A DNA stretch of 64,000 bases from Pseudopyrenochaeta lycopersici. Lineage: Eukaryota > Ascomycota > Dothideomycetes > Pleosporales > Pseudopyrenochaetaceae. The stretch is taken from contig NHZP01000065.1 of NCBI GenBank assembly GCA_003313425.1, positions 227,259-291,258 of the forward strand, in the 5' to 3' direction. This document shows positions 1-64,000 of this stretch, in pieces. Below the pieces are notes generated by a model, which was given only the letters and a program-made list of their open reading frames with translations, was not told the DNA's origin and searched no databases. The translations under genes and the position numbers were made by a program. Every line of letters starts with the position of its first letter. The stretch's first letter is position 1.

Positions 1-450
1 CAATGTCGTTTCTGCTAGGGGCAAAACAAAAACATGCCCTACCATGCTCCGTTTTTTGGTAGCACGGTGCGCTTCTATAAGTTGTTTTGACTCTCTTAGC
101 TGTGGAGCAGCGATTCTGGGTTGTATGCATAGGGTCTCAATAGTGGGACACGGCAGGCAGGATGCGTCCTCTGTTAAGGCTTCGTTCACCGTGTAGGTGT
201 TATACATATTGCGTCAAGGATTTGCGCTGTGGGAGCGTTTGGTGTATGGTACAATATAGCTGCAGAGCTAGTCTCTTGCTGGGAACGGTGAATGCCGGTT
301 GTTTGTTTCTGTTAGTACTCAGTAAATTCACAAAAAAAAATACTGAGTATTTACGTTGGAGTTACAGAGGGACGTAGTATAGTTTGTATTGGTAAGTACC
401 TATTTTACGGTTTATGTCTTTTATTTTCTGTTTCTTTAAAATAAAGTTAT
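1..450 (+). other. 3' part of a partial unit (C0), no supported gene
   Basis: No convincing gene is seen. The only open frame here, 162-377, starts without a good context and resembles nothing else in the array. Bases 125-174 are identical to 39487-39536 in the filler of unit C25, so this looks like the 3' filler of a related unit. An AATAAA signal lies at 440-445. The usual left common arm (about 200 bp) is missing, and the sequence runs straight into the junction at 451. Confidence 0.6.
440..445 (+). terminator. AATAAA polyadenylation signal
   Basis: Canonical hexamer just before the first junction. It would serve the transcript of the partial upstream unit. Confidence 0.4.
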
Positions 451-472
451 GATTCCTTTCACTAGAAAGTTG
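451..472 (+). repeat. Junction J1, right half only
   Basis: GATTCCTTT and the right stem arm CACTAGAAAGTTG are intact. The left stem arm is absent and is replaced by AATAAAGTTAT from filler. The break falls at the loop TAT|GATTCC. Confidence 0.9.
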
Positions 473-755
473 TCAAGTGGTCGAGGAGCCCCGTGCTCCT
501 TGACCCCTGACACTTTACACGTAGGCTTTGGCCGTGACTGGAGGGAACAGCGAAGCGTTAAACCACCTGGGGTTTAGGGCCATTGCCCCCTGTAAGCAAC
601 GCGAAGCACGGACGTAGCGCGAGATCATCTGGTCTCTGGGTTGCCACACCTGTTAAATCTATGATTTGATTGGTCTATGAATGTAGACATAGGGAGTGTG
701 CGTTTCTTCGCTCACTAGGGACTAGGTGCTCTTGGCATGACTTGATGGATGTCAA
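473..755 (+). repeat. Right common region of a unit (representative, C1)
   Basis: This roughly 300 bp block follows every junction. Starting from GTCAAGTGGTC it carries hairpin 1 (stem around TTGCGC or TCGCGC), a CTTTAC-TAAGC segment, a TGGAG..GAA..CG segment, hairpin 2 (here AAACCACCTGGGGTTT), a GTAAGC..GCACGGAC segment, hairpin 3 before ATTGG, the small palindrome TCTATG..CATAGA, and CTAGGGACTAG before CTTGGC and the TATA box. The stems differ in sequence between units but stay paired, so structure appears to be under selection. Whether it acts as DNA or as RNA cannot be told from sequence. Confidence 0.8.
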
Positions 756-762
756 TATATAA
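669..762 (+). promoter_or_regulatory. C1 promoter: ATTGG box to TATATAA
   Basis: Inverted CCAAT box at 669-673 and TATATAA at 756-762. The start codon at 835 is about 75 bp further on. Confidence 0.7.
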
Positions 763-834
763 GTACAACAGGTGCGCTGTTGGCACGGATGTGGTGCAGA
801 TCCCGTAAGGGACTTTTTTTTCTACTGGACTGCG

Positions 835-1602
835 ATGGAATTGCGCCGAGGAGCGGATGCTTTAGGCACGAATATATCCCCGTCTATTAGAGATGGGTTA
901 GAGGAGGGGAGCTCTTCCATGTTGTCCGTAGGGACAGAAGCAGAGTTTAACGTAGTGAGGGATCACGTATCTAGTAAGAGTCTCTTTGGTTGTCTAGAGA
1001 CTGAATTAGTTGGGCCCCTAAGTAACAGCGTAGCAGCTTTAGTGGAACTTGGAGTGTCTCTCACTTTCCACATAGACCCGCATGGCATGCGACATGGGTG
1101 GTTAACCAAAGAGAGTGGGAAACCCCCTCGACGGTGTGTGGAGGAACAACACAGGTCTTGTCTATACGAGTATGGGCGGTTTATTGCCGAGGGTGGGACT
1201 CGGCAGTCTGTCCTAGTTTTCAAGGTGGACATCCTCAGGTACGGGGTAATGCGGAGCCTGGTTGCGTTTGCGCAGCTCTCGTTAGAGGCACTTGACGTGC
1301 TTTTACAGCGCGTTATTCCTCTTATCACAACGCCGGAAGGGCAGTTAGTAGAGGCTTTTGCTGTTGATGAAGTGCTGCACTTGTTGGACAGTGGATGGTA
1401 TAGCACCAGCGTGGATTGCGGGTGCACACCAGGGAAGAGGTGTAAGCCTTGTGTATCTGTAGAGGATAGTCCGCCACGGTTTCACCGGCTAGATCGATTC
1501 TACGGCGTATGGCCGTTTGGAGAGGAAGATTGGTTTACTGGGATCAGCAGCGCCGTTGGAAAACTGGAGCCACATGGTATAGACTGGCTGAGTTGTTCGT
1601 AG
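835..1602 (+). CDS. WTKESG-family protein (C1), two exons
   Basis: Predicted as join(835..973,1037..1602), 234 aa, with a 63-nt phase-1 intron GTAAGA...GCAG. The start is the ATG in the TGCGATGG context used across the family; the frame is open upstream but has no earlier ATG. Exon 1 ends in RDHVSS. Exon 2 opens with TLVE, followed by VSLTFHID, WLTKESG, a Cys pair, LVFKVD, the helix SLEALDVLLQRVIPL, the STSVDCGC / CKPC cysteine motif, and the family ending WFTGISSAVG...WLSC. The intron length is a multiple of three and contains no stop, so the unspliced message also reads through. Function is unknown; the CxC...CxxC cluster could bind metal. Confidence 0.8.
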   Translation: MELRRGADALGTNISPSIRDGLEEGSSSMLSVGTEAEFNVVRDHVSSKSLFGCLETELVGPLSNSVAALVELGVSLTFHIDPHGMRHGWLTKESGKPPRRCVEEQHRSCLYEYGRFIAEGGTRQSVLVFKVDILRYGVMRSLVAFAQLSLEALDVLLQRVIPLITTPEGQLVEAFAVDEVLHLLDSGWYSTSVDCGCTPGKRCKPCVSVEDSPPRFHRLDRFYGVWPFGEEDWFTGISSAVGKLEPHGIDWLSCS

Positions 1603-1774
1603 GGCAGGTGTATTGTTAAGAGAGGAGGTACCCTGTTTGCCTTATGGAATGGCGTTGGTATATTTGAGTAACGGAAGTATGATATTTTATATAGGAAGGG
1701 ATAGATAGAGTGGTATTTTTCAGTTGGTATCTAGTAAGATAGTAAGTACGTGTTTTATTTTATTTGTGTTTAAA

Positions 1775-1780
1775 AATAAA
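1775..1780 (+). terminator. AATAAA polyadenylation signal (C1)
   Basis: Canonical hexamer 173 bp after the C1 stop codon and before the left common arm. Confidence 0.5.
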
Positions 1781-1844
1781 GTCGTTGTATATTGTAACAT
1801 AGACTAACTATTGTACGAGGTTTTGTAGAGAAGCAAGAACACTA

Positions 1845-2018
1845 AAGAGTTGGGGGTGCGGAGCGTTGTTGTTAAGGGTGCGAACCCTAGGATGGAAAAT
1901 CCAAAAAAAATTGGCTAAGTCCGATTTCACAGTGGCTGAAGGCCATGCAGAGTCACGCTGGGTTGCTGTGGCGCGGGGAGCGCAGACATGGGTTGTGATG
2001 GGCACGGGCCCATTCTGT
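1845..2018 (+). repeat. Left common region of a unit (representative, C1)
   Basis: This block precedes every junction. Its parts are a GCGGAGC..TTAAGGGTG segment, GGATGGAA, a run of A residues, TTGGCTAAGTCC, a GTGGCTG..(G/A)GCCATG or CAGTCACG hairpin, a GTGGCGCG(n)CGCGCA hairpin, and GGCACGGGCCC. Three sub-types exist across the array. The commonest has these GC hairpins. A second has AAAAAAAAGTTGTCAATTGCCC (for example 34995-35015). A third has a GCTGAAAAATTTTTCAGC hairpin (for example 31921-31938). Confidence 0.75.
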
Positions 2019-2061
2019 CAACTTTCGAGTGCTATATATGATTCCTTTCACTAGAAAGTTG
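2019..2061 (+). repeat. Junction stem-loop J2 (short loop)
   Basis: Left arm CAACTTTCGAGTG, loop CTATATATGATTCCTTT, right arm CACTAGAAAGTTG. Confidence 0.9.
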
Positions 2062-2269
2062 TCAAGTGGTCACCAGCCTCGTGCTGGTTACCCTTGCCAC
2101 TTTACCGTTAAGCAGGGCCTGCTATTGGAGATAGCACCGGAGGGTTAGGCTTTTTAAAGCCTAGAGGCGCTGCCCCCTGTAAGCGCTAGCCTTTTTGTCA
2201 CGTGGAGGCGGGAACACATGGAGTGGGCGGTTCATCGCTTGTTATGGAATGATCTTCTCTTGGCGTAGT

Positions 2270-2302
2270 CCAATTGCTGGATAGACGCTTTTCAATATAA
2301 AA
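2270..2302 (+). promoter_or_regulatory. C2 promoter: CCAAT box and TATAAAA
   Basis: This unit has a shortened common region without hairpin 3. A direct CCAAT at 2270-2274 replaces the usual ATTGG, and TATAAAA is at 2296-2302. C37 is identical and C41 has the same shortened region. Confidence 0.6.
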
Positions 2303-2445
2303 GTGGTTTGCGCCACTGTGCAATCACGCAAGGAGTGCGTTAAGGTATGTCCTTTTTTTCTTCGGGAGCGAAGGGTATGGAGTTAATATGATGAAGCTTA
2401 GATAAGCGTCATACGACAGTACATGTTGTACATAGCTTAGGTGCG

Positions 2446-3191
2446 ATGGATCGCTCTACGGAGTGTTGTGGCAGCGGGAGCGTGGCATCTATTACTTCAG
2501 GTGTGCCGGTAGGGCCGCTTTCCACAGTGGATACGCTGAAGTTGTTAGAGGTGTATCTCAACGGTTTGTATCGTAGTGCGCCGGCTGGCCAGTCGCTAAT
2601 GGAGTCACAGACTTTGTGGTACGGTCTGTGTCTGTGACCTGCGTAGCTCGTGCAGAGTCTGTACAGTGGTGGCTCAACAAGGAGAGCGGGCAGCTGCCCC
2701 AGCGTTGTCGGGAGACAGAATGTTCGAGTTGTGTATGGGATGAAGCTCGACAGCCTTATCCAACAGCGTATCTTGCTGTTGTTTTTGTCATTGACAGCCA
2801 ACAACCGGAGGTTTGTCTTGCGGAGCTTTCTACGTATAGCGTGTGTAATCTACTTGGGCGAGTATTGCCCCAATGGGATGTTGTGGCTTCGTCAGCGGAC
2901 GCGGCGCAGCTTATGTCGTCGTTCTTGTCAAGAGGTGGATACGGGGTGTCTACAGAGTGTGACTGTAGTCCATTAGCCGCTGTTTGTCAGGCTTGCCGAA
3001 GTAACGTAGGAAGCGGAGCGATGTGGGTGTGGCGGAATGGATTTACAGGTGTATATCCGTGTCCAGAGCGGAGGTGGTTTACTGGGGTTACAGATGCGCT
3101 CGATATCCCGAAGGTGAGAGATATTACTAAGTTCCCGTGGCTTAGTTGTTGTTTTACTACATCTACAGGGTCTGTGTATGGAGTACCATAG
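2446..3191 (+). CDS. Divergent WTKESG-family protein (C2)
   Basis: Predicted as join(2446..2563,2611..3191), 232 aa. The acceptor GTCACAG at 2610 matches the family position and gives FVVRSVSVTC. The donor (G|GTTTGT) is weak, so the exon 1 end is uncertain. Exon 1 lacks the usual VRRH ending. Exon 2 has WWLNKESGQLPQRC (N replaces T), VFVIDS in place of KVD, a shortened middle, STECDCS and CQAC cysteines, and WFTGVTDALD before the ending WLSC. It is one of the more diverged family members. Unit C37 (57237-58805) is an exact copy by eye. Confidence 0.6.
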
Positions 3192-3480
3192 GAGTTTAGG
3201 GTGTTCACTATGTTGTGTAGGTTTACACTATGACAGTGTCGACATGAGTATGGGCGGCATGCAATTTACTATTGTGTTAATTTTGTACGTATGTAGAATG
3301 TCTTCCTATGTAATATCAGAGTGTAGTATTAATGATACTTATTTTAAGTGTTTGTGATGCAGAGCAGTCTGCGTATTTTACAAGTAATCGGAAAGCTCGT
3401 TTTTTTCAGCTGTTGTCTGTATGTTATGGTCGTGGTAACTATGGAATGTTTTTGTTGGATGGACGATGTTTTGAAAAATC
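3192..3480 (+). other. C2 3' filler
   Basis: T-rich, with scattered stops in all frames. No gene, RNA or repeat seen before the left common arm. Confidence 0.5.
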
Positions 3481-3577
3481 AATCGTCGAAAATTGGCTAA
3501 GTCCATTTTGTTGTGGCTGGAGGGCCATGTTGGGTCACCTGGGGGTGTGGCGCAGATTGTGCGCACGGGGCAGAAAT

Positions 3578-3630
3578 CAACTTTTCTAGTGTGGCGCAGC
3601 CTATATATGATTCCTTTCACTAGAAAGTTG
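3578..3630 (+). repeat. Junction stem-loop J3 (long loop)
   Basis: Left arm CAACTTTTCTAGTG, inner hairpin GGCGCAGCC, loop TATATATGATTCCTTT, right arm CACTAGAAAGTTG. Confidence 0.9.
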
Positions 3631-3640
3631 TCAAGTGGTC

Positions 3641-3845
3641 AGGAGCCTTGCGCTCCTTACCCCTGACACTTTACACCTAAGCAGGGCCTGTGACTGGAGG
3701 GAACAGCGAAGCGGTAGGCTTTTTAAAGCCTAGGGGCCATGCACGCTTAAGTAACACGAAGCACGGACTGTGTGAGTCAGATGACGCTGGGTTACCCGTG
3801 GGTGGCACTCCTGCCCCCACTCCGTCCTCAATCAGTTGTCTGATT
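3641..3845 (+). other. Covarying hairpins of the common region (C3 example)
   Basis: Hairpin 1 is AGGAGCCTTGCGCTCCT at 3641-3657. Hairpin 2 is AGGCTTTTTAAAGCCT at 3716-3731. Hairpin 3 is AATCAGTTGTCTGATT at 3830-3845 and overlaps the ATTGG box. Other units have different bases but the same pairing, for example ACCAGCC/GCTGGT and GGCAGCC/GCTGCC for hairpin 1. Confidence 0.75.
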
Positions 3846-3937
3846 GGTCTATAGCTATAGACGCATGGAATGTGCATTTGGTTGCTCACTAGGGACTAGC
3901 ATTTCTTGGCGAAGACAGCATGGACATGAATATATCA
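3843..3937 (+). promoter_or_regulatory. C3 promoter: ATTGG box to TATATCA
   Basis: ATTGG at 3843-3847; weak TATA (TATATCA) at 3931-3937. Confidence 0.6.
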
Positions 3938-4012
3938 CACGAACAGAGAATCTGTGTTCACGGATGTGCTTCACTTCCTCAAGGGTTTGTTTTCTTCTTG
4001 TATTACCGCGCG

Positions 4013-4795
4013 ATGGAGTCGCAAGCCGGGCAGGGCACTGGCAATGCGGAGGCTGTTTCTGCTATAAGCTTCTTGTCTCTTCTAGAAGCGTTGGAGGAAG
4101 GAAGTTTTTTCCTATTGTCTGTAGAGACAGGTGCGGAGCGGCAATGCGTGAGAGGTCACGTGCATAGTCAGTGTCTTTTTTCCCACTCGTCTTCTAAAAC
4201 TGACGGAGTAGCAGCGCTAGTGGAACGCGGGATGTCTCTCACAATCTTCTTGGATTTGTCGGGGAGACAATCTTGGTGGGTAACTAAAGAAAGTGGACGA
4301 CTCTCTCAACAGTGTGTGGAGCAACAGCATATATTTTGTCTAAAAGATTATAAGGAACTTAGTGCCGAAGGTGGGACCCGGCAGTCGCTCCTGGTCCTCA
4401 AGGTGGATGCACTCCACCCGGATGGGGTGGTCGAGAGCCAGGTTGCTTTTGCGCAGCTCTCGGTAGAGGCACTCGATGTGGTCGTGGAACGCATAGTACC
4501 CCTTCTCATCCTACCAGAAGGGCAGAGGGCGGATACTTTTATGACGTCTTCTATATTGTTGTACTCGTTGGACAATGGGTGGTACAGTACGTGTGTCGAT
4601 TGCGCATGTACGGCGCGTAGAAAGTGTGAGCCTTGTGCGTATGTACAATTTTTTAAGGCTAGGTTTGTTCGAGTAGATGAATTTTCCGGGGTACGGCCAT
4701 GTAGAGAGTCGTATTGGTTTACTGGGATCAGTGACGCTGTGGGAGCAGTACTACCATCGGGAAGGAACTGGTTGAGTTGCACTCGTTTTTGGTAA
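4013..4795 (+). CDS. WTKESG-family protein (C3)
   Basis: Predicted as join(4013..4166,4215..4795), 244 aa. The start is the ATG of GCGATGGAGTCGC. The intron is only 48 nt and has a non-canonical donor (GTCAGT); it is in frame, so unspliced RNA also reads through and splicing may be weak here. Domains in order are MESQAGQ, LEALEEGS, TLVERGMSLT, WWVTKESG, the Cys pair, LLVLKVD, the SVEALDVVVERIVPLL helix, VDCACTARRKCEPC, FSGVRPCRESYWFTGISDAVG and WLSC. Its 3' third is nearly identical to parts of C4 and C24, which suggests gene conversion. Function unknown. Confidence 0.8.
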   Translation: MESQAGQGTGNAEAVSAISFLSLLEALEEGSFFLLSVETGAERQCVRGHVHSQCLFSHSSSKTDGVAALVERGMSLTIFLDLSGRQSWWVTKESGRLSQQCVEQQHIFCLKDYKELSAEGGTRQSLLVLKVDALHPDGVVESQVAFAQLSVEALDVVVERIVPLLILPEGQRADTFMTSSILLYSLDNGWYSTCVDCACTARRKCEPCAYVQFFKARFVRVDEFSGVRPCRESYWFTGISDAVGAVLPSGRNWLSCTRFW

Positions 4796-5144
4796 GAATA
4801 TCGTGATGGTAAGAGTACGTAGTCCCTGTGTCCATGTAATGGTAATAATATATCTCAGTAGGATACAAAAAGTATCAAGTCCATATGGTATGTTATAGTA
4901 AAGTATATTATGGTAAGTGTATTTACTTTTTTACATATAGTTGCTAACATGGTAATGGTAGGGTGATGAGAACAAAAAAATGAACAATGGTAGTGCGGAG
5001 CTTCATTAGTAAGGGTGTGGGCGCCCTTGGGATGGAGCACCATCTCCAAAGAAAAAAAAAATGCGTAAGTCCATTTTCCGTGTGGCTGGAGGGCACGCCG
5101 AGTCAGCAGGAGATGTGGCACATGGGGGGGCACGGGCCCCGACT

Positions 5145-5198
5145 CAACTTTCTAGTGTGGCGTTTTGCCTATATATGATTCCTTTCACTAGAAAGTTG
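5145..5198 (+). repeat. Junction stem-loop J4 (long loop)
   Basis: CAACTTTCTAGTG paired with CACTAGAAAGTTG; inner hairpin GGCGTTTTGCC. Confidence 0.9.
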
Positions 5199-5410
5199 TC
5201 AAGTGGTCAGGAGCCTTGCGCTCCTTGACCCCTGACACTTTACCTTAAGGTTTGCCCACGACTGGAGGGAGTAGCGAAGTGTTAGTCTCTTTAGAGGCTA
5301 GAGGCAAAGACCCTTGTAAGCCTACAAAAGCACGGACGGTGCGGGTCATCTGACTGTTGTGGGCACGTGGGAGGCACCCTTGCCCCCACACCATCTAAAT
5401 CTATGATTTG

Positions 5411-5507
5411 ATTGGTCTATGAACATAGACACAGGGAGTGAGCTTTTGGTTACTTACTAGGGACTAGGTGGTCTTGGCAAAGACAGGATGGATATCACGG
5501 TATATAA
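5411..5507 (+). promoter_or_regulatory. C4 promoter: ATTGG box to TATATAA
   Basis: ATTGG at 5411-5415; TATATAA at 5501-5507. Confidence 0.7.
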
Positions 5508-5580
5508 CAACAGAGGATCTGTGTTCATGGACATGTGGCATGGCCTCGAAGGGATTCTTTTCTTTTTGTATCACCCTGCG

Positions 5581-6380
5581 ATGGAGTCGCAAACCGGGCA
5601 GGGCACTGGCTATGCGGAGGCAGACATGACAAGTGTCCTTCCATTACGAATAGATGGGTTGCAGGAAGGAAGCCCTTCCGCATTGTCCGTAGGGACAGAA
5701 GCAGAGTTTAACGTAGTGAGGGATCACGTGTCCTGTAGGTGTCTCTTTCTGTTTACGTAGACACGGAAGAAGTTGGGCCCTTCCCAACTAACCTCATCAC
5801 AGTGCTGGTAGAGCATCATGTGTCTCTCACGCTCACCATAAATGCGTCGGGAAGACAAGCTTGGTGGTTCACCAAAGAGAGCGGACGCCTTCCTATCCAA
5901 TGTGTAAAGGAGGAACACACGTTTTGTCTGAGAGAGTACGGTCAGTTCATTGCCGATGGTGGGACTCGGCAGTCGCTCCTGGTCCTCAAGGTGGAGGCGG
6001 TCCGTCGGGATGGTGAACTGTGGAGCCTTGTTTCATTTGCGCAGCTTTCGGTAGAGACACTGGATGTTCTCTTGCAGCGGATCCTACCCCTTCTAATACT
6101 GCCGCCGGGGCAGATGGTAGAGGCCTTTACGGCGTCTATGTTGTTGTATTCCTTACAGGATGGATGGTATAATACGCGGGTGGACTGCGCATGTACTCTC
6201 AACTGGATATGTGAGCCTTGTGTGTATGCACATGGTGTTTCATCAAGGTTTGTTCGAGTAGATGAATTTTCCGGGGTACGGCCATGTAGAGAGTCGCCTT
6301 GGTTCGCTGGAATCAGTGACGCTGTGGGAGCAGTACTACCGTCTGGCAGGAACTGGTTGAGTTGCACTCGTTCTTGGTAA
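5581..6380 (+). CDS. WTKESG-family protein (C4)
   Basis: Predicted as join(5581..5734,5803..6380), 243 aa. The frame breaks between the two parts, and a 68-nt phase-1 intron (GTAGGT...TCACAG) restores it exactly, so this unit is good evidence for splicing. The start ATG sits inside the inverted repeat TGCGATGGAGTCGCA (5577-5591). Exon 1 is MESQTGQ...VGTEAEFNVVRDHVS, shared almost verbatim with C1. Exon 2 has LLVEHHVSLT, WWFTKESG, the ETLDVLLQRILPLL helix, VDCACTLNWICEPC and WFAGISDAVG...WLSC. Confidence 0.87.
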
Positions 6381-6737
6381 GGTGGTTACCTGTAGGTTCC
6401 TCTTCTTGTCTCTATGTATATGGCGTATACGAAAGTAATAGTGTGTATACTATGAGGATATATTATACATTATGTATCAGGTTCATTTAGTACATTATTG
6501 TAAGTGTATTTATTTTTTTCACATATAGTTGCTAAGATGGTAATGGCAGGGCTCTTCTGGAAACGAAGAAGTTGTGGTGCGCAGCTTGGTCAGTAAGGGT
6601 GGGAGCCCTTCAGATGGAAATTCGTAAAAAATTGGCTAAGTCCACAGGAACTGTGGCTGGAGGGGCACGCCGAGTCAGGTTGGCTGTGGCTCGGGGAGCG
6701 CAGACATGGGTCGTTTTTGGGCACGGGCCCCCTCCGA

Positions 6738-6780
6738 CAACTTTCGAGTGCTATATATGATTCCTTTCACTAGAAAGTTG
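6738..6780 (+). repeat. Junction stem-loop J5 (short loop)
   Basis: Left arm CAACTTTCGAGTG, loop CTATATATGATTCCTTT, right arm invariant. Confidence 0.9.
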
Positions 6781-6994
6781 TCAAGTGGTCACCAGCCTTG
6801 CGCTGGAGACCCTCGACACTTTACCTGTAAGCAGAGCCTGTGAGTGGAGGGAACAACGGAGTGTTAAACTAGAATTAGTTTAGAGGCGCTGCACGCTTAA
6901 GTAACACGCAGCACGGACCGTGTGAGTCAGATGACTGCAGGGTTACCCGTGGGAGGCACCCCTGCCCCCACAACACGGTCAGACTGAAGTTCTG

Positions 6995-7088
6995 ATTGGT
7001 CTATGGACATAGATTCATGGAATGGGCACTCCGCTGCTCCCTAGGGACTAGGTGCTCTTGGCGTTGCGCAAGACAGAGATCTATATAG
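6995..7088 (+). promoter_or_regulatory. C5 promoter: ATTGG box to TATATAG
   Basis: ATTGG at 6995-6999; TATATAG at 7082-7088. Confidence 0.65.
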
Positions 7089-7198
7089 GAGGGGAGCCCG
7101 CTCACAGAGTACTGAGACGCAGGGAGTGCGTGTTTCGGAGACAGTTGTTGAAGGTTGTTTTACTTTGAAAACAGCATTTGTAGTACGCAGAGGGGCGG

Positions 7199-7797
7199 AT
7201 GGCTGGACGGCACAGCACCAGCGTGGAATGCCTACGTTTACCCCGGGCAAGTTCGGGGGCGAGAGCGTGGCGACGGTTTGGCGAAGCACATCGAAGATTA
7301 ACAACAACGGAGTGTTTCTTGCTGCAAACTATACAGGCTGTATATCCAGTTAGTGGTAGCAACTCGTCCACGTCTGTGCTCGACACAACACGACTAGGTG
7401 TGTGGCGGTATGTATCACGTAGTGTCCTGCCAGTGGAGCGTGTGCTTATACAACAGTTTTTTTCAGAGGACGGATTCGTCTCTTGTTGTCGCATTTATCG
7501 ATATGTGGTGCATATCTGGAGGATCATGAGAGAAGATGGTTGCATGCTCGTGTTAACGGCTTTAGGGATCGAGTTGCAGAGTTGGTAGGCAGCAGTAGTC
7601 TGTATGCGCAGTATACGGTTTCTTGGAGAGACCAGTTGGATTCTCTCGTGCAGGACGGAAGTCGGCGTTTACCACTCGGAGAGTTATCCCTAGATGCTGT
7701 ATTGGCAAGGCAAAGAAACGCTGTTAGTCCGCAAGGGCGTAATTCTCGTGTGCACGATCTCGAAGAGGTAGAGAATGATTATAGTACTACACATTAG
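7199..7797 (+). CDS. Unknown protein (C5), two exons
   Basis: Not recognised. Predicted as join(7199..7407,7467..7797), 179 aa. The 59-nt intron has a strong GTATGT donor and a polypyrimidine TTTTTTTTCAG acceptor in matching phase 2. It joins two frames that are each open on only one side. The N-terminal part is Arg/Ser/Thr-rich. The C-terminal part is helical and charged (YLEDHERRWLHARV, FRDRVAEL, WRDQLDSL) and ends in an acidic stretch. It has no WTKESG motif and no paralogue in this window. Coding length is short, so the unit reaches standard size with filler at 7798-8120. Confidence 0.7.
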
Positions 7798-8120
7798 ATC
7801 TTTTGTAGATCTTGTTATTTGCTATGGTGGTCGCGGACTGCGTTACGATCTGGGTGAGGCATGGTATGTGTTTTATGCTATGTGTTAGTATCTATTGTAG
7901 GAACACGTACATTTGTTTAAGGTACGTATGTAACGTTCTATCGAGAGTAAGGTAAGTAATAACATTCCTTCTGCTAGGTATGTAGTTAGTATTAAGTATG
8001 CTTTAACCATGTTACTAGGTTGCTTTATAGGATGTACATATCTATACATAATTATAGTTGTACGTTTAATTTTCCTGGAAATAAGTACTACTGTAGTAAA
8101 GGTAGGGTTATTGCGAAGAA
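7798..8120 (+). other. C5 3' filler with AATAAA
   Basis: AT-rich, no gene seen. AATAAA at 8119-8124 may be the polyadenylation signal. Confidence 0.5.
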
Positions 8121-8308
8121 TAAAGAATTTGTATGGCAGAGCTTGGTTAGTAAGGGCTCCCACCCTTAGGATGGAATATCGAACATCCATTCTTCTCAAA
8201 AAAATGGCGAAGTCCAATTGTGTGTGGCTGGAAGACAGGCTGAGTCAGATGGGGGCTGTGGCGCGTTCTGCGCACAGACGGGTTGTGATGGGCACGGGCC
8301 CATTCTCT

Positions 8309-8351
8309 CAACTTTCGAGTGCTATATATGATTCCTTTCACTAGAAAGTTG
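8309..8351 (+). repeat. Junction stem-loop J6 (short loop)
   Basis: Left arm CAACTTTCGAGTG; right arm invariant. Confidence 0.9.
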
Positions 8352-8543
8352 TCAAGTGGTCAGGAGCCTTGCGCTCCTTGACCCCTGACACTTTACACGT
8401 ATGCGTTGCCACGACTGGAGGGAGTACCGAAGGGTTAAACTAGAATTAGTTTAGAGGCATAAGCCCCTGTAAGCAGAGCAGAGCACGGACGTGGCGTGTC
8501 AGATGACGCTGCTGTGCCGCATTTTCTTTCAATCAGGCTTCTG

Positions 8544-8637
8544 ATTGGGCTATGGACATAGACGCAGGGACGGGGCAGCCCATTGCCTGCTAGGGACTAG
8601 GTGGTCTTGGCATTGCGCAAGGCAGAGATGTATATAA
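8544..8637 (+). promoter_or_regulatory. C6 promoter: ATTGG box to TATATAA
   Basis: ATTGG at 8544-8548; TATATAA at 8631-8637. Confidence 0.7.
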
Positions 8638-8779
8638 CATGAACAGTGGAGCTGTTGTAACGGAGTGTTCTACACAATGTAGTTTTTTTTTTTACGTTGC
8701 GGTAGCCGTACTTCCTGGGAAGGATACCATCGTTGGTAGGTCGAACACGTAACGTCACGTGTGAGTTCCCAAGAGAGAG

Positions 8780-9480
8780 ATGGTTCTCGAAGGGTGTGCA
8801 GAGTGTATAGACCCGTTGGTGTCTGGTAGTAAGGCGGAGCCTTTTGTAGGGACAGAAAGCCAAATTCAAGGGGTGCGGATGCACATTCAACGTATGTGGA
8901 TGTTCTCTTCCCGAGTTGGGGTCCCCCAACTAACAGTTGTGTAGATCTTGTGGAACAGAAGACTTCTGTGACTTGCCATGTGAAGCGGGATGGTGAACAG
9001 GTTTGGTGGCTTACCGTCCCACCCAGCGTCAGTTCTGAGGGCTTGGAGAGCTGTGATTGTCTCAGGCGGGGGCGCATCTGTGGGCCGTTCTCACGGCTTT
9101 TGTTGCAGGTGGAGACCGTAAAACCGGATGGCACCCCACGTCGCATGGTTGCGTTTGGGGATCTTTCGGTGGAGGCGCTGGATGCGGTTGTAACGGGTGT
9201 TTTGCCGCGTCTTGTGCAGCAGGATGGGGCCCTGCTTGGGAACTCAGTCAAGGTGATGGAGTTTTTTGAGACACGCTTGGCAGGTCTAGGGTCTCCGCAG
9301 ATATCGGAGGAACCACCATCTCTCAAAAAAATGGCTAAGTCCATTTTCCTTGGTGCCCGTGGGTTTACGGCGTGTGATCGCTGTGTAGAGAGCGTTGCGC
9401 GAGCTTTTGAGGTAGCTTTGGCCGCGGAATTGTCGCCTCCGCTCCCCAACCATACTGTATCATTAACACGACGGATGTAG
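8780..9480 (+). CDS. WTKESG-family protein with replaced C-terminus (C6)
   Basis: Predicted as join(8780..8891,8945..9480), 215 aa, with a 53-nt phase-1 intron GTATGT...TGTAG. Exon 1 has the typical VGTESQIQGVR...HIQ ending. Exon 2 begins HLVEQKTSVTCHV, but the WW motif is followed by LTVPPS rather than LTKESG. The SVEALDAVVTGVLPRLV helix is present. The standard C-terminal half (CxC...CxxC, WFxGISDAVG, WLSC) is missing. At about 9310-9350 the reading frame crosses CTCAAAAAAATGGCTAAGTCC, a piece of the left common region that normally lies near the next junction, then continues into an unrelated tail ending TRRM. This is a chimera, possibly non-functional. Confidence 0.65.
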
Positions 9481-9760
9481 TCTGGCTGTTGTAACGAACA
9501 GTGGTAATATTTGTGAGTAGTAGAGAGGATGTTCTTTAGTTATGGATATACAAGGAGGGCGGTAGCATGTGGAGGATTGTGCGCAATGTTTTTATTTTGT
9601 CGCTCTTTTTGTTTTCTTAACTTCTTTTTCTAAGACAAAAGTTGTACGCAGGAATGAGTGCTGACTGTATTATGTAGGTGTTATTGGATTGTGCGAACAA
9701 TGCATTATTATTTATACCGAAGCTATATTGTGGGGGGTGTCGACCCTGTTGATGTTCCAT
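9481..9760 (+). other. C6 3' filler
   Basis: T-rich. No gene seen. Confidence 0.45.
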
Positions 9761-9882
9761 CAATTCTGTCTCAAAATTGGCTAAGTCCGATTCCTGTGTG
9801 GCTGGAGGCGATGCTGGGTCACATGGGGGCTGTGGCGCGGGGAGCGCAGACATGGGTTGTGTTGGGCACGGGCCCCTTCCCT

Positions 9883-9924
9883 CAACTTTCTTGTGTATAT
9901 ATGATTCCTTTCACTAGAAAGTTG
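9883..9924 (+). repeat. Junction stem-loop J7 (short loop)
   Basis: Left arm CAACTTTCTTGTG, loop TATATATGATTCCTTT, right arm invariant. Confidence 0.9.
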
Positions 9925-10137
9925 TCAAGTGGTCACCAGCCTTGCGCTGGTTACCCTTGCCACTTTACATCTAAGCAGAGCCCATGAGTGGAACGAATAC
10001 CGAAGGGTTAGACTCCTTGGAGACTAGGGGCGCTGCACCCTGTAAGCCCACAGGAGCACGGACGGTGCGGATCAGATGATCACAGTGGGCACGTGGGAGG
10101 CACTCTTGGCCCCACTACCCTTTCAATCAGTACGCTG

Positions 10138-10223
10138 ATTGGTTTATGGATATAATTACATGGAATAGGCACTCCGTTGCTCCCTAGGGACTAGGTGCTC
10201 TTGGTGAGAGGAGGTGGATATAA
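10138..10223 (+). promoter_or_regulatory. C7 promoter: ATTGG box to TATAA
   Basis: ATTGG at 10138-10142; GATATAAC at 10217-10224. Confidence 0.6.
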
Positions 10224-10268
10224 CATGAACAGAGGACCTGTTTTTACGGAGTGTTTTTTAAAACTTTA

Positions 10269-10285
10269 TTGCGACTTCATCGCAA
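10269..10285 (+). promoter_or_regulatory. Start-site hairpin kept without its ATG (C7)
   Basis: TTGCGACTTCATCGCAA is a perfect inverted repeat at the place where sister units have TGCGATGGAGTCGCA. The start codon is gone but the stem is intact. Confidence 0.65.
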
Positions 10286-10312
10286 GCCGGGCAGGAGGCT
10301 CCCGTAGTGGCT

Positions 10313-11047
10313 ATGGGTGACGGTCATGTAGTGTCACTGGACACGCTTGTGTCGGGTCAGAGGGGCTCCCCCTTCCCTGGGACAGCTGTAAACATTGAAC
10401 AGGTGCGGAGGCAAGTGCCAGGTAGGTGAACCTTCCAGTGCTTGTTGGGCATCTCCCCAACTAACATGATCACAGAGTTTGTGGAGCAAGCTGTGTCCCT
10501 TACGTTCTGTATAGAATTGTCGGGAAGACAGTCTTGGTGGCTCACCAAGGAGAGTGGGCAACCACCGCAGAAGTGTGTATTGCTACGACATACGAAGTAT
10601 GTAGTGTTCAGCGAAGAATTTCGCGCCGATAGGGGAACTCGACAGGCGTTTCTTGTCGTGAAGGTGGAGACAGTGGATCAGAACGAGAGGGAAACGATGG
10701 TTGCATTTGCGGAGCTCTCGGTAGAGGCGCTGGATGTGCTGGTGGAGCGCATTCTACCTATTCTTATACTGCCGGATGGGCAGGCTGCGGAGGCTTCTGT
10801 TGTCGAAGAAATGTTCCGTCGAATGCGCTTCGGGCACTATAGTACGCGGGTCGACTGCGTGTGTAGCTTGTACACACAGTGTGAGCCTTGCGCATGGGTA
10901 AGCCATGAGTCACCAAGGTTTGTTCTGGTAGACCGATTTTCGGGTGTATGGCCGTTTGGAAAGCGAGACTGGTTTACTGGGGTCAGTGATGCGGTAGGCA
11001 TGATACAGCCTGACGGCGTTGAGTGGCTCTCTTGCCGTTTTGAGTAG
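10313..11047 (+). CDS. WTKESG-family protein (C7), start shifted
   Basis: Predicted as join(10313..10421,10476..11047), 226 aa, with a 54-nt phase-1 intron GTAGGT...TCACAG. The usual start codon in the TGCGATGGAG hairpin reads GCGACTTC here, so translation would begin at the next in-frame ATG (10313), shortening the N-terminus by about 14 residues. Exon 2 is complete: EFVEQAVSLTF, WWLTKESGQPPQKC, LVVKVET, the SVEALDVLVERILPIL helix, TRVDCVCSLYTQCEPC, FSGVWPFGKRDWFTGVSDAVG and WLSC. Function unknown. Confidence 0.75.
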
Positions 11048-11275
11048 GATGTAGCAGGAATGTTAGGTAAGATACAGAGTATGCTAAGGTAAAGACAGAG
11101 TACATACTGACTTTGTGCTTTTTATAATACCTTAGTATCATAAAGCTCTTTGGTATGGTATAACCTATTTGTGTAGCATTATGGGTACGTTTGTTTATTT
11201 TAGATATATCTAATTTTTTGTTATCGAATAGGAGGCTAATATTGTAATGGCAGTGCCTTGTTAAGCACTAAGAAA
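11048..11275 (+). other. C7 3' filler
   Basis: AT-rich, no gene. Bases 11108-11165 resemble 17420-17480 in C11, so filler is also shared between units. Confidence 0.5.
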
Positions 11276-11450
11276 TTGTGGTGCGCAGCTTGGTCAGTAA
11301 GGGTGTGGACGCCCTGGGATGGAACATCAAATCTCTCAAGAAATTTTGACTAAGTCCACAGGAATTGTGGCTGGAGGCGATGCCAGGTCACATGGAGCTG
11401 TGGCGCGTTCTGCGCACAGACGGGTCGAGTTGGGGCACGGGCCCCTCCGA

Positions 11451-11493
11451 CAACTTTCGAGTGCTATATATGATTCCTTTCACTAGAAAGTTG
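11451..11493 (+). repeat. Junction stem-loop J8 (short loop)
   Basis: Left arm CAACTTTCGAGTG; right arm invariant. Confidence 0.9.
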
Positions 11494-11706
11494 TCAAGTG
11501 GTCAGGAGCCTTGCGCTTCTGATCCTAGACACTTTACACGTATGCGTTGCCTACGACTGGAGGGAGTAGCGAAGCGTTAGGCTCCTTGGAGACTAGAGGC
11601 AAGAGCCCCTGTAAGCAGAGCAGAGCACGGACGTCGCGGGTCAGATGACGCTGCTTTGCACGTGAGGAGCACCCCTGCCCTCGCTACTCTCTCAATCAGT
11701 TGTCTG

Positions 11707-11798
11707 ATTGGTCTATAGCTATAGACGCATGGAATGTGCATTAGGTTGCTCATTAGGGACTAGTGGTCTTGGCATGGTTCAAGAGCTGGATGTATAAG
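11707..11798 (+). promoter_or_regulatory. C8 promoter: ATTGG box to TATAAG
   Basis: ATTGG at 11707-11711; TATAAG at 11793-11798, followed by a run of 11 G (11800-11810). Confidence 0.7.
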
Positions 11799-11851
11799 AG
11801 GGGGGGGGGGCCCTCTGCCTCATTTACGGAGTGTGTTCCAGCTCACTCTAA

Positions 11852-12721
11852 ATGACGATGGTGTCGTCAACCGGAGGGCATATTCGTACGGATTGTGATG
11901 GCCGTGTAGGTAGCGTACAGCTCGAGCTTGCTCTGTCGGGGATCGACTGCCTTGTAGAAGGCAAGTTAGGAGAATTTGTTACATGGAGTGCATCTGATTT
12001 AGATTGTTTGCGGAGCCACATGGACAGTAGGCTTTTCTCTCTGTCTATCTTTCAACAGTTGGGGGCTGCAACTGACGGAGTGGTAGTGTTGGTGAAGCAA
12101 CGCGTGTCTCTTACGTTTCACCTACAGCCGGATGGCGCGCTGGAGGTATGCCTGACCAAGGAGAGCGGGCAGGCTCCTCGCCAGTGTTCTGCGCCCAATG
12201 TGTGTGGGTGTTATTTTGGAAGTTGTACTTCTGCCGATAATGCCCCGATGGCATTTCTTGTTTGGAAAGCAGACGTTGTAGGACAGTACAATCAGATGCG
12301 GAGCATGGTTGCATTTGCACGTCTTTGCTCGGAAACACTGGAGGTGTTCATCGAAAGCGTATTGCCCTGTGTGTATACACATGGGAGAGATCACGTGCAG
12401 GCGGAGGAGGTCGATACGCTCTTTGACGCACTTGATCAAGGGCGATTTTCCAGTAGCGTTGGGTGCGGGTGCAAATTGCGAGAGCATTGTTTGTCCTGTT
12501 TGTCGTTACGTTCTAATCAGCAACGTTTCACGAGATGGGACATGTTTAGTGGGCCATTCCCATGCGGTCCAGATGGCTGGTTTTCTGGGTACAGCGATGC
12601 GGTTGGAATCGTAGAACCGTTGGCGCTTGACTGGCTTACATGCCCGTATACTGCGCTCAATTCTATCTCGCCTCTCGAGGGTGCACTTAGTAAGTACTCT
12701 GTAGACGAGTTGCTCAGTTAA
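11852..12721 (+). CDS. WTKESG-family protein, long sub-type (C8)
   Basis: If spliced like its sisters: join(11852..12026,12087..12721), 269 aa, with donor GTAGGC and a 60-nt intron. The intron has no stop and keeps frame, so the unspliced form would be 289 aa. This sub-type, shared with C14/C18, starts MTM(V/A)SS and has a different exon 1 (VQLELALSGIDCLVEG). It carries AFLVWKADVV instead of LVLKVD, GCGCKLREHCLSC cysteines, and an approximately 30-residue C-terminal extension after WLTC ending VDELLS. A stretch of about 70 bp near 12397-12466 is identical to C23. Confidence 0.8.
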   Translation: MTMVSSTGGHIRTDCDGRVGSVQLELALSGIDCLVEGKLGEFVTWSASDLDCLRSHMDSRLFSLSIFQQLGAATDGVVVLVKQRVSLTFHLQPDGALEVCLTKESGQAPRQCSAPNVCGCYFGSCTSADNAPMAFLVWKADVVGQYNQMRSMVAFARLCSETLEVFIESVLPCVYTHGRDHVQAEEVDTLFDALDQGRFSSSVGCGCKLREHCLSCLSLRSNQQRFTRWDMFSGPFPCGPDGWFSGYSDAVGIVEPLALDWLTCPYTALNSISPLEGALSKYSVDELLS

Positions 12722-13025
12722 GTATTGTTTAGTATGGACTATTATTGTCAAGCATGATAGGTGCACGATTTCTGTCGGACAGACTCTACATGAAACAATT
12801 AATTTGTGGTAGTAGTTGGCGGTAGCTAATTTTTGTTTTCAGGTATGGATGGTGGTTATGTACTATGGTATATAGTAAGGGTGTGAACCCTTAGGATGGA
12901 ACATCAAATCTGAAGAAAAAATGCGTAAGTCCATTTTGTGTGTGGCTGACAGTCACGCAGGGTCACGTTAGCTGTGGCGCGGGGAGCGCAGACATGGGTC
13001 GTTTTTGGGCACGGGCCCATTCTCT

Positions 13026-13068
13026 CAACTTTCTTGTGCTATATATGATTCCTTTCACTAGAAAGTTG
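13026..13068 (+). repeat. Junction stem-loop J9 (short loop)
   Basis: Left arm CAACTTTCTTGTG; right arm invariant. Confidence 0.9.
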
Positions 13069-13279
13069 TCAAGTGGTCAGGAGCCTTGCGCTTCTGACCC
13101 ATGTAACTTTACCTTAAGCTGTGGCCACGAGTGGAACGAGAAGCGGAGTGTTAGACTACTTGTAGGCTAGGGCCTCTGCCCCTTGTAAGCCTACAAAAGC
13201 ACGGACTGTGCGGGTCATCTGACTGTTGTGGGCACGTGGGAGACACTCTTGGCCCCACTCCAGCTAAATCTATGATTTA

Positions 13280-13373
13280 ATTGGTCTATGTCTATAGAGT
13301 CATGGAATGTGCATTCTATTGCTTACTAGGGACTAGTATTTCTTGGCAGCGCTCAAGAGAGAGAGGTATATAG
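13280..13373 (+). promoter_or_regulatory. C9 promoter: ATTGG box to TATATAG
   Basis: ATTGG at 13280-13284; TATATAG at 13367-13373. Confidence 0.6.
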
Positions 13374-13444
13374 GAACAACAGAGGATCTGTTTCTACGGA
13401 GTGTGGCAGTCCCTTGAGGGATCCTTTTTTATTTCTACTTTGCG

Positions 13445-14212
13445 ATGGGGTCGCATACTGGATAGTGTGCTTTTGCGGGGTCCGCTTGCACAACCACCCT
13501 CCTATCTATAGTAGATGGGGTACAGGCAGGATGTCGCTGCCCAGTGTCTGTAGGGACATCCACAGCGTTGAGAGATCACGTGCACAGTGAGTATCTTTCT
13601 CTTCTGACACGCAATCAGTTGGGTACTGTAACTGATAGAGTAGTAGCCCTAGTGGAGCGGCGTGTGTCACTAACTACCTAGGCAGATTTGCCAGGCAGAC
13701 GACATTGGTGGGTAACCAAAGAGAGCGGGCAGCCTCCCCGCGAATGCATTTCGCAGAAACACACGGAGTGTCTTCACCGCTACGGAGAACTCTGTAGACA
13801 GGGAGGGACGCAACAGTCGCTCCTTGTATTCAAGGCAGATACGAACTACTAGGGCGAGACTCTTTGTCTCGTTGTATTTGCGAAGCTCTCTCTAGAGGCA
13901 TTAGACATCGTCTTGCAGAGTATTTTACCCCTTCTCATTCTGTCGTCGGGGCAGAGGGCAGACGCTGTAGAGCTTGATGGAGTATGCTCCATATACTGCT
14001 AGAGAAACCTCCTCAGCAGTGTAGACTGCGGATGTAACGAGTTCGGTTTCTGTAGGCCTTGCAGACGCATAAGGCCCGCGTCAGGGAGGTTTTCCCATTC
14101 CAATGGATTTGATAGAGTTTATCTCAATAGGAAGCGTATGTAGTTGAGTAGGATCAGCAACACAGTAGGAGTAGTACAGCCATAAGGTTATGGAGTAGCA
14201 GTCATGTCTATA
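13445..14212 (+). pseudogene. WTKESG-family pseudogene (C9)
   Basis: The family layout is complete: an ATG in TGCGATGGGGTCGCA, exon 1 to 13586, a GTGAGT donor, and an acceptor before CCCTAGTGG at 13647. Six in-frame stops interrupt it: TAG at 13463, 13679, 13850, 14000 and 14141, and TAA at 14183. No frameshift is visible over about 235 codons. The stop at 14141 sits where sisters have the W of WFTGIS, and the one at 13463 where C15 has CAA, as expected from C-to-T and G-to-A transitions. WWVTKESG is intact. The unit is duplicated exactly next door (C10), so a dead gene does not prevent amplification. Confidence 0.85.
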
Positions 14213-14440
14213 GGACAGCTAGATGGTTATAAGAAGACGTGGTCTATCAGAGTCGTATCTAGTAAGAGACAGGTTAAGATGTAGTAACCCAAAAAAAGTA
14301 CATTTGGTAATAGTAAGTACTTTTTGTTTATTTACAGTATTCCAAATTCATTAAAATAAGGATAACCCAAAAACTATAGAATAGTTACTAATGGTACGAT
14401 GTAAGGTTTGTAGATTCGGGAAGAAGAGCAAAGAATGTTG
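14213..14440 (+). other. C9 3' filler
   Basis: AT-rich; contains an AAAAAAA run. No gene seen. Confidence 0.45.
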
Positions 14441-14605
14441 GGTGCGGAGCTCAGTTGTTAAGGGTGTGAGCCCTTCAGATGGAATTTCCAAAAAAAATTT
14501 GCTAAGTCCACAGGGCGTGTGGCTGACAGTCACGTTGGGACAGCGTGGCGCGATGAGCGGACAGGGGGTGGTGTGGCGCGGATTCTGCGCGCACAGACCA
14601 GAAAT

Positions 14606-14648
14606 CAACTTTCGAGTGCTATATATGATTCCTTTCACTAGAAAGTTG
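14606..14648 (+). repeat. Junction stem-loop J10 (short loop)
   Basis: Left arm CAACTTTCGAGTG. It separates the exact duplicates C9 and C10. Confidence 0.9.
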
Positions 14649-14859
14649 TCAAGTGGTCAGGAGCCTTGCGCTTCTGACCCATGTAACTTTACCTTAAGCT
14701 GTGGCCACGAGTGGAACGAGAAGCGGAGTGTTAGACTACTTGTAGGCTAGGGCCTCTGCCCCTTGTAAGCCTACAAAAGCACGGACTGTGCGGGTCATCT
14801 GACTGTTGTGGGCACGTGGGAGACACTCTTGGCCCCACTCCAGCTAAATCTATGATTTA

Positions 14860-14953
14860 ATTGGTCTATGTCTATAGAGTCATGGAATGTGCATTCTATT
14901 GCTTACTAGGGACTAGTATTTCTTGGCAGCGCTCAAGAGAGAGAGGTATATAG
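14860..14953 (+). promoter_or_regulatory. C10 promoter (copy of C9)
   Basis: ATTGG at 14860-14864; TATATAG at 14947-14953. Confidence 0.6.
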
Positions 14954-15024
14954 GAACAACAGAGGATCTGTTTCTACGGAGTGTGGCAGTCCCTTGAGGG
15001 ATCCTTTTTTATTTCTACTTTGCG

Positions 15025-15792
15025 ATGGGGTCGCATACTGGATAGTGTGCTTTTGCGGGGTCCGCTTGCACAACCACCCTCCTATCTATAGTAGATGGGG
15101 TACAGGCAGGATGTCGCTGCCCAGTGTCTGTAGGGACATCCACAGCGTTGAGAGATCACGTGCACAGTGAGTATCTTTCTCTTCTGACACGCAATCAGTT
15201 GGGTACTGTAACTGATAGAGTAGTAGCCCTAGTGGAGCGGCGTGTGTCACTAACTACCTAGGCAGATTTGCCAGGCAGACGACATTGGTGGGTAACCAAA
15301 GAGAGCGGGCAGCCTCCCCGCGAATGCATTTCGCAGAAACACACGGAGTGTCTTCACCGCTACGGAGAACTCTGTAGACAGGGAGGGACGCAACAGTCGC
15401 TCCTTGTATTCAAGGCAGATACGAACTACTAGGGCGAGACTCTTTGTCTCGTTGTATTTGCGAAGCTCTCTCTAGAGGCATTAGACATCGTCTTGCAGAG
15501 TATTTTACCCCTTCTCATTCTGTCGTCGGGGCAGAGGGCAGACGCTGTAGAGCTTGATGGAGTATGCTCCATATACTGCTAGAGAAACCTCCTCAGCAGT
15601 GTAGACTGCGGATGTAACGAGTTCGGTTTCTGTAGGCCTTGCAGACGCATAAGGCCCGCGTCAGGGAGGTTTTCCCATTCCAATGGATTTGATAGAGTTT
15701 ATCTCAATAGGAAGCGTATGTAGTTGAGTAGGATCAGCAACACAGTAGGAGTAGTACAGCCATAAGGTTATGGAGTAGCAGTCATGTCTATA
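15025..15792 (+). pseudogene. WTKESG-family pseudogene, copy of C9 (C10)
   Basis: By eye identical to C9 at an offset of 1,580 bp, with all six in-frame stops. The duplicated block is one whole unit, 14627-16206. The shared stops show that inactivation preceded duplication. Confidence 0.85.
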
Positions 15793-16185
15793 GGACAGCT
15801 AGATGGTTATAAGAAGACGTGGTCTATCAGAGTCGTATCTAGTAAGAGACAGGTTAAGATGTAGTAACCCAAAAAAAGTACATTTGGTAATAGTAAGTAC
15901 TTTTTGTTTATTTACAGTATTCCAAATTCATTAAAATAAGGATAACCCAAAAACTATAGAATAGTTACTAATGGTACGATGTAAGGTTTGTAGATTCGGG
16001 AAGAAGAGCAAAGAATGTTGGGTGCGGAGCTCAGTTGTTAAGGGTGTGAGCCCTTCAGATGGAATTTCCAAAAAAAATTTGCTAAGTCCACAGGGCGTGT
16101 GGCTGACAGTCACGTTGGGACAGCGTGGCGCGATGAGCGGACAGGGGGTGGTGTGGCGCGGATTCTGCGCGCACAGACCAGAAAT

Positions 16186-16228
16186 CAACTTTCGAGTGCT
16201 ATATATGATTCCTTTCACTAGAAAGTTG
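16186..16228 (+). repeat. Junction stem-loop J11 (short loop)
   Basis: Left arm CAACTTTCGAGTG; right arm invariant. Confidence 0.9.
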
Positions 16229-16420
16229 TCAAGTGGTCAGGAGCCTTGCGCTCCTTACCCTTGCCACTTTACACGTAAGCTTTGCCTGCGATTGGAGATC
16301 GCAACGGAGTGTTAAACTAGAATTAGTTTAGAGGCAATGCACTTAGTAAGCAGAGCAGAGCACGGACGGTGCGGGTCATCTGACTCTTCTTTGCCACTCT
16401 TTTTTTCAATCAGTCATTTG

Positions 16421-16515
16421 ATTGGTCTATGAATGTAGACAACATGGAATGGGCACTCCGCTGCTTACTATGTAGTAGTTGGTCTTTGCAGGGTGCAAGA
16501 GACAGAGGTATATAA
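16421..16515 (+). promoter_or_regulatory. C11 promoter: ATTGG box to TATATAA
   Basis: ATTGG at 16421-16425; TATATAA at 16509-16515. Confidence 0.7.
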
Positions 16516-16572
16516 TAATAACAGGGGAGCTGTTTGTACGGAGTGTCTTTTTTTCATTCTTTTTGCTTTGCG

Positions 16573-17359
16573 ATGGAGTCGCTACAGGGACAGGGTGCTC
16601 CCATAGAGGCTATGGATGATAGTCGCTTGTTAGCAGTAGATACGCTCTTGCCTGGCGAGAAGGGGGAGCCCTTTCCTGGGACAGCCAACAATCTTCAATG
16701 GGTGCGGAGGCACGTTCAACGTAAGTATGTACTTCTTTTCTCAGGTTGGGTATCCCCTCCCAACTGATATCGTCACAGAGCTGGTGGGACACTGCGTTTC
16801 TCTTACTCTCTATCTCGATGTGTCGGGGAGACAATCCGCGTGGTTGACCAAGGAGAGCGGGCAGCTCCCTCGACAGTGTATTTCTCAGAAGCACCGGTTT
16901 TGTCTGGAGGACTATAAAGAACTCTGTGCACAGGGTACCACCCGGCAGTCTCTCCTGGTCTTCAAGGTGGATACGTTGGTTAGGGGCGTGGTGTGGAGCT
17001 ATGTTGCGTTTGCGCAGCTCTCGTTAGAGGCACTGGATGTGCTGGTGGAGCGCGTTATCCCTCTTCTTGCATTGCCTAGTGGGCAAGCTGCGGATGCTTC
17101 TTCTGTTACGGTACGTAGATTGTTCTACGTTTTAGAGGAAGGGTGGTATAGTACGCGGGTCGACTGCGCGTGTACTGTTAAAAGTAGGTGTGAGCCTTGT
17201 GGGTTTTTATCCCATACATCACCAAGGTTTGTTCGTCTAGACCGATTCTACCGTTTATGGCGGTCGTCAAGGACATGTTGGTTTGGTGGACTCAGCGATG
17301 CAGTAGGAATAGTACAACCGTCAGGAGAGGACTGGCTCTCCTGTCGTGGATGGTCGTAA
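16573..17359 (+). CDS. WTKESG-family protein (C11)
   Basis: Predicted as join(16573..16720,16779..17359), 242 aa, with a 58-nt phase-1 intron with consensus GTAAGT donor and TCACAG acceptor. Exon 1 is a good example of the family N-terminus: MESLQGQ, LLPGEKGEPFPGT, NNLQWVRRHVQ. Exon 2 has QLVGHCVSLT, WLTKESGQLPRQC, LLVFKVD, the SLEALDVLVERVIPLL helix, TRVDCACTVKSRCEPC, WFGGLSDAVG and WLSC. The residue before WLTKESG is A rather than the usual W. Function unknown. Confidence 0.85.
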
Positions 17360-17590
17360 CCACGATGTAGTTTGTTTGCCTTATGGAATGGCATTGGTAA
17401 TGCTATAGTCTTTGAGACAGAGTACATGCTGACTTTGTGCTTTTTATAATACGTTAGTATCATAAAGCTCTATGGTATAGTATAGCCTATTTGTGTAGGA
17501 GAATAGGTATGTTTATTGTATTTTACTTTTTTTTCGTATTAGAAAATAGGACTGATTTAGTAATGGTAGGGCTCTTCTGGAAACGAAGAA
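17360..17590 (+). other. C11 3' filler
   Basis: AT-rich, no gene. Part resembles C7 filler. Confidence 0.45.
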
Positions 17591-17748
17591 ATCGTGGTGC
17601 GGAGCTTCATTGTTAAGGGTGTGGGCGCCCTTGGGATGGAACATCAAATCTCTCAAGAAATTTTGGCTAAGTCCAATTTCCCTGTGGCTGGAGGGCCATG
17701 CAGAGTCACATGGAGATGTGGCACATGGGGGGGCACGGGCCTCCCTGA

Positions 17749-17801
17749 CAACTTTTCTAGTGTGGCGCAGCCTATATATGATTCCTTTCACTAGAAAGTT
17801 G
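17749..17801 (+). repeat. Junction stem-loop J12 (long loop)
   Basis: Left arm CAACTTTTCTAGTG, inner hairpin GGCGCAGCC, right arm invariant. Confidence 0.9.
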
Positions 17802-17989
17802 TCAAGTGGTCGAGAGCCTTGCGCTCGGGACCACGACGGCTTTACCTGTAAGCTTTGGCCGCCTACGGAGTGGGCAGTGGAACGTTAAACTACTCGTAGT
17901 TTAGGGGCAATGCACTTAGTAAGCGCAGCATGACATGGATATGTTGTCAGATGACGTTGCTGAGCCTGATTTCTTTGATCTTTGATCTA

Positions 17990-18090
17990 ATTGGTCTATG
18001 AATATGGACAGCAGGGAGTGTGCAGGACTCTGCCATCTAGGGACTAGGTGGTCTTGGCGTCGCGCAAGGGCTGGATAGGTATATATATAA
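17990..18090 (+). promoter_or_regulatory. C12 promoter: ATTGG box to TATATATATAA
   Basis: ATTGG at 17990-17994; long TATA at 18080-18090. Confidence 0.7.
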
Positions 18091-18302
18091 GGGGGGGAAG
18101 GCCCTCCCCCCGCTCACGGAGTGTGATGTTCATTAGAACAGGTTGGTACCCTGCTGAGGATCAGCCTGGCTAGTGGGCCTGTTGTTGTGGAGTGTTCCAC
18201 TACTTAGCTGGCAGTGTGCCAGTTACGAAGGAGCCGTTGGGCGAAGTATTGTCGGATTTCGACGTGCGTTGGTGACGCTCTAGGTACTTGGTTAAGTACG
18301 GT

Positions 18303-18783
18303 ATGGACGATGCGGTGTTGCTATGGGTTGCAGCCCTTGCTTATGCCCAAGGAGGCCTTTTAGTGTGGCTGCTGTGGACAGCGGGCCGTGTCTATCGCAG
18401 GCTTCGACGGAGGCGGCTGGTTTGTTACAGTGGAGCTTTGTACCCGGCGTGTGAGTCCGCTGACGACAGGTTAGGGTCTTGCCCGTGTTCGGCTTGCAGT
18501 CACGTGGAGCGTGGTCACGGTGGTGGTGGTAAGCAGCGCGTTCGTTCTTCTTGCTGTGTTTGACCAAGTTGGTCTTATGTGGAGCTGTAGCGCCCGGTTA
18601 GGTGGCCTCGGGGCGCTTTTAGCATGGTTGGCGGTGGTCTATCAGGTATGGGGACTACTCTGGATCCTGCTTGTGCTCAGCTATCCTGTCACGTCTTTTG
18701 GGCGGAGGCGACGTGCGTATACAAGTGTTGTTCTTGTATTCTATGGCGTTGTAGTGCTGTGGCTGGTGGCAAGCTCGTGTTAG
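18303..18783 (+). CDS. Multi-span membrane protein (C12), two exons
   Basis: Predicted as join(18303..18450,18500..18783), 143 aa. The 49-nt intron (GTGAGT...TTGCAG, phase 1) links two frames with matching phase. Hydrophobic segments are predicted near residues 4-27 (LLWVAALAYAQGGLLVWLLW), 54-72 (VVTVVVVSSAFVLLAVF), 83-105 and 118-140. Arg clusters (RRLRRRR, RRRR) follow the first and third and would face the cytoplasm or nucleoplasm side. This is a small four-span protein of unknown role; C29 encodes one of similar style. Viroporin-like or transport roles are speculation. Confidence 0.72.
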
Positions 18784-19190
18784 CCATCCACCTGTTCCTA
18801 CAGAGTGTATAGCATTTTCCTGCTGTTTTTTAGCGTGCACTATTCACTGCGGAGCGTGTGGGGGTAGGGAGCGCACGGTATTGTTATTCGCTGGTAGGAG
18901 AACGATGCATTTGTGTGAGAGTTAGGGTCGCTTACTATTAGTAGAACATGGTTTGTCGTACGTATGTGGTTGTATGGTAGACTGCGATGAGAACGCTCTA
19001 CTCGTCATGCTTCCGCCCCTCGTAGACGTGCGCGAATGTCTGGAGATAGCCGGTACGTAGGGTTTAGATTTTATTGTTAGTGAAGCTGATGTGTGTAGTA
19101 TAGTATTGTTCTTCAGGTTAGGGTGCGTGCACAGAGGGAAGCGTGGTTGGTAGTAGTTACTATTTGCGTGCAGTATTTTGGAAAAAAAAC
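18784..19190 (+). other. C12 3' filler
   Basis: No gene seen. It pads a short gene up to the standard unit length. Confidence 0.5.
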
Positions 19191-19330
19191 CAAAAAAAAA
19201 TCACGAAGTGCTCCAGGGTGTGGCGCAAAAAAAAGTTGTCAGTTGCCCTGTGCGCAGTTTAGCGCGGTTCTGGAGGTACATGCCGTTCAGGCATTCCTTG
19301 GTGTGCGGGGAGGTCACTCCCCAGCCACGA

Positions 19331-19402
19331 CAACTTTCTAGTGTGGCGTTCCGCCTATATAGGGTTAGGGTTAGGGTTAGGGTTCCTTTCACTAGAAAGT
19401 TG
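19331..19402 (+). repeat. Junction J13, stem-loop split by telomeric repeat
   Basis: Left arm CAACTTTCTAGTG and right arm CACTAGAAAGTTG are both intact. The loop reads TATATA, then 21 bp of GGGTTA repeats, then TTCC, in place of TATATATGATTCC. Only the three bases TGA are lost. Confidence 0.93.
19362..19382 (+). repeat. Interstitial telomeric repeat inside junction loop
   Basis: Three and a half units of GGGTTA, in the same orientation as the terminal telomere, inserted precisely in the loop of J13. Confidence 0.95.
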
Positions 19403-19595
19403 TCAAGTGGTCACCAGCCTTGCGCTGGTTACCCTTGCCACTTTACATTGTAGGCTTTGGCCGTGACTGGAGGGAACAGCGAAGCGTTAAACCACCTGGG
19501 GTTTAGGGCCATTGCCCCCTGTAAGCAACGCGAAGCACGGACGTCGCGGGTCAGATGACCTCAGGTTGCCCACTCTTTTTCAGAATAAAATTCTG

Positions 19596-19690
19596 ATTGG
19601 GCTATGGACATAGACAACATGGAATGGGCAGCCCCTGCCTTCTAGGGATTAGTGTCTCTTGGCAAAGGCAGCATGGACATCAACATATAA
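19596..19690 (+). promoter_or_regulatory. C13 promoter: ATTGG box to TATAA
   Basis: ATTGG at 19596-19600; CATATAAG with TATAA at 19686-19690. Confidence 0.65.
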
Positions 19691-19850
19691 GAGGGGAGCC
19701 CTCTCCCCGTCCATGGAGATGGGTTATGCCAAGTAGTTTGTGTTCGTAGGGACTGAACATTATTCTTTTTTATGCTCACGGAGTGGCGCGGTGTGTATAC
19801 TATTGTTGCGTGTTCATAACAATTGTCTTTTGTTTCTTTGGGAAACTACT

Positions 19851-20507
19851 ATGGAGTGCCCTACCCCGGCGGAGTTGGGTCCTTTACTAGCAACGGCTCG
19901 GTTGCGTGGTCACGTGGTGGAACTGTCTCGTGGGTTTTCTGAGAAGACATGGCGGATTGGGGAGCTACCGGAGGTGTCGACTGGGATGATTGTGACGGAG
20001 TTTACTCCCGCTCGCGGTATCCCTTCTGATGTTGATAAACTTCTGCTAGTTACGGACATGTATGTGGCTGTAAGCGGAGCGTCGGATGCTCACCTGGCGG
20101 CAGGTATGGTGCATGTGATTGCGTTTGCCGCGGACGCTGCCCTTGCAGAGCGAGTTGTCACGGGAGAGGTCGATACATGCAATGTCCTTTTCGGTGACTT
20201 GGATAAGGAACAGATGGATTTTGTCAGGCCATTCACCAGGGCGGATATCTCGGAAAGTAGCCTTTTGGTCGCGCCAGTATCATCGTCTTCTGTCGGACGG
20301 ACGGTCCCTATTACTCTAGAAGAGAAGCGGTATGTCAATGTATCTGCTTGTCCTTTAGTCTCTAAACCGGGTACGCGGTGGTTTGTTTGTACTGTGGGTA
20401 TGTTTCGCGAATGCGCTTCCGTGTTTCTTTATACTCGAGCATCACTAGGTGCTGTGTATGCAGGGTCTGCCGCGTCGTCGAGTTCTGCGTCGAGCGTTAA
20501 GTTGTAG
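19851..20507 (+). CDS. Unknown protein (C13), single exon
   Basis: Not recognised. 218 aa from the first ATG of the long frame; the frame is open upstream but lacks an ATG. It begins MECPTPAELGPLL, is mixed alpha/beta in character, and ends in a Ser/Ala-rich tail (SAASSSSASSVKL). No transmembrane segment, signal peptide or cysteine cluster stands out. No WTKESG motif. The leader from TATA to ATG is about 160 nt and holds a short upstream ORF. Unit C32 (49333-50912) is an exact copy by eye, so the unit has been mobile or amplified recently. Confidence 0.7.
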   Translation: MECPTPAELGPLLATARLRGHVVELSRGFSEKTWRIGELPEVSTGMIVTEFTPARGIPSDVDKLLLVTDMYVAVSGASDAHLAAGMVHVIAFAADAALAERVVTGEVDTCNVLFGDLDKEQMDFVRPFTRADISESSLLVAPVSSSSVGRTVPITLEEKRYVNVSACPLVSKPGTRWFVCTVGMFRECASVFLYTRASLGAVYAGSAASSSSASSVKL

Positions 20508-20618
20508 GCCCTTACGTCCATCCTTGTAGGTTAGATACATATTTGGCTATTATGTAGGAGTATGTTCCATAATGCAATGGGATAAGTTTTTACATGGGTT
20601 GTGTTTAAAGTTAGTTGT

Positions 20619-20813
20619 ATGGGACGCTTATTTGTACGGTGGTATATGCTTGTAACCAAGTTATTGGTAGTAATGGGTTTATTATTTTACCTGTTCAAAG
20701 GTTTGCACACAGGAAGTATTGGTAATGTCCTACTCTTTAGACATTTTGCTTACGGTAGTTGTAGGGATGCAGTCTTAGAATGCGCAGAATTTTTTAAAAT
20801 GGCCAGGGAGTGA
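20619..20813 (+). CDS. Possible small membrane protein in C13 filler
   Basis: 64 aa, ATG start, one hydrophobic segment (LVTKLLVVMGLLFYLF). It ends inside the left common arm. It has no promoter of its own and may be a chance ORF. It is also present in the C32 copy (50569-50763). Confidence 0.2.
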   Translation: MGRLFVRWYMLVTKLLVVMGLLFYLFKGLHTGSIGNVLLFRHFAYGSCRDAVLECAEFFKMARE

Positions 20814-20930
20814 GGCTCTAGGATGGAATAGCGAAGATCAAAAAAATTTGGCTAAGTCCAATTTCCGTGTGGCTGGAGGCCATGTTGGGTCACATGGAGG
20901 TGTGGCGCGAAGAGGGCACGGGCCCATCCT

Positions 20931-20984
20931 CAACTTTCTAGTGTGGCGTTCTGCCTATATATGATTCCTTTCACTAGAAAGTTG
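20931..20984 (+). repeat. Junction stem-loop J14 (long loop)
   Basis: CAACTTTCTAGTG / CACTAGAAAGTTG; inner hairpin GGCGTTCTGCC. Confidence 0.9.
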
Positions 20985-21178
20985 TCAAGTGGTCGGCAGC
21001 CTCGCGCTGCCTACCCTGGACACTTTACCTGTAAGCAGAGCCTGTGACTGGAGGGAACAACGAAGTGTTAGTCTTGAATAAGACTAGAGGCAATGCACTT
21101 ACTAAGCATAGCAGAGCACGGGCGCGTGCTGATCATCGGATCGCTGCTTGCCCACTTTTTTTTTCAATCAGTTGTCTG

Positions 21179-21277
21179 ATTGGTCTATGAATGTAGACAA
21201 CATGGAATGGGCAGCCCTCTGCTAACTAGGGACTAGTAACTCTTGGCGAAGACAGCGTGGATATCACGGTATATAAG
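21179..21277 (+). promoter_or_regulatory. C14 promoter: ATTGG box to TATATAAG
   Basis: ATTGG at 21179-21183; TATATAAG at 21270-21277. Confidence 0.7.
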
Positions 21278-21328
21278 CAGGGGAGGGCCTCCCCCGCCCA
21301 TGGAAGTGATGTTTTTGGTTTACTCCAA

Positions 21329-22224
21329 ATGACGATGGCGTCGTCACCCAGAGTGCACATCTCTACGGAGCATGATGGAAGTGTTTCTAGCGTACAGCTG
21401 GAGCGTGTTTTGTCGGGGATCGACTGCCTTGTAGAAGGAATTCGAGGGGAAGCTATTGCAGCGAGTGCATCTAGCTTACATTGTGTGCGGGCGCACATAG
21501 ACAGTATGTTCTCTTTTTGTAGATGTTTTAGTAGTTGGGCGGAGGTCCCCCAACTAACGGAGTAGCAGAGTTGGTGGAGCAAGGCATCTCTTTTACGTTT
21601 CATCTAAAGCCGGATGGCGCCTTAGACGTATGGCTCACTCGGGAGAGCGGGCAGGCTCCTCGCCAGTGTTCTGCGCCCAATGTGTGTGGGTGCTATTTTG
21701 GAAATTGTGCGTCTGCCGACAATGCCCTGACTGCATTTCTTGTCTGGAGAGCAGATGTTGTAGGAGAATACAATCAAGTGCGGAGCATGGTTGTGTTCGC
21801 GAAGCTCTGTTCCGATACATTTGATGTATTCATCAAAAGCGTGCTGCCTTGTGTGTATACACGTGATAGGGATCTTGTGCAGGCGGAGGACGTGGATACG
21901 CTGTTTGGTTTGCTAGACGTAGGCGGATTTTCCAGTAGCGTGGGGTGCGGGTGCACATTGCGAGAGCATTGTCTGTCCTGTTTGTCGTTGCGTTTTAATC
22001 GGCAACGTTTCACGAGATGGGACATGTTCAGTGGGCCATTCCCATGTGGTCCAGACGGCTGGTTTCCTGGGTACAGTGATGCGGTTGGAATTGTACAACC
22101 GTTGGCGCTTGACTGGCTCACATGTCCGCATATTGCGTTATCGTCTACTTTGTCTATTGACGGTGCACTTAGTAATTGTTCTGTAGATGAGTTACTATGG
22201 ATGACTATATTTAGGAATGATTGA
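21329..22224 (+). CDS. WTKESG-family protein, long sub-type (C14)
   Basis: Predicted as join(21329..21503,21569..22224), 276 aa, with a 65-nt phase-1 intron GTATGT...GTAGCAG that is needed to join the two frames. It is a close relative of C8: MTMASS start, VQLERVLSGIDCLVEG in exon 1, then KLVEQGISFTFHL, WLTRESGQAPRQC (R replaces K), AFLVWRADVV, GCGCTLREHCLSC, WFPGYSDAVG, WLTC, and an extended C-terminus ending in a Trp/Phe-containing tail. Unit C18 (27266-28821) is an exact copy by eye. Confidence 0.85.
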
Positions 22225-22486
22225 GTTTTGTTGGATAGACCATGGAAGAATGGTTGATTTGTAGCATTAGTACGTGCGGTAGTAGAATTCTGTTGTTAAG
22301 GTATGCATGGCTGTGGTACGGCATAGTACTGTGCAATATTCTGGGAAGCGAAGGCTGACATTAGCGTAGGGTGGTTAATGGAACATCGAACCTTCAAAAA
22401 AATTGGCTAAGTCCAATTTCACAGTGGCTGGAGGCCATGCAGAGTCACGTTGGCTGTGGCGCAGATCGTGCGCACAGACCCCGACT

Positions 22487-22540
22487 CAACTTTCTAGTGT
22501 GGCGAACCGCCTATATATGATTCCTTTCACTAGAAAGTTG
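22487..22540 (+). repeat. Junction stem-loop J15 (long loop)
   Basis: CAACTTTCTAGTG / CACTAGAAAGTTG; inner hairpin GGCGAACCGCC. Confidence 0.9.
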
Positions 22541-22734
22541 TCAAGTGGTCAGGAGCCTTGCGCTCCTTGACCCCTGACACTTTACTGTAAGCTTTGCCTG
22601 TGAGTGGAGCGAGTACCGAAGGGTTAAACTACTCGTAGTTTAGAGGCAATGCACTTAGTAAGCAACACAGCGCACGGACGTAGCGCGAGATCATCTGGTC
22701 TCTGGGTTGCCACACTTCTAAGATTATCTATCTG

Positions 22735-22830
22735 ATTGGTCTATGAATATGGACACAGGGAGTGAGCAGAACCCTGCTAACTAGGGACTAGCATTTTTTT
22801 GGCGAAGACAAGCTATCGAGGAATATATAA
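22735..22830 (+). promoter_or_regulatory. C15 promoter: ATTGG box to TATATAA
   Basis: ATTGG at 22735-22739; TATATAA at 22824-22830. Confidence 0.7.
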
Positions 22831-22928
22831 GAGGGGAGTCCCTCCTCTTTCATGGAGTTTCGGTAGTAACGTAGTTCGTTTTCTAACGCACTTGGATACT
22901 CGAAGTATCAAGTGGGTTCTACTTTGCG

Positions 22929-23774
22929 ATGGGGTCGCATACTGGACAAGAGGCTCAGGCGGAGGCTGGTGGTGCATTGAGTGCGTCTCTGGAGTGTAGC
23001 GCTCTCCCCTTAGACAAGCTTGTCAAGGGAGCTTCATGTGAGCCTTTCGTAGGGACAGAAAGCCAAGTTCAAGTGGTGCGGAGGCACATACACAGTGAGT
23101 AGGTCCTTCGTTCTTAGTTATGTGGAACAGGTGTGGAGACAACTAACACGGAGTAAGTGCTAATGGAACATGGCATTTCGTTGACGTATCACGTTCAGCT
23201 TGATGGTATACAGCATTGGTGGTTAACCAAGGAGAGCGGGAAGCCTCCTCAGCAGTGCGTGGAGGAACAACATGAGGGGTGCCTTGACTGCTATGATATT
23301 TTCACGGCATGTAGTGATAATAGGAGAGCGCTCCTGGTCTTCAAGGTGGATACCAAACAGGAGAGTGGGACATATAGTCTCGTTGCGTTTGCGAAGCTTT
23401 CTGTGCAGACATTCGATGTGTTTCTGCAGCGGGTGCTGCCTCTTATTGTCTTGCCGGACGGGCAGCCTGCGGAGACTGTGATGGTGGATACCGTGTTCGA
23501 GTTGCTAGATAACGGGTATTTTTCTAGCAGTGTGGATTGCGGATGTAGTCTCTATCTCGCTTGTAGAGAGTGTGCTATCCTACAGCCAACATATTCAAGG
23601 TTTGTCTGTTTCGACAGATTCTATTGTCCATATCCGTCTGGATCGAATGTTTGGTTTAGTGGTATCACGGATGCAGTAGGCATAATAAAGCCGGCAGGGG
23701 TGAACTGGTTGAGTTGTCCGTTCTTTTCTATCAAGGAACGGCGATTGAAGAAGGCGAAGCGTGTGCCTAGTTAG
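22929..23774 (+). CDS. WTKESG-family protein with basic tail (C15)
   Basis: Predicted as join(22929..23094,23158..23774), 260 aa, with a 63-nt phase-1 intron GTGAGT...GTAAG. The start is the ATG of TGCGATGGGGTCGCA. Exon 1 has LDKLVKGASCEPFVGT and VVRRHIHS. Exon 2 has MLMEHGISLTYHV, WWLTKESGKPPQQC, LLVFKVD, the SVQTFDVFLQRVLPLI helix, SSSVDCGCSLYLACREC, WFSGITDAVG and WLSC. A Lys/Arg-rich tail (KERRLKKAKR) follows WLSC, which is unusual for the family and could be a nuclear localisation signal. Confidence 0.85.
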
Positions 23775-24060
23775 GTTGGAGGATAGCAATGTAAGGACTG
23801 TTCTTTTATAATCGAACTTTATTTTCTTTAGGAGATTATAGGTACAGGCAGTAATCTATCTATTTTTTATTAGTAAGTGGATGCGCTCGGAGAGTATGTT
23901 AAGTTTGGCTAATCGGGGTAAGATGTGGGTTTGGAAGATCAAACCTCTCAAAAAAAACGCGTAAGTCCATTTTCCGTGTGGCTGACGGCCATGCTGAGTC
24001 AGGATGCTGTGGCTCGAGAGAGCACACATGTGGCGCAGATTGTGCGCACGGGCCAGAACT

Positions 24061-24114
24061 CAACTTTCTAGTGTGGCGTTTCGCCCTTATATGATTCCTT
24101 TCACTAGAAAGTTG
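24061..24114 (+). repeat. Junction stem-loop J16 (long loop, variant)
   Basis: The loop reads CCCTTATATGATTCC rather than GCCTATATATGATTCC; the stems are intact. Confidence 0.9.
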
Positions 24115-24305
24115 TCAAGTGGTCAGGAGCCTTGCGCTTCTGATCCTAGACACTTTACACGTATGCGTTGCCTACGACTGGAGGGAGTAGCGAAGCGTTA
24201 GTCTCTTTAGAGGCTAGGGGCAATGCACGCTTAAGTAACCCGGCGCACGGACGTAGCGCGAGATCATCTGATCTCCGGGTTGCCACATTTTTGGTCTCTG
24301 ACCTA

Positions 24306-24423
24306 ATTGGCCTGTGGATGCAGGGATGCACGGAGGTGATGTAGGTGCGCGATTGGGTTGGGAGCGTTGGTTTACTTGTGCACGGACGTGTCACTGCGGC
24401 GCGGTGTCTGCGCGTTGTATAAA
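24306..24423 (+). promoter_or_regulatory. C16 promoter: ATTGG box to TATAAA
   Basis: ATTGG at 24306-24310. The sequence beyond it departs from the common region, and a TATAAA at 24418-24423 serves as TATA box. Confidence 0.6.
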
Positions 24424-24494
24424 TGGTGCTCGTTCCCACGGGTCTCGTGGCACCGGAGGTTCTTCTTTTCCTCACTCTTTGAGTGTGCCTTATT

Positions 24495-25377
24495 ATGGAT
24501 GCACGATGGAATGTCTGCACACTTGTTTCGAGTCAGGGAGCTGACGGACGGTGGAGCTCTATGTTTACGTCTTGTTTGCAAGGTGGGGCGTTGTACGCTG
24601 CTACTGTCGTTGCTGCTGGGACAGCTTTACTTGGGAAGCGGAGGCGTAAGCCCGGTAGTGATCCGGGTCTCTCCAGAGTAGGTCTCTGTTTGGCGCTTGT
24701 GTAGCATGATAATGCTGACTCCTTCGTTTTTGCAGGTTCCGAAGGTACAGAAGGTCGATAAATTGCTCGAAGGGCCCGCGAAGTGGTTCCTAGAACGTCT
24801 GTCAACTATATCCACGAAGTGGGGGTTTCTTAGATCTTGTGGGAGCGAAGAAGTCGCTTTGGTGGAGAGCTTTTTACGTGCCAAGGTGGACCTTGCAGAG
24901 TATAACGTGGTGCGAAATTTAGAAGGCCTGTCTGCTCCCTCTGTTATGGGAAGCCTCATGTATGGAGCGGATACACTGAGATGTTATCCCTCTGTATTCA
25001 CGGGGGAGTACCCGCCGTTGAGTGTCGGCGATGGTTGCGGGCCAGTGAATGCTGCCTCTATGGATATTGTGGAAACCCCGGGACTGTCCGGTTTTGGATC
25101 CGGTGGTGGTGGATGCGCTTATGTCGACCCTGCTTGGCTGGAGCCCCCGGAAGGGTTTTGTTGTTATGCTAGTAGTTTTGTACTTCCTGGCCACTCTGAC
25201 AGTGTGGCTTCTGATTACGATTCCGCTGATTGGATGTCATTAGCACCAGAACCCTTTAACAGCGATGAAGGAGAGGGTGGTCTTGGTCTTGTAGAGATGG
25301 AGGACTGGGAGCTGGGGGCTCTTACGGATGTGTTGTATGATCGTAGTGGGGATCTGTTGTTAGGGGAGTATTCGTAG
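24495..25377 (+). CDS. Acidic-tailed protein (C16), two exons
   Basis: Not recognised. Predicted as join(24495..24677,24736..25377), 274 aa. The 58-nt intron is textbook (GTAGGT...TCGTTTTTGCAG, phase 0). The N-terminal third has a hydrophobic stretch (ALYAATVVAAGTALLG, about residues 32-47) followed by GKRRRKPGSD, which is either a membrane anchor with a positive-inside flank or a nuclear localisation signal. The C-terminal 80 residues are strongly acidic with interspersed aromatics and Leu (DYDSADWMSL, EMEDWELG), in the style of transcription-activation domains. The promoter differs from the array norm. Confidence 0.72.
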
Positions 25378-25666
25378 GTATGGAATTATTGTAGGGTATG
25401 TCTATTTTATGGTTGACTTATTGTGCAGTTGGTCTACCATTGTGTACGATCTGTTTTGATGGACTGGATTATGTAGAATACCTATGTTGTATTCGCAAGA
25501 TTTTTCATTTTGGGTGTGAGCGCCCTTGGGATGGAACACCATCTCCAAAGAAAAAAAAAATGCATAAGTCCATTTTTGCTGTGGCTGGGGGGGCACGCCG
25601 AGTCAGGTTGGCTGTGGCTCGGGAGAGTCAGCTGTGGCGCGGATTCTGCGCGCACAGACCAGAAAT

Positions 25667-25709
25667 CAACTTTCGAGTGCTATATATGATTCCTTTCACT
25701 AGAAAGTTG
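25667..25709 (+). repeat. Junction stem-loop J17 (short loop)
   Basis: Left arm CAACTTTCGAGTG; right arm invariant. Confidence 0.9.
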
Positions 25710-25921
25710 TCAAGTGGTCGAGAGCCTTGCGCTCGGGACCACGACGGCTTTACTGTAAGCTTTGCCAACGAGTGGAGCGAGTACCGAAGGGTTAGACTAC
25801 TTGTAGTTTAGAGGTAAAGACCCTTGTAAGCCTACAAAAGCACGGACTGTGCGGGTCAGATGACTGCTGTGGGCACGTGGGAGACACACCTGGCCCCACC
25901 ACCCTCTCAATCGGGTTTCTG

Positions 25922-26057
25922 ATTGGTCTATGGATGTAGAGTCATGGAGTGAGCACTCTGTTGCGCACTAGGGACTAGGTGCTCTTGGCATATTTTATGA
26001 TTGGACGGATGTCCATGCAGTGGAGCGTCATCGGATTCAGTGCGGTGAGCACTATAA
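25922..26057 (+). promoter_or_regulatory. C17 promoter: ATTGG box to TATAA
   Basis: ATTGG at 25922-25926; TATAA at 26053-26057, further downstream than usual. Confidence 0.5.
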
Positions 26058-26136
26058 TAGGCGGCCCTGCCCCTTGTGTCGTGGACACGTAGGAACTGTA
26101 GGCAATTGTTTGCCTTTTTACTCTCTTTAAGGCGTA

Positions 26137-26159
26137 TATTGGTATAATACGCCATGGCA
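26137..26159 (+). promoter_or_regulatory. Palindrome over the C17 start codon
   Basis: GGCGTAT-ATTGGTATA-ATACGCC is a perfect inverted repeat ending just before the ATG at 26154 and overlapping it. Its position matches the start-site hairpins of the WTKESG units. It is also present in C19. Confidence 0.5.
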
Positions 26160-26711
26160 CACGGAACGGAGGGTGGGACACGTTGGCCGGGCGATGAGGC
26201 CCTGTATTCTGATGGGGAGTCAGACACGCGGAGTGATGCTGGCAAGGTGTTGCTGCAGAGATGTTTTCTCCCACATCTCAACACGAGTCTTGTGTTGTTT
26301 GCACGATTAGGTGGAGGCGTGTTCGCCCCCAAGCGACGATTTTTTATCCTGCAGTATTCGGGCGGAGCTCGATCGTTGAAGACGAAGCTGGAGTGGGAGC
26401 AGTGCATAACTTCAGTGTTGCCCGATGGAAGTCGGTGGTATGGCAGTGTAGGAGGAGCAGCGCGACCTATGGATGTCGTTGTGTTAGTAGATTTTGGCGG
26501 TGTAGACCGCAAGAGGGTTGTTAAGCTCGAAGGAAATGTTGCCGCTGAGTTCTGTGTGGCAAGCGTTATGCCGTACGTAAGTTCTGTCGGCCGCGCTCCT
26601 GCTGTTGTCGGCCCTGTTGAGGCAGAGCAGTCAGTGGATACGTCTCTGTGGATGTGGCAGCAGGAGCTTTGCGGGAGCATCTTTGGTTTTCCTCTCGTTC
26701 AACAGTGTTGA
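26154..26711 (+). CDS. DFGG-family protein (C17)
   Basis: Unspliced frame, 185 aa, unknown function. It is related to C25. Shared features in order are LP-x-G-S/T-RW, a V-D-V-x-x-DFGG core (VVVLVDFGG here, VDVFIDFGG in C25), and the C-terminal QQELC/DQELS...FPL-x-x-x-C. These place the C-terminus at 26711 and argue against the candidate splice to the downstream frame. The GTACGTAAG at 26573-26581 looks like a donor but would remove the conserved end. Identical copy in C19 (29288-29845). Confidence 0.7.
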   Translation: MAHGTEGGTRWPGDEALYSDGESDTRSDAGKVLLQRCFLPHLNTSLVLFARLGGGVFAPKRRFFILQYSGGARSLKTKLEWEQCITSVLPDGSRWYGSVGGAARPMDVVVLVDFGGVDRKRVVKLEGNVAAEFCVASVMPYVSSVGRAPAVVGPVEAEQSVDTSLWMWQQELCGSIFGFPLVQQC

Positions 26712-27090
26712 TCTTGGTGGTACGTTAACGGCGAGTGTGGAGCACGCAGTTAGTTGTCTTCGGCATTTTTGCGAGGATCTGTGGCCGGCTTTGGTTGCGC
26801 TGTGGTTTTATTCAAGCGCAGAGCCCCCTGGCCGTCCAGGTTGTGGTGGAAAGCTTATACGTTTCGTACTTTATATCCTTCAGCGACGTTGTTGCGGGCT
26901 TCGGTGGGCATTCTGTGTTTGTACAGAGAAACTTGTTCCATAACATTTTATGTTGTGCTTGTTTATCGACAGAGTGGTATGTATTCGTAACATGTATTAC
27001 TCTGCGTGGACTGCGCTTAATAGTAGGGTCGTGTTTGCAGTGTAGTGCTTCATGGTTAAGCAGGCTGCTTTGTGTAGGGTTTACATTATT
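26712..27090 (+). other. C17 3' filler with unassigned open frames
   Basis: Two overlapping frames stay open here (26605-26943 and 26735-27112), both hydrophobic and Cys-rich, without ATG starts in good context. I do not call them genes. Confidence 0.4.
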
Positions 27091-27234
27091 TTTTCGAAGA
27101 AATTTTGGCTAAGTACGACACAGTGTGGCGCAAAAAAAAGTTGTCAATTGCCCTGTGCGCGATTTAGCGTCGTTTTGGGGTACATGGTCCTCACCCAGAA
27201 GTGGGTGGGCGGGAGGTCACTGTGGCTATGCTGA

Positions 27235-27287
27235 CAAGATTTCTAGTGAGGCGCAGCCTATATATGATTCCTTTCACTAGAAAGTTG
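27235..27287 (+). repeat. Junction stem-loop J18 (degenerate left arm)
   Basis: Left arm CAAGATTTCTAGTG pairs imperfectly; inner hairpin GGCGCAGCC; right arm invariant. It follows the AAAAAAAAGTTGTCAATTG-type left region. Confidence 0.85.
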
Positions 27288-27481
27288 TCAAGTGGTCGGC
27301 AGCCTCGCGCTGCCTACCCTGGACACTTTACCTGTAAGCAGAGCCTGTGACTGGAGGGAACAACGAAGTGTTAGTCTTGAATAAGACTAGAGGCAATGCA
27401 CTTACTAAGCATAGCAGAGCACGGGCGCGTGCTGATCATCGGATCGCTGCTTGCCCACTTTTTTTTTCAATCAGTTGTCTG

Positions 27482-27580
27482 ATTGGTCTATGAATGTAGA
27501 CAACATGGAATGGGCAGCCCTCTGCTAACTAGGGACTAGTAACTCTTGGCGAAGACAGCGTGGATATCACGGTATATAAG
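27482..27580 (+). promoter_or_regulatory. C18 promoter (copy of C14)
   Basis: ATTGG at 27482-27486; TATATAAG at 27573-27580. Confidence 0.7.
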
Positions 27581-27631
27581 CAGGGGAGGGCCTCCCCCGC
27601 CCATGGAAGTGATGTTTTTGGTTTACTCCAA

Positions 27632-28527
27632 ATGACGATGGCGTCGTCACCCAGAGTGCACATCTCTACGGAGCATGATGGAAGTGTTTCTAGCGTACAG
27701 CTGGAGCGTGTTTTGTCGGGGATCGACTGCCTTGTAGAAGGAATTCGAGGGGAAGCTATTGCAGCGAGTGCATCTAGCTTACATTGTGTGCGGGCGCACA
27801 TAGACAGTATGTTCTCTTTTTGTAGATGTTTTAGTAGTTGGGCGGAGGTCCCCCAACTAACGGAGTAGCAGAGTTGGTGGAGCAAGGCATCTCTTTTACG
27901 TTTCATCTAAAGCCGGATGGCGCCTTAGACGTATGGCTCACTCGGGAGAGCGGGCAGGCTCCTCGCCAGTGTTCTGCGCCCAATGTGTGTGGGTGCTATT
28001 TTGGAAATTGTGCGTCTGCCGACAATGCCCTGACTGCATTTCTTGTCTGGAGAGCAGATGTTGTAGGAGAATACAATCAAGTGCGGAGCATGGTTGTGTT
28101 CGCGAAGCTCTGTTCCGATACATTTGATGTATTCATCAAAAGCGTGCTGCCTTGTGTGTATACACGTGATAGGGATCTTGTGCAGGCGGAGGACGTGGAT
28201 ACGCTGTTTGGTTTGCTAGACGTAGGCGGATTTTCCAGTAGCGTGGGGTGCGGGTGCACATTGCGAGAGCATTGTCTGTCCTGTTTGTCGTTGCGTTTTA
28301 ATCGGCAACGTTTCACGAGATGGGACATGTTCAGTGGGCCATTCCCATGTGGTCCAGACGGCTGGTTTCCTGGGTACAGTGATGCGGTTGGAATTGTACA
28401 ACCGTTGGCGCTTGACTGGCTCACATGTCCGCATATTGCGTTATCGTCTACTTTGTCTATTGACGGTGCACTTAGTAATTGTTCTGTAGATGAGTTACTA
28501 TGGATGACTATATTTAGGAATGATTGA
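27632..28527 (+). CDS. WTKESG-family protein, copy of C14 (C18)
   Basis: Predicted as join(27632..27806,27872..28527), 276 aa; by eye identical to C14 at an offset of 6,303 bp, including intron and flanks. It sits between the two identical units C17 and C19, giving an X-Y-X order. Confidence 0.85.
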
Positions 28528-28789
28528 GTTTTGTTGGATAGACCATGGAAGAATGGTTGATTTGTAGCATTAGTACGTGCGGTAGTAGAATTCTGTTGTT
28601 AAGGTATGCATGGCTGTGGTACGGCATAGTACTGTGCAATATTCTGGGAAGCGAAGGCTGACATTAGCGTAGGGTGGTTAATGGAACATCGAACCTTCAA
28701 AAAAATTGGCTAAGTCCAATTTCACAGTGGCTGGAGGCCATGCAGAGTCACGTTGGCTGTGGCGCAGATCGTGCGCACAGACCCCGACT

Positions 28790-28843
28790 CAACTTTCTAG
28801 TGTGGCGAACCGCCTATATATGATTCCTTTCACTAGAAAGTTG
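28790..28843 (+). repeat. Junction stem-loop J19 (long loop)
   Basis: Same left arm and GGCGAACCGCC inner hairpin as J15; the downstream unit differs. Confidence 0.9.
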
Positions 28844-29055
28844 TCAAGTGGTCGAGAGCCTTGCGCTCGGGACCACGACGGCTTTACTGTAAGCTTTGCC
28901 AACGAGTGGAGCGAGTACCGAAGGGTTAGACTACTTGTAGTTTAGAGGTAAAGACCCTTGTAAGCCTACAAAAGCACGGACTGTGCGGGTCAGATGACTG
29001 CTGTGGGCACGTGGGAGACACACCTGGCCCCACCACCCTCTCAATCGGGTTTCTG

Positions 29056-29191
29056 ATTGGTCTATGGATGTAGAGTCATGGAGTGAGCACTCTGTTGCGC
29101 ACTAGGGACTAGGTGCTCTTGGCATATTTTATGATTGGACGGATGTCCATGCAGTGGAGCGTCATCGGATTCAGTGCGGTGAGCACTATAA
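29056..29191 (+). promoter_or_regulatory. C19 promoter (copy of C17)
   Basis: ATTGG at 29056-29060; TATAA at 29187-29191. Confidence 0.5.
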
Positions 29192-29287
29192 TAGGCGGCC
29201 CTGCCCCTTGTGTCGTGGACACGTAGGAACTGTAGGCAATTGTTTGCCTTTTTACTCTCTTTAAGGCGTATATTGGTATAATACGCC

Positions 29288-29845
29288 ATGGCACACGGAA
29301 CGGAGGGTGGGACACGTTGGCCGGGCGATGAGGCCCTGTATTCTGATGGGGAGTCAGACACGCGGAGTGATGCTGGCAAGGTGTTGCTGCAGAGATGTTT
29401 TCTCCCACATCTCAACACGAGTCTTGTGTTGTTTGCACGATTAGGTGGAGGCGTGTTCGCCCCCAAGCGACGATTTTTTATCCTGCAGTATTCGGGCGGA
29501 GCTCGATCGTTGAAGACGAAGCTGGAGTGGGAGCAGTGCATAACTTCAGTGTTGCCCGATGGAAGTCGGTGGTATGGCAGTGTAGGAGGAGCAGCGCGAC
29601 CTATGGATGTCGTTGTGTTAGTAGATTTTGGCGGTGTAGACCGCAAGAGGGTTGTTAAGCTCGAAGGAAATGTTGCCGCTGAGTTCTGTGTGGCAAGCGT
29701 TATGCCGTACGTAAGTTCTGTCGGCCGCGCTCCTGCTGTTGTCGGCCCTGTTGAGGCAGAGCAGTCAGTGGATACGTCTCTGTGGATGTGGCAGCAGGAG
29801 CTTTGCGGGAGCATCTTTGGTTTTCCTCTCGTTCAACAGTGTTGA
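29288..29845 (+). CDS. DFGG-family protein, copy of C17 (C19)
   Basis: 185 aa; by eye identical to C17 at an offset of 3,134 bp over the whole unit. Confidence 0.7.
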   Translation: MAHGTEGGTRWPGDEALYSDGESDTRSDAGKVLLQRCFLPHLNTSLVLFARLGGGVFAPKRRFFILQYSGGARSLKTKLEWEQCITSVLPDGSRWYGSVGGAARPMDVVVLVDFGGVDRKRVVKLEGNVAAEFCVASVMPYVSSVGRAPAVVGPVEAEQSVDTSLWMWQQELCGSIFGFPLVQQC

Positions 29846-30368
29846 TCTTGGTGGTACGTTAACGGCGAGTGTGGAGCACGCAGTTAGTTGTCTTCGGCAT
29901 TTTTGCGAGGATCTGTGGCCGGCTTTGGTTGCGCTGTGGTTTTATTCAAGCGCAGAGCCCCCTGGCCGTCCAGGTTGTGGTGGAAAGCTTATACGTTTCG
30001 TACTTTATATCCTTCAGCGACGTTGTTGCGGGCTTCGGTGGGCATTCTGTGTTTGTACAGAGAAACTTGTTCCATAACATTTTATGTTGTGCTTGTTTAT
30101 CGACAGAGTGGTATGTATTCGTAACATGTATTACTCTGCGTGGACTGCGCTTAATAGTAGGGTCGTGTTTGCAGTGTAGTGCTTCATGGTTAAGCAGGCT
30201 GCTTTGTGTAGGGTTTACATTATTTTTTCGAAGAAATTTTGGCTAAGTACGACACAGTGTGGCGCAAAAAAAAGTTGTCAATTGCCCTGTGCGCGATTTA
30301 GCGTCGTTTTGGGGTACATGGTCCTCACCCAGAAGTGGGTGGGCGGGAGGTCACTGTGGCTATGCTGA

Positions 30369-30421
30369 CAAGATTTCTAGTGAGGCGCAGCCTATATATG
30401 ATTCCTTTCACTAGAAAGTTG
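30369..30421 (+). repeat. Junction stem-loop J20 (degenerate left arm)
   Basis: Same as J18 on the left; the right flank belongs to C20. Confidence 0.85.
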
Positions 30422-30677
30422 TCAAGTGGTCACCAGCCTTGCGCTGGTTACCCTGGACACTTTACCTGTAAGCTTTGCCAACGAGTGGAACGAGAAGCGG
30501 ACGCGTTAGGCTTTTTAAAGACTACGGCATAAGCACTAGCTAAGCAAGCCGAAGCACGGACGTCGCGGGTCATCTGACCTCAGGTTGCACGTGAGGAGCA
30601 CCCCTGCCCTCACACGGACCAGATGTTCATAGTTATGGACACAACGGAGTGGGCGCATTATGGAATAATAGTCTTGG

Positions 30678-30684
30678 TATAGAG
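30678..30684 (+). promoter_or_regulatory. C20 TATA-like box
   Basis: TATAGAG just after CTTGG. The common region of this unit lacks hairpin 3 and the ATTGG box, so the promoter is atypical. Confidence 0.4.
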
Positions 30685-30844
30685 ACTGTAGTGGATGCTC
30701 TGCGGTAGTTGTCCCGGAGGGTATCAGTTGGGTACTGCCGCAGTCCCTTTGGTAGGCCTCTTGGAGTGGCCGTTCCTACCGTACGCTAAGCTTAGGTGCG
30801 GGCGTCGCTTGAGCATGGAGTGCTGTTGGCAGGACTGCCTATAA

Positions 30845-31307
30845 ATGGAGCATGCCACGGCGTTGCTTTGGGTAGCGGAGCTTTTATCGTGCTCTGTTGT
30901 TATCAACATGATGTTGTCTGATGTGCGTGAGGCTCGCACTATTGCCGATCAGGCGATCAGTATGTGTAATCTCTCCGTGTATTGCGGAGTGTGTGGAACT
31001 GTTTGCAGGGTGGTTACTAATGTTGCGGCGTGTAGGCGTCGCTTCACTGTTGTATATGCCCATGTCGGGCGAGTGGGAGGTCACTTGGATTACCGACGAT
31101 AAGCAAAGTTGCTGGGAAGCGTGTTTAGTACATGTGTACACGCGAGACGGGGAGGATCAATGGGAGATTATTGCGAGAGAAGATGGTGACAGCCGCGTCA
31201 CCGCTGCCATGTCTCTCTTGGTGTCACTAGAGGTAGCGCTTGGTAGAGCTCCACGGGCTACGTTGGTTACAAAGCAAACGAGTGTACCGTTTACGTTACG
31301 TAGTTGA
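30845..31307 (+). CDS. Small unknown protein (C20), two exons
   Basis: Not recognised. Predicted as join(30845..30959,31009..31307), 137 aa, with a 49-nt phase-1 intron with strong GTATGT donor and TTTGCAG acceptor. Exon 1 encodes a hydrophobic-to-helical N-terminus (MEHATALLWVAELL). Exon 2 has W-rich beta-like segments (GEWEVTWITDD, QWEIIARED) and a helix (AAMSLLVSLEVALG), ending FTLRS. A TATAAA at 30840-30845 overlaps the ATG and cannot be its promoter; TATAGAG at 30678 is the better candidate. It is the shortest gene of the array, followed by the longest filler. Confidence 0.62.
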
Positions 31308-31800
31308 TTGTTCCGTATGGATGTGCGGAGTAGACATAGGGCTGATAACGTATGGAGTGGTTTGTCCCTGTGCGCAAGGTGTGGAGCGTGTTGCGAGTAT
31401 CGTGATGGCCTATCTCGATAAGGGCTTATGAAGACATGTTTTGTAGTCACGTAAGTGTGTCTTTATCTATTGTTAGTGTGTACACTTTTTCTTATGTATG
31501 GTAGGTGCATATTTGGGGACTAGGTTTATGGAGTATTGTAGTAGAGTACTTGAATGTGTTCATGACTTATGTAGGTAGGCAATGGGCCTATACTTCTATC
31601 ATAGGGACTGTGTTTTAATGTAGTTATGTAGGTATCGGATACCTAGAACTATTGTTTAGTAGTAGTATTCTGTAAAAATACTCTTACTATGTATATTGTT
31701 TATGTAGAATAGACTAGGATTATTTTTTTTTTTTTTTTTTAACTATAAAATATTTTCTCTATATATATGTGTAGTAACGTGTTGCGTTAGGAAAAGCAAC
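31308..31800 (+). other. C20 3' filler with T18 run
   Basis: About 490 bp of AT-rich sequence without a gene, including an 18-T run (31723-31740). It brings the short C20 gene to standard unit length. Confidence 0.55.
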
Positions 31801-31943
31801 GAAGAATTTGTATGGCGGAGGTCAGTCAGTAAGGGTGGGAGCCCTGAAGATGGAAAACCATCTCTCAGAAATTGGCTATGTCCGATTTTGTTGTGGCTGG
31901 AGGTCACGTTTTACCGGGGTGCTGAAAAATTTTTCAGCCACGT

Positions 31944-31997
31944 CAACTTTCTAGTGTGGCGTTCCGCCTATATATGATTCCTTTCACTAGAAAGTTG
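31944..31997 (+). repeat. Junction stem-loop J21 (long loop)
   Basis: CAACTTTCTAGTG / CACTAGAAAGTTG; inner hairpin GGCGTTCCGCC. It is preceded by the hairpin GCTGAAAAATTTTTCAGC. Confidence 0.9.
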
Positions 31998-32209
31998 TCA
32001 AGTGGTCACCAGCCTTGCGCTGGTTACCCTTGCCACTTTACATCGTATGCGTTGCCACGAGTGGAGCGAGTAGCGAAGCGGTAAACTACTCGTAGTTTAG
32101 GGCAAAAGCCCCTGTAAGTAAGCCAGAGCACGGACGGTGCGGGTCGTTTGACGCTGGGTTACACGTGGGAGGCACCCTTGCCCCCACTACTCTCTCAATC
32201 GATTCTTTG

Positions 32210-32306
32210 ATTGGTGTATGGACATAGACACAGGGACTAGGCACTCTGTTGCGCACTAGGGACTAGGTTCTCTTGGCGGCGCGCAAGACAGAGAGGTATA
32301 TATAAG
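32210..32306 (+). promoter_or_regulatory. C21 promoter: ATTGG box to TATATATAAG
   Basis: ATTGG at 32210-32214; TATATATAAG at 32297-32306. Confidence 0.7.
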
Positions 32307-32409
32307 AGCAACAGAGAATCTGTTGGCATGGAGTGGTTTGGAGGGAGTTCCTCCACTACGTAGGACGTAGCTGGCAGTGCCTTTTATTTACATCCGTTAC
32401 GTGTGCAGG

Positions 32410-32967
32410 ATGGGTGGGGGCGTAGATCCGTTGTCTATGCTCCCCGCGGAGCTCTGGTTTGCGGCGCTGGAGATATGCGCAGACGGAGTCTCTCTTTCAG
32501 AGTTTGTGCGCCTGGGACAGGTTTGTAAGCTCTTCGCAGCGTGGAGACGCGGGTCTTTAGTTTGCTGGCTGGATGGGCAACCGCCGGTAGTGCATCTTGG
32601 TTGTGGGCTGGTTCGTTCTGTTGAACGATCTATTGCTTATATTATGGACGACGAAGTTGGTCAGTAGGAGTCGTTGGCGGATGCCATATTTGTTGTGTTG
32701 CATGTTGTGCTAATGTAGTTGCAGCGATGCATCGACGTGGCGTGGAGATGTGGTCTACAATACGAAGTGGTACTGAACCGGAGGCGGCGTTCTTTTCTTT
32801 TGCGCAGACACGGTGGCGGGGACAGCCAGTCTCTAGGGCCAATATACCTGTTGGTGTATATTGGTCAAACGGCAGGGTGTAGTGCGTGTAGCGTGCTGTG
32901 TGGTTGTTTGTGGATGCGATGGTTCGCAGCGATACTTGCTTTCCCCCGAAAGTTTGCGACTGTCTAG
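32410..32967 (+). CDS. F-box-like protein (C21)
   Basis: Residues 8-45 read LPAELWFAALEI...LSEFVRLGQVCKLFAAW. The L-P-x-E-L...L...VCK-x-F pattern fits the F-box, the Skp1-binding module of SCF ubiquitin ligases. By family knowledge such a protein would steer a target to ubiquitination; the target is unknown. Exon 1 (32410..32655) is well supported. An in-frame stop follows at 32665. A phase-0 intron GTTGGT...AGTTGCAG to 32725 would add exon 2 (32725..32967), giving 162 aa with an Arg-rich centre (RRRRSFLLRR) and a hydrophobic Cys-rich end. The donor is non-canonical, so the second exon is uncertain. Nanovirus Clink proteins are also F-box proteins encoded on single-gene components. Confidence 0.6.
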
Positions 32968-33400
32968 ATATTGGTTATAGGTATCTGACGTATAGTCTAT
33001 CTTTTCGCTAGGGCTATAAACGACTGATATATCCAGGTCGTGGAACGAATTAGTGTTTGTATTTTGTGGAACAATAAAATCGATTGTCTGTACGTCGTAT
33101 AATGCTATTGTATAGGGAACGCGGTTAATAATTGATTTAGTGTTCGCGGCTTGCGTAGCGCGTTATTGTATAGTATGGTCCTTGCTGCTCGGAGGCGCGT
33201 TTGTTTATCGTGTAACGGTCTCTACGGGGATGTATAACGTTAGGTGTAACTGATTTATAAGTAAGTAGGTATAAGTATTTTGTGTTTTATGTTATATGTA
33301 AGTAACAGTATTTGTTACTGTGAAGTGTGTAATGCTTAATGTACGCAGGTTGTTGAGACGAGGGAGTAGGTTTGTGTACCATTACGATGGAAGTGTTGTT
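32968..33400 (+). other. C21 3' filler
   Basis: No gene seen. AATAAA at 33073-33078 is a likely polyadenylation signal. Confidence 0.5.
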
Positions 33401-33534
33401 GTGGAACAACGAAAAGTCAAAAAGAAATTTTGACCAAGTCCACAGGAACTGTGGCTGGAAGACAGGCTGAGTCAGTGTGGCTCGGGAGAGCACATGGGTT
33501 GCTGTGGCGCGGACTTCGCGCACAGACCAGAAAT

Positions 33535-33588
33535 CAACTTTCTAGTGTGGCGTTTTGCCTATATATGATTCCTTTCACTAGAAAGTTG
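33535..33588 (+). repeat. Junction stem-loop J22 (long loop)
   Basis: CAACTTTCTAGTG / CACTAGAAAGTTG; inner hairpin GGCGTTTTGCC. Confidence 0.9.
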
Positions 33589-33800
33589 TCAAGTGGTCGA
33601 GAGCCTTGCGCTCGGGACCACGACGGCTTTACCCTAAGCAGGGCCCGCGAGTGGAACGAGTACCGAAGGGTTAGACTACTTGTAGGCTAGAGGCGCTGCC
33701 CCCTGTAAGCAACACGCAGCACGGACCGTGTGAGTCAGATGACGCTGGGTTGCACGTGGGAGACACCCTTGGCCCCACACTCTATCAGAGTTCTTATCTG

Positions 33801-33896
33801 ATTGGTCTATGAACGTAGACGCAGGGACGGGGCACCACATTGCCTGCTAGGGACTAGGTGCTCTTGGCAGAGACAGCATGGACATCGACATATAAG
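33801..33896 (+). promoter_or_regulatory. C22 promoter: ATTGG box to TATAAG
   Basis: ATTGG at 33801-33805; TATAAG at 33891-33896. The leader CTCACGGAGTGTTCTCTATT is shared with C25. Confidence 0.7.
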
Positions 33897-33983
33897 AGGG
33901 GAAGGCTCTCTCCCCGCTCACGGAGTGTTCTCTATTATGTGTAGTTTCGTCTCTTTTCTCTTTTGAACGCGTTGTTCAGGGCG

Positions 33984-34807
33984 ATGGAGTTGCATCCCGG
34001 AGAGTTTTATATCGTTAGGAGGCCTGTGGACCGGCCAAGTGTAGCGGAGTATACGTCTTTTGTTATGGACGCCCTCGAAGAGGGTTGCAAGGGGGACCCG
34101 TTTGCAGGGACTGAAGACGAGTTAGGGATTATTGAAGAATACTCTCACAGTGGGTACCCTGTTGTGTTTCTCCGTGGAGTTGGTTGAAACTCAGAGTAAC
34201 TGATGTTGATGTAGTGTTGGTAGAACACGATATTTCTCTTACGTGTCACGTGCAGGCGAACGGGGAACGGGTCTGGTGGTTCACCAAGGAGAGCGGGCAG
34301 CCTCCCATGTCTTGTGGTAGGCTTAAAGACTGTAGCTGCTTAGATCGCTATGAGGGTTCTGGCGATTTGGATGGTGCGTCTCGGGCGCGTCTCGTCTGGA
34401 AGGTCGATGTTGTGGGAGAATACGATCAACTGCGGAGCTTCGTTGCGTTTGCGGAGCTGTCTGTCGATATGCTCAATGTGTTTGTGCGGCAGGTACTGCC
34501 ACTCGTTACTATGATTGCAGCTGATGCTGCTAGGGCGGATGAAGTGGAGGCGGTGTTCCGCGCTGTAGAGAATGGGCATTTCTCTAGTGGTGCCCTTTGT
34601 GGATGCACAGTTGGAAAGTGTTGCACTTCGTGTCTGTTGCTAGGTCGGTGGCAGCGTGGGTTTGCACGTCTTGATGTATTTGGCGGTGCATTTCCGCTCC
34701 CATCGCATAGATGGTTTAATGGATTTAGCGATGCTGTTGGGTTGGTGTTTCCATCGCGGGTAGATTGGTTATCGTGCAGGTATGTCCATGGTGCGTTATG
34801 GTGTTAA
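33984..34807 (+). CDS. WTKESG-family protein (C22)
   Basis: Predicted as join(33984..34149,34215..34807), 252 aa. The two parts are in different frames; a 65-nt phase-1 intron (GTGGGT...GATGTAG) joins them at the conserved point, giving MLVEHDISLTCHV. Exon 1 is MELHPGEFY...ALEEGCKGDPFAGT. Exon 2 has WWFTKESGQPPMSC, RLVWKVDVV, the SVDMLNVFVRQVLPLV helix, GALCGCTVGKCCTSC, WFNGFSDAVG and WLSC with a short tail. There are three identical copies of this unit by eye (C22, C39, C40), the highest copy number here. Confidence 0.85.
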
Positions 34808-34960
34808 TGTATGATGCGACACCTTCAGCGTATAGCTGTGATGGTGAAGTGCGGGCTGTTTTTGACGTAGACAAGGCAAGTATTTTGGTAGTCTTATATT
34901 TCTTTGGTAATATATGTACTGCGGCGACATTGGTACGTTATGCGGTTCATAAAATTTTCG

Positions 34961-34966
34961 AATAAA
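34961..34966 (+). terminator. AATAAA signal (C22)
   Basis: Hexamer 154 bp after the stop codon, at the start of the left common arm. Confidence 0.4.
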
Positions 34967-35097
34967 TTTGGCTAAGTCCGACACAGTGTGGCGCAAAAAA
35001 AAGTTGTCAATTGCCCTGTGCGCGATTTAGCGTCGTTTTGGGGTACATGGTGCTCACCCAGAAGTGGGTGGGCGGGAGGTCACACTCCAGCCACAGT

Positions 35098-35150
35098 CAA
35101 CATTTCTAGTGAGGCGCAGCCTATATATGATTCCTTTCACTAGAAAGTTG
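35098..35150 (+). repeat. Junction stem-loop J23 (long loop)
   Basis: Left arm CAACATTTCTAGTG; inner hairpin GGCGCAGCC; right arm invariant. Confidence 0.88.
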
Positions 35151-35340
35151 TCAAGTGGTCAGGAGCCTTGCGCTCGGGACCACGACGGCTTTACTCTAAG
35201 CTCTGGCCGTGACTGGAGGGAACAGCGAAGCGTTAAACCACCTGGGGTTTAGGGCAAGAGACCCCGGTAAGCAAAGCATGACATGGATATGTGAGTCAGA
35301 TGACCATGGGTTGCCACTCTTTTTATCAATCAATCATTTG

Positions 35341-35438
35341 ATTGGTCTATGAATATGGACGTAGGGACTAGGCAGTCCGCTGCTCTCTAGGGACTAGCGT
35401 GTCTTGGCAAAGAACAGGATGGATATGCCTATATATAA
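35341..35438 (+). promoter_or_regulatory. C23 promoter: ATTGG box to TATATATAA
   Basis: ATTGG at 35341-35345; TATATATAA at 35430-35438. Confidence 0.7.
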
Positions 35439-35495
35439 TAACAGAGAATCTGTTGCTACGGAGTGTGTTTTTATAGAACACTTCTTTTACGATAC

Positions 35496-35510
35496 TGTGA
35501 TGGAGTCACA
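35496..35510 (+). promoter_or_regulatory. Start-codon hairpin with compensatory change (C23)
   Basis: TGTGATGGAGTCACA. The usual stem TGCGA/TCGCA has changed at both pairing positions, keeping it intact. Confidence 0.65.
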
Positions 35511-36294
35511 CGCTGGAGGCAGTAACGCGGTTATGGACGTTGGTGTACTGGGTGTCCACGTACGAAGTTGGCTGGACAGCCTTGTTGAAGGGGCTACTGT
35601 TCGTGTATTGTCACCATCTGACAATCACATGGAGTGGGTGCGGAGGCACATTCACAGTAAGTGGATACTTCCTTTCTTCTAGTTAGGGGGAGGTCCCCCA
35701 ACTGACAGAGTAGTAGCGTTGGCGGAGTGCGGCGCGTCGGTCACGTGTGATGTGAAGTTCAATGGGGTTGTATCTTGGTGGATCACCAAGGAGAGCGGAT
35801 GCCTTCCTACCCAGTGTGTGGAGGAACAGCACACGGGGTGTTTAAACGCTTATAAGGAACTGTGTGCACGTAGTGTTCCTAGGCAGGCACTTCTCATCTG
35901 GAAGGTGAGTTTGTTGAGGGACTTTACTGTACGTAGTATGGTTGTCTTTGCAGAGCTGTCAGTAGAGACATTGGATGTGTTGGCGCGCAGTTTGCTGTGC
36001 CATCTTCATACACGGCGTGGAGACCTCGTGCAGGCGGAGGAGGTCGATACGCTCTTTGACGCACTTGATCAAGGGCGATTTTCCAGTAGCGTTGGATGCG
36101 GGTGCACCTGGACTATGGAGTGTGATGACTGTGGACTGCTGTATGAAGGGCAGCCACGTTTTACTCGTTGTGATACGTTTAGTGGGATACGTTTAGGCGG
36201 AGAGAATAGGTGGTTTACTGGGCTCAGTGACGGAGCCGGTGTTGTAAAGCCTTCTAATCTCCCTTGGCTTAGTTGCGGACGCTCTAGGTTGTAG
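35500..36294 (+). CDS. WTKESG-family protein (C23)
   Basis: Predicted as join(35500..35656,35717..36294), 244 aa, with a 60-nt phase-1 intron GTAAGT...GTAGTAG. Exon 1 has LDSLVEGATVRVL and HMEWVRRHIHS, with VRRHIHS in the canonical place. Exon 2 has TLAECGASVTCDV, WWITKESGCLPTQC, LLIWKVSLL, the SVETLDVLARSLLCHL helix, VGCGCTWTMECDDC, WFTGLSDGAG (G replaces the usual A) and WLSC. The segment coding for QAEEVDTLFDALDQG and the following residues is nucleotide-identical to C8. Confidence 0.85.
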
Positions 36295-36520
36295 TCTGTA
36301 CTCTTGTTATGCAAGAGAGTACAGTTATGACGTTAAGTGTAGTTCTTTTGGTAAGGTTGCTGTTGTAGAGTTATTCTAAACAGTGGGTTACGAATTAAAA
36401 GTAAGTACTTGTATGCATTATGTTTTTAGTTTTCTTTTCTTTCAAACTGAAAAAAATAGGAGTTGGGTAGAGCAATGTATACTGAGTATATTTTATAGGA
36501 GTAGAATAATAGAGGGTTTG
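36295..36520 (+). other. C23 3' filler
   Basis: AT-rich, no gene seen. Confidence 0.45.
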
Positions 36521-36689
36521 TGACGCCGAGCTTAGTCATCGAGGGTGGGAGCCCTTCAGATGGAACATCGAATCTGCAGAAAAATTGGCTAAGTCCAATT
36601 TCCCTGTGGCTGACAGTCACGCAGGGTCACGTTAGCTGTGGCGCGGGGAGCGCAGACATGGGTCATGTTGGGGCACGGGCCCCCTCCGA

Positions 36690-36732
36690 CAACTTTCGAG
36701 TGCTATATATGATTCCTTTCACTAGAAAGTTG
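36690..36732 (+). repeat. Junction stem-loop J24 (short loop)
   Basis: Left arm CAACTTTCGAGTG; right arm invariant. Confidence 0.9.
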
Positions 36733-36924
36733 TCAAGTGGTCGGCAGCCTCGCGCTGCCTACCCTTGCCACTTTACACATAAGCATCGCCCGCGAGTGGA
36801 GCGAGTACCGAAGGGGTAGACTACTTGTAGGCTAGGGCCATGCACTTAGTAAGCAACGCAGAGCACGGACAGTGCGGGTCAGATGACTCTTCTTTGCCAC
36901 TCTCTTCTTTCAATCAATGCTTTG

Positions 36925-37016
36925 ATTGGTCTATGAACGTAGACAGATGGAATGGGCACATTATTGCCTGCTAGGGACTAGTTACTCTTGGCGGTGCCAT
37001 AGATAGAGGTATATAG
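36925..37016 (+). promoter_or_regulatory. C24 promoter: ATTGG box to TATATAG
   Basis: ATTGG at 36925-36929; TATATAG at 37010-37016. Confidence 0.65.
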
Positions 37017-37081
37017 TCACAACAGAGGATCTGTGTTCATGGATATGTTTTACAATATGTAGTTTTTTTACTACACATGCG

Positions 37082-37874
37082 ATGGATTCGCAACCTGGAG
37101 AGCAGGCAGTGCCATCACCAGATAGTGGTGCAACAAAGTTGTTATCGCTTGTGGAAGCGTTAGAAGAAGGGAGTTCTTCCGCATTGTCCGTAGGGACACC
37201 CATGGAACAGCAGACTGTGAGGGATCACGTGCCTGGTAAGTGTCAAAGAAACAGAAGACACGGAAGAAGTTGGGCCCTTCCCAACTAACCTCATCACAGT
37301 GCTCCACCAGCTCTGTGTCTCTATCACTGTGCATGTGCCATTGTCGGGGGGACAATCCTGGTGGGTGACCAAGGAGAGTGGGAAGTTGCCTCGTCAGTGC
37401 GTTTCTCAGAAACACACGGAGTGTTTAAAGCATCACAACGAACTTTGTGCACGGGGTGGCACGCTGAAGGCGCTTCTTGTCCTCAAGGTGGATACGTTGA
37501 ACATCGGGGAGCTAGAAAGCTCTGTTGCCTTCGCGGTGCTTTCTGTAAAGGCACTGGATGTGTTGGTGGAGCGCATTCTTCCTCTGCTCACACTGCCGGA
37601 TGGGCAGGCTGCGGAGGGTATTGTAGTCGGTATGTTATTTGATCGACTGTGCTTTGGGTACTATAGTACGCGGGTCGACTGCGCGTGTACCTTCTCCACA
37701 CAGTGTGAGCCTTGTGCGTATGCGCATTATTGTTCACCGAGATTTCTCTGGTTAAATACATTTTCCGGTGAGTGGCCGCCTGGAAAGTTTGACTGGTTCG
37801 CTGGGATCAGTGACGCTGTGGGAGCAGTACTACCGTCTGGCAGGAACTGGTTGGGTTGCAGTCGTTCTTGGTGA
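37082..37874 (+). CDS. WTKESG-family protein (C24)
   Basis: Predicted as join(37082..37235,37300..37874), 242 aa, with a 64-nt phase-1 intron GTAAGT...TCACAG. The ATG is inside TGCGATGGATTCGCA. Exon 1 is MDSQPGEQ...LVEALEEGS...RDHVPG. Exon 2 opens VLHQLCVSITVHV in place of the usual xLVE. It then has WWVTKESGKLPRQC, LLVLKVD, the SVKALDVLVERILPLL helix, TRVDCACTFSTQCEPC, WFAGISDAVG, and an ending that reads WLGC rather than WLSC. The last 60 bp match C4 almost exactly. Confidence 0.85.
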
Positions 37875-38090
37875 GAATATTACTAGTAAGTTGCTCTCCT
37901 TTGTCTCTATGTATATGGTGTATACTAAGGTAGTAGTAGTTGTCTACGATTACGATGCGTTACATTTTGCGTATCAGCTTAGTTTAGTTTAGTACGTTAT
38001 TATAACAGTATGTTGATACACTCAGTTTTGTCTTTATTTCGGTAGGTACTGATTTTGTAATGGTAGGGCCATTAGAATAACAAAGAATTT
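37875..38090 (+). other. C24 3' filler
   Basis: AT-rich, no gene. It resembles the 3' filler of C4 around 6405-6545. Confidence 0.45.
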
Positions 38091-38243
38091 GTAGGGCGGA
38101 GGTCAGTCATGAAGGGTGGCTACGCTTACGATGGAACATCATTTTTCAGAAAAAAAAAATTTGGCTAAGTCCAATTTCCGTGTGGCTGGAGGCCATGTTG
38201 GGTCACATGGAGGTGTGGCGCGAAGAGGGCACGGGCCCATCCT

Positions 38244-38297
38244 CAACTTTCTAGTGTGGCGTTTTGCCTATATATGATTCCTTTCACTAGAAAGTTG
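38244..38297 (+). repeat. Junction stem-loop J25 (long loop)
   Basis: CAACTTTCTAGTG / CACTAGAAAGTTG; inner hairpin GGCGTTTTGCC. Confidence 0.9.
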
Positions 38298-38510
38298 TCA
38301 AGTGGTCACCAGCCTTGCGCTGGAGACCCTCGACACTTTACATCTAAGCAGGGCCGACGAGTGGAACGAGTAGCGGAGCGTTAAACTCTTTAGAGTGTAG
38401 GGCCGCTGCACCCTGTAAGCAAAGCAGAGCACGGACTGTGCGGGTCACTTGACCTTGGTTTGCACGTGGGAGACACACCTGGCCCCACCACCCTCTCAAT
38501 CAGCTTTCTG

Positions 38511-38609
38511 ATTGGGCTATGGCGATAGACACAGGGAGTGAGCAGCGCTCTGCTAACTAGGGATTAGGTTCTCTTGGCGTAGCGCAAGACAGATATCGAG
38601 AGATATAAG
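38511..38609 (+). promoter_or_regulatory. C25 promoter: ATTGG box to TATAAG
   Basis: ATTGG at 38511-38515; TATAAG at 38604-38609. Confidence 0.65.
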
Positions 38610-38769
38610 AGGGGGAAGGCTCTCTCCCCGCTCACGGAGTGTTCTCTATTATGTGTAGTTTCGTCTCTTTTTACATTGCGACTGCATTGTATAGATCTCG
38701 CGTGGTATGCGTGCAGAGGATCTGTGTACTGGTAGTAACTTTGGCTGACTCTATGCGTAGCGTTGTGTT

Positions 38770-39333
38770 ATGATTGTGCCTCGGTGGGATCGTTGGCGCA
38801 TACATTCAGGAGTTCCGGTTACGGGATGCCCAGGAGGGGTTCGCTTTGTGAAGCTGCGGTTTAAACAGGTGTTTTCCCCGAGCGGAGCGGAGGTATCTTC
38901 GATTCTTCGCAAGTCTTTGCCGGTAGGGACACGTTGGCATGCAGCTTGCCTTGGTGCTGGTGCACTTGACGCGGATGCCTCGCCTGTTGGTGATCCTGTG
39001 TGCAGTGTGTTGTATGGTGGTATCCGGGGGCCAGCATGCCGTGCGCCCTACTGCCAATTCGTCTGGGTAGACGTGTTCATTGATTTTGGTGGATGCAGTA
39101 GTCGCGAAGCGCTTGATCTGGGAAAACATGTTACGCTTTGGGGACGGAGGCCTTGCGTGAAGGCGTGTTCTGGAGGGTACGGTGATGCCAATGCAGAGCG
39201 TTGGGGTACTACAGGAGGTGCGCCCTTTGGTTACGCGTTTGACCAAGAGTTGTCTATGTTTTCGGCGCCATTGGAGTTCTGGCGGTGTGGCACTCCTCTT
39301 TTATTGGACGCGGAGGAGGAGGAGTTACGGTAA
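38770..39333 (+). CDS. DFGG-family protein (C25)
   Basis: 187 aa, ATG start, no intron needed. It is related to C17 through the LPVGTRW motif, the WVDVFIDFGG core and the DQELS...PLEFWRC C-terminal block. Unlike C17 it ends in an acidic tail (DAEEEELR). Function unknown; the fold looks beta-rich with a short hydrophobic core strand around the DFGG motif. The leader downstream of TATA is nearly identical to that of C22 although the genes are unrelated, so promoter-leader modules are exchanged independently of coding sequence. Confidence 0.68.
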   Translation: MIVPRWDRWRIHSGVPVTGCPGGVRFVKLRFKQVFSPSGAEVSSILRKSLPVGTRWHAACLGAGALDADASPVGDPVCSVLYGGIRGPACRAPYCQFVWVDVFIDFGGCSSREALDLGKHVTLWGRRPCVKACSGGYGDANAERWGTTGGAPFGYAFDQELSMFSAPLEFWRCGTPLLLDAEEEELR

Positions 39334-39680
39334 TAGTCTTATTTGCGCATAATGAAGGCGTTTGGGTATAGGTACTGTGCTTAAGGTATATGTCAGTTGT
39401 CTTTGTTATACCATGTGGTATAGATTTCGTACGCTATGAGGTTGTGCTCTGTTAATTTTGCGTTGTGTTCAGAGCATGTTCATTGGATGCATAGGGTCTC
39501 AATAGTGGGACACGGCAGGCAGGATGCGTCCTCTGTAGTATTGGTCAGTGTCTATTCCATTGCTATGAGGAGTAGTGTTGACTTGAATTGACTAGGATGT
39601 GTGTGTTGTGTGCGCACAATTTTTTTCCCGGGCATATATGCCTGTGGGAGCAGTGTGGGCAGGATTGATGGTAAGCGGAG
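39334..39680 (+). other. C25 3' filler sharing 50 bp with window start
   Basis: No gene. Bases 39487-39536 are identical to 125-174. Confidence 0.55.
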
Positions 39681-39832
39681 CAGAAAATTGACTAAGTGCT
39701 CGAGGGTGGGAGCCCTTGTAGATGGAACATCAAATCTGAAGAAAAAATGCGTAAGTCCATTTTTGTTGTGGCTGGAGGGCACGGCGAGCCACGTTGGGGG
39801 GTGTGGCGCGGAGAGCGCACAGACCCTGCCCT

Positions 39833-39874
39833 CAACTTTCTTGTGTATATATGATTCCTTTCACTAGAAAGTTG
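39833..39874 (+). repeat. Junction stem-loop J26 (short loop)
   Basis: Left arm CAACTTTCTTGTG, loop TATATATGATTCCTTT. Confidence 0.9.
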
Positions 39875-40068
39875 TCAAGTGGTCGAGGAGCCCCGTGCTC
39901 CTTGACCCCTGACACTTTACATGTAAGCAGGGCCAACGACTGGAAGGAGTAGCGAAGCGGTAGACTCTTTAGAGTGTAGGGCCTCTGCCCCCTGTAAGCA
40001 AAGCAGAGCACGGACTGTGCGGGTCAGATGACGCTTCTTTGCCCACTCTTTTTCAGAACGTCAGTCTG

Positions 40069-40156
40069 ATTGGTCTATGGCGATAGACACGGGGAGTGAG
40101 CAGCCCTCTGCTAACTAGGGACTAGTGTGTCTTGGCGAAGACAGGATGGTTATAAG
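40069..40156 (+). promoter_or_regulatory. C26 promoter: ATTGG box to TATAAG
   Basis: ATTGG at 40069-40073; TATAAG at 40151-40156. Confidence 0.6.
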
Positions 40157-40199
40157 AGATCTGCCTCCGCCCACGGATGGTATGATCATTTTTGTTTTG

Positions 40200-40812
40200 G
40201 AGTAGCTGCTCCTTTCGTGGAACGTCTTGTCGTACGCCTCAGCGTTGAAGAGGAACGTAACAGTACTGTTTTGTGGGTAGATGCCCATTGATAAACCGGT
40301 GGTTTTCCCAGGGAGGGGTTGAGGTATCTTGCTGAAGGCGGTGCCTCCCAACGTTGTTCACGTAAGTGGTCTTCTATTCGTAGCACTGGGCGGAAGACAT
40401 AGGGTCGTGTAGCGGGATCGCGGATGCGTTGTACGCACTTGTGTTAAGGGTCTTTGTTGTAGAAGACATCTGCAGAGACGTAGGCGATGGACGGAGGGTT
40501 GGTGCCTGTGCTAGCTGTGGCAGCATTGGTCATTTCGATTTTGGCCATGGCCCTAGCCCTTTGGCCCTGCGTAGGACGTCTCTTCGTTCGCGCTGTGGTC
40601 CGGTAGGCCGTGTGGTGCATAGCGGAGGTACTTATTATGCGGTGCTGGAGGCAACTGTGGAGACATGTTTACGTGCGGGAGCTGCCTCGTGCACACCCCG
40701 TGCATGCAGCGTGGTGGGCGTAGGCCATCGTAGGAGGCGTTATAGGATAAGTTGCTATACCGTTAGGCGATGTCGCGGAGCCGTACCCCGGTGGTCTCTC
40801 CCTGTGTAGCTT
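40200..40812 (+). pseudogene. Probable decayed DFGG-family gene (C26)
   Basis: No intact long gene is seen. Around 40300-40355 the sequence (GTTTTCCCAGGGAGGGG...GAGGTATCTTGC) resembles the C25 segment coding VFSPSGAEVSS but carries a TGA. A GTAAGT at 40368 may be a donor. An open frame 40429-40809 without an ATG start encodes GSIGHFDFGHG and a Cys/Arg-rich stretch, which may be the remains of the DFGG core. Alternatively it is an unrelated gene whose first exon I cannot place. Confidence 0.35.
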
Positions 40813-41215
40813 GTCGGTCGCTGATGCGGTAGACGAGGGTGTCTCTCTATCTGTACAATCTATGATTTGCGTACCTTTCACCTACAGTAGTGTGTTTGCA
40901 GGGCAAGAAAAACAATAATTGTTTCTGCGCGTAGTGTGGTTTGTTTACCCTTCTACTGCGTTTTGTTGTAGACTTCCCTATGTTTAGATGGTGGATGCTA
41001 ATAAAGAGAATGGTAGTAAAGCTAGTAAGCGTGGTGTAGTGTACTACGTTTTGTTAAGATGTTCTGTGGAACTAAGAGGATCGTATTTTGTGGTGTAACC
41101 AAGAAGGATTTTTTTTTATAGGTATTTTATGTCTTTTATTTTCCTTTAAGATAAAGTCATAGTATATGGTGTTACTCTATAGTAACTATATCGTATAGAT
41201 TTTTGAAGGTTAGCC
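40813..41215 (+). other. C26 3' filler with AATAAA
   Basis: No gene seen. AATAAA at 41000-41005. Confidence 0.45.
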
Positions 41216-41413
41216 AGTATAACGAGAAGTTATTATTGCGGAGCTCAGTCAGTAAGGGTGTGGGCGCCCTGGGATGGAACATTGAACATCATTTTTCAGA
41301 AAAAAAAAATTGGCTAAGTCGATTTTGTGTGTGGCTGACAGTCACGCAGGGTCACGTTAGCTGTGGCGCGGGGAGCGCAGACATGGGTTGTGATGGGCAC
41401 GGGCCCATTCTGT

Positions 41414-41455
41414 CAACTTTCTTGTGTATATATGATTCCTTTCACTAGAAAGTTG
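41414..41455 (+). repeat. Junction stem-loop J27 (short loop, AGC variant)
   Basis: Left arm CAACTTTCTTGTG. After the right arm the sequence reads AGCAAGTGG instead of TCAAGTGG; J29 and J30 share this variant. Confidence 0.9.
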
Positions 41456-41648
41456 AGCAAGTGGTCGGCAGCCTCGTGCTGCCAGCCCTTGCAACTTTAC
41501 CTGTAAGCAGAGCCCATGAGTGGAACGAATACCGAAGGGTTAGACTACTTATAGGCTAGGGGCGCTGCACTTACTAAGCAGAGCAGAGCACGGACGGTGC
41601 GGGTCACTTGACCTTGCTGTGCCCACTCTTTTTTCAATCAGGATTCTG

Positions 41649-41743
41649 ATTGGGCTATGGACATAACCTCATGGAATGGGCAGCCCTCTGTGTACTATGG
41701 AGTAGTTTTTCTTGGCAAAGACAGCATGGTTATCGATCTATAA
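41649..41743 (+). promoter_or_regulatory. C27 promoter: ATTGG box to TATAA
   Basis: ATTGG at 41649-41653; CTATAAC with TATAA at 41739-41743. Confidence 0.6.
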
Positions 41744-41787
41744 CACGAACAGAGGAGCTGTTTGCATGGATATGTTTTACACCTACA

Positions 41788-41804
41788 TTGCGATGGTATC
41801 GCAA
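41788..41804 (+). promoter_or_regulatory. Start-codon hairpin (C27)
   Basis: TTGCGATGGTATCGCAA, a perfect inverted repeat around the ATG at 41793. Confidence 0.6.
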
Positions 41805-42584
41805 CCTGGGAAGCTTATGGAGTTGTGGGCTATAGACGATAGTCGTATGCCATCCCTTGACAAGCTTGTGTCTGGTTGCAAGGGGAATCCCTTTGCGGGG
41901 ACAGCTACCAATCTGCAATGGGCGCGGAGGCACATTGGTAGTACGTTTGTACTGTTCTTTGCTACTTAGTTAGTTAGAACGCTAACTAATAGAGTTGTAG
42001 AGCTGGTGGAGCAAGCTGTGTCAGTGACTTGCTATTCGGGTCTGGATAGCGAACCCTATTGGTGGCTTACCAGGGAGAGTGGATATCTCCCTCGCGAGTG
42101 TATATGGGATGGACCACACACGGAGTGTCTCGATGAGTTCAATGAGTTCTATGCCCAGGGGGCCACTCGGCAGTCGGTTCTTGTGCTGAAAGTTGACGTA
42201 GCCCAGGATGGGGAGGTGCGGAGCTTAGTTGCTTTTGCTCAACTCTCGGTAGAGGCATTGGATGTGCTTGTGGAGCGTATTCTACCTCTTGTAACACGAT
42301 CACCTGATGGTCATACGGCGGATGCTGTAGTTGTGGAGGCACTGTTTGATACTTTGTCACTAGGTGGCTTTTCTACATCTGTGAAGTGCGCATGCAGACT
42401 ACATGGAATTTGTAGGCGTTGTGCATCAGTACAGCGTATGTCGCCAAGGTTTCTTTTGTTGAATGGATTTTCTGGAGTATGGCCGTTCGGGGAATCCGTT
42501 TGGTTTGCTGGCATTAGTCATGCTGTGGGACTATTACAGCCGTATTCAGTGAACTGGATGAGTTGCGATTTATCCCTTAAGTGA
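41793..42584 (+). CDS. WTKESG-family protein (C27)
   Basis: Predicted as join(41793..41940,42001..42584), 243 aa, with a 60-nt phase-1 intron GTACGT...TTGTAG. Exon 1 is MVSQPGK, LDKLVSGCKGNPFAGT, LQWARRHIGS. Exon 2 has KLVEQAVSVTCY, WWLTRESGYLPREC (R replaces K), LVLKVDV, the SVEALDVLVERILPLV helix, TSVKCACRLHGICRRC, FSGVWPFGESVWFAGISHAVG (H replaces D) and MSC. Function unknown. Confidence 0.85.
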
Positions 42585-42850
42585 GTCAATGTAGTTCGTT
42601 ATTGAGGAACATGGACTAGTAGTTAGGAGGGCTATTACTGATGGTAATTGATTGTGGAGAAACAGGCTTTGTTTTATTTCCGAATCGGTGGTGGTATCGT
42701 GAAGCGTGTTGACACATATTCTCTGTGTATGCGGGTTTAGGTATGTAAATTCTGTAGGGAGCAGAATAGTATTCTCAAATTGTAGAAGAAAAAGCTAATG
42801 TCGTAATGGTTAGGTCTTCGAAACAAATAAGGGATTTTTGTATTGCCTTG
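42585..42850 (+). other. C27 3' filler
   Basis: AT-rich, no gene seen. Confidence 0.45.
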
Positions 42851-42980
42851 CAATATTGTTAAGGGTGTGTGGACGCCCTGGGATGGAACATCAGACCTCT
42901 CGAAAAAATGGCTAAGTTCATTTTTGTTGTGGCTGGAAGTCACGTGTTGGGGGAGCTGAAAAAAATTTTCAGCCACTCCT

Positions 42981-43033
42981 CAACTTTTCTAGTGTGGCGC
43001 AGCCTATATATGATTCCTTTCACTAGAAAGTTG
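42981..43033 (+). repeat. Junction stem-loop J28 (long loop)
   Basis: Left arm CAACTTTTCTAGTG; preceded by the GCTGAAAAAAATTTTCAGC hairpin. Confidence 0.9.
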
Positions 43034-43251
43034 TCAAGTGGTCAGGAGCCTTGCGCTCCTTACCCTTGCCACTTTACATTGTAAGCTTTGCCTACGACTG
43101 GAGGGAGAAGCGGACGCGTCAAACTACTTGTAGTTTGGGGGCATAAGCACTAGTAAGCCCGCTAGCGCACGGACGTAGCGCGAGATCATCTGATCGTAGT
43201 GGGCACGTGGGAGACACTCTTGGCCCCACCACCCTCTCAATCAGTACTGTG

Positions 43252-43333
43252 ATTGGTCTATGGATATAACTACATGGAATGACGTTTCTTGGTATTGCCA
43301 AGGGTCTGGGAGAGACAGACTGATATATATAAG
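43252..43333 (+). promoter_or_regulatory. C28 promoter: ATTGG box to TATATATAAG
   Basis: ATTGG at 43252-43256; TATATATAAG at 43324-43333. Confidence 0.7.
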
Positions 43334-43429
43334 AGAGGGGAGCGCCCTCCTCCTCTCCTCCTGCTTTTTGTCTTCTTTATCGCACGGGTAGTGTGTCTGT
43401 GTGTACAGGTTTCACGGAGTGTTTGAACG

Positions 43430-44146
43430 ATGTGGGAATACATAGAGAAGTTCCCTGCGACTCTATCGGAGGACGGAGTACATTTCTCTGATAAGAGTAT
43501 CGAGTGTAAAGAGGATACGTTGGGAAACTGCGGAACGTGGTGCAGTAATGCGTTGAAGCTGGATAGCGAGGAAGTGGAACGGTTGAGGGCCAATTTGCAC
43601 GGTGAGTGCTACCTTGTCCAAAGGAGGTTGAGGGATCTCGAAGTAACTAACTTGGTCTTGTTCTCTGGGACAGAGTTTGTGAAGCAAGGAACGTCAGTCT
43701 GGTGCGAGGCGGAGCCTTCTGGTACTGTCAAGTGGAACCTTGTAGAGGATGATAAATTGACCGTGGACGGTTTATCCGACGGAGAGGAGGAAGAGTATGC
43801 CCAGCGTTATGGGCAATTTGGAGTTGTTAGTAAGGGCCGACCCTGTACGAAGGGGTCGCACCTTGTCATCACGTATGCAGGCCACCGGTGTGGATCGACT
43901 GTGAAAGAGATGAGGGAGACTGGTACGTATGTGCCGTTGACGGAGGCAGCGTTTGGTTATCTGGTACTGCATGTGCTACCATGTCTCTATGGAGGAGGCA
44001 CCGGTTCCAGGTTTACTGAACTAGTGGCACTGTTGGAGGGGTTCCGTGCCGTAGATGCAAGATGTGAATGTGTCTTGAGACCCGTACGTCCTTTGTGTTA
44101 TCAGCCGGCGCTGGGGAGTAAGGCGCGTTATGTGGTAGAGTTTTAG
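43430..44146 (+). CDS. Highly diverged WTKESG-family protein (C28)
   Basis: Predicted as join(43430..43601,43674..44146), 214 aa, with a 72-nt phase-1 intron GTGAGT...GGGACAG that is in frame if retained. Membership rests on the position of the intron and the following EFVKQGTSVWCEA...VKWNLVEDD, which aligns with xLVExxVSLT...WWLTKESG although the KESG core is lost. Also present are a VLHVLPCLY helix like ILPLL and C-terminal cysteines CECVLRPVRPLC. The ending lacks WFxGISDAVG/WLSC. An acidic insert (DGEEEEYAQ) is unique. This is the most distant member. Confidence 0.65.
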   Translation: MWEYIEKFPATLSEDGVHFSDKSIECKEDTLGNCGTWCSNALKLDSEEVERLRANLHGECYLVQRRLRDLEVTNLVLFSGTEFVKQGTSVWCEAEPSGTVKWNLVEDDKLTVDGLSDGEEEEYAQRYGQFGVVSKGRPCTKGSHLVITYAGHRCGSTVKEMRETGTYVPLTEAAFGYLVLHVLPCLYGGGTGSRFTELVALLEGFRAVDARCECVLRPVRPLCYQPALGSKARYVVEF

Positions 44147-44259
44147 ATGCAAGGCATTGTTTGTGTGTAGGACAATTATTTTGCACGAAGTGTGTATGTT
44201 GCATACTGTACGTTTGGCTATATACGTGAAGCGAGTATAGGTTGTTGATAAGAATTAGC

Positions 44260-44265
44260 AATAAA
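44260..44265 (+). terminator. AATAAA signal (C28)
   Basis: Hexamer 114 bp after the stop codon. Confidence 0.45.
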
Positions 44266-44557
44266 TGTATGGTTATCTCTCGTGTTTTTAGAGAGGGGAC
44301 TAGGAATTATTGTATAAGGGAGAGTTTTTCCTGTAAAGTGGCAGTATTTTACTGTGGTAGGAGTACAGAATCAGTGTATCGAGTTGTGGAACAACTGAAA
44401 CCCAAAAAAATGGTAAGTCAAAAAAAGAATCCCAAGTTTTTTTGGCTAAGTCTAATTATGTGTGGCTGGAGGCCATGCTGAGTCACCTGGGGGTGTGGCT
44501 CGGGAGAGCGCAGACATGGGTTGCTGTGGCGCAGATTGTGCGCACAGGCCTCTCCGA

Positions 44558-44600
44558 CAACTTTCTTGTGCTATATATGATTCCTTTCACTAGAAAGTTG
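44558..44600 (+). repeat. Junction stem-loop J29 (short loop, AGC variant)
   Basis: Left arm CAACTTTCTTGTG; the right arm is followed by AGCAAGTGG. Confidence 0.9.
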
Positions 44601-44791
44601 AGCAAGTGGTCGGCAGCCTCGTGCTGCCAGCCCTTGCAACTTTACTCTAAGCTTTGCCTATGAGTGGAACGAATAACGAAGTGTTAAACCACTTGGGGTT
44701 TAGGGGCAAAGACCCTTGTAAGCAACGCAGAGCACGGACGGTGCGGGTCACTTGACCCTGCTTTGCCTCTTTTCTTTCAATCAGGCTTCTG

Positions 44792-44907
44792 ATTGGGCTA
44801 TGAATATAGACACAGGGAGTGGGCATGACATGGAATAATAGTCTTGGCATTGCCAAGTAGTGGAACGTGTGACAGAAACATATAAGAGACAGAGATGTCT
44901 ATATAAG
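44792..44907 (+). promoter_or_regulatory. C29 promoter with two TATA boxes
   Basis: ATTGG at 44792-44796; TATAAG at 44881-44886 and TATATAAG at 44900-44907, a local duplication. Confidence 0.65.
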
Positions 44908-45103
44908 AGGGGGGCGCCCTCCCCTCGTTTTGTACACGGAGGTGTGTTTTGTTGGCCTTTCTGCGGAGCCCTCTCTAGAAGCACTGGAAGTGTGTGGATT
45001 GTTTGAGCGGCCGACGCGCAATCTGTCGGCGTATGCTGGCAACCTGGACGTAGTACAATTGGACAACTGGACACGCAATCCGTGTTGTCGTCTCTGTGAA
45101 GAG

Positions 45104-45642
45104 ATGCGAGCTGGAACAGCGGCCCTGGTTGAGGGGTCTTGCAAGGCGGGCAGCGTGTTTGATGCCTCAAGAGCAGTGTACGTCCTGCTCTATGCCCAAG
45201 TTGCGCTTGGTTTGTGGACGCTATGTAGGGCGTCTTCCGTCTGGAGGAGGGTGCGGAGCGACGAGCGTGTAAGTGATTGCTTTTATTGCAACACGTAGTG
45301 TGGTTGACTCTAGCACAGTGCGCGGCGCGTGTATGGGCTGTGGTGACTGGCAGTCTTGCCGTCACTTTCATTGGAGTATTAGCAGGTCTTGCGTTTGCTC
45401 CCTGGTTGAGTTGGGTGGCATGGTCACCTCGATGTCAGCCTCCTGTAAAGGGCATGAAGGGCGTTCTTGTGTGGTTACAAGTTGCGGGTGCAGCGCAGAG
45501 CGGTGTCTTACTTGCCACGGCCGTGGTATCCTGGCCATTTGACGGAGTTCGTGGTATGCGTGACGCGTCTGAAGCGTATGTGTCTCTTTTGCACCTATTC
45601 CACAGTCTAGCGGTGGCGTGGGTTGCGCGAAGCTGCTGTTAA
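45104..45642 (+). CDS. Multi-span membrane protein (C29), two exons
   Basis: Predicted as join(45104..45268,45319..45642), 162 aa. The 50-nt intron (GTAAGT...CACAG, phase 0) joins matching frames. The frame is open back to 44930 without an ATG, so an upstream non-AUG or spliced start is possible. Hydrophobic segments are ASRAVYVLLYAQVALGLWTL, VVTGSLAVTFIGVLAGLAF, VLVWLQVAGAAQSGVLLAT and SLLHLFHSLAVAWVA, with Arg-rich loops (SVWRRVRSDER). It has the same general design as C12 (four spans, Arg clusters) but no clear sequence identity. Role unknown. Confidence 0.62.
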
Positions 45643-45960
45643 ATTGTAGCTATATGGGTACCATCGTTCTTACTGTGTACCAGATGCGTGAAGCGAATGC
45701 ATTGTCTGTTGGCAGTGATGGAATGAAATCATGGAAGGAATAATGGAATTTGTTAAGGGAGTAGGGTTACGAGCTGTGTGCAAGAGATAGTTACAGTGTT
45801 TATACTATATTGATCTCTTTTTGAAAAAAAAAAAAAAAAAAAAAAGAGGGATGAAAATTAACAAGGTATAGTTTTTACATGTTATACATTGAGTTATACG
45901 TAATAACTAATAAAGTACATAGTTTTATGTGGTACAGTAAGAGGGACTCTTTTATCGTGG
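45643..45960 (+). other. C29 3' filler with A22 run
   Basis: No gene. It contains a run of 22 A (45824-45845) and AATAAA at 45909-45914. A long A run followed by more sequence could be a fixed reverse-transcribed tail or simple slippage. Confidence 0.5.
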
Positions 45961-46120
45961 AACACTAAACAGTTGAAAAATTGTATTACAGAGCTTGGTT
46001 GGTAAGGGTGTGGATGCCCTTCGCTCAGGAAAAAAAAAGCGTAAGTCCATTTTCCTTGTGGCTGGAAGACACACTAAGTCACATGGAGTGTGGCGCATGG
46101 AGGGGGCACGGGCCCCGACT

Positions 46121-46174
46121 CAACTTTCTAGTGTGGCGAAAAGCCTATATATGATTCCTTTCACTAGAAAGTTG
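46121..46174 (+). repeat. Junction stem-loop J30 (long loop, AGC variant)
   Basis: CAACTTTCTAGTG / CACTAGAAAGTTG; inner hairpin GGCGAAAAGCC; followed by AGCAAGTGG. Confidence 0.9.
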
Positions 46175-46388
46175 AGCAAGTGGTCGGCAGCCTCGTGCTG
46201 CCAGCCCTTGCAACTTTACCTGTATGCGTTGCCCACGACTGGAGGGAGTAGCGAAGCGGTAGACTACTTGTAGGCTAGAGGCAAGAGCCCCTGTAAGCAA
46301 AGCAGAGCACGGACGGTGCGGGTCAGATGACGCTGCTTTGCACGTGAGGAGCACCCCTGCCCTCACATGCTGTCAGATTTTTCATCTG

Positions 46389-46393
46389 ATTGG
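46389..46393 (+). promoter_or_regulatory. C30 ATTGG box; no TATA found
   Basis: The inverted CCAAT box is present but the following 90 bp lack a TATA box. TATAGG at 46533 falls inside the predicted first intron. Confidence 0.4.
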
Positions 46394-46479
46394 GTGCACG
46401 GACTTGTGCTTGGCGAGCGGGCATCGAGGGGCCTGGCAGGCCTTTCTGTCCCTCCTCTTTCCTCTCATTGCATCCCGCA

Positions 46480-47454
46480 ATGAATGGTACATTACGTCCG
46501 GATACACGGATGTCCGGTAGGTCGTGAGCCCTGTATAGGGATTGTTTGCGGAGCAGATTGCTGAGTTTATTTAGCAACGTCTTCTCCCCGTGCGCCGTCG
46601 TTGGGCGCAGTCGCGAAGCGTGCAGCAGCCGGTGCGGCTCCGTCTTTTCGGTGGGGTGGACGCCCACCTGACGTAGTTCTTGCAAGTTTGGTAACGGACA
46701 GCGATAACGCGGAGGGCTTTGCAATCTGGGGACAGGAGCTTGTTCAGCTATGGGTAGCTTCTCTGTTTCCTGCGCAACCAGTTGTGTTCCGCGCAGGGGA
46801 TCGGGCAGTCTCGTTTGTAAAACGGTTCGTAGATTGTGTGTTATTTCTCTGCTCGTTTAGAGTCTGTCATGCGGACGTCGCTGACGGAGTACAGTGTTTA
46901 GGTGCGCTGAGGTGTCTGTGACCTGTGAGGTCTCTCCGGAACCGGGCATTCAATGGTGGCTGACCAAGGAGAGCGGTTGCTTGCCTCTCCTTTGTGAGGG
47001 ATTCGTTAGGCTTCTTGGTCAAGTGAGTGGGGCGCTTGAGTTAAGGGCACGGAGTGCAGTTTTTGTTGTAAAAGTCTTAGGCCGACCTGGACAATGTCAG
47101 GTTCTTGTGGCCCCTCTGACGTTAGTAAGCGTCCAGTGGTTTGAGGATCAAATTTTGCCTGTGTTGCTCAAGCATGTACGTGAGGGGAACTGGCAGGCAG
47201 TTGTTCATATTTGTCACTGGTTACCTTGTATGTCGTCGCGCGCCCTGCGACCTGGCGAGGATGAGAATGCAGTGCGGTATCGCAGTTGGCGCTATGCCCC
47301 GTGTCCTGAGTTTGACACTTGCAACCTCCCGCCGTATTGGTCTGGTGTTTCGGATGCGGTTGGCGATCTTGGAGACGGTTTTGGATCGTGGATGCGTTGT
47401 CCTTGCCATAACATATGTAGTAGGGAGTCCGTTGGAGATAGAGACAGTGGATAG
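46480..47454 (+). CDS. Diverged WTKESG-family protein with three exons (C30)
   Basis: Predicted as join(46480..46516,46575..46835,46895..47454), 285 aa. The long second frame has no ATG. A short ATG exon with a GTAGGT donor and TTATTTAG acceptor supplies one in phase 1 (58-nt intron). The second intron (59 nt, weak GTGTGT donor, TACAG acceptor) sits at the family position. Exon 3 has AEVSVTCEV, WWLTKESGCLPLLC, FVVKVL, FEDQILPVLLKH, YWSGVSDAVG and WMRC. The cysteine motif is rearranged. A 3-residue Arg/Ala-rich lead (KRAAAGAAPSFRWGGR) is unique. It occupies the longest unit of the array (1,603 bp). Confidence 0.6.
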
Positions 47455-47724
47455 TTTACGGTATGTTATTGATTTTGTTTTGTGCAGGGACTGCAATTTT
47501 CATTTGGGGTGTAGACGCTAACTAAGGGATCTTTTTTGTATAGGATGTGTTTTGCAGTATATTATAATATTATATAATATGGCGGAGGCTGGTTGGTAAG
47601 GGTGTGAGCCCTTAAAATGGAACATCAAAAAAAATAAAAATTGGCTAAGTCCAATTTTGTTGTGGCTGGAGGGCCATGCAGAGTCACCTGGGGGTGTGGC
47701 GCGGAGAGCGCACAGGCCAGAACT

Positions 47725-47777
47725 CAACTTTTCTAGTGTGGCGCAGCCTATATATGATTCCTTTCACTAGAAAGTTG
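47725..47777 (+). repeat. Junction stem-loop J31 (long loop)
   Basis: Left arm CAACTTTTCTAGTG; inner hairpin GGCGCAGCC. Confidence 0.9.
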
Positions 47778-47969
47778 TCAAGTGGTCACCAGCCTTGCGC
47801 TGGTTACCCCTGACACTTTACACGTATGCGTTGCCAACGAGTGGAACGAGTACCGAAGGGTTAGTCTTGAATAAGACTAGAGGCATAAGCCCCTGTAAGC
47901 AAAGCAGAGCACGGACGTCGCGGGTCAGATGACTCTTCTTTGCCACTCTTTTTATCAATCGGGTTTCTG

Positions 47970-48063
47970 ATTGGTCTATGAACGTAGACGCAGGGACGGG
48001 GCACACTCGTGCTCCCTAGGGACTAGGTTTTCTTGGCGTAGCTTGAGGTAGATACCTATATAA
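47970..48063 (+). promoter_or_regulatory. C31 promoter: ATTGG box to TATATAA
   Basis: ATTGG at 47970-47974; TATATAA at 48057-48063. Confidence 0.7.
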
Positions 48064-48126
48064 GACTAACAGTGGAGCTGTTTTCACGAAGTGTTCTACT
48101 TTGTGTAGTTTCTTTTCTTCTACGCT

Positions 48127-48139
48127 GCGATTGTATCGC
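48127..48139 (+). promoter_or_regulatory. Start-site hairpin without a start codon (C31)
   Basis: GCGATTGTATCGC occupies the place of the family start hairpin although the gene begins 53 bp downstream. Confidence 0.5.
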
Positions 48140-48191
48140 TTGCACTGATTAAGTGCGTACGGAGATTGTCCCATTTGATTCTTGTTTAAGA

Positions 48192-49040
48192 ATGGATCAC
48201 CGCATCAGCGATAGTAGAGCGGCAGGCGTCGCGGGCCAGGATGGCGGGTCTGGTACTGCTGTAGGGATAACCAGCAATGGGAAGAGGGCGAAGCTTTGTC
48301 GGGACGATCCCACTGGAGGTGTTGTCTCTCTATTGCGGAGCAAGGAAGTCGTAGAGGATTTGTTATCACGTGTTCCGGAGCCATCGCTGATGTCTAGCCG
48401 ACCTGGTGGGGGAGGCTCGGTGTCGTATCTTTCAGCAACGGATGCTATCCGCCTTGCTAACAGGGTGTTTGGTTTTGACGGATGGGCAAACGAAATTCTC
48501 GAAGATGAACGGCTTGGAGAGGAACCGGGGCCGGTGTCTAAGACTAGGCAGTCTACTACGACTACGACTACGACGGTCTATTGGCGATCGAAGATAGCAG
48601 TCACACTGGCGGAGCACTTAGGAGGGGCGCGCCATGAGGATTGGGGCTATGGGAAGGCCACAGCTGCTAGTAAACTCGTAGCCATTGAGAACGCAGCGAA
48701 GGAGTCTGTGACGGATGGCATAAAGCGAGCGTTGATTTTTTTTGGCGAGGCTACAGGGAACTGTTTTAAGGATCATGCCTATCTCGCCTGGGCACAGCGT
48801 GTTATGCGGAGCGGCGAGTGTGCTAGGAAGAGATTTTCTATGGATGAAGTTGTGCGTTTGGATGACGCAGGCAGTGATCGATGTCCCGCTGGTGGATCTA
48901 CCAGTGCATTGGCTTCTCGGGTGGCTGTGCCTGTTACGAGGTCTCCTGTTAAGCAGGAAAAAGAGGTGGAACGGCTTGGTGGGGACGCTGATATATTTGA
49001 TTCAGATGATTTTGATTATGATATGGGGGAGTTCAATTAG
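48192..49040 (+). CDS. Rad52-family single-strand annealing protein
   Basis: 282 aa from the first ATG, single exon. The N-terminal two thirds match the Rad52/Rad22 annealing domain: ATDAIRLANRVFGFDGWANEI (about residues 78-98, split by me at 20: motif ANRVFGFDGW), a beta segment VYWRSKIAVTL, then HEDWGYGKA, AIENAAKESVTDGIKRAL and FGEATGNCFKDHAYL, all in the family order. Family knowledge: Rad52 proteins form rings that anneal complementary single strands and promote homologous recombination in the nucleus. The C-terminus lacks the long Rad51-binding region of yeast Rad52 and ends in an acidic tail (DSDDFDYDMGEFN). A Thr repeat (TTTTTTT) interrupts the domain. The unit has standard common regions, so this gene travels as a cassette and could serve unit replication or exchange. 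Confidence 0.9.
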   Translation: MDHRISDSRAAGVAGQDGGSGTAVGITSNGKRAKLCRDDPTGGVVSLLRSKEVVEDLLSRVPEPSLMSSRPGGGGSVSYLSATDAIRLANRVFGFDGWANEILEDERLGEEPGPVSKTRQSTTTTTTTVYWRSKIAVTLAEHLGGARHEDWGYGKATAASKLVAIENAAKESVTDGIKRALIFFGEATGNCFKDHAYLAWAQRVMRSGECARKRFSMDEVVRLDDAGSDRCPAGGSTSALASRVAVPVTRSPVKQEKEVERLGGDADIFDSDDFDYDMGEFN

Positions 49041-49309
49041 GTACAATGTAACCATTTTTTGTATTACGTTTACATTGCGTACAGGTTTGGTGGAACTGTT
49101 CATTTGGTAACGAACGTTATTCCATTGTAGTTGTTTATTGCGTGGTGCTTCGTCATGAAGGGTGTGGGCGCCCTTGGGATGGAACATCAAATCTTCAAAA
49201 AAAAATGCGTAAGTCCATTTTCCCTGTGGCTGACAGTCACGTTGGCTGTGGCTCGGGAGAGCGCACATGGGTTGCTGTGGCGCAGATTGTGCGCGCACAG
49301 GCCACAACT

Positions 49310-49352
49310 CAACTTTCTTGTGCTATATATGATTCCTTTCACTAGAAAGTTG
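49310..49352 (+). repeat. Junction stem-loop J32 (short loop)
   Basis: Left arm CAACTTTCTTGTG, intact CTATATATGATTCC loop. The downstream unit is the copy of C13, whose own junction J13 carries the telomeric insert. Confidence 0.9.
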
Positions 49353-49545
49353 TCAAGTGGTCACCAGCCTTGCGCTGGTTACCCTTGCCACTTTACATTG
49401 TAGGCTTTGGCCGTGACTGGAGGGAACAGCGAAGCGTTAAACCACCTGGGGTTTAGGGCCATTGCCCCCTGTAAGCAACGCGAAGCACGGACGTCGCGGG
49501 TCAGATGACCTCAGGTTGCCCACTCTTTTTCAGAATAAAATTCTG

Positions 49546-49640
49546 ATTGGGCTATGGACATAGACAACATGGAATGGGCAGCCCCTGCCTTCTAGGGATT
49601 AGTGTCTCTTGGCAAAGGCAGCATGGACATCAACATATAA
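49546..49640 (+). promoter_or_regulatory. C32 promoter (copy of C13)
   Basis: ATTGG at 49546-49550; TATAA at 49636-49640. Confidence 0.65.
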
Positions 49641-49800
49641 GAGGGGAGCCCTCTCCCCGTCCATGGAGATGGGTTATGCCAAGTAGTTTGTGTTCGTAGG
49701 GACTGAACATTATTCTTTTTTATGCTCACGGAGTGGCGCGGTGTGTATACTATTGTTGCGTGTTCATAACAATTGTCTTTTGTTTCTTTGGGAAACTACT

Positions 49801-50457
49801 ATGGAGTGCCCTACCCCGGCGGAGTTGGGTCCTTTACTAGCAACGGCTCGGTTGCGTGGTCACGTGGTGGAACTGTCTCGTGGGTTTTCTGAGAAGACAT
49901 GGCGGATTGGGGAGCTACCGGAGGTGTCGACTGGGATGATTGTGACGGAGTTTACTCCCGCTCGCGGTATCCCTTCTGATGTTGATAAACTTCTGCTAGT
50001 TACGGACATGTATGTGGCTGTAAGCGGAGCGTCGGATGCTCACCTGGCGGCAGGTATGGTGCATGTGATTGCGTTTGCCGCGGACGCTGCCCTTGCAGAG
50101 CGAGTTGTCACGGGAGAGGTCGATACATGCAATGTCCTTTTCGGTGACTTGGATAAGGAACAGATGGATTTTGTCAGGCCATTCACCAGGGCGGATATCT
50201 CGGAAAGTAGCCTTTTGGTCGCGCCAGTATCATCGTCTTCTGTCGGACGGACGGTCCCTATTACTCTAGAAGAGAAGCGGTATGTCAATGTATCTGCTTG
50301 TCCTTTAGTCTCTAAACCGGGTACGCGGTGGTTTGTTTGTACTGTGGGTATGTTTCGCGAATGCGCTTCCGTGTTTCTTTATACTCGAGCATCACTAGGT
50401 GCTGTGTATGCAGGGTCTGCCGCGTCGTCGAGTTCTGCGTCGAGCGTTAAGTTGTAG
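49801..50457 (+). CDS. Unknown protein, copy of C13 (C32)
   Basis: 218 aa; by eye identical to C13 at an offset of 29,950 bp across the whole unit. Only the junction differs: C13 is entered through the telomere-containing loop and C32 through a normal loop. Confidence 0.7.
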   Translation: MECPTPAELGPLLATARLRGHVVELSRGFSEKTWRIGELPEVSTGMIVTEFTPARGIPSDVDKLLLVTDMYVAVSGASDAHLAAGMVHVIAFAADAALAERVVTGEVDTCNVLFGDLDKEQMDFVRPFTRADISESSLLVAPVSSSSVGRTVPITLEEKRYVNVSACPLVSKPGTRWFVCTVGMFRECASVFLYTRASLGAVYAGSAASSSSASSVKL

Positions 50458-50880
50458 GCCCTTACGTCCATCCTTGTAGGTTAGATACATATTTGGCTAT
50501 TATGTAGGAGTATGTTCCATAATGCAATGGGATAAGTTTTTACATGGGTTGTGTTTAAAGTTAGTTGTATGGGACGCTTATTTGTACGGTGGTATATGCT
50601 TGTAACCAAGTTATTGGTAGTAATGGGTTTATTATTTTACCTGTTCAAAGGTTTGCACACAGGAAGTATTGGTAATGTCCTACTCTTTAGACATTTTGCT
50701 TACGGTAGTTGTAGGGATGCAGTCTTAGAATGCGCAGAATTTTTTAAAATGGCCAGGGAGTGAGGCTCTAGGATGGAATAGCGAAGATCAAAAAAATTTG
50801 GCTAAGTCCAATTTCCGTGTGGCTGGAGGCCATGTTGGGTCACATGGAGGTGTGGCGCGAAGAGGGCACGGGCCCATCCT

Positions 50881-50934
50881 CAACTTTCTAGTGTGGCGTT
50901 CTGCCTATATATGATTCCTTTCACTAGAAAGTTG
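50881..50934 (+). repeat. Junction stem-loop J33 (long loop)
   Basis: Inner hairpin GGCGTTCTGCC as in J14; the downstream unit differs. Confidence 0.9.
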
Positions 50935-51126
50935 TCAAGTGGTCACCAGCCTCGTGCTGGTTACCCTTGCCACTTTACCTGTAAGCAGAGCCTACGACTG
51001 GAGGGAGTACCGAAGGGTTAAACTAGAATTAGTTTAGAGGCGCTGCCCCCTGTAAGCAACACGCAGCACGGACCGTGTGAGTCAGGTGACGCTGGGTTGC
51101 CACATTTTATTTCAATCAATCATTTG

Positions 51127-51222
51127 ATTGGTCTATGGACATAGATTCATGGAAGGGGCACACTCGTGCCAACTAGGGACTAGTGTGTCTTGGCAAAGAC
51201 AGCATAGACATTAACATATAAA
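51127..51222 (+). promoter_or_regulatory. C33 promoter: ATTGG box to TATAAA
   Basis: ATTGG at 51127-51131; TATAAA at 51217-51222. Confidence 0.65.
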
Positions 51223-51293
51223 CAGCATTTCTGCACGGAGTGTGAATGTTCAGTCTCTATGAACATTTTTTTATTCTTCTCTTTTAGTAGGTG

Positions 51294-51878
51294 ATGATGG
51301 AATCATTAGCAAGGTGTCGCTGCTTTAAAGTGCAGCTGGTCTGTGGTAGCAGCATCATGAAGTCATCCTGGGTGCAGCGATTGACGATGGAGTTGCAGGC
51401 GGAGTTGGCGACGTCCTGTGCAGATGGTACTCTGCTTTTTGGTTGTTTGCAGGAAGTGTATCCCACTTCATGTCTTTTCACAGTGTGGATCGTGGCGGGT
51501 AGCCCTATAAACATGGATATCGTCCTAGATTGGCTCGGAGATGTGGAACTTCTATGCTTTGATGTAATCGATGTGGATACACCTAGCACCCAAGAGAGCG
51601 ATGGGTGTTTTTTGTCGCGGACGTGTCCTCTGCTGGAGGCTGTATGTGATTTAGGGCGGTTTCCAACGCTGGCGGACGTAGAGGGAACCTCTCATGACGT
51701 TGTTGATGAAAGTCTTGTACGGAGTAGCCAGCGCTTCTGTGATGGTCGTGGAGATCGACTTGGAGGAAGCTTTGTATGCACTGCTGGTGCTGTTCAGGGC
51801 CTGCGCAGGTTGCGTGCAGGAAAAAACAAAAAAATATCTGTACGTCCTCGCCATGTAAGAGTTGGCGGTGGCGCGTAG
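51294..51878 (+). CDS. Unknown protein (C33)
   Basis: Not recognised. 194 aa from the first of two adjacent ATGs. It is Cys-rich in the N-terminal half (CRCFKVQLVCGSS, ATSCADG, FGCLQ, TSCLF). The central segment is hydrophobic and acidic (MDIVLDWLGDVELLCFDVID). The C-terminus is Gly/Arg/Lys-rich (LRRLRAGKNKK, RPRHVRVGGG). The basic tail could bind nucleic acid or act as a nuclear signal. No paralogue in the window. The frame might be extended or trimmed by splicing near 51800, where GTTGCG and GTGCAG occur, but no frame forces it. Confidence 0.6.
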   Translation: MMESLARCRCFKVQLVCGSSIMKSSWVQRLTMELQAELATSCADGTLLFGCLQEVYPTSCLFTVWIVAGSPINMDIVLDWLGDVELLCFDVIDVDTPSTQESDGCFLSRTCPLLEAVCDLGRFPTLADVEGTSHDVVDESLVRSSQRFCDGRGDRLGGSFVCTAGAVQGLRRLRAGKNKKISVRPRHVRVGGGA

Positions 51879-52270
51879 CGTTGTTTTCCAGAGATGTTGA
51901 TGGTGTAACGTAGAGGCTAGGGAGCTGTCTCTGTCATTCAATTGTTGTAGAGTTTGCGAAACTCAATTATCGTAATGTTCTCTTACCTTTGGTCTTGTTT
52001 AGTTGTAAGGTAAGTGCATTATTGGTAAATTAGGTTAGTAGTGTGTACGCGTACTATGGAGTGTCTTGGTAATCATAGATGGGTAGATATGTTATCTGAT
52101 TTTACGTAGGTACGTCGAGGATGCGGAGTGTAGATATACAAGGGGAGTTGTAGTATGGAGATTATTGGAAAATAATAGGAAGGTATGTTATTTCATACTT
52201 GTTTTATTTTGTAAAACAAAAGTAGTATATTTATATATATATTAATTATGTTATATAGGGTTTACGTCGT
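51879..52270 (+). other. C33 3' filler
   Basis: AT-rich, about 390 bp, no gene seen. Confidence 0.5.
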
Positions 52271-52464
52271 TGTGGGGACAATGAAGAATTTGGATTACCG
52301 GAGGTCAGTCGGTAAGGGTGTGGGAGCCCTTCAGATGGAACATCGAACCTTCAAAAAAAATGGCTAAGTCCATTTTCCCTGTGGCTGACAGTCACGCAGG
52401 GTCACGTTAGCTGTGGCGCGGGGAGCGCAGACATGGGTCATGTTGGGGCACGGGCCCCCTCCGA

Positions 52465-52507
52465 CAACTTTCGAGTGCTATATATGATTCCTTTCACTAG
52501 AAAGTTG
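52465..52507 (+). repeat. Junction stem-loop J34 (short loop)
   Basis: Left arm CAACTTTCGAGTG. Confidence 0.9.
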
Positions 52508-52701
52508 TCAAGTGGTCGGGAGCCTTGTGCTCCTGGCTACGACGGCTTTACCGTTAAGCAGGGCACGCCTAGGGACTAGGCAGCGGAGCGTTAAACCACT
52601 TGGGGTTTAGGGGCGCTGCACTTAGTAAGCAAAGCAGAGCACGGACGTGGCGTGTCAGATGACGCTGCTTTGGCACGCTCTTCTTTTCAATCAGTACTGT
52701 G

Positions 52702-52798
52702 ATTGGTCTATGAACGTAGACATAGGGAGTAGGCACGCCTCTGCCTCGTAGGGACTAGCATTCCTTGGCATTGCGCAAGGTATCGAGGAATATATAAG
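52702..52798 (+). promoter_or_regulatory. C34 promoter: ATTGG box to TATATAAG
   Basis: ATTGG at 52702-52706; TATATAAG at 52791-52798. Confidence 0.7.
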
Positions 52799-52920
52799 AT
52801 GGGAGGGCCTCCCACCCACGGAGGTGAGGTTGTTAGGGATCTAAACTTCTAATTACGATTTCCGTACAGGTACTATAGTCTACAGTGCGCGGATGCGGGC
52901 CTGTGAATGCTGGTTAGTGT

Positions 52921-53379
52921 ATGGAGGGAGTACACTCTATTCGTCGTGGTAGCACGACTTCGGGTAACAATGGTTCTCTGGTAGGACGTCGTCGTTTTTC
53001 GTCATGGGTGACGAGTTCTTTGTATGGGGGCCGGCGGAGCCGTTCCAGTCAGGTTTTTGCGGAGGCAGTTTTGGAAGAAGTGGATGCTTCGTCTTTGCAT
53101 CACGCATGGGTATTGCGGGCACAGGAGGTAGCCATGGCGGTGTGCTACGTCAGACGGGCGGTGGACGTACTTCGTGACACGCCTGAGGTGCTGTTACAGC
53201 ATTTGATGGCATCTTTTGAGGTGGTCAACCACGCTATTACTCTATTGGTGGATCTCTTCCACGTAGAGGTGATCGATTTGCAGGGCGCGACAGGCGAGCA
53301 AGCTGCGGAAGCGTTGGAGGACCTCGTCGGCAACATTGTACTTTGTGTTGGGGAACCGGCGTCAAGTGATTTGGTGTAA
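52921..53379 (+). CDS. Unknown protein with basic N-terminus and helical body (C34)
   Basis: Not recognised. 152 aa. The first 45 residues are rich in Arg, Ser and Gly (SIRRGSTTSGNN, GRRRFSSW, GGRRSRSSQ), as in disordered nucleic-acid-binding arms. The remaining 105 are almost wholly predicted alpha-helix with heptad-like Leu/Val spacing (AVDVLRDTPEVLLQHLM, NHAITLLVDLF, AAEALEDLVGNIVL). This layout is seen in small DNA-binding or virion proteins, but no family match is claimed. A GTGAGG...CCGTACAG pair in the leader (52826-52869) could be an untranslated-region intron. Confidence 0.62.
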   Translation: MEGVHSIRRGSTTSGNNGSLVGRRRFSSWVTSSLYGGRRSRSSQVFAEAVLEEVDASSLHHAWVLRAQEVAMAVCYVRRAVDVLRDTPEVLLQHLMASFEVVNHAITLLVDLFHVEVIDLQGATGEQAAEALEDLVGNIVLCVGEPASSDLV

Positions 53380-53900
53380 GTGTTGTCATCTATTGGTTTC
53401 TAGGTCATGTATCTTCATGACCATGACATTCTTTCAGTAGTAGCCATGTTAACGTGAAGCGTGTTCATAGGATTATTGCAGATGGAGAGAAGATGGTGCT
53501 CCGTTGTGCTGTGTATACGGAGCCTGGTAAATTTCTCTTTGCGGAGCTTCCGGCGGATTAACCTATTAGGTGTATGTAAAACAGAGTTTTTTGTTATCGT
53601 CTGATAGATTGTAGAGGCAGTGGTCTCGGTTGTGGAGCTATTACTGTAGTTAATTGTTTGCTATAGGAAAGCTGCTGTGTTGTGAACGTAAGTTACTTGT
53701 TATTACCTTATTAATAAGGTAGAGATATGTTAGGGTAGTCTAATAATACGAATGTAGTTTTACATGTTATTTGTGGAGAGCGATGATTATTTGAAGTGTG
53801 AGGGGAGCATTATGAGTATACTTGTATGTCGATTTTTTGTATAGTAATGTTGTATGGAGAGTAACGTGTGGCAGCTCCATAGGACGAGAATTTTTTTGGA
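53380..53900 (+). other. C34 3' filler
   Basis: About 520 bp without a gene. It contains GAAGCGTGTTC and GCGGAGC fragments resembling WTKESG coding remnants near 53453-53560 (GTGAAGC..., GCGGAGCTTCCGG), so it may be gene debris used as padding. Confidence 0.4.
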
Positions 53901-54033
53901 AAATTGAAAATTATTCTTCAAAAAAAAAAAGCGTAAGTCCATTTTGTTGTGGCTGGGGGCACACTAAGTCACGTTAGATGCTGTGGCTCGGGAGAGTCAC
54001 TTGTGGCGCAGATGGTGCGCACAGGCCAGGCCT

Positions 54034-54087
54034 CAACTTTCTAGTGTGGCGTTTTGCCTATATATGATTCCTTTCACTAGAAAGTTG
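54034..54087 (+). repeat. Junction stem-loop J35 (long loop)
   Basis: CAACTTTCTAGTG / CACTAGAAAGTTG; inner hairpin GGCGTTTTGCC. Confidence 0.9.
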
Positions 54088-54279
54088 TCAAGTGGTCGAG
54101 AGCCTTGCGCTCGGGACCACGACGGCTTTACATCTAAGCAGGGCCCGCGAGTGGAACGAGTAGCGGAGGGTTAGGCTTTTTAAAGACTAGGGGTGCTGCC
54201 CCCTGTAAGCAAAGCAGAGCACGGACGTGGCGTGTCAGATGACGCTGCTTTGCCCACTCTTTTTCGGAATTTTATTCTG

Positions 54280-54375
54280 ATTGGTCTATGAATGTAGACA
54301 ACATGGAATGGGCTTGTCCTTACTCACTAGGGACTAGGTGGTCTTGGCAAGACAGTATGGGCATGCCTATATATC
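54280..54375 (+). promoter_or_regulatory. C35 promoter: ATTGG box to TATATATC
   Basis: ATTGG at 54280-54284; TATATATC at 54368-54375. Confidence 0.6.
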
Positions 54376-54507
54376 AGAGGGGAAGGCCCTCCCTCTCATG
54401 GATATGGTTTTTTAGGACGTTTTCTTAAGGTGGACGCCGTTAGAGGTACTCTAGCTTCAGCGAGGATCGTTGATTGTTTGCTTTGCCTTCTCCATAGGAA
54501 GGGCACT

Positions 54508-55274
54508 ATGGCGGGTCCCATTGCTGCTACGTCTCACAAGGTGAGGTACGGGTACGCACAGTACGGAGTATTTGATATTCCAGGTGAGGCTGGATTTCGA
54601 GGGCTTGCTGAAAAGCATATAAATGGGAATTGTTACCAATGGTTTGGGTCATGTGACACTATGGATCGTGGTGAGCGATGCTTGCTGGTAAGGTTTGCGG
54701 AAGCGCTTTCCCAGGATGATGCCGCGCAGGTGATGGGCCTTGGACTTCCTGCAGACTATGTGTGGTTAATGGAGTTTCCACCTAGAATTCTGTTCCCTGC
54801 CGAATGGGTTCTTCAGCGGCAGGCGAGAGTCGTTCGAGGATCTCTGAACAGGGCGGATGCTATGTTTGGCGCACCGTTTACTCTACAGGCTAAGCCGAGT
54901 TTTGATATAGAAACGGTTATCGAGTACGAAGAGTATGATTATAATACTATTGTATTGTGCATGGCTATGCTAATGTTGTTGTCTATAGGAATGGGAGTAT
55001 CCGTACTGTAGTTCGGCAGGTTACAGTAAATTGTTCTGCTGTGATGTGGAGCAAGTTGGCGAAGTTCCATCTACACGCTATTAAGTTAGAGGATGGACAT
55101 TACGTGTTATTTTTTGTAGGAGATGAAGGGCGGGAGCTATTGAAAGTTTTTTGGAAGTTGTGGGATGATGTGTGTGCATCACCGTTACTTTTAGGTAAGG
55201 TGTGTTATCCGTCTTTGCCCTTGGACGTGGGTTTGCGTGGAGTGGAACGTAAGTTTGTTAGTTTACAACTCTAG
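54508..55274 (+). CDS. Unknown protein with optional membrane tail (C35), two exons
   Basis: Not recognised. Predicted as join(54508..54932,54989..55274), 236 aa, with a 56-nt phase-2 intron: GTATGA donor, a CTAAT branch-like site and TTGTCTATAG acceptor. GTACGA at 54924 is an alternative donor in the same phase. Exon 2 encodes a charged segment (LAKFHLHAIKLEDGHYVLFF, LLKVFWKLWDDV) that looks genuinely coding. If the intron is retained the protein ends after 168 aa with a hydrophobic stretch (TIVLCMAMLMLLSIGMGVSV), a possible C-terminal anchor. No ATG precedes 54508 in frame. Confidence 0.62.
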
Positions 55275-55490
55275 GTATGATGTATGCATGTTGGATTACT
55301 ATGTTATGGAATTCTTTTATGAACACTTTTTTTTTAATAGAGTAGGTTATACGCTAGCCCTTACAGAGTTCTGTATTGTTTATTAGAACGTCTCTTTGCT
55401 GCTGTAGAATTTTTGTATTCTTGCACTTTGTCGTTAGAGTGCGGAGCGACTGCCATTGTATACTGAGATATTTCTTAGAGCATAAAGAAT
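55275..55490 (+). other. C35 3' filler
   Basis: T-rich, no gene seen. Confidence 0.45.
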
Positions 55491-55619
55491 TTGTGGTGCG
55501 GATGCTGGTTAGTAAGGGTGTGGATGCCCTTCGCTCAGGAAAAAAAAATGCGTAAGTCCATTTTCCCTGTGGCTGGAGGTCACGTGTGGGGGATGAAAAA
55601 AAAATTTTCAGCCACGACT

Positions 55620-55673
55620 CAACTTTCTAGTGTGGCGTTCCGCCTATATATGATTCCTTTCACTAGAAAGTTG
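55620..55673 (+). repeat. Junction stem-loop J36 (long loop)
   Basis: Inner hairpin GGCGTTCCGCC; preceded by a GAAAAAAAAATTTTC hairpin. Confidence 0.9.
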
Positions 55674-55865
55674 TCAAGTGGTCACCAGCCTTGCGCTGGT
55701 TACCCTGGACACTTTACCTGTAAGCTCTGGCCGTGACTGGAGGGAACAGCGAAGCGGTAAACTAGAATTAGTTTAGGGCAAGAGACCCCGGTAAGTAACA
55801 CGAAGCACGGACTGTGCAGGTCATCTGATCTCAGGTTACCCACATTTTATTCAATCGATGCTTTG

Positions 55866-55962
55866 ATTGGTCTATGAATGTAGACAACATGGAAGGGGCA
55901 CTCTGTTGCTCCCTAGGGACTAGTGTGTCTTGGCAAGGACAGCATGGACATCAAAATATAAG
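55866..55962 (+). promoter_or_regulatory. C36 promoter: ATTGG box to TATAAG
   Basis: ATTGG at 55866-55870; TATAAG at 55957-55962. Confidence 0.65.
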
Positions 55963-56147
55963 AGGGGGAGGCCTTCCCCCGCTCACGGAGTGTTCTCTAC
56001 TATGTAGTAACAACGGTACATTACGATTGTATCGCTTGTGTTAGTTTATGGTGTATGCCATTAGGGTTTGGGAACTGGTTTCGTCCCTAAAAACGAAACA
56101 ATAGATCATTGAATAGCAGGGAGCTGCGTTCCTTTGGTTAAACAGGT

Positions 56148-56971
56148 ATGTCCTTTTCAAGGCAGCTTGGAGAGCTGGTTGCCCTGTGTGAGCAGATCGG
56201 CTGTTCTGTTCTGGAGGCGGACAGGGCGTTACTGTCGTGGCTTCGGCATTATGTGTGTGGCTCGATAGGCCACGTTGCCGCTGTGGAGACTGCTGACTTG
56301 CGGTTTTTATGGGAGCATGTGCATGGTGTGCGCTCTCCATTTCCTTCTTGTAGGGAGGGACTCTGGCTAATACCCTTGTAGTGCTGGTGGAGCAGCACAT
56401 TTCAGTCACGTGTGTCTTGCTGGATGGCAAAGTATCCTGGAGGCTTACAGAGGAGACCGGACGGGTTCCTTACATCTCCAGTGGTGTTGGAGTTGAACAC
56501 CCTCGTCACCCTCGTGTTATGGTACGGACTGCGTATGCTGTCGTGAAGCTTAGTACACGTTTCTGGGCGGAGACTGTGCAATGGAGTGAAGTGCTTGTTA
56601 GCGAACTTAGTGGTCATTCGCTTTGGGTGATTGAGCATCGGGTTGTCCCCATGCTTGTTGGACTTTTTGGAGAGCAGGCGTGCGGTGTAGAGGCACCGCT
56701 TGGGAGATATGCAGTGACGCTGTGGGTGCGTCTTGCACAGAATGTTTTTGCGTTGCTGGAGGCTGGTGCCTTTTCCAGTGGTTGTTTGTGTAGTTGTACG
56801 ATTTGTGGAGTATGCGATAGTTGCATAACGAATTGCAACCAGGCAGGGCTGTTTGTAGAGCAGTGGAGGTTTTGTGGATTGTTTCCTCTCGGCGAAGGAC
56901 ACTGGTGGAGCGGCGTTACGGATGCTGTGGGAGATATTCGCAATAGCATCAACTGGTTGTCGTTAAGTTGA
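56148..56971 (+). CDS. Diverged WTKESG-family protein (C36)
   Basis: Predicted as join(56148..56325,56382..56971), 255 aa, with a 56-nt phase-1 intron GTGTGC...TTGTAG. Exon 1 is unlike the norm: a helical, Cys-containing segment (LGELVALCEQIG, ADRALLSWLRHYV) ending LWEHVH. Exon 2 has VLVEQHISVTCVL, then WRLTEETGRVPY where sisters have WWLTKESG. It continues with VVKLS, VIEHRVVPMLVGLF, SSGCLCSCTICGVCDSC, FCGLFPLGEGHWWSGVTDAVG and WLS. An upstream start hairpin (CGATTGTATCG near 56024) is retained away from the ATG. Unit C38 is an exact copy by eye. Confidence 0.78.
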
Positions 56972-57216
56972 CTGACAGCTGTTATTATGGGGCAGCAGTA
57001 CTAATTTTGTAAGAGTGGGAACATTGGAACAATGAGAAGTTATTATTGCGCAGCTTCATTGTTAAGGGTGGGAGCCCTTCAGATGGAACGTCGAACCTTC
57101 AAAAAAAAATGCGTAAGTCCATTTTCCGTGTGGCTGACGGTCATGCAGAGTCACGCTGGGTTGCTGTGGCGCGTTTTGCGCACAGACGGGTTGTGATGGG
57201 CACGGGCCCATTCCGT

Positions 57217-57258
57217 CAACTTTCGAGTGTATATATGATTCCTTTCACTAGAAAGTTG
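57217..57258 (+). repeat. Junction stem-loop J37 (short loop)
   Basis: Left arm CAACTTTCGAGTG. Confidence 0.9.
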
Positions 57259-57466
57259 TCAAGTGGTCACCAGCCTCGTGCTGGTTACCCTTGCCACTTT
57301 ACCGTTAAGCAGGGCCTGCTATTGGAGATAGCACCGGAGGGTTAGGCTTTTTAAAGCCTAGAGGCGCTGCCCCCTGTAAGCGCTAGCCTTTTTGTCACGT
57401 GGAGGCGGGAACACATGGAGTGGGCGGTTCATCGCTTGTTATGGAATGATCTTCTCTTGGCGTAGT

Positions 57467-57499
57467 CCAATTGCTGGATAGACGCTTTTCAATATAAAA
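57467..57499 (+). promoter_or_regulatory. C37 promoter (copy of C2)
   Basis: CCAAT at 57467-57471; TATAAAA at 57493-57499. Confidence 0.6.
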
Positions 57500-57642
57500 G
57501 TGGTTTGCGCCACTGTGCAATCACGCAAGGAGTGCGTTAAGGTATGTCCTTTTTTTCTTCGGGAGCGAAGGGTATGGAGTTAATATGATGAAGCTTAGAT
57601 AAGCGTCATACGACAGTACATGTTGTACATAGCTTAGGTGCG

Positions 57643-58388
57643 ATGGATCGCTCTACGGAGTGTTGTGGCAGCGGGAGCGTGGCATCTATTACTTCAGGTG
57701 TGCCGGTAGGGCCGCTTTCCACAGTGGATACGCTGAAGTTGTTAGAGGTGTATCTCAACGGTTTGTATCGTAGTGCGCCGGCTGGCCAGTCGCTAATGGA
57801 GTCACAGACTTTGTGGTACGGTCTGTGTCTGTGACCTGCGTAGCTCGTGCAGAGTCTGTACAGTGGTGGCTCAACAAGGAGAGCGGGCAGCTGCCCCAGC
57901 GTTGTCGGGAGACAGAATGTTCGAGTTGTGTATGGGATGAAGCTCGACAGCCTTATCCAACAGCGTATCTTGCTGTTGTTTTTGTCATTGACAGCCAACA
58001 ACCGGAGGTTTGTCTTGCGGAGCTTTCTACGTATAGCGTGTGTAATCTACTTGGGCGAGTATTGCCCCAATGGGATGTTGTGGCTTCGTCAGCGGACGCG
58101 GCGCAGCTTATGTCGTCGTTCTTGTCAAGAGGTGGATACGGGGTGTCTACAGAGTGTGACTGTAGTCCATTAGCCGCTGTTTGTCAGGCTTGCCGAAGTA
58201 ACGTAGGAAGCGGAGCGATGTGGGTGTGGCGGAATGGATTTACAGGTGTATATCCGTGTCCAGAGCGGAGGTGGTTTACTGGGGTTACAGATGCGCTCGA
58301 TATCCCGAAGGTGAGAGATATTACTAAGTTCCCGTGGCTTAGTTGTTGTTTTACTACATCTACAGGGTCTGTGTATGGAGTACCATAG
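57643..58388 (+). CDS. Divergent WTKESG-family protein, copy of C2 (C37)
   Basis: Predicted as join(57643..57760,57808..58388), 232 aa; by eye identical to C2 at an offset of 55,197 bp. The two copies lie at opposite ends of the window. It sits between identical units C36 and C38 in an X-Y-X order. Confidence 0.6.
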
Positions 58389-58774
58389 GAGTTTAGGGTG
58401 TTCACTATGTTGTGTAGGTTTACACTATGACAGTGTCGACATGAGTATGGGCGGCATGCAATTTACTATTGTGTTAATTTTGTACGTATGTAGAATGTCT
58501 TCCTATGTAATATCAGAGTGTAGTATTAATGATACTTATTTTAAGTGTTTGTGATGCAGAGCAGTCTGCGTATTTTACAAGTAATCGGAAAGCTCGTTTT
58601 TTTCAGCTGTTGTCTGTATGTTATGGTCGTGGTAACTATGGAATGTTTTTGTTGGATGGACGATGTTTTGAAAAATCAATCGTCGAAAATTGGCTAAGTC
58701 CATTTTGTTGTGGCTGGAGGGCCATGTTGGGTCACCTGGGGGTGTGGCGCAGATTGTGCGCACGGGGCAGAAAT

Positions 58775-58827
58775 CAACTTTTCTAGTGTGGCGCAGCCTA
58801 TATATGATTCCTTTCACTAGAAAGTTG
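58775..58827 (+). repeat. Junction stem-loop J38 (long loop)
   Basis: Left side as J3; right side begins the C36 copy. Confidence 0.9.
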
Positions 58828-59019
58828 TCAAGTGGTCACCAGCCTTGCGCTGGTTACCCTGGACACTTTACCTGTAAGCTCTGGCCGTGACTGGAGGGAA
58901 CAGCGAAGCGGTAAACTAGAATTAGTTTAGGGCAAGAGACCCCGGTAAGTAACACGAAGCACGGACTGTGCAGGTCATCTGATCTCAGGTTACCCACATT
59001 TTATTCAATCGATGCTTTG

Positions 59020-59116
59020 ATTGGTCTATGAATGTAGACAACATGGAAGGGGCACTCTGTTGCTCCCTAGGGACTAGTGTGTCTTGGCAAGGACAGCATG
59101 GACATCAAAATATAAG
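59020..59116 (+). promoter_or_regulatory. C38 promoter (copy of C36)
   Basis: ATTGG at 59020-59024; TATAAG at 59111-59116. Confidence 0.65.
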
Positions 59117-59301
59117 AGGGGGAGGCCTTCCCCCGCTCACGGAGTGTTCTCTACTATGTAGTAACAACGGTACATTACGATTGTATCGCTTGTGTTAGTT
59201 TATGGTGTATGCCATTAGGGTTTGGGAACTGGTTTCGTCCCTAAAAACGAAACAATAGATCATTGAATAGCAGGGAGCTGCGTTCCTTTGGTTAAACAGG
59301 T

Positions 59302-60125
59302 ATGTCCTTTTCAAGGCAGCTTGGAGAGCTGGTTGCCCTGTGTGAGCAGATCGGCTGTTCTGTTCTGGAGGCGGACAGGGCGTTACTGTCGTGGCTTCGG
59401 CATTATGTGTGTGGCTCGATAGGCCACGTTGCCGCTGTGGAGACTGCTGACTTGCGGTTTTTATGGGAGCATGTGCATGGTGTGCGCTCTCCATTTCCTT
59501 CTTGTAGGGAGGGACTCTGGCTAATACCCTTGTAGTGCTGGTGGAGCAGCACATTTCAGTCACGTGTGTCTTGCTGGATGGCAAAGTATCCTGGAGGCTT
59601 ACAGAGGAGACCGGACGGGTTCCTTACATCTCCAGTGGTGTTGGAGTTGAACACCCTCGTCACCCTCGTGTTATGGTACGGACTGCGTATGCTGTCGTGA
59701 AGCTTAGTACACGTTTCTGGGCGGAGACTGTGCAATGGAGTGAAGTGCTTGTTAGCGAACTTAGTGGTCATTCGCTTTGGGTGATTGAGCATCGGGTTGT
59801 CCCCATGCTTGTTGGACTTTTTGGAGAGCAGGCGTGCGGTGTAGAGGCACCGCTTGGGAGATATGCAGTGACGCTGTGGGTGCGTCTTGCACAGAATGTT
59901 TTTGCGTTGCTGGAGGCTGGTGCCTTTTCCAGTGGTTGTTTGTGTAGTTGTACGATTTGTGGAGTATGCGATAGTTGCATAACGAATTGCAACCAGGCAG
60001 GGCTGTTTGTAGAGCAGTGGAGGTTTTGTGGATTGTTTCCTCTCGGCGAAGGACACTGGTGGAGCGGCGTTACGGATGCTGTGGGAGATATTCGCAATAG
60101 CATCAACTGGTTGTCGTTAAGTTGA
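59302..60125 (+). CDS. Diverged WTKESG-family protein, copy of C36 (C38)
   Basis: Predicted as join(59302..59479,59536..60125), 255 aa; by eye identical to C36 at an offset of 3,154 bp. Confidence 0.78.
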
Positions 60126-60370
60126 CTGACAGCTGTTATTATGGGGCAGCAGTACTAATTTTGTAAGAGTGGGAACATTGGAACAATGAGAAGTTATTAT
60201 TGCGCAGCTTCATTGTTAAGGGTGGGAGCCCTTCAGATGGAACGTCGAACCTTCAAAAAAAAATGCGTAAGTCCATTTTCCGTGTGGCTGACGGTCATGC
60301 AGAGTCACGCTGGGTTGCTGTGGCGCGTTTTGCGCACAGACGGGTTGTGATGGGCACGGGCCCATTCCGT

Positions 60371-60412
60371 CAACTTTCGAGTGTATATATGATTCCTTTC
60401 ACTAGAAAGTTG
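60371..60412 (+). repeat. Junction stem-loop J39 (short loop)
   Basis: Left side as J37; right side begins a C22 copy. Confidence 0.9.
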
Positions 60413-60624
60413 TCAAGTGGTCGAGAGCCTTGCGCTCGGGACCACGACGGCTTTACCCTAAGCAGGGCCCGCGAGTGGAACGAGTACCGAAGGGTTAGAC
60501 TACTTGTAGGCTAGAGGCGCTGCCCCCTGTAAGCAACACGCAGCACGGACCGTGTGAGTCAGATGACGCTGGGTTGCACGTGGGAGACACCCTTGGCCCC
60601 ACACTCTATCAGAGTTCTTATCTG

Positions 60625-60720
60625 ATTGGTCTATGAACGTAGACGCAGGGACGGGGCACCACATTGCCTGCTAGGGACTAGGTGCTCTTGGCAGAGACAG
60701 CATGGACATCGACATATAAG
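60625..60720 (+). promoter_or_regulatory. C39 promoter (copy of C22)
   Basis: ATTGG at 60625-60629; TATAAG at 60715-60720. Confidence 0.7.
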
Positions 60721-60807
60721 AGGGGAAGGCTCTCTCCCCGCTCACGGAGTGTTCTCTATTATGTGTAGTTTCGTCTCTTTTCTCTTTTGAACGCGTTGTT
60801 CAGGGCG

Positions 60808-61631
60808 ATGGAGTTGCATCCCGGAGAGTTTTATATCGTTAGGAGGCCTGTGGACCGGCCAAGTGTAGCGGAGTATACGTCTTTTGTTATGGACGCCCTC
60901 GAAGAGGGTTGCAAGGGGGACCCGTTTGCAGGGACTGAAGACGAGTTAGGGATTATTGAAGAATACTCTCACAGTGGGTACCCTGTTGTGTTTCTCCGTG
61001 GAGTTGGTTGAAACTCAGAGTAACTGATGTTGATGTAGTGTTGGTAGAACACGATATTTCTCTTACGTGTCACGTGCAGGCGAACGGGGAACGGGTCTGG
61101 TGGTTCACCAAGGAGAGCGGGCAGCCTCCCATGTCTTGTGGTAGGCTTAAAGACTGTAGCTGCTTAGATCGCTATGAGGGTTCTGGCGATTTGGATGGTG
61201 CGTCTCGGGCGCGTCTCGTCTGGAAGGTCGATGTTGTGGGAGAATACGATCAACTGCGGAGCTTCGTTGCGTTTGCGGAGCTGTCTGTCGATATGCTCAA
61301 TGTGTTTGTGCGGCAGGTACTGCCACTCGTTACTATGATTGCAGCTGATGCTGCTAGGGCGGATGAAGTGGAGGCGGTGTTCCGCGCTGTAGAGAATGGG
61401 CATTTCTCTAGTGGTGCCCTTTGTGGATGCACAGTTGGAAAGTGTTGCACTTCGTGTCTGTTGCTAGGTCGGTGGCAGCGTGGGTTTGCACGTCTTGATG
61501 TATTTGGCGGTGCATTTCCGCTCCCATCGCATAGATGGTTTAATGGATTTAGCGATGCTGTTGGGTTGGTGTTTCCATCGCGGGTAGATTGGTTATCGTG
61601 CAGGTATGTCCATGGTGCGTTATGGTGTTAA
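60808..61631 (+). CDS. WTKESG-family protein, copy of C22 (C39)
   Basis: Predicted as join(60808..60973,61039..61631), 252 aa; by eye identical to C22 at an offset of 26,824 bp. Confidence 0.85.
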
Positions 61632-61921
61632 TGTATGATGCGACACCTTCAGCGTATAGCTGTGATGGTGAAGTGCGGGCTGTTTTTGACGTAGACAAGG
61701 CAAGTATTTTGGTAGTCTTATATTTCTTTGGTAATATATGTACTGCGGCGACATTGGTACGTTATGCGGTTCATAAAATTTTCGAATAAATTTGGCTAAG
61801 TCCGACACAGTGTGGCGCAAAAAAAAGTTGTCAATTGCCCTGTGCGCGATTTAGCGTCGTTTTGGGGTACATGGTGCTCACCCAGAAGTGGGTGGGCGGG
61901 AGGTCACACTCCAGCCACAGT

Positions 61922-61974
61922 CAACATTTCTAGTGAGGCGCAGCCTATATATGATTCCTTTCACTAGAAAGTTG
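61922..61974 (+). repeat. Junction stem-loop J40 (long loop)
   Basis: Left arm CAACATTTCTAGTG as in J23. It separates two identical units. Confidence 0.88.
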
Positions 61975-62186
61975 TCAAGTGGTCGAGAGCCTTGCGCTCG
62001 GGACCACGACGGCTTTACCCTAAGCAGGGCCCGCGAGTGGAACGAGTACCGAAGGGTTAGACTACTTGTAGGCTAGAGGCGCTGCCCCCTGTAAGCAACA
62101 CGCAGCACGGACCGTGTGAGTCAGATGACGCTGGGTTGCACGTGGGAGACACCCTTGGCCCCACACTCTATCAGAGTTCTTATCTG

Positions 62187-62282
62187 ATTGGTCTATGAAC
62201 GTAGACGCAGGGACGGGGCACCACATTGCCTGCTAGGGACTAGGTGCTCTTGGCAGAGACAGCATGGACATCGACATATAAG
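62187..62282 (+). promoter_or_regulatory. C40 promoter (copy of C22)
   Basis: ATTGG at 62187-62191; TATAAG at 62277-62282. Confidence 0.7.
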
Positions 62283-62369
62283 AGGGGAAGGCTCTCTCCC
62301 CGCTCACGGAGTGTTCTCTATTATGTGTAGTTTCGTCTCTTTTCTCTTTTGAACGCGTTGTTCAGGGCG

Positions 62370-63193
62370 ATGGAGTTGCATCCCGGAGAGTTTTATATCG
62401 TTAGGAGGCCTGTGGACCGGCCAAGTGTAGCGGAGTATACGTCTTTTGTTATGGACGCCCTCGAAGAGGGTTGCAAGGGGGACCCGTTTGCAGGGACTGA
62501 AGACGAGTTAGGGATTATTGAAGAATACTCTCACAGTGGGTACCCTGTTGTGTTTCTCCGTGGAGTTGGTTGAAACTCAGAGTAACTGATGTTGATGTAG
62601 TGTTGGTAGAACACGATATTTCTCTTACGTGTCACGTGCAGGCGAACGGGGAACGGGTCTGGTGGTTCACCAAGGAGAGCGGGCAGCCTCCCATGTCTTG
62701 TGGTAGGCTTAAAGACTGTAGCTGCTTAGATCGCTATGAGGGTTCTGGCGATTTGGATGGTGCGTCTCGGGCGCGTCTCGTCTGGAAGGTCGATGTTGTG
62801 GGAGAATACGATCAACTGCGGAGCTTCGTTGCGTTTGCGGAGCTGTCTGTCGATATGCTCAATGTGTTTGTGCGGCAGGTACTGCCACTCGTTACTATGA
62901 TTGCAGCTGATGCTGCTAGGGCGGATGAAGTGGAGGCGGTGTTCCGCGCTGTAGAGAATGGGCATTTCTCTAGTGGTGCCCTTTGTGGATGCACAGTTGG
63001 AAAGTGTTGCACTTCGTGTCTGTTGCTAGGTCGGTGGCAGCGTGGGTTTGCACGTCTTGATGTATTTGGCGGTGCATTTCCGCTCCCATCGCATAGATGG
63101 TTTAATGGATTTAGCGATGCTGTTGGGTTGGTGTTTCCATCGCGGGTAGATTGGTTATCGTGCAGGTATGTCCATGGTGCGTTATGGTGTTAA
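62370..63193 (+). CDS. WTKESG-family protein, copy of C22 (C40)
   Basis: Predicted as join(62370..62535,62601..63193), 252 aa; by eye identical to C39 at 1,562 bp spacing, a head-to-tail unit duplication. Confidence 0.85.
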
Positions 63194-63483
63194 TGTATGA
63201 TGCGACACCTTCAGCGTATAGCTGTGATGGTGAAGTGCGGGCTGTTTTTGACGTAGACAAGGCAAGTATTTTGGTAGTCTTATATTTCTTTGGTAATATA
63301 TGTACTGCGGCGACATTGGTACGTTATGCGGTTCATAAAATTTTCGAATAAATTTGGCTAAGTCCGACACAGTGTGGCGCAAAAAAAAGTTGTCAATTGC
63401 CCTGTGCGCGATTTAGCGTCGTTTTGGGGTACATGGTGCTCACCCAGAAGTGGGTGGGCGGGAGGTCACACTCCAGCCACAGT

Positions 63484-63536
63484 CAACATTTCTAGTGAGG
63501 CGCAGCCTATATATGATTCCTTTCACTAGAAAGTTG
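63484..63536 (+). repeat. Junction stem-loop J41 (long loop)
   Basis: Last junction before the telomere; left arm CAACATTTCTAGTG. Confidence 0.88.
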
Positions 63537-63768
63537 TCAAGTGGTCACCAGCCTTGCGCTGGTTACCCTTGCCACTTTACACGTAAGCAGGGCCTGTGAG
63601 TGGAGCGAACAACGAAGTGTTAAACCACCTGGGGTTTAGGGCCATTGCCCCCTGTAAGCGCTAGCCTTTTTGTCACGTGGAGGCGGGAACACATGGAGTG
63701 GGCAGTGTGCCTCTTTCTACGGAGTAGTGTATCTTGGCAAAGATTACTCTGTGTCCTACATGGGTGGA

Positions 63769-63776
63769 TATATAAA
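63769..63776 (+). promoter_or_regulatory. C41 TATA box
   Basis: TATATAAA, in a unit with the same shortened common region as C2 and C37. Confidence 0.65.
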
Positions 63777-63826
63777 GGGTCCTTCCCCCCGCCTCTTCTG
63801 TCTGGACAGACAGCTTGTGGAGCAAT

Positions 63827-63910
63827 ATGGGTTACACTACATCACGTAAGTATGGGTATGGCCGGAAGGGGCGCTATTCAGGCTATTCGGCCAAAGCGAA
63901 GCCTGGTTAG
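63827..63910 (+). pseudogene. Basic-protein gene truncated by the telomere (C41)
   Basis: The ATG is about 50 bp after TATATAAA. The 27 residues that remain are rich in Gly, Tyr, Arg and Lys (TSRKYGYGRKGRYSGYSAKA), and the stop codon is supplied by the first TTAGGG. Such N-termini are typical of nucleic-acid-binding arms, including those of small circular ssDNA virus capsid proteins, but 27 residues do not identify a family. CGTAAGTATG at 63845 could alternatively be a splice donor. The rest of the gene is lost. Confidence 0.55.
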
Positions 63911-64000
63911 GGTTAGGGTTAGGGTTAGGGTTAGGGTTAGGGTTAGGGTAGGGTTAGGGTTAGGGTTAGGGTTAGGGTTAGGGTTAGGGTTAGGGTTAGG
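63905..64000 (+). repeat. Telomere, TTAGGG repeats
   Basis: About 16 repeats with one variant unit (TTAGGGTAGGG near 63945-63952), running 5' to 3' to the end of the window, as expected for a right chromosome end. Confidence 0.97.

Follow-up and report, generated by a model that had tools for sequence, protein, structure and literature searches.

The window, i.e., the 64,000-nt stretch of Pseudopyrenochaeta lycopersici DNA analysed here, is occupied almost entirely by a tandem array of short units. Counting of the units bore out that 40 complete ones follow one another (455..63518), all on the + strand. The start of the array had been placed at position 451, which was wrong: positions 1-454 hold the last part of a shortened unit, and the array extends 48 kb more to the left, up to C65:178994. 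The whole array (C65:178994-291162) is 112 kb long and contains 71 complete units, and the window covers its right part. The features referred to below are:

1..454, + strand: last part of a unit shortened to 1,319 bp (1,582 bp in full copies) by a deletion between two TATG sites; not host flank
455..63904, + strand: unit array, right part of C65:178994-291162; 40 complete units and 1 truncated unit
835..1602, + strand: intact 255-aa KESG/WLSC member (frame and family match)
11852..12721, + strand: intact 289-aa KESG/WLSC member (frame and family match)
19362..19384, + strand: interstitial telomeric repeats (by sequence); the unit to their left has the 3′ end TATATA, and the unit to their right starts with its 5′ CC at 19385
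20931..20984, + strand: example border with origin-like stem-loop, 13-bp stem (20931-20943 with 20972-20984), folding z -3.85
20960..20968, + strand: predicted nonanucleotide TATGATT^CC (by sequence) in the loop of the example border
20991..21015, + strand: second hairpin just inside each unit, in which compensatory changes preserve pairing (covariation)
48192..49040, + strand: Rad52-type annealase gene (PF04098, E 7.2e-28)
63519..63904, + strand: truncated candidate-capsid unit, the 41st, cut by the telomere; full copies elsewhere
63905..64000, no strand: telomere, (TTAGGG)n by repeat sequence, healing the broken unit at the contig end

The number of distinct units originally given for the window, 32, was obtained both by clustering at 90% identity and by comparison of exact sequences. 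The genome is fungal, and 833 exact unit-unit junctions were counted genome-wide on at least 25 contigs. The arrays that were fetched provided a sample of 114 complete units, about 1/7 of the units of the genome; these fall into 60 types, and 113 of them are 1,556-1,607 bp long. The units were oriented toward the contig end at 9/9 contig ends fetched. Every copy seen sits in chromosome contigs.

Borders between units

The common stem-loop predicted at the joints is real: three borders were folded as DNA and gave z values of -3.85, -4.54 and -4.72. The exact left arm of the stem is present in 43 of 106 units, the remainder having a mismatch or an extra base. The loop contains TATGATTCC, 1 base off TAAGATTCC, the nonanucleotide given for becurtoviruses and eragroviruses in the available text of PMC10653810, where TATTATT/AC is the cleavage site of the TYLCV Rep. 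A canonical reading of TATATATGATT followed by CC was found in 105 of 122 borders. Judged by its sequence, the border has the layout of a CRESS origin, with a nonanucleotide in the stem-loop and a nick after its position 7, which is predicted here. In the second hairpin 96% of cells are paired, and covariation reached 0.308, vs 0.137 in shuffled alignments (0/500) and at most 0.091 in slid ones; two of the five covariation measures were not above shuffles. The ATTGG and TATA promoter motifs that had been ascribed to each unit exceed shuffled controls but are not universal, with ATTGG in 64/71 distinct units (shuffled mean 9.2) and a TATA box in 43/71 (shuffled 3.9).

Telomeric repeats are joined to 14 of 122 borders, including the starts of all nine arrays (9/9). 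All five interior telomere inserts lie at the border of the predicted nick, and 4 of the five consist of whole repeats that follow TATATATGATT; genome-wide 40 telomere-unit junctions were counted.

Genes carried by the units

One unit encodes an intact 392-aa Rep of CRESS type (P0003), and its nine full copies are 100% identical. The protein carries HYHAVF, YCFKYDD, GPSRLGKTEW and TCN, which correspond to motifs of the HUH endonuclease and the helicase, and it shows the order that characterises a CRESS Rep, an HUH endonuclease and then a helicase domain. These motifs are largely common to 14 relatives, several of which are partial or altered. An alignment profile of the Rep matched six solved catalytic domains of geminivirus Reps, at E values between 4e-6 and 4e-5; the Pfam matches of the single sequence, to geminivirus models, were all below curated cut-offs, and a PDB search with the single sequence gave no match. 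The relatives come from fungi and metagenomes, with family labels that go no further than Pfam domains, and scans of IMG/VR yielded no relative. In 7 of the 14 cases the longest contig of the relative is 1.2-1.6 kb, which fits unit-length molecules but could equally reflect assembly fragments.

A second unit type encodes a candidate capsid, a 353-aa protein that is intact and identical in eight full unit copies outside the window. Its candidate status derives from a basic, aromatic N-terminus and from its size; in CRESS viruses the capsid protein is a single jelly roll, whereas for the candidate a homologue search found none and the structure model from the single sequence was poor (pLDDT 35.6).

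At least a dozen unrelated gene types had been predicted, but the content is less diverse, as one protein family, here named KESG/WLSC, accounts for 18/32 window types and 24/40 units. Of the 14 types outside it, 4 have no ATG frame longer than 100 aa. The long frames of the family are open in 35 of 37 types and its median dN/dS is 0.44; it is a fast-diverging family under purifying selection, carried by most unit types. A protein search with the 255-aa member found no homologue. Together with the F-box-like start of some units, this pattern is as expected of host-targeting accessory proteins, a role that we infer. The predicted Rad52 annealase was confirmed, and 13 identical copies of its gene exist genome-wide. 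The F-box-like protein fared less well: the candidate in the window (32410-32664) had no Pfam match, and what stood was a match of a sister unit (L018:3289-3684) to F-box-like, below the curated cut-off (E 7.3e-4).

Unit order and alternative explanations

No ordered pair of neighbours was repeated among the 114 units, with 0.9 expected under random order, and three adjacent pairs were of the same type, vs a chance expectation of 1.3, a count of 3 being reached in 15% of shuffles. Sixty of the 81 same-type pairs in this sample are identical across the whole unit. Eight of the 12 near-full copies of one unit type were extracted with their surroundings; they have 7 different neighbours on the upstream side and 8 on the downstream side, one upstream neighbour being common to two copies (L006 and L007); the upstream neighbour of the full candidate-capsid units differs in 8/8. 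Random order combined with identical copies points to recent independent insertion. A random unit order could also arise if Rep drove exchange at the border from one chromosome end to another.

An array grown by unequal crossing-over is expected to contain runs of neighbours repeated in order. Since the order looks random and identical units nearly always have different neighbours, something besides unequal crossing-over is needed to account for the array; borders of purely such origin, the outcome named in the original prediction as speaking against it, were not what the arrays sampled revealed. That the arrays sampled are just a subtelomeric gene family of the ordinary kind, enlarged through unequal crossing-over and gene conversion, is very improbable: the tandem arrangement in one orientation at contig ends, the slight excess of same-type pairs and the shared upstream neighbour would suit it, but such a family does not account for the Rep, the origin-like anatomy or the telomeric repeats at the predicted nick.

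We regard as unlikely that the units are a mobile element that descends from CRESS elements, is driven by Rep and has no virus stage, its units circulating in the nucleus and landing on telomeres and the candidate capsid being something else. The confinement of all copies seen to chromosome contigs, the array starts on telomeric repeats and the candidate status of the capsid agree with it, whereas the tight unit length, whatever the gene, suggests a packaging limit, half of the Rep relatives have longest contigs close to unit length, and fungal viruses of such design exist (PMC10731770). That the fungus keeps the arrays in a domesticated, polydnavirus-like form, to buffer its telomeres or to store effector or defence genes, seems improbable to us. 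The abundance of junctions over many contigs and the open frames of the main family argue for it, and the intact, identical Rep and candidate capsid, as well as the signs of recent independent insertion, against it.

Known systems and a model for array formation

Helitrons end in 5′-TC ... CTRR-3′ and insert at AT, whereas the units start with CCTTTC, end with TGATT and adjoin telomeric repeats or further units; a Helitron origin was rejected. Becurtoviruses and eragroviruses (Geminiviridae), similar in the nonanucleotide and related in the Rep catalytic domain (alignment profile), infect plants and have an undivided genome of about 2.7-3 kb. The polydnaviruses of parasitic wasps consist of dsDNA circles, are transmitted as part of the wasp genome and, unlike the units here, are not known to have a CRESS Rep. 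Nanoviridae also have an F-box protein, Clink (F-box-like and sub-threshold here), but our Rep matches geminivirus Pfam models (sub-threshold). According to the available part of PMC5094692, polydnaviruses likewise hold gene-bearing viral segments in host chromosomes, and Nanoviridae have components of near-uniform size, each with a conserved origin, but only 6-8 of them, of 920-1,022 nt in nanoviruses, and plant hosts. With 60 types of 1,556-1,607 bp, assignment to Nanoviridae was rejected on component number and size.

The nearest published systems found were FgGMTV1 and BcssDV1. Fusarium graminearum gemytripvirus 1 (FgGMTV1) is a multipartite circular ssDNA mycovirus (circles being inferred here) with three segments, one of them satellite-like, and the accessible text (PMC9781238) does not mention chromosomal arrays. 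Like our units, BcssDV1, as far as described in the available text, belongs to a fungus and consists of ~1.7-kb segments that each bear one gene, share common regions and have a stem-loop, the Rep and the capsid (candidate here) being encoded by different segments. It also resembles them in a nonanucleotide (TACTCTT^CA) nicked after position 7, as predicted here, and in a GC content of 46-49%. It differs in having 4 segments vs 60 unit types sampled here and a Rep frame antisense to its other frames, and telomeric arrays are not described in that text.

The units are probably individually replicating components of a many-part fungal CRESS DNA virus, with the array built by Rep joining them one by one to telomere ends; in a broader wording, they are likely virus components or a non-viral descendant of these. 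The predicted multicomponent replicon is supported by the CRESS Rep unit, the candidate capsid unit, the nonanucleotide-like loop site, the telomeric repeats at the predicted nick and the identical units in differing neighbourhoods. Rep would nick the loop at TATGATT^CC, a site suggested by the sequence and the telomere junctions, and, by analogy with geminivirus Rep, would remain attached to the 5′ CC terminus. The circle would not be closed; Rep would transfer this terminus to a 3′ end whose last bases are TT, for example the ...TTAGGGTT overhang of a telomere or another unit's ...TATGATT end; both junction sequences are seen, and the transfer would account for them. A free ...TATGATT end would then prime telomerase, so that TATGATT is followed by AGGGTT, and might serve as acceptor for a further unit later on; these junctions are also seen, and their order in time is presumed. 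Units would be drawn about randomly, as their order in the sample is, from a putative free pool of at least 60 types, and their uniform length would reflect packaging or replication limits.

More tentatively, and with somewhat more doubt than confidence, this may be a living virus whose genome, with at least 60 segments and perhaps 80+, is more divided than any other known and whose segment library is kept in host telomeres; Rep would be a telomere-targeting strand-transferase, telomerase would cap the insertions, and chromosome ends would be an inherited bank that launches circles. If true, the segment number of multipartite ssDNA viruses would rise from 8, the figure in the available text of a 2016 review (PMC5094692), to at least 60, which would bear directly on how multipartite genomes persist. 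The arrays also suggest a telomere-targeted integration route for CRESS elements, the product of which is visible in the sequence as the 3′ end of a unit, telomeric repeats and the 5′ end of the next unit.

Extent of the array and anatomy of its units

The window is the final 64 kb of its contig, C65 (227259-291258 of 291258). The 40 complete units, all on the + strand, and the 32 distinct units of the original prediction were both recovered when the window was counted, and a 41st unit is cut off by the telomere. Contrary to what had also been claimed, the array does not start inside the window; its real start is at C65:178994, 48 kb further left, and the whole C65 array from that point holds 71 complete units. 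The assembly (62.7 Mb, 188 contigs) is fungal, because the fungal transcription-factor domain PF04082 gave 148 matches in it and none in 14 control genomes. The exact unit-unit border TATATATGATTCCTTTCACTAGA was counted 833 times in this genome and TTAGGGTTCCTTTCACTAGA, where telomere meets unit, 40 times (backwards control 0 in each case), and among the places listed units were present on at least 25 contigs. At about 1.58 kb per unit, the total unit DNA is estimated at ~1.4 Mb, i.e., ~2% of the genome. At all nine contig ends from which sequence was fetched the units pointed toward the contig end. Telomeric repeats were read at the outer ends of C65, C5 and C54, and at C89 via a search locus; for C4, C10 and the left end of C23, the assembled sequence runs out before its last unit is complete.

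In the contiguous stretches fetched, 113 of 114 complete units were 1,556-1,607 bp long, and the remaining one, of 1,319 bp, had lost part of its 3′ arm. In this shortened unit (window 1-454 with the fetched stretch L021 from 9135) the deletion lies between two TATG sites, taking out the 3′ arm and leaving TATGATTCC. The 114 units fell into 60 types (90% identity over the middle), with 27 met once and 18 twice; the Chao1 estimate, which rests on this non-random sample, is 78 types (69 to 84 across identity cut-offs of 70 to 95%). The border stem-loop carries TATATATGATTCC in its loop, and each of three folded borders was more stable than every shuffle of it. Its left arm was present as the exact 13 bases in 43 of the 106 units with a canonical end, with a mismatch or an extra base in the rest. 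A second hairpin lies just inside the unit, with 96% of cells paired and compensatory changes that keep the pairing (covariation score 0.308, vs 0.137 for shuffles and at most 0.091 for slid versions); double-sided changes (3 pairs) and additional pair types (8) showed no excess over shuffles.

Genes carried by the units

A + strand frame of at least 150 aa (stop to stop) was found in 58 of 71 distinct unit sequences; the - strand gave 17 and single-base shuffling 2. Among units of all sampled arrays, 15 of 25 leader variants occurred with two or more gene types, seven at the most, which points to an exchange of leader and gene as modules.

One unit of the C65 array encodes a 392-aa Rep (P0003) that has CRESS-virus motifs for both HUH endonuclease and helicase. 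Nine full copies, all identical, are present in the genome, together with broken copies. The Pfam matches of P0003 were weak and below curated cut-offs (Gemini_AL1_M, 8.7e-4), and as a single sequence it had no match in the PDB; when aligned with 14 relatives it matched six solved Rep catalytic domains (4e-6 to 4e-5). These relatives (35-57% identity, several partial) include proteins of Pyrenophora tritici-repentis, P. seminiperda and Colletotrichum sojae, and for 7 of the 14 the longest contig was 1.2-1.6 kb. A second Rep-like gene (L049:80-643, i.e., C92:44959-45522; further matches at C119:20485 and C131:25421) has a frame of 187 aa that, in the 801 bases read at one place, contains the HUH domain without the helicase, with ~46% identity to Rep over the catalytic part; it is possibly a regulator or a satellite Rep.

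The unit cut at the window end has eight full copies elsewhere, which encode a 353-aa protein with a basic and aromatic N-terminus. From its sequence this was taken for a candidate capsid protein, and homologue and fold searches gave no confirmation. The Rad52 unit gene, with 13 identical copies, shares 45-48% identity with a C12 gene that presumably belongs to the host. The dominant (KESG/WLSC) family is present in 37 of 60 unit types, in 35 of them as a single open frame of at least 160 aa, and in 18 of the 32 window types. Its median dN/dS was 0.44, with values below 1 in 247 of 248 pairs, to be read with the high synonymous divergence in mind; protein search found no homologue and fold comparison no clear match. 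In many units (e.g., window 2446-3190 and 60812-61631) the start codon and the long frame of this family occupy nearly the same place in different frames, which may reflect an intron, a frameshift or decay.

Order of the units

If the arrays had grown by unequal exchange, neighbours would be expected to recur in order. Same-type neighbours were found 3 times vs 1.3 expected, a number that 15% of shuffles reach, and two copies of one unit type (in L006 and L007) have the same upstream neighbour. Against this, no ordered pair of different types was repeated among the 114 units (0.9 expected under random order), even though members of the same type match base for base along the full unit in 60 of 81 pairs. 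The eight copies whose neighbours were examined, from a type with 12 near-full copies, had 7 distinct upstream neighbours, L006 and L007 being the pair with one in common, and 8 distinct downstream ones; what precedes the eight full copies of the candidate-capsid unit differs every time, and in one case is flanking DNA outside the array. In the arrays sampled, growth by unequal crossing-over alone is therefore very improbable, and the refuting case named earlier, borders that are purely its product, was not borne out. Since order does not recur and identical copies have differing neighbours, the units behave as mobile pieces in their own right; arrays might also trade units at their borders through the action of Rep, which could contribute to the order seen.

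Borders and telomere junctions

Among 122 borders examined (window and L017-L036), 105 read TATATATGATT directly followed by CC, two had CCTTATATGATT before CC, and one was the shortened unit. In the other 14, telomeric repeats preceded CC (13 scored, plus the C4 variant TTAGGGGTT). The innermost unit met flanking DNA via one to three telomeric repeats in all nine arrays, and five of the 14 junctions were internal to an array. Four of these have AGGGTT, in one to three complete copies, between TATATATGATT and CC, so that the repeats enter at the bond after position 7 of TATGATTCC; the fifth (window 19362-19384) has TATATA and then repeats. The TYLCV cleavage site is TATTATT/AC, and the becurtovirus and eragrovirus motif is TAAGATTCC (PMC10653810). 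We infer that Rep would transfer its bound CC end onto 3′ ends finishing in TT, telomeres included, and that the free TATGATT end may then be lengthened by telomerase.

The present outer ends of C65, C89, C5 and C54 are healed breaks within units, and all three that could be compared to full copies overlap the telomeric repeat by a few bases. The C65 end (window 63904) and the C89 end (L046) are healed at the identical base of one unit type (GCCTGGTT), either because the two ends share ancestry or because the site is a hot spot. At L026:9796-9807, away from the array, the DNA has a short telomeric repeat in an interstitial position, and beside the inner edge of the C5 array (L028:3870-6000) is a region that by eye resembles a retroelement polyprotein (gag/pol-like).

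In its multisegment design the system resembles the mycoviruses BcssDV1, described with four segments of ~1.7 kb, a segment each for Rep and for the capsid protein, and the nick TACTCTT^CA (PMC10731770), and FgGMTV1, with three segments (PMC9781238), as well as the nanoviruses, with 8 segments of 920-1,022 nt (PMC5094692). As far as the searches show, two features are new: how many types of unit there are, and the array at the telomere together with the record preserved in its junctions.
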